A stretch of DNA of 45,178 bases from NCBI GenBank assembly GCA_947462095.1, contig CANHNQ010000014.1, forward strand, positions 1-45,178, given 5' to 3'. The notes beneath the pieces were generated by a model, which was not told where the DNA came from, did no database searches, and saw only the letters and a list, made by a program, of their open reading frames with translations. The DNA comes from Gemmatimonadota bacterium (lineage in GTDB: Bacteria > Gemmatimonadota > Gemmatimonadetes > Gemmatimonadales > Gemmatimonadaceae). Of this stretch, positions 1 to 45,178 are shown piece by piece. A program made the translations under genes and the position numbers. Position 1 is the stretch's first letter; the number at the start of each line of letters is the position of its first letter.

Positions 1-422
1 GCCGCCTTGAGCGCCGCCTTGCACGCGTCGAGCGTGGCGAAATCGCGCACGATCATCTCGCTCAGCTGGCCGCTTGGCGCGACTGACGTTGCACTCCCCG
101 GCGCCAGCAGCCCCCAGTACAGCGCGTGATTGGCGTGGCCGCCGCCATTGTTGCGGATCGCCGTCTGCACCGCCGCCGGCCACTTGCGCAGCCCCATCAG
201 CAACTCACCCAGCGTGTACTGATGCAGATCGGGAAACGCCTCCAGCGCCTTGTTCAGATTCGTCACGTATGCCGCATGATGACGGTCGTGGTGAATCGTC
301 ATCGTCTGCGCATCGATCGCGGGCTCGATGGCCTTCGCATCATAGCCCAACGCGGGCAGCACGAACGGATAGCGCTGCGCCAACACCTCATCGGCCCGCG
401 CGAACAACGAACGAACGCTCAT
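1..422 (-). CDS. sod: Superoxide dismutase (Fe/Mn type), N-terminal part, truncated by the window edge
   Basis: Reverse-strand translation MSVRSLFARADEVLAQRYPFVLPALGYDAKAIEPAIDAQTMTIHHDRHHAAYVTNLNKALEAFPDL...NNGGGHANHALYWGLLAP contains the classic MnSOD/FeSOD N-terminal signatures. Confidence 0.93.
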   Translation of the reverse strand, partial: MSVRSLFARADEVLAQRYPFVLPALGYDAKAIEPAIDAQTMTIHHDRHHAAYVTNLNKALEAFPDLHQYTLGELLMGLRKWPAAVQTAIRNNGGGHANHALYWGLLAPGSATSVAPSGQLSEMIVRDFATLDACKAALKA

Positions 423-444
423 CACGTCTCCCAAAGAAAAAAGC

Positions 445-1788
445 TCAGTACTTCGCCAGGTAGCGTTCGAGCTCCCAGGCACTCACCTGCTGGTTGTACT
501 CGCGCCACTCGGCGCGCTTTGCGGCCAGAAACTGCTCGGTGATGTGTTCGCCCAGGGCTTCCCGCATCACGTCGCTTTTCTCCAACTCGTCGCACGCTTC
601 ACTGAGATCCTGCGGCAGGTCATCCACCCGCAATCGACGACGCTCGCGGAACGACATCTCCCAGATGTTCGTGTTCACCGGTTCGCGCCAATCCGCCCGC
701 GTCTCGACGCCGTCGAGCCCCGCCGCCAGCATGGCCGTCAACGCAAGATACGGGTTCGCACTGGGATCCGGCGTCCGCAATTCCAGACGGGTCCCCATAC
801 CACGGCGCTCCGGCACGCGGATCATCGGCGAGCGGTTGCGCATGCTCCACGCCACGTTCACCGGCGCCTCGAACCCCGGCACGAGGCGTTTGTAGGAATT
901 CACCAGAGGATTCGTGACCGCGCACAGGGCACGGGCGTGCTTGAGCAAGCCGCCGATGTAGTGGAGCGCCGTGAGGCTCAACTCCCACTCGCGCTGCGGA
1001 TCCCAGAACGCGTTCTGTCCCGCCGCGAACAGCGATTGATGCGTATGCATGCCGCTGCCGTTCTGCCCGAACACCGGCTTCGGCATGAACGAGGCGATCA
1101 ACTTGAACTGCCGCGCCACCTGCTTCACCACGAAGCGGAACGTGGCAATGTTGTCGGCCGTGCGAAGCGCATCGGCGTACCGGAAGTCGATCTCGTGTTG
1201 CCCGTGTGCCACTTCGTGGTGCGACGCCTCCACTTCAAAGCCCATCTGCTCGAGCGTGTCCACGATCGCCCGGCGCGCTTCCTCACCAAGGTCCATCGGC
1301 GCCAGATCGAAGTAGCCGCCCACGTCGTGCGTATCGGTGGCCGGACGTCCGTCCTCCGTCGGCTTGAACAGAAAGAACTCGGCCTCCATGCCGGCATTCA
1401 TCACGAAGCCCAACTCGGCCGCGCGCGCCACCTGCCGCTTGAGCACATACCGCGGATCCCCCTCGAACGGGGTACCGTCGGGCCGATTCACATCGCAGAT
1501 CACCCGCCCCACGCGCGCCGACGGTTCACCCCACGGGAAGATCTGAAACGTGGTCAGATCGGGGGCCAGCAGCATGTCGGACTCCTCGACCCGCACGAAG
1601 CCTTCGATGCTCGACCCGTCGAACATGATGTCGCCCTGCAGCGCCTTCCTGAACTGCGACGACGGGATTTCGACGTTCTTGATCACGCCCAGAATATCCG
1701 TGAACTGCAGGCGCAGAAAACGCACCTGGTGCGCCTCCGCCAGTTCGAGAATGTCAGTCGCGGTGGCGCCCGCCAGTGAGGCAGGCAC
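445..1788 (-). CDS. glnA: Glutamine synthetase type I
   Basis: FTDILGVIKNVEIPSSQF, MFDGSSIEGFVRVEESDM, NGSGMHTHQSLF, NRSPMIRVP motifs. The track ORF (to 2964) is over-extended; a GTG start at 1788 gives 447 aa. Confidence 0.95.
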   Translation of the reverse strand: MPASLAGATATDILELAEAHQVRFLRLQFTDILGVIKNVEIPSSQFRKALQGDIMFDGSSIEGFVRVEESDMLLAPDLTTFQIFPWGEPSARVGRVICDVNRPDGTPFEGDPRYVLKRQVARAAELGFVMNAGMEAEFFLFKPTEDGRPATDTHDVGGYFDLAPMDLGEEARRAIVDTLEQMGFEVEASHHEVAHGQHEIDFRYADALRTADNIATFRFVVKQVARQFKLIASFMPKPVFGQNGSGMHTHQSLFAAGQNAFWDPQREWELSLTALHYIGGLLKHARALCAVTNPLVNSYKRLVPGFEAPVNVAWSMRNRSPMIRVPERRGMGTRLELRTPDPSANPYLALTAMLAAGLDGVETRADWREPVNTNIWEMSFRERRRLRVDDLPQDLSEACDELEKSDVMREALGEHITEQFLAAKRAEWREYNQQVSAWELERYLAKY

Positions 1789-1869
1789 GAGGGAACGGCT
1801 CTGAATCGGCACGATTCGATGGAAAAGGAGGAGTACAGGGGTAGCGTATTGTAGTATTTTCCACGCCAC

Positions 1870-2655
1870 ATGACTTCCTCGAATATTTCCGGGGGCTCGG
1901 CCCCGTCTGCCGGCGCGGGTTTCTGCGCGGCCTGTGGCGCGGCCCTCTCCGCCGGCGCCCGCTTCTGCCATCGCTGTGGCACCCCGTTCGGCCAGGGCGC
2001 GCCGCTCATGCGTACGCCCGCCCCCTCCGGTGGCGCGGCAGCGGTGCTCCCGTGGGCCGTCGCCTTCGTGGCCCTGCTCGCGCTCGTGGCCATGGTCGCC
2101 GGCAAGAACTTCGGCGCCGCCAAGGGATCGGGCATCGACGGGTCGGCCAACTCGCTCCCCACGCAGGCCGTCGACGGCGCCGCCGCGGCCCCGTTCGCGC
2201 AGGGCGGTGGCGGCGGAGCGGCACCGAACATCGCCAACCTCTCGCCCGCCGAACGGGCCAACCGGTTGTACACCCGCATCATGGAGTACGCCGAGGCCGG
2301 CAAGGTCGACTCGGTCTCCTTCTTCGCGCCGATGGCCATGGCATCGCACGAGATGCTGCAGGAACCGACAACCGACGAGCGGTATCACTTCGGGCGGATC
2401 GCCGAAGTGACCAACGCGCCGGCCGTCGCGCAGGCACAGGCTGACACGATTCTCAAGGGTTCCCCCAACAACCTCCTGGGGCTGCTCCTCGCCGCCCGCG
2501 CCGCCCGCATGACGGGCAACAACGCGGCCGCGACCGCCTTCGATCAGCGTCTGCTCAAGGCGCTCGAGCCGGAACTGGCCACCCGCCTCCCCGACTACGA
2601 TATGCACCGGGCCGAGATCGACCGCGCGGCCGCGGACGCCCGTCGCCCGAACTGA
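1870..2655 (+). CDS. Membrane protein with N-terminal double zinc ribbon
   Basis: FCAACGAALSAGARFCHRCGTPFG followed by a hydrophobic segment VLPWAVAFVALLALVAMVAG. Confidence 0.75.
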   Translation: MTSSNISGGSAPSAGAGFCAACGAALSAGARFCHRCGTPFGQGAPLMRTPAPSGGAAAVLPWAVAFVALLALVAMVAGKNFGAAKGSGIDGSANSLPTQAVDGAAAAPFAQGGGGGAAPNIANLSPAERANRLYTRIMEYAEAGKVDSVSFFAPMAMASHEMLQEPTTDERYHFGRIAEVTNAPAVAQAQADTILKGSPNNLLGLLLAARAARMTGNNAAATAFDQRLLKALEPELATRLPDYDMHRAEIDRAAADARRPN

Positions 2656-2824
2656 CGCGCGGCCGCGGCCATGTCGGCCAATCGATTGCCGTACCCCCGA
2701 AAGAGTGGTACGGTGATCGAGTGAGGACCGACCACCATTCGGCGCTGTCGCGGAGTGTTCCGCGGGGTCAGTCCACGTCGTGACACGCCTCTCGCCTGAC
2801 ACCCCGCCCGACACGGGGGGGAAC

Positions 2825-5401
2825 ATGCCACAGCGCAACCTCGCCGACACCGCGCAGGCCGCACACGCTGCGGGTGTGAACGCCATCCTGATCAAGACCG
2901 CTCGCGTGCTGGCCAACGCCACCACGCCCGAAGCGCTCCATCGCGGGCTGGCCGCCACCCTCATGCCGGCGCTGCGGGCGGACGGTTTCGCCGTGTACGC
3001 GGCCGATGCACAGCTCCAGACCGCGCGCCTCGAACATCAATGGGGGGTCGCCAGCGTCCCGCGCCAGCGTCTTGAAGCCGCCTTCTGGCGCACGCGACCG
3101 GGCGACGTGGTGCACCACGCCACCTCGATGTTCATCGAGGACCTGAGCACCGAGTCCAACCTCGACGATGTCGGCCAGTCCCTCGTCGAGGCCGGCGTGT
3201 TGTCACTCGCCCTGCTGCCGCTGGTGTTCGACGAGCGGGTCCATGGCGTCCTGGCAATCCGCTATCTCGGCGCGCGACGCTTTGACGACGATGAACGGGA
3301 GCTGCTGACGAACCTTGCCACGCAGGTCGCCCTCGCCTTTCGCAACACGATACAGCTGGGCGAGCTCGAACGGCGCGCCGGTCGATTCGCCCTCCTGGCC
3401 CGGGCACAACAGCAGCTCACCCAGCTCACCAGCGAGGAAAGCCTGCCGCAGGCGATTGCCGAAGCCGTGCAGCTGGTGATTCCCAGCGCGGTGATTCAGG
3501 TCCTCGCCATTGGCGCCGAGGGATTGCAGCGCGTGCTGCACATGGAGGCCGGTCACGTGATCTCGACCGAGCCGCTCCCGCTCACCGACGCACCGCTCGC
3601 GATCAGCACAGCCCAGACGGGCGTCGCCCGGTTGGCGTCACACCTCGAGGCTGGGGCGGGTGTGGCCCGCGGCGCCGTGGAGCTGTGCGCCGCCGTCCGC
3701 TTCGGGCAGCGCAGTGCCGGCGTGATCCGGCTGCTTGGCGCCAAGCCCGACGCGTTCGACATGCAGGACCTCGATTTGCTCACGATCATGGCGCGCCAGG
3801 CCGGCGCCGCCGTGGAAACCGCCCGGTTATTCTCCCAGCAGGACGTCCAGCGCCAGCGCGCCGAGGGAGCTGCCGAACTGGCCCGGGTCACACTGCAGGC
3901 CGTCTCACTGGCCGATGGCGCCGCTGAGCTCCTGCACGTCCTCGACCGGTTCGTCCCCTCGATCGGCAAGGCCATCGGGGTGGCGCGCGCACGGGACGGG
4001 CAGATCGAGTACGTGGCCACCAGTGGCACGCTCGATGTCTTTAAGGGAGGGCGACCGGCCGGCGCGACCCGCGTGAATGAGCTGTCGCCCGACGGACGCC
4101 CCGTCGAGCTGGCGAGCGTCCGCGACGTCGCCCCCGCGAGTGTCGCCGCCTCGCTCCCCGACGAATGGACGCTGGCCGTCCCGCTCGCCGCTCGCGAACG
4201 CAGCCTCGGCATTCTCCTGGTCACGGCGCCACGCGCCGCGCCGCTGCGGCCGCGCGATCGCATCACCCTGCAGCGGCTCTCCGCATCACTCGCCCTCGCC
4301 CTCGATGCGCTCCTCCTCGATGAAGACGAGCGACTCGCCCGTGAGCGCGAACAGCTGCTGGCCACCGCGCTCACCACCATCGACCACCCGATTTTCATTC
4401 TCGATCGCGTGGGCGTCCGCTATGCCAATCCGGCCGCGGCGCGGGAGTATGCGTGGACACAGGCCGAGCTCATGGAGCTGCAGTTCGATCACCTCATCGC
4501 CGGACACGATGCCCGGGAGGGGATGCAGGAAACCGATGGCCTGCTCGAATCCGGGGTGCGCCTGTCGCACGATATCCATCGACGGCGCGATGGCTCGGAA
4601 TTCCCCGCCGCCGTCACCATCAGCCCCCTGACCGGACATGACGGTGAGCGGCTCGGACAGGTCGTCAGCGTTCGCAATGTCAGCCAGGACCGCCGCCTCG
4701 AGGAGCAGCTCCGCCAGACCGAAAAGATGGTCGCCCTCGGTGAACTCGTGGCCGGCGTCGCCCACGAAATCAACAATCCCCTCACCGGGATCTCGGCGTT
4801 TGCACAGATCCTGCTCGAAGAGGAGCTCAGCGACGACCAGCGCGAATCGATCCAGTTGATCAAGCAGGAGAGCGATCGGGCCAAGACCGTGATCAAGGAT
4901 CTGCTCCTGTTCGCTCGCAAAACCGAGCACGGCACCGGCCCGGTCGATATCAACGAGGTGATCGAGCAGTCGGTGCGCCTCCGGGCGTACCCCCTGCGCA
5001 ACGCCGGTGTGCAGGTCGAGCTGCAGCTCGATCCCACCGCCCCCCGCATCAGCGGCGACTCGCAAAAGCTCCAGCAAGTGCTGCTCAACGTCATCGGCAA
5101 CGCCGAACAGGCCATGCTCGGGCGGGAGCAGCGGCGACTGATCATCCGGACCACGCACGACGCCGACCGGGTCGTCATGACCGCGATCGACACGGGCGTC
5201 GGCATGACAGCCGACGTGCGCCGACGCATCTTCGAGCCATTCTACTCCACCAAACCGGCCGGCGCCGGCACGGGGCTGGGCCTCAGCGTCAGCTACGGCA
5301 TCATTCACGCGCATGGTGGAACGATCGGCGTCGAGTCCGAGCCCGAGGTGGGATCAACCGTCACCATCACGCTCCCCGCAGTGCCCTTCGACCGACTATG
5401 A
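2825..5401 (+). CDS. Multi-domain (GAF repeats, PAS) sensor histidine kinase
   Basis: H-box VALGELVAGVAHEINNPLTGI; N/G boxes VIGNAEQAM, DTGVGM, STKPAGAGTGLGLSVSYGIIHAHGG. Start chosen at the internal ATG 2825; track ORF starts at 2780. Confidence 0.9.
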   Translation: MPQRNLADTAQAAHAAGVNAILIKTARVLANATTPEALHRGLAATLMPALRADGFAVYAADAQLQTARLEHQWGVASVPRQRLEAAFWRTRPGDVVHHATSMFIEDLSTESNLDDVGQSLVEAGVLSLALLPLVFDERVHGVLAIRYLGARRFDDDERELLTNLATQVALAFRNTIQLGELERRAGRFALLARAQQQLTQLTSEESLPQAIAEAVQLVIPSAVIQVLAIGAEGLQRVLHMEAGHVISTEPLPLTDAPLAISTAQTGVARLASHLEAGAGVARGAVELCAAVRFGQRSAGVIRLLGAKPDAFDMQDLDLLTIMARQAGAAVETARLFSQQDVQRQRAEGAAELARVTLQAVSLADGAAELLHVLDRFVPSIGKAIGVARARDGQIEYVATSGTLDVFKGGRPAGATRVNELSPDGRPVELASVRDVAPASVAASLPDEWTLAVPLAARERSLGILLVTAPRAAPLRPRDRITLQRLSASLALALDALLLDEDERLAREREQLLATALTTIDHPIFILDRVGVRYANPAAAREYAWTQAELMELQFDHLIAGHDAREGMQETDGLLESGVRLSHDIHRRRDGSEFPAAVTISPLTGHDGERLGQVVSVRNVSQDRRLEEQLRQTEKMVALGELVAGVAHEINNPLTGISAFAQILLEEELSDDQRESIQLIKQESDRAKTVIKDLLLFARKTEHGTGPVDINEVIEQSVRLRAYPLRNAGVQVELQLDPTAPRISGDSQKLQQVLLNVIGNAEQAMLGREQRRLIIRTTHDADRVVMTAIDTGVGMTADVRRRIFEPFYSTKPAGAGTGLGLSVSYGIIHAHGGTIGVESEPEVGSTVTITLPAVPFDRL

Positions 5402-6510
5402 CCAGTCTTCCGGAACACGACCCGATCGTCGCAATCGAAGCCGCCGGTGCGGCGCTCGCACAGGACGCGCTTCGCCGTATTCTCGTCGTCGATGATGAAG
5501 CGACGATCCGGCTGGCCCTCAGTCGTTTTCTGCGCACCCGCAGCTTCGAGGTCGAGGTGGCCGACTCCGGTGCCGCCGCCCTTGAGATGCTGGCCCATCA
5601 CCGCTTCTCATTGATGCTCTGCGATCTCCGGATGCCCGGCATCAGTGGCCTCGACGTGGTCCCACGCGCCCTGGCTCTCGATCCCGACCTCGGGATCATC
5701 ATGCTGACGGCCGTCAATGACGCCGCGAGCGCCACCGAGGCGCTCTCCAGCGGGGCCTTCGATTACCTCACCAAGCCGGTCGAGCTGCCCGACTTGCAGG
5801 CGGCCGTCGAACGCGCAATGATGCGCCGCATCCGCAGCGTGGAACGGCGGGCGGTTGACCGCCTCATTCGAGAGGAAGTGGCGCTCCGCACCGTCCAGCT
5901 GGAGCGTGAGAAGGGGGCGCTCCGCGACATGAGCATCGGGGTCGCCGAGACGCTCATCAACGCCATGGAAGCAAAAGATCTCTACCTGCGCGGCCACTCC
6001 CAGCGCGTGGCGGAAATCGCCGCCGCGATCGCGGTGCATCTCGAGCTGGAAACCACCACCGTCGAGTGCATTCACACCGCCGGCCGCCTGCACGACGTGG
6101 GCAAGATCGGGATTCGCGAAGCGGTCCTCAACAAGCCGGGCCCCCTCACCCACGAGGAGTTCGCCCATGTGAAGGATCACGTGCGGATCGGGCTCGACAT
6201 CCTCTCGCCCCTCCAGCACCTCGGCGATGCCCTCCTCTACATTCGCGACCATCACGAGCACTGGGACGGCGGCGGCTATCCGTTCGGCCGCGCGGCCGAC
6301 GACATCACCATCGGCGGGCGTATTCTCACGGCGGCCGATGCCTTCGATGCGCTCACCTCGCACCGGGCGTATCGCGATCCGATGACGGCCGGCTCGACCC
6401 TTGATTACCTCCGCACCCAAGCCGGGCGCCTGCTCGAACCACGCATTTTCGATGCGCTCAATGCGGTGGTGCGAGGCGGGATCGTGGAAGGAATTCCGCG
6501 GGTCATGTAA
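5398..6510 (+). CDS. Response regulator with HD-GYP output domain
   Basis: Receiver (ILVVDDEATIRLAL...LMLCDLRMPG...YLTKP) plus LHDVGKIGI...HHEHWDGGGYPFG HD-GYP motifs. Overlaps the upstream kinase stop (ATGA). Confidence 0.93.
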   Translation: MTSLPEHDPIVAIEAAGAALAQDALRRILVVDDEATIRLALSRFLRTRSFEVEVADSGAAALEMLAHHRFSLMLCDLRMPGISGLDVVPRALALDPDLGIIMLTAVNDAASATEALSSGAFDYLTKPVELPDLQAAVERAMMRRIRSVERRAVDRLIREEVALRTVQLEREKGALRDMSIGVAETLINAMEAKDLYLRGHSQRVAEIAAAIAVHLELETTTVECIHTAGRLHDVGKIGIREAVLNKPGPLTHEEFAHVKDHVRIGLDILSPLQHLGDALLYIRDHHEHWDGGGYPFGRAADDITIGGRILTAADAFDALTSHRAYRDPMTAGSTLDYLRTQAGRLLEPRIFDALNAVVRGGIVEGIPRVM

Positions 6511-6687
6511 CGGGATGTGGTGCCAGAGTGGGCTCAACGCTTGACTCCCACGATTTTTGTATGTACTTGGTCGGTCTGTTCAGCAGCACACGAAGTCGTG
6601 GGTATCGTGAGCCTCGTCGCCACGGTCGGTCGATGAGCCGGCGCGGTCGACGATCGCGTTCGAACTTTTCCGAGGAGAGGAGGCGTC

Positions 6688-7590
6688 ATGCCGCGTGGCG
6701 ACGAGATTGGGAAGCTCCATCTGATGGATGACGACATGGATGATGTGGGCTACGGCCGCTCGTCGTACGATGAAGATGACGAGGACGGCTACGGCCTCCC
6801 CTCCGAAAACGGCGACTCCCTCTGGGACAGTGCCGACGACGACGACGAGGATGACGACGACGACGATGAGGGCGACAGCTTCGAGGACGAGCTGATCGAC
6901 GACGAGGACGACGAGGACGACATCTTCAGTCGCCCCGTTCGTCGTGGCCCCGGTCGCCCGCCCAAGAATCCGGGCGCGCCCAAGCCGGCCCCGAAGGCGA
7001 AGGCGCCCAAGCCGGAGCCCAAGGTGGAAGTCCCCATCACGATCGACGACATCGACGACATCGACGAGCTCCTGGACGACGAGGCCGAACCGGTCGCCAA
7101 GGCGCCGGCGAAGGCCCCGAAGGCACCCAAGGCCCCGGCCGCCCCGAAGGCGCCCAAGGCCCCGAACGTGCCGGCAGCCCCCAAGGTCGAAGCGCCGGCG
7201 GCACCCGTGGCCAAGCCGGCCCCGAAGGCTCCGAAGGCCCCGAAGGCCCCGGCCAAACCGGCGCCGAAGCCGGCGGCCAAGGCTCCGGCCACGAAGACGG
7301 CCGTGAAGGCCCCCGCCAAGAAGGCACCGGCGAAGGCCCCCGCGAAGGCGCCCGCCAAGGCCGCCAAGAAGGCACCGGCCAAGAAGGCACCGGCCAAGGC
7401 CGCCAAGAAGGCCCCAGCGAAGAAGGCCCCAGCCAAGAAGGCACCGGCGAAGGCCGTCAAGAAGGCGCCGGCCAAGGCGGTCAAGAAAGCGCCGGCCAAA
7501 GCCGCACCGAAGAAGGCCGTCAAGAAGGCCCCCGCCAAGGCCGTCAAGAAAGCCGTCAAGCCCGCCAAGAAGGGCGCAAAGCGCCGGTGA
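6688..7590 (+). CDS. Acidic, AT-hook, Ala/Lys/Pro-rich histone-H1-like DNA-binding protein
   Basis: Asp/Glu-rich N-terminus (DDDDEDDDDDDEGD), AT-hook-like RRGPGRPPKNPG, then a long KAPAKKAPAKAAKKAPAK tail. GAGGAGAGG Shine-Dalgarno upstream of ATG. Confidence 0.85.
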   Translation: MPRGDEIGKLHLMDDDMDDVGYGRSSYDEDDEDGYGLPSENGDSLWDSADDDDEDDDDDDEGDSFEDELIDDEDDEDDIFSRPVRRGPGRPPKNPGAPKPAPKAKAPKPEPKVEVPITIDDIDDIDELLDDEAEPVAKAPAKAPKAPKAPAAPKAPKAPNVPAAPKVEAPAAPVAKPAPKAPKAPKAPAKPAPKPAAKAPATKTAVKAPAKKAPAKAPAKAPAKAAKKAPAKKAPAKAAKKAPAKKAPAKKAPAKAVKKAPAKAVKKAPAKAAPKKAVKKAPAKAVKKAVKPAKKGAKRR

Positions 7591-9104
7591 TGCCGCACAA
7601 CGAGCAGCCGCCGTTCGCGCGGCGGCTGCTCGATGCGCTGCCGCTCACCGTGTGGTCCGTCGATCTCGACGGACGCATCACGGCGGCCAACAGCGCCTGG
7701 TCCAAATTCGCCACGGACAACGGAGCGCCCGGTATCGCCCCAGAAGCGGCGGTCCTCGGGCGCTCCGTGTTCGACAGCGTCGCCGACGACACCTCGCGCG
7801 ACCAGATCGAACGCGCCATGACGCTGCTGCGCGAACGGCGCGTCCCGGTGGTCCGCTGGGAATTCCCCTGCAGCTCGCCCAACGAGGAACGCGTCTTCCT
7901 CATGCAGGTCACCGCGATCGACGACGGCCAACAGGTCTCCGGCTTCGTCTTTTCTACGGTGGACATCACGCCGAGCCACCGCTCGCGCGAGGCCCTGATC
8001 AACACCGGCATCGCCCTCGCCGAGGCGATCTCGCTCGATCGCGTGTATGAAGAAGTCGCGCACCAGCTCCTCCGCGCCGTCCCCTCCACCGGCTTCGTCA
8101 TCGCGCTGGCCGACGACGACACCGCCGAATTCCGCATCACCCACCGGCAAGGCTACGACGCGCACACCAGCGAACAGCTGGAAGTCCGGCTGCTCCGGAC
8201 GTGGCTCGATGCGCTGGCCACCGGGAACGTGACCCGACAGTCGACCAGCGTCGGCCTCGAAATCACGGCCCCGCTCGTCACCGCCGAGGGGGTGCTGGGC
8301 GCTATCACCCTGTACGCCGAACCGATCGAGTCCGAACAGGCGCTCGAAGAGGCGGAACGCGTCCTGTCCGTGATCGCGGCCCAGACCGCCGTGGCCATCG
8401 AGCGTGCCTGGCTCGTGCGACGCGTCGAGTCCAAGCGTCGCCTCGAAGCCATCGGTGAAGTCGCGGCCGGCGTGGCCCATGAGCTGCGCAATCCGCTCTT
8501 CGGAATCTCCTCGGCCGCGCAACTCCTGCAGTTTCGGGCCAGGGAAGACCCGGTCGTCGAAAAGAACGTCGGCCGGATCCTCCGTGAGGTAGAGCGACTC
8601 AGCCGCATGGTCACATCGCTCCTCGAGTTCGGACGCCCCAACGCGGTGCATCTGATTCCGGCGGACCCGGAAGCGGTGTGGGATGACATCCTCGACGGCG
8701 AACGCGCCCGGCTCGACGCGCGTCAGCTCACGATCCGGCGGGTGCGCCCCGAACAGCCGGTACGCAGCCTCATCGACCTCGAACAGCTCGGGCAGGTCTG
8801 CCGCAACATCCTGGTGAATGCCTGCGATGCCGCCCCCGACGGCTCGGAACTCCTGCTGGTCTCTCAGGTATCGCCGGTGGGTGGCTGGCGATGTCGCCTC
8901 ACGAATGCCGGTCCAGCCATTCCCCCCGAGGTGCTACCCCACGTGTTCGAGTTCTTCTATTCGACCAAGACGGGGGGCTCCGGGATCGGCCTGGCCTTGT
9001 GCCAGCGCATCATGGACGAACACGGCGGCACGATCAGCATCGACAGCACCCCCGACGCCGGCACCACGCTCACGCTCACGCTTCCCCCCACGGCGGCCAC
9101 GTGA
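7587..9104 (+). CDS. NtrB-like PAS/GAF sensor histidine kinase
   Basis: AIGEVAAGVAHELRNPLFGI H-box, NILVNACDAAP N-box, STKTGGSGIGLALCQRIMDEHGG G-box. Confidence 0.9.
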   Translation: MMPHNEQPPFARRLLDALPLTVWSVDLDGRITAANSAWSKFATDNGAPGIAPEAAVLGRSVFDSVADDTSRDQIERAMTLLRERRVPVVRWEFPCSSPNEERVFLMQVTAIDDGQQVSGFVFSTVDITPSHRSREALINTGIALAEAISLDRVYEEVAHQLLRAVPSTGFVIALADDDTAEFRITHRQGYDAHTSEQLEVRLLRTWLDALATGNVTRQSTSVGLEITAPLVTAEGVLGAITLYAEPIESEQALEEAERVLSVIAAQTAVAIERAWLVRRVESKRRLEAIGEVAAGVAHELRNPLFGISSAAQLLQFRAREDPVVEKNVGRILREVERLSRMVTSLLEFGRPNAVHLIPADPEAVWDDILDGERARLDARQLTIRRVRPEQPVRSLIDLEQLGQVCRNILVNACDAAPDGSELLLVSQVSPVGGWRCRLTNAGPAIPPEVLPHVFEFFYSTKTGGSGIGLALCQRIMDEHGGTISIDSTPDAGTTLTLTLPPTAAT

Positions 9105-9106
9105 CG

Positions 9107-10417
9107 ATGTCCCTGCTCGTCATCGACGACGACGAGACCGTCCGCAGCACGCTGGTCGAATTCTTCGAGACGTTCGGCTACACCGCCCGAGGCGCGGCGA
9201 CCGCCACCGAAGGTCGGCGCCTGGCGGTTGAGCATGCCCCCGATGTGGTCCTGCTGGACTTGCGGCTCCCCGACGCCGACGGCGTACGAGCTCTGGAAGC
9301 CCTGCGCGCCGATGATCCCGAGCTCGCGGTCATCGTGCTCACCGGCTACGCCGACGTGCGGACCGCCGTCGCCGCCATGCAGCACGGCGCGGCCGATCTG
9401 CTGGAAAAACCGGTCGATCTCGACCTCTTGGCCGCTGCCGTCACCCGCGCCGCGGAGCGCGGGCGCCTGCGTCAGGAAGTCGCCGTGCTGCGGGCGCAGG
9501 GACGCACGCAGGCGACCCCCCCGGTGATGGCGCCGACCGTCTCCGACCTCATCGATCTGGCCGCCCGAAACCCCGACGCGCCGATCCTCCTGCAAGGAGA
9601 AACAGGCACGGGAAAGGGCTACATCGCCCGCCGGATTCATGATCGTTCGGTGAGGAACCAATCACCGTTCGTCGAAATCAACTGCGCCTCCCTCTCCTCC
9701 ACCTTTTTTGAGAGCGAGCTGTTCGGGCACGAACGAGGTGCCTTCACGGATGCCCGCCACGCCAAGCGTGGCCTGCTCGAGGTGGCCGGCCATGGCACCG
9801 TCTTTCTCGACGAAATCGCCGAATTGGGCCACGACGTGCAGCCGCGGCTCCTCAAGGTGCTCGAGGAGCGCACGTTCCGGCGCTTGGGGGGAACCACGGT
9901 GCTCCGCTCGACCGCCCGTGTGGTCGTGGCGACGCACCAGTCGCTGGCCGACGCGGTGGCCGAGAAACGGTTTCGAGCCGACCTCTACTACCGATTGCAG
10001 GTCCTCACGATCACGCTGCCGCCGCTCCGCGCACGACGGGACGAGATCCTTCCCATGGCGATGTCGATGCTCCCCCCTGGAAGTTCGCTGACGAACGAGG
10101 CAGAGGATGCGCTGGCCGGCTATCGCTGGCCCGGCAACATTCGGGAGCTCAAGAACACCATCTGGCGCGCCGCGATTCTGGCTGAAGGGCGCCCCATTGA
10201 GCCGAGGCATCTCGGGATCATCCAGCCGACGGAAGCACCGGCGGCCGCCGAGGTGGCGTCAGATGGGCCGCGCACGCTCGAGCAGGCCGAGCGTGAGGTC
10301 ATCCGCGAGGCACTGGCGTCCAGCGGCGGAAATCGCACGCACGCCGCACGCATCCTCGGGATCGCCCGCTCCACCCTGCTCGAGAAGTTGAAACGCTCCC
10401 CCGCCGACTTCGCCTAA
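9107..10417 (+). CDS. NtrC-family sigma54-dependent response regulator
   Basis: Receiver SLLVIDDDETVRS; AAA+ QGETGTGKGYIARRIHDRS; FGHERGAFTDA; HTH GGNRTHAARILGIARSTLLEKLKR. Start set at ATG 9107; the track ORF start at 8891 runs through the upstream kinase. Confidence 0.9.
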   Translation: MSLLVIDDDETVRSTLVEFFETFGYTARGAATATEGRRLAVEHAPDVVLLDLRLPDADGVRALEALRADDPELAVIVLTGYADVRTAVAAMQHGAADLLEKPVDLDLLAAAVTRAAERGRLRQEVAVLRAQGRTQATPPVMAPTVSDLIDLAARNPDAPILLQGETGTGKGYIARRIHDRSVRNQSPFVEINCASLSSTFFESELFGHERGAFTDARHAKRGLLEVAGHGTVFLDEIAELGHDVQPRLLKVLEERTFRRLGGTTVLRSTARVVVATHQSLADAVAEKRFRADLYYRLQVLTITLPPLRARRDEILPMAMSMLPPGSSLTNEAEDALAGYRWPGNIRELKNTIWRAAILAEGRPIEPRHLGIIQPTEAPAAAEVASDGPRTLEQAEREVIREALASSGGNRTHAARILGIARSTLLEKLKRSPADFA

Positions 10418-10598
10418 GGGGGCGCGCATCGGTCCGGATTCAGTGACCGAAATCCCGACACCTCGGCGGCCGACCGGCCGATTTTCCGACGGTCACGGCG
10501 AACAATCTTGTGACGCCAGTTCGCGGTAACGGCTTTCCCGGCAATGTCTTGCGCCATGCCACGGGATTCCGGCTCGCTTCTCGCGCTGACGGGAGCGC

Positions 10599-11012
10599 AT
10601 GACCAAGACGCCAGATACCATCAAGTCCGTGCTCATCGTTGAAGATGAGCAGTCGATCCGCGACATCCTCGTCGAACTGTTCGACGTCGAAGGGAACGCC
10701 GTCAGTTCGGCGGAGCTGCTCCCGGACGCGCTCGAAAAGCTGCGGACGCAGCGCTTCGATCTGGTCGTCACCGACCTCAGGCTGGGCGGCAAGCGCGACG
10801 GCGGCCTGCAGGTCATGGCGCTCGCCGGCATGCTGTCGCCGGATGCAATGGTCCTGGTGCTCACCGCGTACCCCGACGACTCGAACCGTCAGGCGTCGTT
10901 CCGCCTCGGCGCGCTCCATTTCCTCGAGAAGCCGGTCGACCTCGCCACGATCGCGCAGCACGCCACGACCGCTGGCGTCCGTTCGGCGTTCGCGCCGGCG
11001 ATCCCCGACTAG
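10599..11012 (+). CDS. Stand-alone response regulator receiver domain protein
   Basis: SVLIVEDEQSIRDILVELFDVEG...DLVVTDLRLGG...VLVLTAYP...LHFLEKPVD; no output domain. Confidence 0.85.
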   Translation: MTKTPDTIKSVLIVEDEQSIRDILVELFDVEGNAVSSAELLPDALEKLRTQRFDLVVTDLRLGGKRDGGLQVMALAGMLSPDAMVLVLTAYPDDSNRQASFRLGALHFLEKPVDLATIAQHATTAGVRSAFAPAIPD

Positions 11013-11113
11013 TTCATGGCGGCATGTCAGTCACGTCATCGTGGCTGATCCGAAACGGCGGTACCCCGGGGATGTCAGCGCACGGCCCCGATCCAGCGTA
11101 TATTGCCCTCCCC

Positions 11114-11659
11114 ATGGCCGAGTCTCCCGTCCCACTTCTGCGCGCTCACGCGCGACATGCCCCGTGGAATGCCCGCGGGCTCGCGGCGCATGCCGCCGCT
11201 CTGGTGGACTCTGCGGGAATGAAGCCCACCAATGCGTCAGCGCGGGCCATGCCCAGCGCGCGGGCGGTGCGCTTCTACGTTGCCAATGGGCTCCTCGATC
11301 GACCGGAGGGTGCCGGCACCGCCGCCACCTACGGCTATCGGCATCTGCTGCAGCTGCTCGCGATCAAGATCCGCCAGCGCGAAGGGCAGACGCTCGACGC
11401 GATCAAGAAGGAAATGCGGGAAGTCACCGGCGACGCGCTCGAACGGCGGGTCGCCGCCTCGCTCGCGCCGGCGCTCGCACTGCAGATGGACTCCAGTGCG
11501 CCCACACAGAACGGAGTGGCCAGCTGGCGACATGTGCCCATCGCCGATGGCGTCGAGTTGCACGTGCGGGACGATTCTCCCGCCGCCCGCGACGACTTGC
11601 TCGTCGCGCTGCGCGACCTGCTTCGGAGCACACTCGGCCGGAACGATTTCGGGACCTGA
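11114..11659 (+). CDS. MerR-family transcriptional regulator
   Basis: SARAVRFYVANGLLDRPEGAGTAATYGYRHLLQLLAIKIRQREGQTLDAIKKEM resembles the MerR winged-helix domain. Confidence 0.75.
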   Translation: MAESPVPLLRAHARHAPWNARGLAAHAAALVDSAGMKPTNASARAMPSARAVRFYVANGLLDRPEGAGTAATYGYRHLLQLLAIKIRQREGQTLDAIKKEMREVTGDALERRVAASLAPALALQMDSSAPTQNGVASWRHVPIADGVELHVRDDSPAARDDLLVALRDLLRSTLGRNDFGT

Positions 11660-11796
11660 TGCACGACGCGCGTCGTTGATCCGACGGCATGGCACGGTTC
11701 GTCCTCCCGCTGTATCCAATTCCACTGCGTCATCTCCGCGTCGCGTGATGCCCGCCCGGGCATCGCACCGAGCGGTGTCTTCTTTCGTGTGTACTC

Positions 11797-13404
11797 ATGG
11801 CATATCGCGTTCTCGTTACCGACGATGTCGATCCGGAAGGACTCGCCCTGCTCGCGGCAGAGCCCGAGCTGCTCGTCGATGAGGTCCCCACGCTGCCCAA
11901 GGACGAACTGCTGCAGCGCATCGGGGAGTACGACGCGATCGTCGGTCGCAGCGCCACGCGGATCTCTGCCGAACTGCTGCGCGCCGCCAAGAAGCTGCGC
12001 GTGGTGGGTCGGGCCGGCGTCGGCGTCGACAACATCGCGCTCGATGTCGCCACCGAACTTGGCGTGGCCATCATCAACGCACCGGCGGGCAACACGGTGG
12101 CCGTGGCCGAGCTGTTTTTCGGCGCGGTGATCGGCCTGCTGCGACAGCTGCCCGCCGCCGCCGTGTCCATGCAGAACGGCGTGTGGGATCGCTCCAAGCT
12201 CATGGGTCGCGAACTCAAGGGGAAAACGCTCGGCATCGTCGGGCTTGGCCGCATCGGTAGCGAAGTCGCGACGCGCGCCCACGCCTTCGGCATGACGGTG
12301 GTGGCCTTCGATCCGTACATCGCCGACGAGCGCTTCACGGCCTTGCGCGTCCGTCGTGCGCCATCACTGGATGCGTTGATCGGCGAGAGCAACATCCTCA
12401 CGATGCACGTGCCGCTCAACGACGAAACGCGGGGCATGATCGGCAAGCGGGAACTCGGCCGGCTGCCAGCCCGCTCGATCGTGGTCAACATGGCCCGCGG
12501 CGGCATCATCGACGAGACGGCCCTGCTGGCGGCGCTCGAGGCCGATCAACTGCGCGGCGCCGTGCTCGACGTGTTCACCGTCGAGCCGCTCGCGGCGGAC
12601 GCCCCGTTGCGCACCGCGCCGAACCTGCTGCTGACGCCGCACCTCGGTGCCAATACCGTCGAAGCGCAACGCAACGTGTCGCGCGATGTGTGTCTCGCGG
12701 TCCGCGATGCGCTGCTGCACAACGACCTCTCGAAGTCGATCAACGTGGCCGGCGGTTCGGGTGAATGGAGCGACCTGCAGCCGGCCATGCTGGTGGCGCG
12801 CCGCGCCGCGGCCGTGGCCCGCGCCGTGCTCGCCGATCAGGGGATGCGCGCCGTGCGCCGACTCGCCCTGCGCATCGGCCCCGATCTCGCGCATGGTGCC
12901 GGTCCGTTGCTGGCCGCCGCCGCGGCTGGCGTGCTCGAAGGCGTGATCGAAACGGATCGACTCAATCTCATCAACGCGCGCAGCCTCGCCGACGCGCGTG
13001 GCCTCGAACTCTCCGTCGGGGAATCCAGTGAACTCGGACACCCGCGCGCCATCGAAGTGGCGCTCGCCGGCGGGATGCAGCAGCTGGCGGTCGCCGGTGT
13101 GGCGCCGGAAGACAGCACACCACGTCTCACGCGCATCGGCCAGTTCCACGTCGATGTGAATCCACGACAGACGCTGCTGATTCTCACGAATCACGACGTC
13201 CCCGGTGTCATCGGCCGCGTCGGCACGCTGCTGGGTGAGCGTCAGGTCAACATCGCTGAGTATCATCAGGCGCGACTGGCACAGGGCGGCGACGCGCTTG
13301 CCGCCATCTCGGTCGACGGCACCGTCAGCGAAGAGACGCGCCGGGCACTGCTGGACCTGCCGGATGTGCTGACCGCGAGCGTCGCACACTTCGGCGCCGA
13401 ATAG
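11797..13404 (+). CDS. serA: D-3-phosphoglycerate dehydrogenase, long form with C-terminal ACT-like domain
   Basis: YRVLVTDDVDPEGL, GRAGVGVDNIALDVATELGVAIINAPAGNTVAVAE, LGIVGLGRIGSEVA, C-terminal ILTNHDVPGVIGRVGTLLGERQVNIAEYHQAR. Confidence 0.95.
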   Translation: MAYRVLVTDDVDPEGLALLAAEPELLVDEVPTLPKDELLQRIGEYDAIVGRSATRISAELLRAAKKLRVVGRAGVGVDNIALDVATELGVAIINAPAGNTVAVAELFFGAVIGLLRQLPAAAVSMQNGVWDRSKLMGRELKGKTLGIVGLGRIGSEVATRAHAFGMTVVAFDPYIADERFTALRVRRAPSLDALIGESNILTMHVPLNDETRGMIGKRELGRLPARSIVVNMARGGIIDETALLAALEADQLRGAVLDVFTVEPLAADAPLRTAPNLLLTPHLGANTVEAQRNVSRDVCLAVRDALLHNDLSKSINVAGGSGEWSDLQPAMLVARRAAAVARAVLADQGMRAVRRLALRIGPDLAHGAGPLLAAAAAGVLEGVIETDRLNLINARSLADARGLELSVGESSELGHPRAIEVALAGGMQQLAVAGVAPEDSTPRLTRIGQFHVDVNPRQTLLILTNHDVPGVIGRVGTLLGERQVNIAEYHQARLAQGGDALAAISVDGTVSEETRRALLDLPDVLTASVAHFGAE

Positions 13405-13416
13405 GCGCGTCACGCG

Positions 13417-14808
13417 ATGACTAGCGCCAGCGCCATCACGACCGTCGATCTCGACATCCGCCGGACCTTTGCACGCGACGCCTCGGGACTCGAAATGATT
13501 CCCGATGCCGTGGCCCGGCCGACCAACATTGAAGAAGTCGCGGACCTGCTGCGCGAGGCCACCTCCTCGCGCACCGCGGTCACGCCGGCGGGATGGCAGT
13601 CGAGCACCACCGGGGCGTCGATTACCGATCATGGGCTCCTCCTGTCGTTGCGTGGGCTGGCCACGATCGGCGACGTGGATACCGACCAGCGCTGCATTCG
13701 CGTTGGGCCTGGGGCGATCGTGGCCGATGTACGACGCGCGGCCGAAGCGGCTGGCCTGCTCTTCACCCCCGATCCCACCAGCGAGGAAGAGTCCACGATC
13801 GGCGGCGCGATCGCCTGCAACGCATCGGGGGCCCGCTCACTGCGCTACGGTGCCACCGGGGCGCACGTGCGTGCCCTCACGGTCCTGCTGGCCAGCGGCG
13901 AGCGACTCGACCTGCGCCGCCCGCAACTCGAAAAGAACACCGTCGGCTATCCGATCACCCACGATCCGGTAGAGTGGTTTGTGGGTAGCGAGGGCACCCT
14001 CGGCGTGGTGGTGGAGGCAGAGCTCGCACTCCATACCCTCCCGGCTCAGGTGCTGGGCCTCATGGTGCCGTTCGAGCATGAACGCGATGCGCTCGCATTC
14101 GTCGTGTCCGCCCGTCGCTCCGCCGCAGTACATCCGCGCTGTCTCGAGTTCTTCGATCGGGGCGCCATGGACATCGCGCGGGTGGCGGACGGCAGCACCG
14201 GCTGGGCCACCACCGCCACGGCCATGGTCTATGTCGAAGAGACCGGGGCCGACGAGTCGCACCCCGAGGATGAGCTGCCGCTCGAAGCGTGGCTCGAACT
14301 CGCCGACGCGCACGCCGCACTCAGCGCCGACATTCGCGTGTACGATTCCGCCACCGCCCTGCGCGAGGCGCGTCACCTGCGTCACGCCGTACCGGCCACC
14401 ATGAACGAGCGTGGGGCCGCCCGACGACCGTTCGGCGGTCGCAAGGTCAGCACCGACTGGGCCGTCCCGTATCCGCGGCTCGCCGAGGCGCTGCACATCG
14501 CCCGGCGTTTTGCCGCCGACGCCGGCATCAACGCGGGGATCGCCTATGGGCACGCCGGCAACGGCCATCCGCATCAGAACTTCATCGCACAGGATGCCGA
14601 TGACCTGCATCGCATCGAGCGCGTGGTGGAGGCCACCCTGCGCGAAGTGATCGCCATGGGTGGAACCGTGGCCGCGGAGCACGGCATCGGCAAACTCAAA
14701 CGCCGGTGGCTGCCGATGCAGGCCAGCGAGGCGCAACGGCGCGTGATGCACGCCATCAAGCGTGAGTTCGATCCCCTTGGCCTGCTGGCGCAAGGCAACG
14801 TGCTGTGA
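13417..14808 (+). CDS. FAD-binding oxidoreductase (GlcD / D-lactate / D-2-hydroxyacid dehydrogenase family)
   Basis: GAIVADVRRAAEAAGLLFTPDPTSEEESTIGGAIACNASGARSLRYG; C-terminal GHAGNGHPHQNF...GTVAAEHGIGKLKRRWL. Confidence 0.88.
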   Translation: MTSASAITTVDLDIRRTFARDASGLEMIPDAVARPTNIEEVADLLREATSSRTAVTPAGWQSSTTGASITDHGLLLSLRGLATIGDVDTDQRCIRVGPGAIVADVRRAAEAAGLLFTPDPTSEEESTIGGAIACNASGARSLRYGATGAHVRALTVLLASGERLDLRRPQLEKNTVGYPITHDPVEWFVGSEGTLGVVVEAELALHTLPAQVLGLMVPFEHERDALAFVVSARRSAAVHPRCLEFFDRGAMDIARVADGSTGWATTATAMVYVEETGADESHPEDELPLEAWLELADAHAALSADIRVYDSATALREARHLRHAVPATMNERGAARRPFGGRKVSTDWAVPYPRLAEALHIARRFAADAGINAGIAYGHAGNGHPHQNFIAQDADDLHRIERVVEATLREVIAMGGTVAAEHGIGKLKRRWLPMQASEAQRRVMHAIKREFDPLGLLAQGNVL

Positions 14809-15503
14809 ACAGCACCATGCCCCCGCTGTCAGTGGATGTCCGGCGCCCGCGATTCAAGTCGGTCATTTTCGATGTCGACTCCACGGTGTGCGCGATTGAG
14901 GGAATCGACTGGCTGGCCGCACGCCGCGATCCGGAGATCGCACGTGAAAGCGAAGCGCTGACGGCACAGGCCATGGCCGGCGACATCCCGATCGAGGCGG
15001 TATATACCCGGCGCCTCGAGCGCATCCGTCCAACCGCCGGCGAATTGATCGCGCTGGCCGATGCCTATCGCGAGTCGGTGCAACCCGGCGCGCAGGAGCT
15101 CATCCCGGCGCTGCAGCGCGCCGGCTGTCAGGTGCATCTGCTCAGCGGCGGACTGCGGATCGCGATCGTGCCGATCGCCATACAACTGGGCGTGCCCGCC
15201 GACCGGGTCCATGCCGTCGCGGTGACCCGCGACGCCGACGGCACCATGAGTCTGCTCGATGGCGATCAGCCGCTCGCCACGCAGCGCGGCAAGCCGCTCA
15301 CCGTGCAGCGTCTCGCCCTGCCGAAGCCTACGGTGATGATTGGCGACGGCTCCACCGATGCGGCCGTGCGCGGCGTCGTCACCGAGTTCATTGCGTACAC
15401 CGGTGTCGCGCGACGCGAGAGTGTCGTGACCGTGGCGGATGCCGAAGCCGACAGCTTCGCCGCGCTGTATCCGTTGCTCTTTTTCCCGGCATCCTCCAGG
15501 TAA
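14805..15503 (+). CDS. serB: HAD-family phosphoserine phosphatase-like protein
   Basis: VIFDVDSTVCAIEGIDWLA, LLSGGLRIAIVPIA, MIGDGSTDAA motifs; inside a serine gene cluster. GTG start overlaps the upstream stop by 4 nt. Confidence 0.8.
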   Translation: MNSTMPPLSVDVRRPRFKSVIFDVDSTVCAIEGIDWLAARRDPEIARESEALTAQAMAGDIPIEAVYTRRLERIRPTAGELIALADAYRESVQPGAQELIPALQRAGCQVHLLSGGLRIAIVPIAIQLGVPADRVHAVAVTRDADGTMSLLDGDQPLATQRGKPLTVQRLALPKPTVMIGDGSTDAAVRGVVTEFIAYTGVARRESVVTVADAEADSFAALYPLLFFPASSR

Positions 15504-15509
15504 GACGCC

Positions 15510-16610
15510 ATGTCCGACTTCGGTACCTTCTTCCTTCCCGGACCCACCGAGGTGCGACAGGACGTCCTCGAGGCGATGCTGGCGCCGATGCTGCCGCACC
15601 GCGGCGCGGTGTTCGAGGCGCTGTTCGGACGCCTTCAGGATGGGCTGCGTCCGATCTTCCGGACGACCCGCCCGGTGTACGTGTCGAGTTCGTCCGCGAC
15701 CGGACTCATGGAGGCAGCAATTCGATGCGCGGCACCGGGGCCGATCTTGTCGATGGTCAACGGCGCGTTCAGTGAGCGGTTCGCGAACATCGCGCTGGCC
15801 TGTGGCCGTGACACGCGCGTGGTCGGCGGCGACTGGCATCACGCCGTGCCGCTCGACGTCGTCGAGAGTGCGCTGCGCGAACGCCGCTTCTCGGCCATCA
15901 CGGTGGTTCATTCCGAAACGAGCACGGGCACCCTCACCGCGTTGCCGGAACTCGCGGCCCTCGCGCATCGCTACGGCGCGGCGGTGCTGGTCGACTCGGT
16001 CACCGGACTCGGTGGCGTGCCCGTCGAAACCGATGCGTGGGACCTCGACTTCGTACTCACCGGTTCGCAGAAGGCGCTTGCGTTGCCACCCGGTCTCGCC
16101 TTCGGCGTGGCGTCCGCGCGCTACATCGAGCTCGCCAGCCAGGCCACCGCGCGTGGCCTGTACTTCGACCTGGTTGAATTCGAGGAGTTCGTCCACAAGA
16201 ACCAGACGCCAAGCACCCCGGCGATCTCGCTGCTGTACGCTACGGCGGTGCAGGGTGAGCACATCGCGCGCGAAACCATCGAAGCCCGCTGGGCACGCCA
16301 CACAGCGATGGCGGAGATGACGCACGCCTGGGTGCGGCGCCTGCGCGATGACACGGGCCAACCGTTCTGCGTGTACGCGCCGGAGCATGCGCGCAGCAGC
16401 ACCGTCACCGCGATCGCGTTGCCCCCGACACTGAAAGGCGACGACATCGTGAAGGGTGTGGCGACGCGCGGCTTCGTGATCGGCGGCGGCTACGGCAAAC
16501 TCAAGAGCAGTACGTTCCGCATCGGCCACATGGGCGACCACACCCCCGACCGACTCGCGCTCTGCCTCGACGCGACGGCCGATACCATTCGCGAGCTGCT
16601 GGCGAAGTAG
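15510..16610 (+). CDS. Class V aminotransferase (phosphoserine / alanine-glyoxylate aminotransferase family)
   Basis: FFLPGPTEVRQDVLEAM, VHSETSTGTLTALPELAALAHRYGAAVLVDSVTGLGGVPVETDAWDLDFVLTGSQKALALPPGLAF. Confidence 0.85.
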   Translation: MSDFGTFFLPGPTEVRQDVLEAMLAPMLPHRGAVFEALFGRLQDGLRPIFRTTRPVYVSSSSATGLMEAAIRCAAPGPILSMVNGAFSERFANIALACGRDTRVVGGDWHHAVPLDVVESALRERRFSAITVVHSETSTGTLTALPELAALAHRYGAAVLVDSVTGLGGVPVETDAWDLDFVLTGSQKALALPPGLAFGVASARYIELASQATARGLYFDLVEFEEFVHKNQTPSTPAISLLYATAVQGEHIARETIEARWARHTAMAEMTHAWVRRLRDDTGQPFCVYAPEHARSSTVTAIALPPTLKGDDIVKGVATRGFVIGGGYGKLKSSTFRIGHMGDHTPDRLALCLDATADTIRELLAK

Positions 16611-16615
16611 TTCGC

Positions 16616-16730
16616 TGCGGCAACGGCAACCGCAACGGCCAGAACACGGATCAGCAAACGGCGCTTTGTTGCTGAGCCGTGTTGTTTCCGTCTCTCCGTG
16701 TACTCCGTGTTCTGGCGGTTGGCGTTCGTA
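16616..16730. repeat. Family 1 modular inverted repeat, element A
   Basis: CGGCAA/CCGCAA hexamers, CCAGAACACGG (16639-16649) pairing with CCGTGTTCTGG (16705-16715), inner CAGCAA/TTGCTG stem. Confidence 0.8.
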
Positions 16731-16771
16731 GTTGGTTTTGGGCAGGTGCGGTGTGATTTCAGGGCGGCCGG

Positions 16772-16978
16772 GTGCCCGCGGCGCGCGCCGCGCAGGGAAG
16801 CTTCGGGGACGTCGGCTCCGTGGGCGCGCGGCCGGAAGGCGCGCCGAAGGGGAAAGACGCCTATGCCGCGGCCAACTTCGCGAGTATGGGCGACACGTCG
16901 GAGTACGTGGATCGTGAGTCGGTGGCCGATGTCATCACCTGTCTCGCCAGTTCGCTGGCACGGAATGTCTCCGGATAG
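16772..16978 (+). pseudogene. Possible remnant of a short-chain dehydrogenase/reductase C-terminus
   Basis: Translation ends ...DTSEYVDRESVADVITCLASSLARNVSG, resembling the C-terminal SDR segment; no Rossmann N-terminus or catalytic YxxxK is present upstream. Confidence 0.45.
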
Positions 16979-17036
16979 GTCATAACGCTGGCGTAGACTG
17001 GCGCCCGTCCCGTCGAGCGGACAGCTTTCTCCTTCG

Positions 17037-17894
17037 ATGACACTCGCTGCACGCAGGCGCCCGGCCGTGCGCGGGGTGATCCTCGATCGTTCTCTCGAGG
17101 AACTCCCGCTCTTTCGCCTGAGCGATTCCGCCGACGATACGCCCGTGTCGTTCTCCACGGAGAACGGTGGGCGGTGGCGCGTCATCCCCGCTCCCGGCGA
17201 CCGGCTCCCCGGCACGTTCGATCAGGACGTCTACGTCGAGCTGCTGCACCGCTACAATGAGGCCGGGTCACCGGCCGATGGCGTGGTCACCTTTACGCTC
17301 CACGCCTTTTTGCGCTCCATGGGCCGTCGTGCCGATGGACGCACCTATGAGCAGCTGCGCGCCGCCCTGTCGCGTCTCGAACGGACCACGCTCGAATCAG
17401 TCGGCGCCTACTGGTCGGCGCAGTCGGCGCTCGAGGACATCAGCTTCACCGTGCTCAGTACGGTGTCGGTGCAACGGCGGCGCGTGGCCGATCGTGAACA
17501 GCTGCACCTGTTCGGTAATCTCGCGGCCGGTGAACCCGGCGATGCCCGCGTGACCTTGTCCGCCACCCTGCGCGCCAATCTGGTCGCGCGTCACACGATC
17601 ACGCTGTCGGCGGCGCGCTATCATGCGCTCTCCTCCCCCGTCGCCCGGCGCCTGTACCGTATCCTGGAAGTCGCCCGCTCCGATGGTCGGCTCTCCTGGC
17701 GCGTCCCCCTGGAACGGCTGGCCGAGCAGCTTCCGCTCACCCAGCGCTATCCCTCGCATCTCCAGCGCGTCCTGCAGCCGGCGCACGAAATGCTGCTGAG
17801 CGCCGGGTTGGTCCGGGACATCGCCGTTCGTCAGTACGATCGGGTCTGGAGCGTGGACTATGTCCTCGGCTCCCGCCCGCGTGAAGAGGCCTGA
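17037..17894 (+). CDS. Plasmid-type replication initiator (RepA/RPA-like) protein
   Basis: EELPLFRLSDSADDTPVSFSTENGGRWRVIPAPGDRLPGTFDQDVYVELLHRYNEAG, then a winged-helix-like region; resembles the Replication initiator protein A family. Assigned by eye. Confidence 0.65.
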   Translation: MTLAARRRPAVRGVILDRSLEELPLFRLSDSADDTPVSFSTENGGRWRVIPAPGDRLPGTFDQDVYVELLHRYNEAGSPADGVVTFTLHAFLRSMGRRADGRTYEQLRAALSRLERTTLESVGAYWSAQSALEDISFTVLSTVSVQRRRVADREQLHLFGNLAAGEPGDARVTLSATLRANLVARHTITLSAARYHALSSPVARRLYRILEVARSDGRLSWRVPLERLAEQLPLTQRYPSHLQRVLQPAHEMLLSAGLVRDIAVRQYDRVWSVDYVLGSRPREEA

Positions 17895-17977
17895 CCCCCG
17901 CGCACCGGAACAGCGGCTGTCGGCAGGCGTACGTATTCTAGAGAGTTCTTTCCGGTCCCTCCTTTGAGAGCAGCCGC

Positions 17978-19588
17978 ATGACACGCACCCGCAAGGCCGC
18001 CCTGGCCAGTCTGATTCTCCTCCCCGTACTCGCCGGGGGCTTTGCCCTGCAGGCGCGGTCCACGCGCGGCGGAGCTCAGCTCCTCGACCAGGTGCTGACG
18101 TTCGTCGCCCTGCGCTACGTGGACACGCTCGACGCGCAGCAGCTCTACGAGAAGGCCGCGCGCGGCCTGGTGAAGGAACTCAACGACCCCTACACCGAAC
18201 TCTTCACCCCCAAGCAGCTCGAAGAGTTCTCGCGCAACACCAACGGGCGCTATGCCGGCATCGGCATGGAGATCTCGAAGGTCGGCGACTACGTGACGGT
18301 CAATAAGGTCTTCCCGAACTCCCCCGCCGAGGGCGGTGGGGTGCAGGAAGGCGACAAGATCATGATCATCGATACGACCAATGCGCGTGGCTTCAACACG
18401 CAGCAGGTCCAGAACAAGCTGCTCGGCCCCATCGGCACGCCGGTCGACGTGACCTTCGGCCGGATCGGCGTTGGTCAGCCCATCAAGATGAATTTCAAGC
18501 GCGCCCAGATCACCGTGCCGGCGGTGCCGTACACCTTGATGCTCGACGATCGCACCGGCTACGTGCCGCTCACGCGCTTCTCCGAGCAGACCACCGAAGA
18601 CATCGCCAACTCGGTGATGGAGCTCCGGAAGAAGGGCGCCAAGGGCATCGTCATCGACCTGCGCGGCAATCCGGGCGGCATTCTGGATGAGGCGTTCGCG
18701 ATGTCGAACTTGTTCCTCCCCAAGGGCAAGGAGCTCCTGTCGGTGCGCGGCCGCGGCGAGTTCCAGCAGTTCGTAGCCGAACGGGATCCACTCGCACCGG
18801 ATGTCCCGCTCGTCGTGCTCGTCGACGGCGGCTCGGCGTCCGCCTCGGAAATTGTCGCCGGCGCCCTGCAGGACTACGATCGCGCGCTGGTGCTGGGCAC
18901 CACGTCGTTCGGCAAGGGTCTCGTGCAGTCGGTGTACAACCTCGATGGCGGCTACGCCCTCAAGATCACCACCGGCAAGTGGTACACGCCGTCGGGTCGC
19001 TCCATCCAGAAGGAGCGCAAGATGAACGCCGAAGGCCAGTTCGCCGAAGTGCTGCCCGACTCGATGGAAACCGATTCCGTGCGCAAGGCGCGTCCCACCT
19101 ACAAGTCGGCCGGCGGCCGCACGCTGTACGGCGGCGGTGCCATCACCCCCGACGTGATCGTGGCCCCGGACACGCTGTCCGGCGCGGAGCAGGCGTTCCG
19201 GCGCGCCATCGCCCCGAACTTCCAGAAGTACTTCAACGAGATTGCCGTCATCGCTGAAGGCCAGAAGGGCAAGGTGAAGCCCGACTTCGCCGTGAACCCG
19301 GCGTGGCGTGAAGCGCTGTACCAGAAGCTGACCGCCGACACGGTCAAGATCGACAGGGCGGTCTGGGACGGTGGTGCCCCGGACATCGACCGCGCCATCG
19401 AGGACCGCGTGGCCAAGGTCGCCTTCGGCGACACGCTGGTTCGTCGGCGCAGCCTGAAGGACGACAACCAGCTGCGGGCCGCGATCGACCTGCTCAAGAA
19501 GGCCGCGATCCAGAAGGACGTCTTCACGGCAGCAGGTACCGCGCCGGCCGTCACCAAGCCCGGTGTGGCCCGCCGTGGCGGAAGCTGA
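17978..19588 (+). CDS. ctpA: C-terminal processing peptidase (S41 family, PDZ domain)
   Basis: GRYAGIGMEISKVGDYVTVNKVFPNSPAEGGGVQEGD PDZ; LRGNPGGILDEAF; LVDGGSASASEIVAGALQDYDRALVLGTTSFGKGLVQ. Confidence 0.95.
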   Translation: MTRTRKAALASLILLPVLAGGFALQARSTRGGAQLLDQVLTFVALRYVDTLDAQQLYEKAARGLVKELNDPYTELFTPKQLEEFSRNTNGRYAGIGMEISKVGDYVTVNKVFPNSPAEGGGVQEGDKIMIIDTTNARGFNTQQVQNKLLGPIGTPVDVTFGRIGVGQPIKMNFKRAQITVPAVPYTLMLDDRTGYVPLTRFSEQTTEDIANSVMELRKKGAKGIVIDLRGNPGGILDEAFAMSNLFLPKGKELLSVRGRGEFQQFVAERDPLAPDVPLVVLVDGGSASASEIVAGALQDYDRALVLGTTSFGKGLVQSVYNLDGGYALKITTGKWYTPSGRSIQKERKMNAEGQFAEVLPDSMETDSVRKARPTYKSAGGRTLYGGGAITPDVIVAPDTLSGAEQAFRRAIAPNFQKYFNEIAVIAEGQKGKVKPDFAVNPAWREALYQKLTADTVKIDRAVWDGGAPDIDRAIEDRVAKVAFGDTLVRRRSLKDDNQLRAAIDLLKKAAIQKDVFTAAGTAPAVTKPGVARRGGS

Positions 19589-19629
19589 GCGCTCGGCCTC
19601 GTCACTGTAGGTATCTCTACTGAATTGCC

Positions 19630-19672
19630 GCATGGGCTGAACCTCTCTACGGTTCAGCCCATGCGCATTTTT
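19630..19672 (+). terminator. Intrinsic terminator-like hairpin after ctpA
   Basis: GCATGGGCTGAACC - TCTCTAC - GGTTCAGCCCATGC (14 bp perfect stem) followed by GCATTTTT. Confidence 0.8.
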
Positions 19673-20743
19673 GCCCCCCTCCCGATCCTGGTCGCCGCCG
19701 CCGCCGCACTGGCAGCGGCGTGCACGTCGTCGTCGCGCGCCACCGCGGCCACCAACGCCGCCCCGATGGGCGACGTCATCGCCCCTGACAGCGGCGAATC
19801 CCACATCGCGAACATCCGCCAGCTGACGAATGGCGGCGAGAATGCCGAAGCATATTTCAGCGCCGACGGCCAGTGGATCACCTTTCAGTCCACGCGCGAC
19901 GGACGCACCTGCGATCAGCAGTTCGTGATGCGTCGTGATGGATCGGGGCTCACCAAGGTATCGGTCGGCGGCAAGACCACCTGCGGATGGTTCCTGCCAG
20001 GCAGCCAGCGTCTCTTCTTCGCCTCCACGCACGCCGCCGATAGCGCGTGTCCCTTGAAGCCCGACCCCTCGCAGGGCTACGTGTGGGGCATCGATCCGTT
20101 CGACATCTACACCGTCGGCCGCGACGGCAAGGATCTCAAGCGCCTCACCAATTACGGCGTGTACACGGCCGAGGGCGTGCTGTCACCTGATGGGAAGTCG
20201 ATCGTGTTCACGTCGCTCAAGGACGGTGATCTCGACATTTACACCATGAACGTGGACGGCACCAACGTGAAGCGCCTCACCACGACGCCGGGATACGACG
20301 GGGGTCCGTGGTGGTCGCCCGATGGCAAGAAGATCGTGTACCGCGCGTGGCACTACACCGATCCGGCTGAGCTCAAAGCGTATCAGGATCTGCTCGGCAA
20401 GCGCATGATCCGCCCGAACCGCATGGAGCTCTTCGTGATGAACGCCGACGGCTCCGATCAGCGACAGATCACCAAACTGGGCGGCGCGAACTTCGGCCCG
20501 TCGTGGACGCCGGACGGGAAGCGCATCATTTTCTCGTCGAACCACGTCAATCCGCGCAGCCGCAATTTCGACTTGTATCTGGTGGGACTCGATGGAACCG
20601 GCCTCGAGCGGATCACGACCAACGGTGACTTCGACGGCTTCCCGATGTTCAGCCCCGACGGCAAGTCGCTGATCTGGGCCTCGAACCGGCACGATGCAAA
20701 GCCGGGCGAAACGAATCTGTTCCTCGCCGACTGGAAGAACTGA
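19661..20743 (+). CDS. TolB-like WD40/PD40 beta-propeller lipoprotein
   Basis: Lipobox signal MRIFAPLPILVAAAAALAAAC; repeats GVLSPDGKSIVFTSLKDGDLDIYTMNVDGTNVKRLT. The start inside the hairpin is preferred over the ORF start at 19625 because of the signal peptide. Confidence 0.85.
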   Translation: MRIFAPLPILVAAAAALAAACTSSSRATAATNAAPMGDVIAPDSGESHIANIRQLTNGGENAEAYFSADGQWITFQSTRDGRTCDQQFVMRRDGSGLTKVSVGGKTTCGWFLPGSQRLFFASTHAADSACPLKPDPSQGYVWGIDPFDIYTVGRDGKDLKRLTNYGVYTAEGVLSPDGKSIVFTSLKDGDLDIYTMNVDGTNVKRLTTTPGYDGGPWWSPDGKKIVYRAWHYTDPAELKAYQDLLGKRMIRPNRMELFVMNADGSDQRQITKLGGANFGPSWTPDGKRIIFSSNHVNPRSRNFDLYLVGLDGTGLERITTNGDFDGFPMFSPDGKSLIWASNRHDAKPGETNLFLADWKN

Positions 20744-21250
20744 TCAGACGGCGGACGACACCTTGTGGTGCTCGTTCGCGGCGTGGAGACCGAGGGTCCG
20801 CAACTGATCGGCGGCGGTCGACTGCTCGTCGACGGTCAGCCCCTGCATGACCTGCGTTAGCATCGCGGCATGCTGCGGAAAGATCCGCGCCACGAGCTCG
20901 GTGCCGGCCGGCGTGAGCGCGGCATAGCGGGCGCGGCGATCGGCCTCGCAGGTGCGCCGCTCGACCAGTCCTTTCGCGGTCAGCCGATCCACAAGGAACG
21001 TGATTCCGCCGCTCGACACCAGAATACGACGCTGCACCTCACCCAACAGCATCGGCCCCCGATGGTAGAGCGCCTCGAGGATCGCGAATTCCGCCAGCGT
21101 CAGCCCGTGCCGTGCGACATCGGCTGACGCATGGGCGGCGATGGCCGCGTGCGCGCGCGACATGATGACCCACAGCCGGAGCGCCGCCAACGACGCCGCG
21201 TCCACGTGAGGGTCGTGCGCGTCGGGGCTGAGGGGCGCGTCCGACGCCAT
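20744..21250 (-). CDS. MarR-family transcriptional regulator
   Basis: LTLAEFAILEALYHRGPMLLGEVQRRILVSSGGITFLVDRLTAKGLVERRTCEADRRARYAALTPAG. Confidence 0.9.
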   Translation of the reverse strand: MASDAPLSPDAHDPHVDAASLAALRLWVIMSRAHAAIAAHASADVARHGLTLAEFAILEALYHRGPMLLGEVQRRILVSSGGITFLVDRLTAKGLVERRTCEADRRARYAALTPAGTELVARIFPQHAAMLTQVMQGLTVDEQSTAADQLRTLGLHAANEHHKVSSAV

Positions 21251-21365
21251 GGAATGCTTGCGACCTATGCGGGTTCCCATACCGTCAAGCCTCTCCATCG
21301 TCGGCGCGCGGCGCAAGGGTACCGGCTCACCTTCCCTCCGTCAGACGGGGGCACGAGTTTCCGGT

Positions 21366-22364
21366 ATGTCGAGATTTGATCTTCGTACCGCCGCCGTGGG
21401 CGACCGGGTACAACATGAATTCCTCGTGCGTGACCGCGCCGAGAAGATGACCAAGGCCGGGATGCCGTTCGTGGTGCTGACGCTGGCCAACGGCTCCGGC
21501 AGCATCGAGACGGCCCCGATCTGGTCGGAGAAGCTGGACTGGTGCCTTGGTGCCGACCGCGGCAAGGTCGTGCAGGTGATCGGCGACATCGGGACCTTCG
21601 GGGACAAGGGGGCCGGGAAGCGACAGCTCACGCTCTCCGCCCCCCTGCGGGTCCTCCCGTCAGAGCAGTTCGATCCCACCGACTTTCTCCCGCGCATCGA
21701 CGTCGAAACGGAGCGGGTGTGGGATGCCTTCGATGATCTGCGCGCCAAAATCAGTTCGCCCTCGGTGAAGGCCGCGGTCGATCTGTTCTTTGCCGACGAC
21801 GAGTTCCGCGTGCGCTTCGAGCGCACCCCGGGCGCGGTCAACGGGCACCATTCGCAACTCGGCGGCCTGCTGCTGCATGTGTTCGAGGTGACGAAGATCG
21901 CCAAGACGATCGCCACGACCGTGCGGAAGGCAAATGCCGACCTGGCGGTCGCCGGTGCGATGCTTCACGACATCGGCAAAGTGGAAGCCTACTCCACCTC
22001 CCCCGAGGGCTTCGCGCACACCCCCACGGGTATGCTGCTGGGCCACGTGACGCTGGGCGCCCTCATGTTCGATCGAAAGCTCCGCGACTCGGGGCTGGCG
22101 CTGTCGGTCGCGCAGCGCGACGAGCTCCTGCACTTCATCCTGTCGCACCACGGCGCGCTCGAGTTCGGCAGCCCGGTGCAGCCGATGACGGTGGAAGCCG
22201 AGATCGTGCATTGGGCCGACGAGGCGTCGGCGAAGGCCACGGATATGGTGGACGAACTGGCCGATCCGGAGCTGTTCCCCCCCGGCACCGACATCGAAGT
22301 CTCCGCCAAGCGGTCGTGGCGTCTTGGCCGGAAGTTGTGGCGTCGGCCAGCCCCGTGGGAATAG
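21366..22364 (+). CDS. OB-fold plus HD-domain protein, 3'-5' exoribonuclease YhaM-like
   Basis: N-terminal OB-like domain and HHSQLGGLLLHVFEVTKIAK...AGAMLHDIGKVEAY...LHFILSHHGALEFGSPVQPMTVEAEIVHWADEASAK. Confidence 0.88.
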   Translation: MSRFDLRTAAVGDRVQHEFLVRDRAEKMTKAGMPFVVLTLANGSGSIETAPIWSEKLDWCLGADRGKVVQVIGDIGTFGDKGAGKRQLTLSAPLRVLPSEQFDPTDFLPRIDVETERVWDAFDDLRAKISSPSVKAAVDLFFADDEFRVRFERTPGAVNGHHSQLGGLLLHVFEVTKIAKTIATTVRKANADLAVAGAMLHDIGKVEAYSTSPEGFAHTPTGMLLGHVTLGALMFDRKLRDSGLALSVAQRDELLHFILSHHGALEFGSPVQPMTVEAEIVHWADEASAKATDMVDELADPELFPPGTDIEVSAKRSWRLGRKLWRRPAPWE

Positions 22365-22551
22365 CCGTTGTCGTCCGAGTGGTCTGGTCCTAGTACCGCG
22401 TTCCTAGGAGAAAACCGTCATTTGTCCGGTAGCCGGTTAATCCTGCAAATGAATTTTTGCTGTTGCTGGTGCCGGATTCCGCAAGGGTGTTTTACATTTT
22501 TCCTCGCCGGCCGCTGGATCATGGCCGGCGTACTTTGCGCGAGGAGGCGAG

Positions 22552-22761
22552 ATGCGTAAGCCACGACCGAACACGTACAACCCAGCGCAGGCGCTGCACC
22601 TGATTGCGGCCGACCGTACTGGACTTCCTCTCAGCTGTCCGTCTTGCGAGGGTCACATTGAACGTGATCCCGTGTCGCACCCACCGGCCCAGCATTCGCA
22701 CGTCACGCTCACGTGCGCGAGCTGCGGCCGACTCGCCCGCTACATTGCCGGCGTGAATTGA
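22552..22761 (+). CDS. Small zinc-ribbon protein (two CxxC pairs)
   Basis: MRKPRPNTYNPAQALHLIAADRTGLPLSCPSCEGHIERDP...VTLTCASCGRLARYIAGVN; strong SD GAGGAGG upstream. Confidence 0.7.
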   Translation: MRKPRPNTYNPAQALHLIAADRTGLPLSCPSCEGHIERDPVSHPPAQHSHVTLTCASCGRLARYIAGVN

Positions 22762-22779
22762 CATTCACTCGGTTGCTAC

Positions 22780-22818
22780 AAAAACGCCCCGCTCCGGAAG
22801 CATCCGGTCGGGGCGTTT
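22780..22818. terminator. Bidirectional intrinsic terminator between convergent genes
   Basis: AAACGCCCCGCTCCGGAAGCATCCGGTCGGGGCGTTT; reverse strand carries GTTTTTGT. Confidence 0.85.
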
Positions 22819-22839
22819 CGTTTGCACCGTGTGGCGAAC

Positions 22840-23118
22840 TCACCAGTTGATCGTGCCTTGCTTGGTGGTATCCACGTCTTCCGCATCGCCTTTCTTGAAC
22901 AGAAAAGCATCCATGTTGCGCGTCAGGAAGGTGCGCGCCTGCGGGTCCATCACGTTCAACCCATAGTGATTGATCAGCATGGTTTGCTGCTTCAACCACT
23001 GCCCCCAGCACTCCTTGCAGATCTCCCCCAGGATTCTGGCACCAACGGCGCCGGGAAACGGCGGGCGTTCGAAGCCCTCTCGGGTCTGACCACAGCGCGA
23101 GCAGGTTACATCAGCCAT
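22840..23118 (-). CDS. yggX: Fe(2+)-trafficking / oxidative damage protection protein
   Basis: MADVTCSRCGQTREGFERPPFPGAVGARILGEICKECWGQWLKQQTMLINHYGLNVMDPQARTFLTRNMDAFLF. Confidence 0.93.
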   Translation of the reverse strand: MADVTCSRCGQTREGFERPPFPGAVGARILGEICKECWGQWLKQQTMLINHYGLNVMDPQARTFLTRNMDAFLFKKGDAEDVDTTKQGTINW

Positions 23119-23319
23119 GCGTTGACTCCGAAACGCAGACGCGCGCACCGTCGCGCGTGGACGTCACGCGGCGTGCGAGTCGGCGGAATGATTGTGGTGG
23201 AGGACTTCACCGATCGCATTGCGGCCGGTCACCGAAAAGTAGCCCGGCACGCGGAGCGCGCCAGCGGTGGTGCTCGCACGGACGCCAGCGGTTCCCGCCG
23301 GATGGCCGAGCGTGGTCAC

Positions 23320-23493
23320 GAACAGCAACAGCGACAGCGACCGCAACAGCTACCGCAACAGCTACCGCAACAGCCAGAACACGGAGACCACGGATCACAC
23401 GGAATCAACACAGATAAGCAGAAAGCGCTTTTTGCTTATCTGTGGCGGTTTCCGTGTGATCCGTGGTCTCCGTATTCTGACTGTTGCTGTTCG
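23320..23493. repeat. Family 1 modular inverted repeat, element B (about 60 bp near-perfect stem)
   Basis: Left arm CAACAGCCAGAACACGGAGACCACGGATCACACGGAATCAACACAGATAAGCAGAAAGC pairs with GCTTTTTGCTTATCTGTGGCGGTTTCCGTGTGATCCGTGGTCTCCGTATTCTGACTGTTG; apex AAAGCGCTTT. Confidence 0.92.
23340..23375. repeat. 12-nt tandem repeat (ACCGCAACAGCT x3) in the outer tail of element B
   Basis: ACCGCAACAGCT ACCGCAACAGCT ACCGCAACAGCC read directly; nested in a hexamer series AACAGC/GACAGC/TACCGC. Confidence 0.9.
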
Positions 23494-23524
23494 CTCTGCG
23501 CGCATGTTTCCGCGAACGCCGCCG

Positions 23525-24382
23525 CTACACCACGTGCGTATCCAGCCAATCGGCCGTGAGTGCCGCCACCTCGTCGCGGCAATAGTCGGCCGAAATGATG
23601 TGTCCGCATCCCGTGAGCCACTCCTGGCGCTTGTCGGCGCTGCCGAGCGCCGCGAAATGGGTCTCGGCGTCGCGCGCGGCAATCCGGTTGTCCTCGCGGG
23701 ACTGCAGATACAGGGTGGGAACCCACACGCGGGAGAGCGCCGCCTCCGCGTCTTCGGCCACGCGGCGTAGTTCCGTGAGCGTTCGCGCCGTCACCACGTC
23801 GGGGCCGAGACTCGCGGCGCGGGCGGCTGGGTCGTGAATGGACGTCGCACCACCCACACTTCGCAAGTACGGGAGTGCCACACAGGCGATCCAGGCACCG
23901 AGCACTTTCCACTGCAGATCGCGCGGCATGCCCACGTACGGCGCCAGCAACACCAGCGCCGGGATCTGCGGCCGCTCAGTGGCCAACAACAACGCCAAGG
24001 CACCACCCATGCTCTGGCCGACGACCATCACGCTGTCGTACTCGTGGCAGAGCGCGTCGTATTCGGCAAGCACGGCCTCGCGCCATCGCGCCGCACGCGA
24101 CGCTTGCGCCATGGTGGCGAGATCGCGGCCATGGCCCGGCAACAGCGGTACGCGCACCGTGTAGCCCCGCGCGCGCAGTTTGTGGGCCAGATATGCCATC
24201 GACTGGGCCGTGTCGTTGAATCCATGCAACAGCAACACCGCGCGGCGCGAGACGCCGTCATCCTCCGACGCGCGCAACGTAAAACCCGCCGCTCCCTGCA
24301 CAATGCCCTGCGCATCGAAGCGAAAACGACGGGTGTGCGCGGCCTCGAAGTGCGTGCGCGCGGCAGCGCGCCAGAACGTCAT
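23525..24382 (-). CDS. Alpha/beta hydrolase (serine esterase / lysophospholipase-like)
   Basis: VLLLHGFNDTAQSMAYLAHKLRARGYTVRVPLLPGHGRD; nucleophile elbow VGQSMGGALALLLA; C-terminal GCGHIISADY. Confidence 0.88.
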   Translation of the reverse strand: MTFWRAAARTHFEAAHTRRFRFDAQGIVQGAAGFTLRASEDDGVSRRAVLLLHGFNDTAQSMAYLAHKLRARGYTVRVPLLPGHGRDLATMAQASRAARWREAVLAEYDALCHEYDSVMVVGQSMGGALALLLATERPQIPALVLLAPYVGMPRDLQWKVLGAWIACVALPYLRSVGGATSIHDPAARAASLGPDVVTARTLTELRRVAEDAEAALSRVWVPTLYLQSREDNRIAARDAETHFAALGSADKRQEWLTGCGHIISADYCRDEVAALTADWLDTHVV

Positions 24383-24406
24383 GCGGGTGCCGGTTGGCGC
24401 GACGTG

Positions 24407-25495
24407 TCAGTAGCGCGGCAACGCGGGATCGACGTCCATGCTCCACGCATCGATCCCGCCATCGATGTTGATCAGGCGCGAGAAACCGTGCTGCATCATC
24501 CAATTCGCGGCCATTTCACTGCGCATGCCGTGGTGACAGAGCAGCGCGTACGACCGCGACGGATCCAAGTCACTCGCCTTGGACGCCAACGTGTTGAGGG
24601 GGACGAGCGTGCTGACCGGCAGATGCACGAGATCGTACTCCCACGGTTCGCGGACATCGATGATGATGGGCGCGTCGTCACCAGCGAGCAGGGCGGCGAC
24701 GTCGGCCGGATTGAGATGCTGAATGGACATAGAAGGGAGAGAGGATGGACGCACATCGCCACACGTCGGGCAGTCATGACGCTTGGCGACGGCAATACGA
24801 TGCGAGTCCTGCGCCAGCAGGTCCACCAACAACAGGTGACCCACCAGCGGCAGGCCAATGCCGGTCAGGAGCTTGATCGTTTCCGTGGCCTGGTGTAACC
24901 CGATCATGCCGGGCACGACCCCAAGCACACCTTCTTCCGCGCAGGTGGGTACCGTGCCCGGTTCGGGCATCACGGGAAAGAGACAGCGATAGCAGGGGCC
25001 ACCCGGGGCCGCGAATACGCTCACCTGCCCGTCGAATCGGGCCACACTGCCGTACACGAACGGAATCCCGTGCGCGAGACAGGCGTCGTTGATCGCGTAG
25101 CGCGCGGGAAAATTGTCCGTGGCATCGATGACCACATCGTGCCCGGCCACCAGCGTGGCAGCATTCGCAGCACTGAGCCGCGTGTCGTGCGTGTGCACGA
25201 CCACGTGCGGGTTGATCAACGCCAGACGTTCACGGGCGACCTCAAGCTTGCGACGACCAACATCGGCCGTCGTGTACAGCAGCTGCCGATGCAGGTTGGT
25301 GACATCCACGACATCGGTGTCGACCAAGGTGATCGTGCCGACGCCCGCGGCCGCGAGATAGGTCGCCGCCGGCGAGCCCAGCCCGCCGGCACCGATGATC
25401 AGGACACGCCCGTTCGCGAGCTGTTCCTGTGCGGCAGGGCCGAAGCCCCGCAGCACCAACTGCCTCGCGTAGCGCGGATCGGAGAGATCGTACAC
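24407..25495 (-). CDS. ThiF/MoeB-type adenylyltransferase fused to a C-terminal rhodanese domain
   Basis: RYARQLVLRGFGPAAQEQLANGRVLIIGAGGLGSPAATYLAAAGVGTITLVD and C-terminal DAPIIIDVREPWEYDLVHLPVSTLVPL...CHHGMRS. GTG start at 25495. Confidence 0.9.
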   Translation of the reverse strand: MYDLSDPRYARQLVLRGFGPAAQEQLANGRVLIIGAGGLGSPAATYLAAAGVGTITLVDTDVVDVTNLHRQLLYTTADVGRRKLEVARERLALINPHVVVHTHDTRLSAANAATLVAGHDVVIDATDNFPARYAINDACLAHGIPFVYGSVARFDGQVSVFAAPGGPCYRCLFPVMPEPGTVPTCAEEGVLGVVPGMIGLHQATETIKLLTGIGLPLVGHLLLVDLLAQDSHRIAVAKRHDCPTCGDVRPSSLPSMSIQHLNPADVAALLAGDDAPIIIDVREPWEYDLVHLPVSTLVPLNTLASKASDLDPSRSYALLCHHGMRSEMAANWMMQHGFSRLINIDGGIDAWSMDVDPALPRY

Positions 25496-25505
25496 GATCG
25501 AACGA

Positions 25506-27659
25506 TCAGCGCTTGGCGGGCGTGGAGAGCACCGTACGCGCGTCGTCGACGGCAACGGCCGCCGCCAGAAAGCGCGCCGTCAGATCGGCGATTTCGGCCT
25601 GGGTCTCGGATTCGCTGCCGTAGCGAATCGATTCGTTCACACCCGGGAACGTCATCGTGGAGTACCCGTTGTCCACGTCTGACGCGTAGATCAGCGAGCG
25701 ATACCACGGACGGCTCTTCAGCCCCGACGGACGGGCGAATGCCCGTTCGACCTTCAGCAGCGACTCGTTGGCGAGGCCGGCCTGCGCACGCGCGACCCCG
25801 CGCTCGAGCACGGAATCCCGCGTGACCGCAAACGCCGCCGCCGAACGCTCGAGTGTGGCGATGGACGCCAGCAGCGGGGCGGTGGCCGACGTGTTCCACT
25901 GCTTCTGCGCCAGACCACGGTCGATCGTGGCCACGAACTTCCGCATGGTCTTCGCGAACTCGACGTAGTCGTACGGCAGGATCTCGGCGTTCGCGATACG
26001 GAGGGCCATGGCCGCCCCGATGCGACCCGACGCCGCGTGATACAGGAAACCGGGGTCGCCGAAGCGCTCCATCCAGGCGTGCGTGTCGTACTGCGAGTGA
26101 TACGTGCCCGCCGGTCCACCGAAGCCCCACTCGGCGATCGGAATTCCCAGATGATTGTAGAAGCCGGCGAAATCGCTACCGCCACCCGGATCGCCCATCG
26201 GCGGCTCGAGGGTATCGGCCCGCGTCCCCGTGACGGCGCGCCACGCCTCATAGACCGAGCCCTTCCCCTTCGGCTCCGGAACGCTCTTCACCACATCACG
26301 CAGCGTGGCCCGCAGCGACGGCGACCCACCACCGCCGAACTGCGACCCCTGCGCCGACACGTCCTGATTGAGATACGCCACCGCGCCTTTCTTCAGGCGC
26401 AGCGAATCCTCTTCCACGTACTCGCTGCTGCCCACCAGCCCCCACTCTTCCGCATCCCAGGTGGCAAAGACGATCGTACGCTTCGGGCGCTGACCGCGCT
26501 TCGCCATGTCCGCCAGCGCGTTCGCCGCTTCGAGTACCGACACCGTGCCGCTGATGTTGTCAGCCGCACCCGGACCCCACGAGTCGCGGTGCGCGCCGAT
26601 GTAGACGTACTGATCAGGGAAGTCGGTGCCGCGCAGGTAGCCCAGCGTGTTGTGGATCTGCTTCGTCCCCTTCGTCGCCGCGTCGGTGGTGACTTCCACC
26701 TTGACGCGTGTGGGACCGGGACCCACGTGATACCGCAGCGCCATGCCGCCCTGCCAGTTGCGCGGCACGTCGGTGCCTCGCACGCCGTCGAGGAGCTGCT
26801 GCGCATTGAACGCACTGATCGGCACCACCGGAATCTTCGGCAGCGCCGTGTTCTCCGGCTTGAGGCGCGGGGCCCCCGGCTTGCTGGCATACCCCGGCGT
26901 GAGCGGATCGCCGGCGCCGTTGTACACACTGCCGCGCTGCAATCCCTTGAGCGGGCGCATCGGGCCTTCCGGATACACATCGCCCTGCACAAAACCGTCG
27001 TCGAGCGGGTCCGTGTAGATCAGCAGCGCCACCGCGCCGCGCTTCTCCGCTTCGCGCGACTTGATCCCACGGAAGCTCCGGCCGTACCGCGCCAGCACCA
27101 CTTTTCCCTTCACCGACACACCCATCGAGTCGAGCGACGCGTAGTCCTCGATCAGCCCGAAGTTCACGAACACCAGTTCGCCTTCACCCACGCCGGCACC
27201 GCTGGATCCGTTCACCGTGAGGTACTGCGGCAGCATCGTCGCGGGATCGCTGGCGATCCCGGGCTCGGCGAGATCGAGCGCCGCCGTGTCACGTCCCATT
27301 CGGGTGATCTGTACGCTCGTGGCGTGCGGCAGCCAGACATCATACGTGCGGATTTCCGTCTCGAGTCCCATCGCCTTCATCTGCGCGATCACGTAGTCGC
27401 GGGTCCGCTCTTGCGCGGGCGTCCCGGCCACGTGGGGCTCCTTCGACAGCGCCGCCGAGTGCGCCTTGGCCCGCGAGGCGAGGGGGCCCCCGATCGCGTC
27501 CTGCTCCAGGCGACGCTCGGTGAGCGCCGTGGCCGGCGAATAGCCGGTGATCGGCGACGGACTGCCGGACTTCGCTTGCGCGTGAACGACGGAGGGGCTC
27601 AGCGCAGCGAGCGCGAGCGCACTGGTCATCGCCAATGCCGACGAGCGGGGAACGGACAC
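25506..27659 (-). CDS. M28-family metallopeptidase (glutamate carboxypeptidase II-like)
   Basis: Signal peptide; PA-like region VSVKGKVVLARYGRSFRGIKSREAEKRGAVALLIYTDP; DQYVYIGAHRDSWGPGAADNISGTVSVLEAANAL; TWDAEEWGLVGSSEYVEE. Confidence 0.92.
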   Translation of the reverse strand: MSVPRSSALAMTSALALAALSPSVVHAQAKSGSPSPITGYSPATALTERRLEQDAIGGPLASRAKAHSAALSKEPHVAGTPAQERTRDYVIAQMKAMGLETEIRTYDVWLPHATSVQITRMGRDTAALDLAEPGIASDPATMLPQYLTVNGSSGAGVGEGELVFVNFGLIEDYASLDSMGVSVKGKVVLARYGRSFRGIKSREAEKRGAVALLIYTDPLDDGFVQGDVYPEGPMRPLKGLQRGSVYNGAGDPLTPGYASKPGAPRLKPENTALPKIPVVPISAFNAQQLLDGVRGTDVPRNWQGGMALRYHVGPGPTRVKVEVTTDAATKGTKQIHNTLGYLRGTDFPDQYVYIGAHRDSWGPGAADNISGTVSVLEAANALADMAKRGQRPKRTIVFATWDAEEWGLVGSSEYVEEDSLRLKKGAVAYLNQDVSAQGSQFGGGGSPSLRATLRDVVKSVPEPKGKGSVYEAWRAVTGTRADTLEPPMGDPGGGSDFAGFYNHLGIPIAEWGFGGPAGTYHSQYDTHAWMERFGDPGFLYHAASGRIGAAMALRIANAEILPYDYVEFAKTMRKFVATIDRGLAQKQWNTSATAPLLASIATLERSAAAFAVTRDSVLERGVARAQAGLANESLLKVERAFARPSGLKSRPWYRSLIYASDVDNGYSTMTFPGVNESIRYGSESETQAEIADLTARFLAAAVAVDDARTVLSTPAKR

Positions 27660-27710
27660 GACATGAACTCCGGTGGAGTGAAAACCAACCAGACGAACGG
27701 CTGACGTAAA

Positions 27711-28304
27711 CTAGCCCGCCTCGTACTCTTCCGCGGCGCGCACGAGGGCCTGCTGCAGCAGCGCTTCACGATCGCCGTCGTCGGCCAGCGCGGCCGTGAG
27801 TACGCCGAACTGGCGCTGCATTTCGTCCTCGAGCTGCAGCGCCGTGGGCGACTGAATGCCGAGCACGGCCAACGACATCGTGGAAAGGTCGCGCAGCTGG
27901 CGCACCGTTTCTTCGTCCAGCGCCTGCAGCGATGGCGGCACCGGCTTCACGCCAACGCGTTCCCGACGCCGCTTCGGCGTTTCGAATAGCGCGCGCAACG
28001 GCGCGAACGTGACCACGAACGACCCCGGGGTGTGCTCGGCGTAGCCGGTAATCACATTCCGACGACGGAGCGACGGCAGCAGCTTCACGATCGCTTCGCG
28101 CACCGGCGAATACCCGTCCACACTGTTGTTGCCGCGTCCCGTGATCACCAGCGCCTCGTCGCTGCCAAGCACCTGTTGCTGCCGGAGCCAGGAGTCGGCG
28201 AGGGTGGAGGCCTGTGATGCGGTCGGTTGCATCGCGCGCAGATTCAACGTGCGGGCGGCGCCGAAGCGCAGCTCGTCGAAGGCGCGGTCGATGCGCAGAG
28301 CCAT
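27711..28304 (-). CDS. Smr-domain-like protein
   Basis: TLNLRAMQPTASQASTLADSWLRQQQVLGSDEALVITGRGNNSVDGYSPVREAIVKLLPSLRRRNVITGYAEHTPGSFVVTF resembles an Smr/MutS2 C-terminal fold. Confidence 0.6.
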   Translation of the reverse strand: MALRIDRAFDELRFGAARTLNLRAMQPTASQASTLADSWLRQQQVLGSDEALVITGRGNNSVDGYSPVREAIVKLLPSLRRRNVITGYAEHTPGSFVVTFAPLRALFETPKRRRERVGVKPVPPSLQALDEETVRQLRDLSTMSLAVLGIQSPTALQLEDEMQRQFGVLTAALADDGDREALLQQALVRAAEEYEAG

Positions 28305-28307
28305 CGC

Positions 28308-29903
28308 CTACGGGCGGCGCAGGGCTTCGGTCAGCACGCGGCCGTCCACCTTGTCGGTGGGCGGAATGCCGAGCATCTCGGCCAGCGTCGGGGCCACGTC
28401 GACCGAGAACACCGGCTTGGTGTAGCGACCCGGCTTCACCAGCGGCCCCATGAGCAGGATCGGGATACGCGCATCGAGATCGTGCGGCGTACCGTGCGTC
28501 GCGTAGCGCGTGCCCGACCAGTAGTAGCCGGGCTTGAACGTCACCGTGAGCTCAGCCTGGAAGTCGGTCGGAATCGCGTGCAACCACCGACGCGCAATCA
28601 CATCGCCCGTGGCGGCGGCAGCGGCCAGCGTGGACACGCGATCCACCCGCTGCATGCCGGGCAGCTTCAACAGCTGACCACGCAACGCGGTGACCACCGA
28701 GTCGGCGTTCACCCGCTTGGCCGCCAACCGACGACGATCGAGGGACACGATACCCGCCTGCAGCATGAGGGCATCCCCTTCCACCCCGCGGGCGGCCAGC
28801 GCACTCCGGGCGGCGTCGATGATGGGCTGCGGATTCACGCGGCCGCGGTTGGGATCGGCGCCGGGAAAGGCAACCTCGGGAAACGGCGACACCCCGTGAT
28901 CGGCACCCAGCGCGAACACGATACGCGTGGAATCCCGCAGCTTGTACAGCGAATCGATCAGTCGACCGAGGGCGCGATCCACCCGCAACACCTGATCGTG
29001 CAGCTCACGCGAATCGGGACCGTACCGGTGTCCGACGGCGTCCGTACTGGACAGCGATACGGCGAGCACGTCGGTCGTCGGGCCCTTGCCGAGGTCGAGC
29101 GCGTTCACGCCGGCCAGCGCCATGTCGACCGTCACGTCGTCCATCCACGGAAACTCCGTGAGGTTCGTCCCGCCCGCCCGCACATCGGTATCGAGCGTGT
29201 GGGGGAAGACGTAGTCCTTCCCCTGATTTTCGATGGCCAGCGAATCCTTCTCGGGATACTGCGACGCGGCGAGCAGCGGCGTCCACTGGGCCCCAAGGTA
29301 CGGCTTCAGGAAATTGCGCGCGTTGAACTGCTGCACCCACGTCGGCAGCGTGTCCGCGTAATAGCGGCTGGTCGTGAAGCGCCCGTCGAGTGAGTACCAG
29401 TACACCTGCTGCTTCGCCCGCCCCAGCGGCAGAATCGCGCCGCGATCCTTGCGCGACACCGACAGCGCCCGGCTGAACTGGTCTCGGGTGCGCATCCAGT
29501 CAAAGAGCGCCGAGCCGCGGAACCGGTACGGCGAGGCGCCGCCCCCGCGACCCAACAGCAGCGGCGACTGGGGATCGGCCACACCGATCTCATTCAGCAC
29601 CACGCCGGTGTGCGACGGATAACGTCCCGACCAGAGCGTCGCATGGCCGGGCGCCGTCTCGGTGGTGGCATGATCGTGTGAGGCGTTGGTGAAGAACGCC
29701 CCGTGCTTCAGCAGCCGGGCGAGACCGCCGGTGAACTGCGACGACCACGTGTCGAGGTAATCCGGACGGAGCTGGTCGACGGTGATCTGCACGACGAGCG
29801 TAGGCGGCGCGGCTTGGGCGGCCATCGTTGACGCGGCGGGCGTCACGGCCAGCATCGACGCGGCGATCGCGGATGCGCGAAGAATCGGTCTGGAGGCGAG
29901 CAT
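28308..29903 (-). CDS. Alkaline phosphatase / type I phosphodiesterase family protein
   Basis: LVVQITVDQLRPDYLDTW, HDHATTETAPGHATLWSGRYPSHTGVVLNE, LGADHGVSPFPE, YATHGTPHDLDARIPILLMGP. Confidence 0.92.
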   Translation of the reverse strand: MLASRPILRASAIAASMLAVTPAASTMAAQAAPPTLVVQITVDQLRPDYLDTWSSQFTGGLARLLKHGAFFTNASHDHATTETAPGHATLWSGRYPSHTGVVLNEIGVADPQSPLLLGRGGGASPYRFRGSALFDWMRTRDQFSRALSVSRKDRGAILPLGRAKQQVYWYSLDGRFTTSRYYADTLPTWVQQFNARNFLKPYLGAQWTPLLAASQYPEKDSLAIENQGKDYVFPHTLDTDVRAGGTNLTEFPWMDDVTVDMALAGVNALDLGKGPTTDVLAVSLSSTDAVGHRYGPDSRELHDQVLRVDRALGRLIDSLYKLRDSTRIVFALGADHGVSPFPEVAFPGADPNRGRVNPQPIIDAARSALAARGVEGDALMLQAGIVSLDRRRLAAKRVNADSVVTALRGQLLKLPGMQRVDRVSTLAAAAATGDVIARRWLHAIPTDFQAELTVTFKPGYYWSGTRYATHGTPHDLDARIPILLMGPLVKPGRYTKPVFSVDVAPTLAEMLGIPPTDKVDGRVLTEALRRP

Positions 29904-30193
29904 ACCGGAAGTTACGCACGGTGCTCGTTACGCGCTGCTCGGGGGGGGCGGCGTTACCGGATTGCTGCGCCGTCGCACCACCAGCGGCCCTGTCCGGCCT
30001 CGAGCACGTCGCCGGATCGACGCGCCAGGACAGGGGCAACACCGCCGGTGATCGAACCACGCGAGGTCGGTGCGTTTCGCGGATGACGACACGCGGACGC
30101 ACCGCGTGAATCTCCCGCACCGTTCACGGAGGCACGTGAAGGCGACGACAATATTGTGCATTCTGCGCGAATGCACTAGGGCACGCGCAAAGT

Positions 30194-30838
30194 TTATGGC
30201 GGCGTCGCGCGTGCGCGCATCGCATCCGCCACCGCGCGATCGTGTGCCGACGCCGATGCGTCGAGCCCCGAGATCACGCCGTGCACGTCGGCGGCGCTGC
30301 GGTTCTGGCTCAGCTTGTACTTGCCTTCGAGCGCGGTAATCTCGATCTCGACGCCGATGGTGGCTCGGGCAAGCTGCTCGAGGAAGTCGAGCGGCGCGTC
30401 GTGCATGGCCCACGGATGCGACTGCGATGCTTCGTGCCGGTCGGTGAGCCGGTCGAGATGCGTCATCAGGAAGTCACGGTCATCGATGAAGCGCAGCACA
30501 CCCGTGGCGTGCACGGCGATGTAGTTCCAGGTCGGTACGACCTTGCCGTGCTCCTGCTTGCTCGGATACCACGACGGCGTGACGTAGGCGTCGGGACCGC
30601 TGAAGATCACGAGAGACGAGTCGCCACTCGCCGCCCGCTCATGGTGGGGATTGGCCCGGGCGATGTGCCCCTGCAGGACACCGAACGCGCCGCGCTCCCG
30701 GTCGAGCAGCAGGGGAAGGTGCGTGGCGAAGAATCCGTGCTCCCCCGACGACGTGACCAGCGCGCCGAGCGGATGGCGCTCGATGAACCCGTGCAGCGCG
30801 TCGCGATCCGACTCGGAGAACAACCGGGGGATGTACAC
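30194..30838 (-). CDS. paiB: PaiB-family FMN-binding protein
   Basis: MYIPRLFSESDRDALHGFIERHPLGALVTSSGEHGFFATHLPLLLD...AYVTPSWYPSKQEHGKVVPTWNYIAVHATG. Confidence 0.9.
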   Translation of the reverse strand: MYIPRLFSESDRDALHGFIERHPLGALVTSSGEHGFFATHLPLLLDRERGAFGVLQGHIARANPHHERAASGDSSLVIFSGPDAYVTPSWYPSKQEHGKVVPTWNYIAVHATGVLRFIDDRDFLMTHLDRLTDRHEASQSHPWAMHDAPLDFLEQLARATIGVEIEITALEGKYKLSQNRSAADVHGVISGLDASASAHDRAVADAMRARATPP

Positions 30839-30844
30839 GGCGCC

Positions 30845-32077
30845 TTACGGCTGGAGGACCGACTCGAGAATCGCGAGCCCGTCGGCGAGTTGGGCCTTGG
30901 TGATCACCAGCGGCGGCAGGAAGCGCAGCGTGTGCTCGCCGGCGCTGACCATCAGCAGTCCCTTGTCGAACGCACGCCCGATGATCGCCGCCGCCGGCTC
31001 ATGCACATCCATGCCCCACATGAGTCCCTTGCCGCGAATGGCGCGGACCTGGCCGGTCCGGTCAGCAATCCCCTGCAGCTGTTCACCGAACCACGCCCCG
31101 GTCTCCCGCACGTGCTGCAGCATGGCCGGGTCGGACAACCGCTGCACCACGTGATGCGCCACGTGCGCCAGCAGCGGACCGCCGCCGAAGGTGGTGCCGT
31201 GATCACCGGGCTGCATGACCCGCGCGACCGCCTCGTTCACCAGAATCGCGCCGATCGGCAAGCCATTGGCCAGCGGCTTCGCGATGGTGAGCATGTCGGG
31301 TACGACGCCGATCTGCTCGTACGCGAAGAACGTGCCGGTCCGTCCCAGCCCGCACTGAATCTCGTCGAGGATCAGGAGCACGTTCCGCTCACGCGTGAGC
31401 TCACGCAGGCCACGCAGGAACTCGGGGTCGACCACCCGCACGCCCCCTTCGCCCTGAATCGGCTCGACGATCACCGCCGCCGTCTTCTCCGGATGCAGCG
31501 CCAGCGCCAGTTCATCGAGATCGCGCTCCACGATCGTCACGCCACCCATGAGGGGACGGAACGGCAGGCGGTAGGCCGGACGGTCGGTCGCGGCCAACGT
31601 GCCGGGCATGCGCCCGTGAAACGACCCGCGGACCGCGATGATGTGGTGCTTGTTCGGCACGCCCTGCGTGCCCCCCCAGCGCCGCGCGAACTTGAAGGCG
31701 CCCTCGTTGGCCTCGGCACCCGAGTTCGCAAAGAACACGCTGCTGGCAAACGAATGATCCACGAACCACTGCGCCAGCGCCTCGCCCGGCGCCGTGCGGT
31801 ACAGGTTCGACGTATGAATGAGCCCCGTGGCCAGCGCCTCCTGCATCGCGTTCACGACACCCGGATCGTTGTGCCCGAGCGACGTCACGGCGATGCCGGC
31901 CACGAGGTCGAGATAGCGCGTGCCGTGCTCGTCGAACATGTAGACGCCGTCTCCCCGGACGAAGAGCGGTGCCTGTCGCTTGTACGTGCCCAGAATGGCG
32001 GGCATCGCCGACGGTGCCGCCGCCGGCGTGGCCGGGAGCGCGGTGGTCGGAGCGGGCGAGGGCATCGTCGAAGTCAT
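30845..32077 (-). CDS. argD: Acetylornithine aminotransferase
   Basis: VFFANSGAEANEGAFKFAR, HHIIAVRGSFHGRMPGTLAAT, LILDEIQCGLGRTGTFFAYE, PLANGLPIGAI. Confidence 0.93.
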   Translation of the reverse strand: MTSTMPSPAPTTALPATPAAAPSAMPAILGTYKRQAPLFVRGDGVYMFDEHGTRYLDLVAGIAVTSLGHNDPGVVNAMQEALATGLIHTSNLYRTAPGEALAQWFVDHSFASSVFFANSGAEANEGAFKFARRWGGTQGVPNKHHIIAVRGSFHGRMPGTLAATDRPAYRLPFRPLMGGVTIVERDLDELALALHPEKTAAVIVEPIQGEGGVRVVDPEFLRGLRELTRERNVLLILDEIQCGLGRTGTFFAYEQIGVVPDMLTIAKPLANGLPIGAILVNEAVARVMQPGDHGTTFGGGPLLAHVAHHVVQRLSDPAMLQHVRETGAWFGEQLQGIADRTGQVRAIRGKGLMWGMDVHEPAAAIIGRAFDKGLLMVSAGEHTLRFLPPLVITKAQLADGLAILESVLQP

Positions 32078-32083
32078 GGGCAG

Positions 32084-32866
32084 CTACCTGGAAAAGACGG
32101 CATCCGTTGCGTCCACGCGCGCAACGATCGCGGTTCCCGCCTCGGGAACAGTGAGTGCGGCGAGATCGCCGATCCGCACTCGGTGGACACCACCGGCCAG
32201 CGCCTGCGCGCAGGCATCGAGCTTGGCGGCCATGCCGCCTCCCGCCACTCCACTCGTCACCAATGCCTGCGCCTCGTCGAGCGAGAGACGCGGCACGAGC
32301 GCCTTGTCGCCGTCGAGCACGCCGGGCACGTCCGCCATCAGAAACAGTTCATCGGCCCCAAGCGCCGCGGCGATGGCCGCGGCCGCATCGTCGCCATTCA
32401 CGTTGTACGCACCGGCCCCGCCGTCTGCTTCACGCGCCGCCACCGGCGAGATCACCGGGAGAAATCCCGATGCCAGCAGGGCGCGCACCAGCCGCGGATC
32501 AACCACCGAGGGGGTGCCGGAGTGCCCGAACGTGGCCACATCGATCGGTACCGCCCGCAACAGCGCGGCGTCCTCGCCGGAAATACCGACCGCCGGCGCA
32601 CCCGCCGCCACCAACGCCGAGACCATCTGCTTGTTCGCGAGCCCCGACAACACCATGCGCACCAACTCGAGGGCGGTATCGGTCGTCACGCGACGACCAC
32701 CCACAAACACCGGCTCCTCACCGCGCAGCCGCTGCAACGCACTGATCTGATCGCCACCGCCGTGCACGACCACGACACCGCCATCCGTCGCGCGCCACAA
32801 GGCGGCAAGGGCTGCGGGCAACGCGGGATCGTTCTGGGTGCGGCCACCGAGTTTGACGACAAACAT
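32084..32866 (-). CDS. argB: Acetylglutamate kinase
   Basis: FVVKLGGRTQ...VVVVHGGGDQIS...GGRRVTTDTALELVRMVLSGLANKQMV...NVNGDDAAAAIAAALGADELFLMADVPGVLDG. Confidence 0.93.
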   Translation of the reverse strand: MFVVKLGGRTQNDPALPAALAALWRATDGGVVVVHGGGDQISALQRLRGEEPVFVGGRRVTTDTALELVRMVLSGLANKQMVSALVAAGAPAVGISGEDAALLRAVPIDVATFGHSGTPSVVDPRLVRALLASGFLPVISPVAAREADGGAGAYNVNGDDAAAAIAAALGADELFLMADVPGVLDGDKALVPRLSLDEAQALVTSGVAGGGMAAKLDACAQALAGGVHRVRIGDLAALTVPEAGTAIVARVDATDAVFSR

Positions 32867-32880
32867 TTTTATAACTGCGA

Positions 32881-33009
32881 AGTAGGGAGTACGGAGTAGG
32901 GAGTAGGGAGTAGGGAGTACGGGGATGACGGCGAAGTACGGAGCACGGTGTCGGCGGTGGAGCGCTACCCCCTACCCCCCACCCCCTACGCCCGACCCCG
33001 TACTCCGCT
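32881..33009. repeat. Family 2 heptamer (GTAGGGA) inverted repeat, element D
   Basis: GTAGGGA GTACGGA GTAGGGA GTAGGGA GTAGGGA GTACGGG (32882-32923), then opposite-strand arm CTACCCCCTACCCCCCACCCCCTACGCCCGACCCCGTACTCCGC. Confidence 0.85.
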
Positions 33010-33010
33010 C

Positions 33011-34078
33011 TTATCGAGGAAGTCCCGCGGTCTCTTCAAGCCCCAGCATCAGGTTCGCGTTCTGGATCGCCTGACCCGCCGCGCCCTTCACCAGGTTGTC
33101 GATCGCGCTGAACACCAGCAGCGTCGGCGTGCGCATGCCGCTCGGCATCCGCGCACCGATGCGCACCACGTTGCGATGCTGCACGTCGGCCAGTGCGGGG
33201 AGATCGGCGGTGAGCTCCACGAACGGCTCGTGGGCGTACATGTCCCGGAACGGCGTCAGCGCATCGTCGAGGGGCCGCGTGAGCGGCACCGTGATGGTGG
33301 ACAGGATGCCACGGTCCACCGGCAGCAGATGCGGGGTGAACAGCAGATCGCAGTCGGCACCGAGCGCCGCAAGGCTGGCCCGCATCTCGAACAGATGCCG
33401 ATGCGAATTACCCACGCCATACGCTCGGAAATTTTCCGTCACCTCGGCAAACAGCAGCTCGAGTTTGGGCGACGCGCCGGCGCCGCTCACGCCGCTGGCC
33501 GCCGCGATGTTCACCGTTGCGCCGGGCGCTATCAGCCCGGCCTTCGCCAGCGGGGCGAGCGCCACCAGAATGCTGGTCGCATAGCAGCCGGGGTTCGCCA
33601 CCACGCGCGCGCCATGCAGTGGTGTACGAAAGAGCTCCGGGAGCCCGTACGGTGCATCGCTCGGCACGCCGGTGGGCGCATGATCGGTCCCGCCATGTCC
33701 GGGACGGAGATCGCTCGAGAGATCGACCACCCGGGCGCCGGCCGCGATGACGTGTGCCACCCACTCGGCCGAGGCGCCATGCGGCAACGCCGCGAACACC
33801 AGATCGGCGCTCGCCAAATCGACCTCGTCGGGCCCCACCATCGGAATCGCATGCACCCGCCCCCCCGCCTTCACGCGCAGCGTCGTGCCGCGCTGTGCAT
33901 TCGCCGTGGCAAACGCGAGGGTCAGGTTGGGATGTCCGAGAATGAGCGCGCAGAGCTCGCGCCCCGAGTACCCACTCGCGCCCAGCACGCCCACGCGATA
34001 CGTGGGTCCGGTAACGGTCGGGGTGGGGAGTTGCGTGACGTCCGGTAAAGTATGCACAATTAATGCATAATTTTGCAT
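33011..34078 (-). CDS. argC: N-acetyl-gamma-glutamyl-phosphate reductase
   Basis: YRVGVLGASGYSGRELCALILGHPNLTLAFATANAQRG...ANPGCYATSILVALAPL. Start uncertain: ATG 34078, GTG 34057 or further downstream. Confidence 0.9.
   Translation of the reverse strand: MQNYALIVHTLPDVTQLPTPTVTGPTYRVGVLGASGYSGRELCALILGHPNLTLAFATANAQRGTTLRVKAGGRVHAIPMVGPDEVDLASADLVFAALPHGASAEWVAHVIAAGARVVDLSSDLRPGHGGTDHAPTGVPSDAPYGLPELFRTPLHGARVVANPGCYATSILVALAPLAKAGLIAPGATVNIAAASGVSGAGASPKLELLFAEVTENFRAYGVGNSHRHLFEMRASLAALGADCDLLFTPHLLPVDRGILSTITVPLTRPLDDALTPFRDMYAHEPFVELTADLPALADVQHRNVVRIGARMPSGMRTPTLLVFSAIDNLVKGAAGQAIQNANLMLGLEETAGLPR
34051..34078. promoter_or_regulatory. Two overlapping ARG-box-like palindromes between divergent argC and argR
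   Basis: TATGCACAATTAATGCATA (34051-34069) and ATGCATAATTTTGCAT (34063-34078), AT-rich in a GC-rich background. Confidence 0.65.
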
Positions 34079-34175
34079 CACGACACTGTCAATCGGCCGC
34101 GTGTCACAGTGGTGCGTGGTTTCCTTCCCGGTGGCGCATAATTCGGCGCCGAACCGATTCGCAGGAGTCTGTCGC

Positions 34176-34637
34176 GTGTCCGACAAGAAACAGCGCCATC
34201 AAGTTATCCGCGAGATCGTCACCGCGAAGGCCGTGGCCAGTCAGGAAGAGCTGCGACGCCAGCTCGCCAAGCGCGGCTGGGACGTCACCCAGTCCACCCT
34301 CTCGCGCGACCTGCGCGAACTCCGCCTGGCCCGCATTCCCGACGCCCAGGGCCGTTCCCGGTACGCCTTCCTCGAGAGCGGTGGCGATGAGGACGCACTC
34401 GCGCAGCTCGAGCGCATGCTTCCGCAGCTGCTCACCGAGGTGGAAGGAGTGCAGGTCCTCGTGGTGGCCCGCACCATCAAGTCGGGCGCGCAGCCCGTGG
34501 CCGAGGCGCTCGATCAGCTGCAGTGGCCCGATGTCGCGGGCACGATTGCCGGCGATGATACGGTGCTCATCATCTGCCGCTCCACGGAGGGGCGAGAGCG
34601 CGTCCTCAAGAAACTTCGTGCGTATCTGCGCGCCTGA
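34176..34637 (+). CDS. argR: Arginine repressor
   Basis: KKQRHQVIREIVTAKAVASQEELRRQLAKRGWDVTQSTLSRDLRELRLARI; C-terminal TIAGDDTVLIICRSTEGRERVLKKL. GTG start after GCAGGAG. Confidence 0.93.
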   Translation: MSDKKQRHQVIREIVTAKAVASQEELRRQLAKRGWDVTQSTLSRDLRELRLARIPDAQGRSRYAFLESGGDEDALAQLERMLPQLLTEVEGVQVLVVARTIKSGAQPVAEALDQLQWPDVAGTIAGDDTVLIICRSTEGRERVLKKLRAYLRA

Positions 34638-34700
34638 TCCACGGCCGATCCTCTAGATTTCCCGCGTCGTTATTCCTTCGAACCCTGTCGTGAGTATGCC

Positions 34701-36128
34701 GTGAGCACTTCCGAAGCCGGAACCCATAAGCTGTGGGGCGGTCGATTCGCCGGTGGCCCGTCGCCGCTCCTCGATGCGATCAATCGCTCCATCGGCACCG
34801 ACTTCCGACTCTGGCCGCACGATGTGCGGCTCTCCAAGGCGTGGGCGCTGGCGCTGGGTGAAGCGGGGGTACTCACGCGTGAAGAGAGCGACGCGCTGCA
34901 GCAGGGACTCGACCGCGTGGGTCGGCGTATCGCCGACGGCGCGCAGCCGGTGGCGACCGACGAAGACATCCACACCATGATCGACCGCCTGCTGCACGAG
35001 GAAGCCGGCACGGTTGCCTCCAAGCTGCATACGGGGCGGTCGCGCAACGATCAGGTCGCCACGGCGTCGCGCCTCTGGACGATGGACGCCTGCCGGCGCG
35101 TCACGGCCGCCATCGCCGAACTGCAACAGGCGCTCCTGTTGCAGGCCGAGGGGCTCACCGACGCGGTACTGCCGGCCTATACGCACCAGCAGCGCGCCCA
35201 GCCGGTGAGCGGCACCCACTGGCTCCTCGCGCACTTCTGGCCGCTGTCGCGCGACCGGACGCGATTCGCCAACGCCGAGCGCGGCACGTCGGTGATGCCG
35301 CTGGGTTCAGGGGCGATTGCCGGCTCGGCGTTCCCGGTGTCACGCGTGCTGCTCAAGGAGTCGCTCGGCTTCCAGGCGATCTCCGCCAACAGCATCGACG
35401 CCACCGGCGACCGCGATTTCGTGGCCGAGACGTTGTTCGCCTGCGCCATGACGGCGGCGCACTGCTCGCGCCTGGCCGAAGACATGATCCTGTACGGCAC
35501 GAGCGAGTTCGGCTTCGTGAAATTCGGCGACGGCTTCTCCACGGGCAGCAGCATGATGCCCCAGAAGCGGAACCCGGATGTGTTCGAACTGGCCCGTGGC
35601 TCGGGCGCGCGCGTGTTGGGCGACCTCGTGTCGATTCTCGGCACCATCAAGGGACTGCCCAGTGGCTACAGCAAGGATTTGCAGGACGACAAGCGCGCGT
35701 TGTTCAACGCCATTGACCTGCTGTTGCTGGTGCTGCCGGCGATGGCCGGTGCCATCGCTGAACTGCGGTTCGAGAAGACGCGCATGCGCGCGGCCTGCTC
35801 GAGTGCGATGATGGCGACCGATCTGGCCGACTATCTCGTCAAGAAGGGCGCCACGTTCCGCGAGGCGCACGGGGCCGTGGGCGCGCTGGTGCGGCAGGCG
35901 GAAGAAGGGGGCATCGAGCTCGACCGGCTCCCCGTCGACGCGTTCACCGCCGCACACACGCTGTTCGGCACGGATGCGCGCGACGCCCTGGGCGTAGACG
36001 CCTCACTCGCCGCGCGCAACATCGATGGCGGCACCGGTCCCGACGCCGTGCAGCGCCAGCTCGCGCAAGCCCGTGCGAGTCTGACCCCCGTCGACCCATC
36101 GCTCGGCAATGAACGCACCCTCCGCTGA
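34701..36128 (+). CDS. argH: Argininosuccinate lyase
   Basis: HKLWGGRFAGGPSPLLDAINRSIGTDFRLW, LHTGRSRNDQVATASRLW, GSSMMPQKRNPDVFELARG. Confidence 0.95.
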   Translation: MSTSEAGTHKLWGGRFAGGPSPLLDAINRSIGTDFRLWPHDVRLSKAWALALGEAGVLTREESDALQQGLDRVGRRIADGAQPVATDEDIHTMIDRLLHEEAGTVASKLHTGRSRNDQVATASRLWTMDACRRVTAAIAELQQALLLQAEGLTDAVLPAYTHQQRAQPVSGTHWLLAHFWPLSRDRTRFANAERGTSVMPLGSGAIAGSAFPVSRVLLKESLGFQAISANSIDATGDRDFVAETLFACAMTAAHCSRLAEDMILYGTSEFGFVKFGDGFSTGSSMMPQKRNPDVFELARGSGARVLGDLVSILGTIKGLPSGYSKDLQDDKRALFNAIDLLLLVLPAMAGAIAELRFEKTRMRAACSSAMMATDLADYLVKKGATFREAHGAVGALVRQAEEGGIELDRLPVDAFTAAHTLFGTDARDALGVDASLAARNIDGGTGPDAVQRQLAQARASLTPVDPSLGNERTLR

Positions 36129-36804
36129 GCGACTCCGCCACGCCGTCGGTGGCACCATCGATGGGGTGATTTTCGATTGCGACGGCGTGCTGGTGGACAG
36201 CGAACGCATCTCGAACGGCACGTGGGCGTTGCTGCTGACCGAGATCGGTTTGCCCATGACGATGGAGCAATCGCTCAGCATTTTCATGGGCAACTCGATG
36301 CCACGCTGCGTCGAGATCGTGACCGAGATGATGGGCCACGCACCGCCGGACGACCTGCTGGCACGCTTCACGGCGAATGTGACCGTGGCGTTGCAACGCG
36401 ACCTCGAGCCCGTACACGGCATCGTGCCTCTGCTCGATACGCTCGATGCCGCAGGCGTCCGTTACGGCGTGGCGTCGAACGGCGAGCACGAAAAAATGCG
36501 CACGACGCTCGGCAAAACAGGGCTGCTCGATCGCTTCGAGGGGAAGCGCTTCTCGGCGGTCGATGTCGGCAAGCCCAAGCCGGCCCCGGATCTCTTTCTG
36601 CACGCCGCGCGCGCACTCGGCTTCAATCCGGCGCGCACGGTGGTCGTGGAGGACAGTCCGCTCGGCGTGCAGGGAGCGACGGCCGCCGGCATGACGGTGA
36701 TCGGCTATGCGGAGATTGTCTCAGCGGAACGACTGCGCGCGGCTGGTGCGGTGGTCACCGTCGAGCGGCTCGGTGAGGTGGCAGGGCTACTGGGCGTCAG
36801 CTGA
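36109..36804 (+). CDS. HAD-family phosphatase / beta-phosphoglucomutase-like hydrolase
   Basis: GVIFDCDGVLVDSERISN, YGVASNGEHEKMRTTLGKTGL, GKPKPAPDLFLHAARALGFNPARTVVVEDSPLGVQGATAAGM. Confidence 0.92.
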   Translation: MNAPSAERLRHAVGGTIDGVIFDCDGVLVDSERISNGTWALLLTEIGLPMTMEQSLSIFMGNSMPRCVEIVTEMMGHAPPDDLLARFTANVTVALQRDLEPVHGIVPLLDTLDAAGVRYGVASNGEHEKMRTTLGKTGLLDRFEGKRFSAVDVGKPKPAPDLFLHAARALGFNPARTVVVEDSPLGVQGATAAGMTVIGYAEIVSAERLRAAGAVVTVERLGEVAGLLGVS

Positions 36805-36875
36805 CGCCCTCAACCGCACGGATAGCAACTGAAACAAGCGACTCCTGCCTCACAAACGCGTAAAGTCGACGCCGC

Positions 36876-37451
36876 CTAAAACGCGTAGCCGATCGTGAGC
36901 CGTAACGTCGGCACAACGCGCTCGAGGTTTGGGGACTCCGCAATGAAGAACCGCTTCACGCCACCGCCGATCGCGACGGCGGTAGAGCGGCCCCTGCCCA
37001 GCAACCACTGATACTGCGCTTCCACCGCGAAGGTTGGCGCGGAGGCGGACGGCTTGTCGGGAACGCACAGGATCCCTACGAACGGATCGCAGACATTCGC
37101 GTACGGGGTCTTCACCCGGCCATATCCGAGTCCCGCCGAGATGCCGAGCTTCTCCAGCACGCGCTCCTGCGGATACAAGCGCAGTTTCACGTCGACGCTC
37201 GTGTACACGTCGTCGAGCTTCATATGCGCGCCGGAGATACCGACCGACGTGCTTTGCGTGATCCGGTGCTCGTATTCGCCCTGAAAGTAGCCGAACAGCG
37301 GCAGGAACGGATTCACCGAGATGACCTGTGTCGGCGACTTCGTGCTCGGTTCACGCGTCTGCTCGCGCAGCGATTGCGCGGCGAGGGTCGTGGCACCGAG
37401 GGCGAGGGCGCCGACCAGCGCCGTCGTGGATCGGATGAGGGAGTAGCGCAT
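36876..37451 (-). CDS. Secreted/outer-membrane beta-barrel-like protein
   Basis: Signal MRYSLIRSTTALVGALALGATTLAAQ and C-terminal VVPTLRLTIGYAF ending in an aromatic residue. Confidence 0.7.
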   Translation of the reverse strand: MRYSLIRSTTALVGALALGATTLAAQSLREQTREPSTKSPTQVISVNPFLPLFGYFQGEYEHRITQSTSVGISGAHMKLDDVYTSVDVKLRLYPQERVLEKLGISAGLGYGRVKTPYANVCDPFVGILCVPDKPSASAPTFAVEAQYQWLLGRGRSTAVAIGGGVKRFFIAESPNLERVVPTLRLTIGYAF

Positions 37452-37467
37452 AAGAGGTATCAAAGCG

Positions 37468-38784
37468 TCAGTGGGACTGCAGCACGGCCGAGGCGGCATC
37501 CTGCCCGCCTCGCGCCGCACCTTCGAGTGAGCTGGAGTGCAACACTTCGCTGGCACGCCACAGCCCCGGTATACCACACGCGATCGTCGGACGGTGTTCC
37601 CGCCATCCCGGAGGCTGTGCAAACTGCGCGTACGGCACCCGCCACACGGCCTCGCGCGACAGGGCAGCGGTCTTGGCGTCAGCCGCCGCATCACCGGCGG
37701 CCTTCGCCATGGCCGCGAGCTCGCGACGGGCGGCCGATTCGAGATCGGCATCGGACCGATCGGCCGCAGCACCAACCGCACTCGCGGCAACGAGCGACAC
37801 GCCGCGCGGTGCGTAGTCCGGCGCGACATCGGTGATCGTCACGGCATGACTCATCACGGCCGAGGCATCGGCATTCAGCCACAGCGCACGGCCGGGAATC
37901 GGCGATGCACCGCTGGTGGTGAAATACAGCGTGGTCGTGCCGCGCGCCCCCGACGGCGTAGCAATCTGCACGCCGGCCGTGGCCGCGAGTTTCGCCGCGG
38001 CCGGGGCATCGGTGGCCATGATGACCTGCGCCGCCGGCAACACGTCGCCGCCAGCCAGCACCACGCCGGTCACGCGACCGTCGTTGACCGTGAGTGATTG
38101 CACGGCCACGCCGGTCTTCACCGTGCCAGTCGGAAGCCGCGCCGCCAACTGCTTCGTGAGGGCACCCATCCCGGCGGCGGGCACGACCGTGTCCCCCTCG
38201 GCCAGCATCTTGAACGTGAACAGCAGCACCGAGGCGCTGGTGGCGAGGGTACGGTCCAGCAGAATGCCGCCGTAGAACGGGGCGAAGAATCCGTCGATCA
38301 CCGACGCGCTGAATCCGCGCGACGCCAGGAAATCGCGCGTGCTCACCCCCGCGAACCGCGCGCTGAAGCATTCGTCAATGGACAGCCGCTGGGCGAAGCG
38401 GCGCAACGCGAGCAGGCGCAGCTTGTCGCCGAGCGGCACGGCGCGCGCCATGACGGTGTCGATCAGCAGCGACGGATCACTCAGCGCGTCGCCGATCAAC
38501 GAGGCACGGCCTCCCTGCACGATCCGGGCGGCCGGCAAGAATTTGCGCGGCGCGAGCGCATCGAGATCGAGGTAGCGGCGCAGCGTGGGATACGCCGTGA
38601 ACAGCACCTGGAAGCCATGGTCGAACACGAGGCCGTCGCGCGTGGTGCTTCGCACCCGCCCACCAACCTCCAGCCCGGCATCGAGGACAACGACGGGTCG
38701 GCCGGCGCGATGGAGCTCAATCGCACACACGAGGCCGGCAACGCCGGCGCCGACAATGATGATGGGGGGAGTCTGGCTGGTCAT
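37468..38784 (-). CDS. NAD(P)/FAD-dependent amine oxidase / desaturase-like oxidoreductase
   Basis: PPIIIVGAGVAGLVCAIELHRAGRPVVVLDAGLEVGGRVRST; YAQFAQPPGWREHRPTIACGIPGLWRASEVLHSSSLEGAARGGQDAA. Confidence 0.9.
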   Translation of the reverse strand: MTSQTPPIIIVGAGVAGLVCAIELHRAGRPVVVLDAGLEVGGRVRSTTRDGLVFDHGFQVLFTAYPTLRRYLDLDALAPRKFLPAARIVQGGRASLIGDALSDPSLLIDTVMARAVPLGDKLRLLALRRFAQRLSIDECFSARFAGVSTRDFLASRGFSASVIDGFFAPFYGGILLDRTLATSASVLLFTFKMLAEGDTVVPAAGMGALTKQLAARLPTGTVKTGVAVQSLTVNDGRVTGVVLAGGDVLPAAQVIMATDAPAAAKLAATAGVQIATPSGARGTTTLYFTTSGASPIPGRALWLNADASAVMSHAVTITDVAPDYAPRGVSLVAASAVGAAADRSDADLESAARRELAAMAKAAGDAAADAKTAALSREAVWRVPYAQFAQPPGWREHRPTIACGIPGLWRASEVLHSSSLEGAARGGQDAASAVLQSH

Positions 38785-38837
38785 CCTTCCGAAAAGTGGC
38801 AGGACATCGCACCGAACAGTATCCCCCGAGACACAAT

Positions 38838-38867
38838 AGGCCCGGTATCCGTGCGGATGCCGGGCCT
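38838..38867 (-). terminator. Terminator-like hairpin downstream of the beta-barrel gene
   Basis: AGGCCCGGTATCCG-TG-CGGATGCCGGGCCT, 13 of 14 paired plus a wobble; only a weak U tract. Confidence 0.5.
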
Positions 38868-38886
38868 TGCCGTGCGGTACTGTGAA

Positions 38887-39432
38887 CTAGAAGCGCACGC
38901 CGAACGTGATCGGGATGTACCCGGTGCTGTTGTTCTCCGCGAACACGTTGACGTACTTCGCTTCGAGGAACGTGGAGAACCCGGAGAGCTGGAAGTTGAG
39001 CCCGCCACCCACCTGAATGCCGACATCCGTGCTGCTGGTCGAGACGTTCACCGAGCCGGCGGTCGTGGACGTCTTGCCATTGAAGGCACCGAGGCCGCCC
39101 AGGACGTACGGCTTCACGCCGCCGCTCGACGACACGTCCACCAGCGCATTGCCCACGAAGCCGAGACTGGTGTACGTGCCATCGACATTGCCCTTGTAGG
39201 CATAGCGATCGAAGCTCACGTCCCCACGGAAGCGAAGCGACTTCATCGTTGCCGGCTTGAGAAACACGTGGCCGGCGATGGTATAGCCGGCGTCCACGGC
39301 GTCACCGAGGTTGCCGGTCGGAACCGACAGTCCACCGCTCACACCGAACCCCACGGCCGAGGACTGGGCACTGACCATCGCGGGTGTCATCAGCATCACG
39401 GCCACCGCGGCGAACTTGGCAAGGCGATTCAT
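38887..39432 (-). CDS. Outer-membrane beta-barrel domain protein
   Basis: Signal MNRLAKFAAVAVMLMTPAMVSAQ; GVSGGLSVPTGNLGDAV...GGGLNFQLSGFSTFLEAKYV...IPITFGVRF. Confidence 0.8.
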   Translation of the reverse strand: MNRLAKFAAVAVMLMTPAMVSAQSSAVGFGVSGGLSVPTGNLGDAVDAGYTIAGHVFLKPATMKSLRFRGDVSFDRYAYKGNVDGTYTSLGFVGNALVDVSSSGGVKPYVLGGLGAFNGKTSTTAGSVNVSTSSTDVGIQVGGGLNFQLSGFSTFLEAKYVNVFAENNSTGYIPITFGVRF

Positions 39433-39479
39433 GGCGCGCTCCAAAGCGTGTAGGGGAATGCTGGGACACGGCACTCGTG

Positions 39480-39941
39480 TTACTCCGGTAGCACGCTCAC
39501 CCCGGTCACGAAGTACTCCGTATCGCCAAAGCATGACGTCGGCACGTAGATGTGCTGCTCGTAGTCCACTGCAACTCTCTTGCCGCTGAGCGCTTCGATC
39601 ACGTGGGCGAGCGAATCACTGCGCACCGTGAACGAGAAACTGTCGGACCGAAATCCACGGGCGATGTCGGTGTAGAGCGTCCCTTCCCAGGTTTTGCAGA
39701 CGTAGCCCTTTCGGGAAATCTTCTGCACGAAGCCGGCCCGCTTGCCGGTGGAGTAGCTCCAGCTGAGCGCGATCGTAGCCCAGAGGGCGAGCCCGAGAGC
39801 CGGGAGGCCGAACACACCGAAGACCCCGAACGCCAGCCAATGTCGACGCAGGAACGACGGGCGGGGCTTCGGCGTGGGCGCGGCGATCGGGCGATCGGAC
39901 GCGCCTTCGTGTGCATCGAACGGCGGAGTGGGATCGGACAC
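39480..39941 (-). CDS. Conserved membrane protein of unknown function
   Basis: One TM segment ([25 protein letters not shown]), then [30 protein letters not shown]; coding-like composition. Confidence 0.7.
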
Positions 39942-40061
39942 GGCGGCGGCAGGGTGGTGAGTGCAACGAGGAGCCGGCTCGCGGAAACGCCGGATTGCGA
40001 GGAACTTGGGGAGGAGTCCCCGCCCGCGCTACCTTATAGCAGCCACTCTCAACCGGAATCC

Positions 40062-41303
40062 ATGGTGTCTTTCGTTCACGGCCTCAGCACTCGTCGTCCT
40101 ACCGTCACCACGAAGGTGCGCGGTGTCTCTGTCGGCTCCGCCGCACCGATCGTGGTGCAGTCGATGACCAACACCGATACGGCTGATGCCGCGGGCACCG
40201 CGGATCAGGTCGCGGCCCTCTTCGAGGCCGGGTCGCAGAAAGTACGCATCACGGTCAACAACGACGAGGCCGCTCAGGCAGTCCCCGAGATCCGGCAGCG
40301 GCTGGAAGATCGCGGTCTGGATGTCCCGCTCATCGGCGACTTCCACTACAACGGGCACCTGCTGCTCACCAAGTATCCGGCGTGCGCCGCCGCGCTCGAC
40401 AAGTACCGCATCAATCCGGGCAACGTGGGCACGAAGCATCGCGACACGAACTTCACCACGATTGTGCAGGCAGCGATCGATCATGACAAGCCGGTGCGCA
40501 TCGGCGTGAATTGGGGCTCGCTCGATCAGAACCTGCTCACCGACATGATGGACAGCAACGCGAAGTTGGCCCAGCCACGCGACGCGAAGGATGTCTACAT
40601 GGACGCGATGCTGGAGAGCGCGCTGCGTTCCGCCGCGCTCGCCGAAGAAGTCGGCCTCGGTCACGACAAGATCATCGTGAGCGCCAAGATCTCCGTCGTG
40701 CCCGATCTCGTGGAGTGCTATCGTCGTCTCGCCAAGCGCTGCGACTATCCGCTGCACCTCGGTCTCACCGAGGCGGGCATGGGCACGAAGGGTGTCGTGG
40801 CTTCGGCGGCGGCCCTCGGCATTCTGCTCAGCGAAGGGATCGGCGACACGATCCGCGTGTCCCTCACGCCGAAGCCGAATGGCGATCGTCGTGAGGAAGT
40901 GTTCGTGGCGCAGCAGATTCTGCAGTCGCTGGGGCTGCGGTCGTTCGCCCCACAGGTCACGGCGTGCCCGGGGTGCGGACGGACCACGAGCACGTTCTTC
41001 CAGCACATGGCCGAAGACATCCAGGGCTATCTGCGCGAGCAGATGCCGGTGTGGCGCGAGTCGCGGCCGGGGGTGGTGGAGATGAAAGTGGCCGTGATGG
41101 GATGCGTCGTGAACGGTCCGGGCGAATCCAAGCACGCCAACATCGGCATTTCGCTGCCGGGCACGTTCGAAGAGCCGAAGGCGCCGGTGTACGTGGACGG
41201 CAAGCTCTTCACCACACTCAAGGGCGACAAGATCGTCGAGGAATTCCTCGTGATTCTCGAGAACTACGTCGAGACGAGCTACGGCGCGACGGCCGGCGTG
41301 TGA
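40062..41303 (+). CDS. ispG: 4-hydroxy-3-methylbut-2-en-1-yl diphosphate synthase
   Basis: [61 protein letters not shown]-like [52 protein letters not shown]. Confidence 0.96.
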
Positions 41304-41342
41304 GCTTCTGGTTCCGCGTTGGCTGAAAGATCGCTACTGCCG

Positions 41343-41504
41343 GAACACGGATGACGCGGATGTAAAAGGGAAACGACACGGATAAGCGGTGTGCTGCCGC
41401 TGCGCCGTGTCGTTCGCTTTATGAGTCAACACATTCGCTTTTGCTTTTGCTTATCCGTGTGGTTTCGGTGTCTTCCGCGTCATCCGTGTTCTGGCCGTTC
41501 CGAT
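41343..41504. repeat. Family 1 modular inverted repeat, element C
   Basis: GAACACGGATGACGCGGA (41343-41360) pairs perfectly with TCCGCGTCATCCGTGTTC (41474-41491); ACACGGATAAGC pairs with GCTTATCCGTGT; ends CTGGCCGTTCCG. Confidence 0.9.
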
Positions 41505-41526
41505 GTCGCCGCAAGCACTCTCAGAA

Positions 41527-42123
41527 TCAGATCCGGCCCAGCTCCGCGACGGCGTGCGCGAGTTCGTCCACGATTGGAGCGTTGAAGCCGATCTCGCGCA
41601 GTCGATCGCTCACGCGGGCGTACTGGCGCACCGTGCCGTCGCGTCCGGCAGCGAAGCGTCCCCATACGGTTTCGGGAAACGACGTGCGGCGCAGATCAGA
41701 AAGTATGGAGTTCGCGCTGTGCACCTTGTCGGCGGCACAGACCCAGAGTGCATCGGCAGTCGCGAGGGAGAGCCGCGCGAGATAGTCGTCCTTGCGATCG
41801 TCCAACGAGAGCTCGACGCCGTCATCATCCGTGCGACGCTCCGTCACGGACAACAGCATCTCGAGCATGCTGTTGCCGAACTTGGTGCCGATGCGCTCGT
41901 TGAGCGTCTCGCGTGTCCAGCCACCGCGAACGCAGTCGCCCACGACATCGTGCAGGATTCCCGCCACCACCGCGTCCTCGCCGCACCCGTAGCGGGTGAG
42001 AATCACCGCGACATTGGCGGGATGCGTGAGATACGGAAGCCGCGTGCCTTTGCGGACCTGCTGATCGTGGTGCTTCGCCGCATAGGCGAAGGCGTGGTTG
42101 ATCCGATCGGAGTAGCCGGTCAT
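41527..42123 (-). CDS. HD-domain hydrolase, SpoT/Mesh1-like
   Basis: HAFAYAAKHHDQQVRKGTRLPYLTHPANVAVILTRYGCGEDAVVAGILHDVVGD resembles the (p)ppGpp hydrolase HD fold. Confidence 0.75.
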   Translation of the reverse strand: MTGYSDRINHAFAYAAKHHDQQVRKGTRLPYLTHPANVAVILTRYGCGEDAVVAGILHDVVGDCVRGGWTRETLNERIGTKFGNSMLEMLLSVTERRTDDDGVELSLDDRKDDYLARLSLATADALWVCAADKVHSANSILSDLRRTSFPETVWGRFAAGRDGTVRQYARVSDRLREIGFNAPIVDELAHAVAELGRI

Positions 42124-42142
42124 CGACGGGTCGACTGAGGAG

Positions 42143-42652
42143 TCAGGCAGGAACCGGAACATACGTCGCGCGGGCGAACCAAGCCACCAGCTGCTCGAGT
42201 CCGTCGCGATCGGCCTCGCCGAACGCGGCCGGGACGGACGAGTCTATATCGAGCACGGCGATCAGTGCGCCAGCGGCGTCGAAGACGGGCACCACGATCT
42301 CGCTCTGCGATCGCGGATCGCACGTGATGTGTCCCGGAAAGTCATGCACGTTCTCCACGACCACCGTACGACGCTCGGCGGCGGCGGTGCCGCAGACACC
42401 GCGCCCGAACCTGATGTCCTGACACCCGAGCGACCCCTGATACGGACCGACACGCAGCAGTCGTCCCGGTTCGACCACGCGATAGAACCCCGTCCACAGA
42501 TGGCCGAAGGCGTGGTGCAACAGCGCGCTGACCGTCGCCATGCCGGCGATGACGTCGTCGCTCCCCTCGAGCAACAGCGACTGCATCGCGAGCAGCTGCG
42601 CATAGGCGCGTTCACGCGGCTCAGCGCGAAGATCGGGAATGACGGGTTCCAT
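42143..42652 (-). CDS. msrC: GAF-domain free methionine-R-sulfoxide reductase
   Basis: FYRVVEPGRLLRVGPYQGSLGCQDIRFGRGVCGTAAAERRTVVVENVHDFPGHITCDPRSQSEIVVPVFDAAGALIAVLDIDS. Confidence 0.9.
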   Translation of the reverse strand: MEPVIPDLRAEPRERAYAQLLAMQSLLLEGSDDVIAGMATVSALLHHAFGHLWTGFYRVVEPGRLLRVGPYQGSLGCQDIRFGRGVCGTAAAERRTVVVENVHDFPGHITCDPRSQSEIVVPVFDAAGALIAVLDIDSSVPAAFGEADRDGLEQLVAWFARATYVPVPA

Positions 42653-42659
42653 ATGAGAG

Positions 42660-42737
42660 AAAGGAGTGGGGGGTAAGGGGTAGGAAGACACAGCAGGGAA
42701 CAGGGAGTGCAGTTCCATACTCCATACTCCCGACTCC
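42660..42737. repeat. Family 2 heptamer inverted repeat, element E (degenerate)
   Basis: GGAGTGGGGGGTAAGGGGTAGG...CAGGGAACAGGGAGTG on one arm and CCATACTCCATACTCCCGACTCCCTA on the other. Confidence 0.65.
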
Positions 42738-43172
42738 CTATTGCAGCGGACCGATCACCGCGATGAGGCGCAGGTCGAGTAACGCGAGGGCGACCCCCTG
42801 CACCACGACGGCGAGACCGGCGCCGATACCACCGGGGCGCGACCCCCACCGCCAAGCCGTCAGCGCCAGCGTGACACCAACCGCCGCATACCCCACGTCG
42901 AGACCGGTGTTCAGCCAGAGCACGTTCAGCAAGCGCTGCGTGCCGGCGAAGTCGCGGAACGCCAGGCCGCGCCACGCCCAGGCCGCGATGGCGAGGTTCA
43001 CCGCCCCCCACGCCGCCGTCTGCATGGCAAAATGCCGCAACAACGGCGCCGTCGTACGACGCACCATCAACCACGCCAGCAATGCGGTCCCGCTCAACAC
43101 ACACGCGCCGGCCCACAGCGCGAGGCGGATCAGGTGACCACGTTCGAGTGACAACAGCGTATCGGCCCACAT
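42738..43172 (-). CDS. Small integral membrane protein
   Basis: Several hydrophobic segments (ALWAGACVLSGTALLAWLMV, AAWGAVNLAIAAWAWRGLAF, GLAVVVQGVALALLDLRLIAVIG). Confidence 0.7.
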   Translation of the reverse strand: MWADTLLSLERGHLIRLALWAGACVLSGTALLAWLMVRRTTAPLLRHFAMQTAAWGAVNLAIAAWAWRGLAFRDFAGTQRLLNVLWLNTGLDVGYAAVGVTLALTAWRWGSRPGGIGAGLAVVVQGVALALLDLRLIAVIGPLQ

Positions 43173-43256
43173 GTCTCGGAGACTAGCCGACCACCACCCA
43201 CCGCGCCACGGATTCCGTGGTGCAACATCGTACCGGCGCCGTGGGAGCGCCGGCGT

Positions 43257-45044
43257 TCACCCGCCCAGCGGGAGGTCCGCCGACCACAGCACGACCGCGC
43301 GCACCCGGCGTCCGCGATCCTCGAGCTGCCGCATGGTACGGGACAACCACGCCAGCGTCGTCACGCCGGGACGCGCGCACAGCACGACATCGGTCTGCGA
43401 CGGCAGCTGCTGGTCGAGATCGTGGTCGGTGACAAACACGGCGAGATCGTGATGCGCCGTCAGCCGTTGGAGATCATCCACCACCGAAGCCGCATCCGGC
43501 GGCGCACCACGATCGCGCCCCGAATGCCAGGACCGCACGAGGCGTGGCAACACGAGATCGATGTACGTGTCGCGACCGATCGCGAGCGCGCGGGGCGCAT
43601 CCCATCGTGCCCGCACCGCGGCCTCGGTCACGCCATCGACATCGGTGCGAGGCAACGGCGACGCGACGGACGCGGTCGTCAGTGCCGAGGTGGGCAGCAA
43701 CGGCAGCAGCGCACCGCCGCGCGGCGCGGCATCGATCAGCACCGTGGCGCGGGATTCGTGCGCGGCGACGGCCGACAGATTCAGCGCGACCGCGCCGGCC
43801 AGCATGGGCTGGTCGGACACGACCTCGACCGCGCGCGAAACGTCTCCGATACTCGTGAGGGTGAGATGCAGCAAAGGCCACGCCTCATCGGTGGGCTGCA
43901 TGATCGCTGGCAGGTGTTCATCGGCCCGCCGACGCGCCCGCGACGCGCGGACGGACGCCGTCACCGCGCGATGGACGATGACACGGGTTCGGGTGAGTGC
44001 CTCGAGTTCCTGCTCATCACCCACCGTGGGCCGACGCAGCTCGCGCCACAACACGAAGCCGAATCCGAGCACCAGTCCGAGCACCAAGGCGGCGAGCAGC
44101 ATCGCCAGCGGGGGTATGTCGAGCTGCATGCGCGCACGCACCGCGTCCCGGCGCGCGTGCAGATCGGCGTTGTATGTGGTCGCGTCCCGCCATGCCCGTT
44201 CGGTGCGTGCCACTTCACTGGCGGCTGCATCGCGCGCGCGCGTGAGTGCGCGGTCCTCCATGGGCTGCTGCACGACCAAGAACGGCGCCGCCACCGCGCG
44301 GTCGACGGCGGCCTCGGTGCGCTGCTCGGCCGCCGTCGACAACGCGCTCGCGTACGTCAACTCGGCGCGGCGCGTGAGGCGTTGTCCCAGCTGCGTCAGT
44401 TGCGTCGTCATGGACGCGTAGCGCGCATCGGGACCGCTCAATGCCGCGTACGCTTCCCGTTCGGCGTGCAACTGCTCCAGAGAGTCGATCAGCGTGCGCA
44501 CGCTGACCTCGTTGCGCAGCAGCGGGGTCTCGGCGAGCGCCCGATAGCTCTCCACGAGCGGCGCCTGTCGGACACGGGCGAGCTGCCGCTGCAGCTCGAT
44601 GGTCGCGCTGTCGCGCCCGATCGGGACGGGCGCCACGGCCACCGAGTCGGCGCGGACGGGCGCGGGGGGCGGCACCGTCGCATCCGCACGGGCGGTCATC
44701 GCGGCGGCCGCCATCGACGTTTCGATTCGGGTCAGCTCACGGCGCGCCGCCACGAATGCGCGATACCGCGACAGCGTATCGCGTTCCAACGGAAGCGCGG
44801 CAACCTGCGCCGCGAGGGCGCGATCGACCTGTTGCGGCACGATCGCGAAGAGCAGGAGCGCCGCGATCACGACGACCGCCGCGGCCGACGCGATCAGCAG
44901 GCCGTGTTGTGCGGCGTTGCGCGTGCGGGCGGCCAGCCAACGCGCGCGCTGCCCTGCCCGACGCCGTCGTGGCGCGGGCGGCGTGACCGCGGGGGGGTCC
45001 GCGAGCGCCGGAGCCTGGGGGGGCATGATGGGACGCAGTGACAT
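43257..45044 (-). CDS. Wzz/GumC-like chain-length regulator with a C-terminal BY-kinase-like domain
   Basis: N-terminal TM, coiled-coil-like periplasmic region, second TM MLLAALVLGLVLGFGFVLWRELRRPTVGDEQELEALTRTRVI, then VVSDQPMLAGAVALNLSAVAAHESRATVLIDAAPRGGALLPLL. Confidence 0.7.
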   Translation of the reverse strand: MSLRPIMPPQAPALADPPAVTPPAPRRRRAGQRARWLAARTRNAAQHGLLIASAAAVVVIAALLLFAIVPQQVDRALAAQVAALPLERDTLSRYRAFVAARRELTRIETSMAAAAMTARADATVPPPAPVRADSVAVAPVPIGRDSATIELQRQLARVRQAPLVESYRALAETPLLRNEVSVRTLIDSLEQLHAEREAYAALSGPDARYASMTTQLTQLGQRLTRRAELTYASALSTAAEQRTEAAVDRAVAAPFLVVQQPMEDRALTRARDAAASEVARTERAWRDATTYNADLHARRDAVRARMQLDIPPLAMLLAALVLGLVLGFGFVLWRELRRPTVGDEQELEALTRTRVIVHRAVTASVRASRARRRADEHLPAIMQPTDEAWPLLHLTLTSIGDVSRAVEVVSDQPMLAGAVALNLSAVAAHESRATVLIDAAPRGGALLPLLPTSALTTASVASPLPRTDVDGVTEAAVRARWDAPRALAIGRDTYIDLVLPRLVRSWHSGRDRGAPPDAASVVDDLQRLTAHHDLAVFVTDHDLDQQLPSQTDVVLCARPGVTTLAWLSRTMRQLEDRGRRVRAVVLWSADLPLGG

Positions 45045-45061
45045 GAGACCCTTGAAACGAA

Positions 45062-45094
45062 CGCGGGGGCTGGCGATGTTCGCCAGCCCCCGCG
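45062..45094 (-). terminator. Intrinsic terminator-like hairpin downstream of the cupredoxin gene
   Basis: CGCGGGGGCTGGCGA-TGT-TCGCCAGCCCCCGCG, 15 bp perfect; a short T-rich run (TTCGTTTC) follows on the minus strand. Confidence 0.7.
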
Positions 45095-45122
45095 GTTTCC
45101 TGCCGAACGGAGACCGTTCGAA

Positions 45123-45178
45123 TTACTTGACCGTGATCACGCCCTTCATGTTCATGGCCAGGTGCGGCGTGCAATGGA
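45123..45178 (-). CDS. C-terminal end of a cupredoxin (plastocyanin/halocyanin-like), truncated by the window edge
   Basis: HCTPHLAMNMKGVITVK* matches the C-terminal type 1 copper site (C-x2-H-x2-M). Confidence 0.75.
   Translation of the reverse strand, partial: HCTPHLAMNMKGVITVK

Follow-up and report, generated by a model that had tools for sequence, protein, structure and literature searches.

A dispersed, modular extragenic palindrome family with recurrent in-place inversion in freshwater Gemmatimonas-type bacteria

Three inverted repeats (A, B and C) in a 45,178-nucleotide contig of Gemmatimonadota DNA, referred to below as the window, are copies of a dispersed palindromic family of about 100 letters, represented by some 30 copies in the 3.64-Mb host genome (G000, a draft that is 82% complete). 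The family, which is modular, extragenic and recurrently inverted in place, is real and apparently has no name. The reading favored here, with a probability of roughly 60%, is that of a dispersed extragenic palindromic repeat located 3' of genes, the evolution of which has been shaped by polymerase template switching between its two arms.

Elements in the window

All three inverted repeats were present where the original prediction had placed them, with the cores at 16642–16712 (A), 23377–23477 (B) and 41343–41491 (C) and with hexamer tails of the CAACRG type outside. In the palindrome scan of the window B and C were the only strong palindromes scored, with none in the Markov control, and the RNA folding z-scores were about −17 for B, −9 for C and −3 for A.

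Element A, including its hexamer tails, occupies positions 16616–16730, 3' of an aminotransferase class-V gene (Aminotran_5, 15510–16610, plus strand), and its 71-bp core starts about 30 bp past the stop codon. Its earlier interpretation as a variant architecture was not borne out: A is a shortened copy, since the same site holds full elements of 100–105 bp in seven relatives (G011, G016, G019, G023, G024, G026, and G029). Downstream of A, a gene matching Replication initiator protein A (PF10134) is located at 17037–17894, on a contig that is apparently chromosomal.

Element B consists of a left tail of (CAACAG)-type hexamers (23320–23376), whose outer part is unpaired, and of two arms (23377–23419 and 23434–23477) surrounding the apex AGAAAGCGCTTTTT. 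A segment of its left arm at 23386–23397, comprising spacer 1 (GAC), the module CACGGA and spacer 2 (TCA), is identical in the right arm in G000. An alpha/beta-hydrolase gene (23525–24382, minus strand) has its 3' end towards the element. Element C lies between the 3' ends of two convergent genes, GcpE (IspG; 39552–41303, plus strand) and an HD-domain gene (41527–42162, minus strand), and begins 39 bp past the GcpE stop codon. It is bounded by an 18-bp perfect inverted repeat, GAACACGGATGACGCGGA at 41343–41360 (plus strand) and its pairing partner at 41474–41491 (minus strand), which hold the inversion breakpoints. With G000, G016 and G023 as the reference, the enclosed 113-bp interior (41361–41473) is flipped in place in G024 and G027.

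The window also contains another modular palindrome at 32886–33006, built from GGAGTAG/GGAGTACG heptamers with 82% complementarity and a 43-nt loop, which suggests that several palindrome families of like design are present in G000. At 7078–7590, a Lys/Ala/Pro-rich low-complexity 3' part of a gene carries short DNA repeats (families D1 and D2) in steps of 3.

Copies, grammar and distribution of the family

The shoulder motif CAGAACACGGA occurred 51 times in the host genome, compared to a single occurrence of the reversed-pattern control. A covariance model was built from 23 copies, and the profile search for further copies, which had been proposed as a test, recovered about 29 elements in G000 and gave matches in 29 of 61 genomes. 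The consensus is a palindrome of about 100 bp composed of 9-bp modules (CRCNGA plus three free bases) with the apex GATAAGC–GCGCTTTTT–GCTTATC. In full, the aligned copies read (CAACRGC)n CA-GAACACGGA-TGA-CACCGA-TNN-CACGGAA-MCA-ACACGGATAAGC-AAAAGCGCTTTTT-GCTTATCCGTGT-TGK-TTCCGTG-NNA-TCSGTG-TCA-TCCGTGTTC-TG(GCYGTTG)n. What had been described as a differing module order is better expressed as a fixed grammar, in which CRCNGA recurs every 9 bp, with a final step of 11 bp, and the 3-bp spacers are free. Extra apex sequence was present in some copies (element C, L001 and L037). The long-apex copy L001, at the end of contig C8 of G000, is tandemly duplicated there, and G019 has a tandem array (C138:16499–17060, L263/L074) in which one element, together with its tails, is repeated at least three times with near identity.

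Rfam models gave no match to the family at the gathering score, no full element was found in viral contigs, and no description of the CACGGA palindrome or of Gemmatimonas palindromes was found in the openly licensed literature.

The host genome falls in the same genus as genomes titled Gemmatimonas phototrophica and lake uncultured Gemmatimonadetes. The matches of the covariance model were concentrated in this genus (26 of 30 genomes), with only three genomes outside it having 1–4 weak matches each. The family is typical of one freshwater Gemmatimonas-type clade. The copy number among the congeners varied from zero to about 30, several of them having no copies by the model, and the more distant congeners used their own dialects of the CRCNGA grammar, such as CGCGGATTACGCGGAAACC.

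Scanning of 84,980 species for the exact shoulder produced 43 Gemmatimonas-type loci and four others, the latter in bins titled Methylobacter, Flavisolibacter, Brachymonas and Anaerolineae (the taxonomy being that of the record titles). The pattern ACACGGA-N40-70-TCCGTGT matched 20, 9, 5 and 2 times, respectively, in these four bins as titled, and its reversed control 0, 0, 1 and 0 times, confirming the suggestion in the original prediction of CACGGA-type text in other environmental genomes. Many palindromes of the four bins also showed ACNGA every 9–10 bp, and those inspected were mostly located shortly past stop codons. It is conceivable, if rather doubtful, that the CRCNGA palindromes represent one multi-phylum class of elements at gene 3' ends, which would be maintained through sequence-specific recognition of the module, often flipped in place by a dedicated or co-opted process and served by a host factor of their own.

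Inversion, retention and copying at orthologous sites

Flank matching between genomes identified 31 sites with both flanks orthologous. When both arms were compared between pairs of orthologs at 16 sites, 190 arm-difference cells were retained, 87 were swapped and 39 had changed in concert, and 29 of the 39 concerted cells came from site A, nearly all of them involving G029. The continual within-element homogenization that had been predicted is therefore not the rule: arm copying is rare, since most arm differences persist across species, and the swapped differences, the commonest pattern after retention, represent inversion of the whole element in place.

With non-orthologous pairs as the null, in-place inversion between conserved flanks was significant at 4 of the 31 sites. 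At element C, G024 and G027 carry the reverse complement of the whole interior between outer flanks that are unchanged, the alignment scoring 37 in forward and 115 in reverse-complement orientation. In the trees of both flanks G016 and G027 were sisters (support 100/100), and because their C elements have opposite orientations and each state also occurs in other genomes, C must have flipped at least twice. The flipped segments were 90–130 bp long, and the perfect inverted repeats at the inverted sites were 14–24 bp in most copies, which is short for RecA recombination, whose length in Escherichia coli is about 23–27 bp. For the fourth inverted site, the perfect repeat through the shoulder is only 6 bp long in G029, so that this event is older or less certain. 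The genomes compared are mostly short-read bins, but an assembly artefact is an unlikely cause of the inversions, because the perfect repeats are mostly 14–24 bp, shorter than the k-mers usual in assembly, and the elements are about as short as the reads.

True arm-to-arm copying was rarer than inversion and was observed at element B and, in one relative, at site A. At B, G000 has TCACAC in both arms and G014 has TTTTCAC in both, while G016 is a hybrid with one of each; in terms of spacer 2, G016 combines TCA in one arm with TTTT in the other, and G014 has TTTT in both. The concerted change at B thus comprises several bases and includes an indel. At site A, G029 shows parallel changes in its two arms: CACGGATAAG became CACCGATAAG, and GAAAC became GACAAC.

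In the comparison of empty sites, the absences were either deletions that had left a scar (G019 at C, G027 at L031a) or too diverged, and G026 had merely 3 bp between both flank alignments at site C. At the G027 site orthologous to L031a (L096) the element is gone and a short tail-like remnant, AACGGCTGGAACA, is left, consistent with hairpin deletion by slippage. The G029 site orthologous to C (L165) carries an unrelated palindrome of another vocabulary (CTCTTTTTCTCC...CACAGAGGAAAAGAGG...AAAGAG), as if the C site were prone to palindromes.

Matching between arms is local

The original prediction stated that in B and C each arm copies its own partner and named, as a result able to refute it, arms of different elements being closer to each other. 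When this comparison was run, many elements had arms of other elements closer than their own partner. For the 44-nt arms of G000 the own-partner score was 26.6 against 24.7 for random partners (p = 0.007), so private matching does not generally extend over the whole arm; it was borne out at B and, on statistical grounds, at the outermost spacer in general. The outermost spacer triplet was the same in both arms in 47.5% of the elements, compared to 16.5% with shuffled partners (p < 5e-5, n = 40, one element per site). The second spacer was identical in both arms in 15% versus 5% (p = 0.016), without an excess in base matches, and the inner spacer and inner stem showed little or no private match. 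Relative to the invariant shoulder, the excess of private matches extended from about −13 to +18; it peaked at the shoulder and tailed off within some 15–18 bp of it. Elements B and C are thus the strong end of a local effect, whole-arm matching not being the rule, and a general private match of the arms is ruled out by the comparison of own with other arms together with the differences retained between orthologs.

The mean identity between arms was 78%, with many indels, and the arm mismatches comprised 654 transversions and 433 transitions.

Template switching as the proposed mechanism

In the favored reading, a long quasi-palindrome of 9-bp CRCNGA modules just downstream of genes would either be tolerated or serve as a stem-loop at the 3' end. 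Its hairpin would form during replication, allowing the polymerase to switch template between the two arms: an inter-strand switch at the outer shoulder would invert the whole element in place, while a short intra-hairpin switch would copy a few bases from arm to arm beside the shoulder. Two marks of quasipalindrome template switching were found in the family, i.e., multi-base homogenization of the arms at orthologous sites (B in G000, G014, and G016; A in G029) and inversion of a spacer between short inverted repeats, both of them centered on the perfect shoulder. We infer template switching as the agent. Templated repair, one of the ideas in the original prediction, is still the mechanism that fits best, since it also predicts the inversions, even though the homogenization is not continual.

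Where inverted repeats are short, template switching is reported to cause both arm homogenization and spacer inversion, reversibly (PMC8604942), and to make and maintain RNA hairpins and invert their loops (PMC8794818); in bacteria, according to the earlier work summarized in PMC8604942, it favors transversions, which also predominate among the arm mismatches of this family. The spacer inversions attributed to it in yeast coding DNA are a few bases long (PMC8604942). Since the segments flipped here are 90–130 bp, short-homology recombination or a host recombinase is possible as the flipping agent.

Placement relative to genes and RNA pairing

The orientation of neighboring genes was analyzed with a simple codon-based gene finder at 41 independent sites, using 194 gaps of at least 60 bp as the background. 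The sites comprised 19 convergent, 20 tandem and 2 divergent gaps, compared to 32, 108 and 54, respectively, in the background, i.e., an enrichment in convergent (Fisher p = 1e-4) and a depletion in divergent gaps (Fisher p = 1e-3). In tandem gaps the elements were found at a median of 40 bp past the stop codon and 143 bp ahead of the next start.

This placement, together with the very stable predicted stems, is what a selected functional RNA hairpin would show, acting as an mRNA 3'-end stabilizer or a bidirectional terminator, with the paired changes as compensatory mutations. The pairing itself argues against such a hairpin, which we consider possible but not probable. At tandem sites the sense strand had as many G.U as A.C mismatches (91:91), giving no sign of selection via RNA wobble pairs and leaving the strong selection for structure that had been suggested unsupported at the level of RNA pairing. 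RNAalifold found almost no covariation support, with a double change in 3 of 21 consensus pairs. The divergence between arms, with its many indels and transversions, and the multi-base concerted changes that include indels fit compensatory mutation poorly, and module letters are kept irrespective of pairing while the spacers drift. The T-run of an intrinsic terminator was absent directly after the hairpin, where the tails, by reading, are of the CTGTTGC type.

The shoulder as RNA, ACACGGAUGA (e.g., window 41345–41354), is present in all elements; it resembles the RsmE/CsrA consensus, and CsrA is encoded in 27 of the 30 genomes of the genus. CsrA/RsmA sites were set aside, as GGA is missing from the second module, which usually reads CACCGA, and as the stem buries the motif.

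Constraint on the modules

Sequence constraint was measured on 51 same-orientation ortholog pairs with a mean flank identity of 86%. The outer shoulder changed in 1–2%, module 2 in 7–8% and the spacers in 18–33%, and the fixed letters of modules 1, 2 and 4 changed in 0–4% at most left-arm positions, including the C, C, G and A of module 2. The shoulder served for detection of the copies and its conservation is therefore partly ascertained, but modules 2 and 3 were not so used. Retention of module letters with drifting spacers indicates a sequence-specific constraint, and since base pairing by itself would leave the letters unprotected, the module is probably read by some factor, presumably a DNA- or RNA-binding partner.

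A conserved protein might bind the CRCNGA modules of both arms as a DNA array, the symmetry being a consequence of dimeric or two-sided binding. Besides the contrast between modules and spacers, this tentative alternative would account for the module spacing, which peaks at 9 and 11 bp, close to a turn of the helix, and for the same grammar in bins of other phyla. Clustering of the copies also speaks for it: in the complete genome G029, 15 of the 26 collapsed element positions were inside one megabase (p = 0.0012), and the cluster at 3.16–3.96 Mb surrounds dnaA (3.69 Mb), G029 being the only complete genome with many copies. It is weakened by the congeners in which the model found no copies and by the ascertained shoulder, and no candidate protein was identified.

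Mobility and site-specific recombination

Dispersed extragenic palindromes with 0 to about 30 copies among congeners, and with tandem copies in G019, could also be elements of the REP/BIME type mobilized by a RAYT (Y1 transposase), or MITEs moved by another transposase. This is unlikely: Y1_Tnp was absent from G000, at its 82% completeness, and from the complete G029 with about 30 copies, and was found in 8 of 30 genomes only, not tracking the copy number. The end tags of REP elements were lacking as well, with GTAG beside 3 and CGTC beside 8 of 254 palindrome ends, and neither target duplication nor clean insertion was seen at the compared orthologous sites. RAYT mobilization was rejected, PF01797 being absent or not co-distributed with the family, and the spread of the copies needs no RAYT. 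A dedicated site-specific recombinase inverting the element at its CAGAACACGGA shoulders, like phase-variable invertible DNA, would suit the recurrent flips at C and the strictly conserved inverted shoulders, but it is highly improbable, as no switchable promoter or gene was recognized inside the element, no linked recombinase gene was noticed and template switching accounts better for the conversion-like copying between arms beside the shoulder.

Relation to known systems and meaning

By description, the family is similar to ERIC/IRU and YPAL of Enterobacteriaceae, which are dispersed, extragenic, about 100–170 bp long and form one long stem-loop; the 9-bp CRCNGA build, the recurrent in-place inversion and the species dialects are not part of the account consulted of those elements (PMC2267715). 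Short extragenic palindromes in many copies are likewise characteristic of REP/BIME/REPIN with RAYT (PMC3733652, PMC2817692, PMC3116915), but the core is about 100 bp here versus a palindrome of 20–40 bp in REP/BIME, and the Gemmatimonas family has no co-occurring Y1 transposase. Compared by eye, superintegron attC sites are also imperfect palindromes between genes, while the copies inspected lack RYYYAAC/GTTRRRY end cores and are often located between convergent genes. With quasipalindrome template-switch mutation (PMC8604942, PMC8794818, PMC7202029) the family shares recurrent and reversible arm homogenization and spacer inversion, and it differs from the reported cases in being a dispersed repeat family with flips of 90–130 bp instead of a few bases.

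As a kind, the bacterial extragenic palindromic repeat is already known; the novelty lies in its build, in the flipping and in how widely the grammar extends. The family links look-alike palindromes of unrelated environmental bacteria that seemingly had no name, and it separates pairing, module sequence and upkeep mechanism, which are usually confounded in extragenic palindromes. If template switching is indeed the agent, it offers a natural bacterial system in which this process can be read at dozens of orthologous sites, including flips of whole hairpins of about 100 bp.
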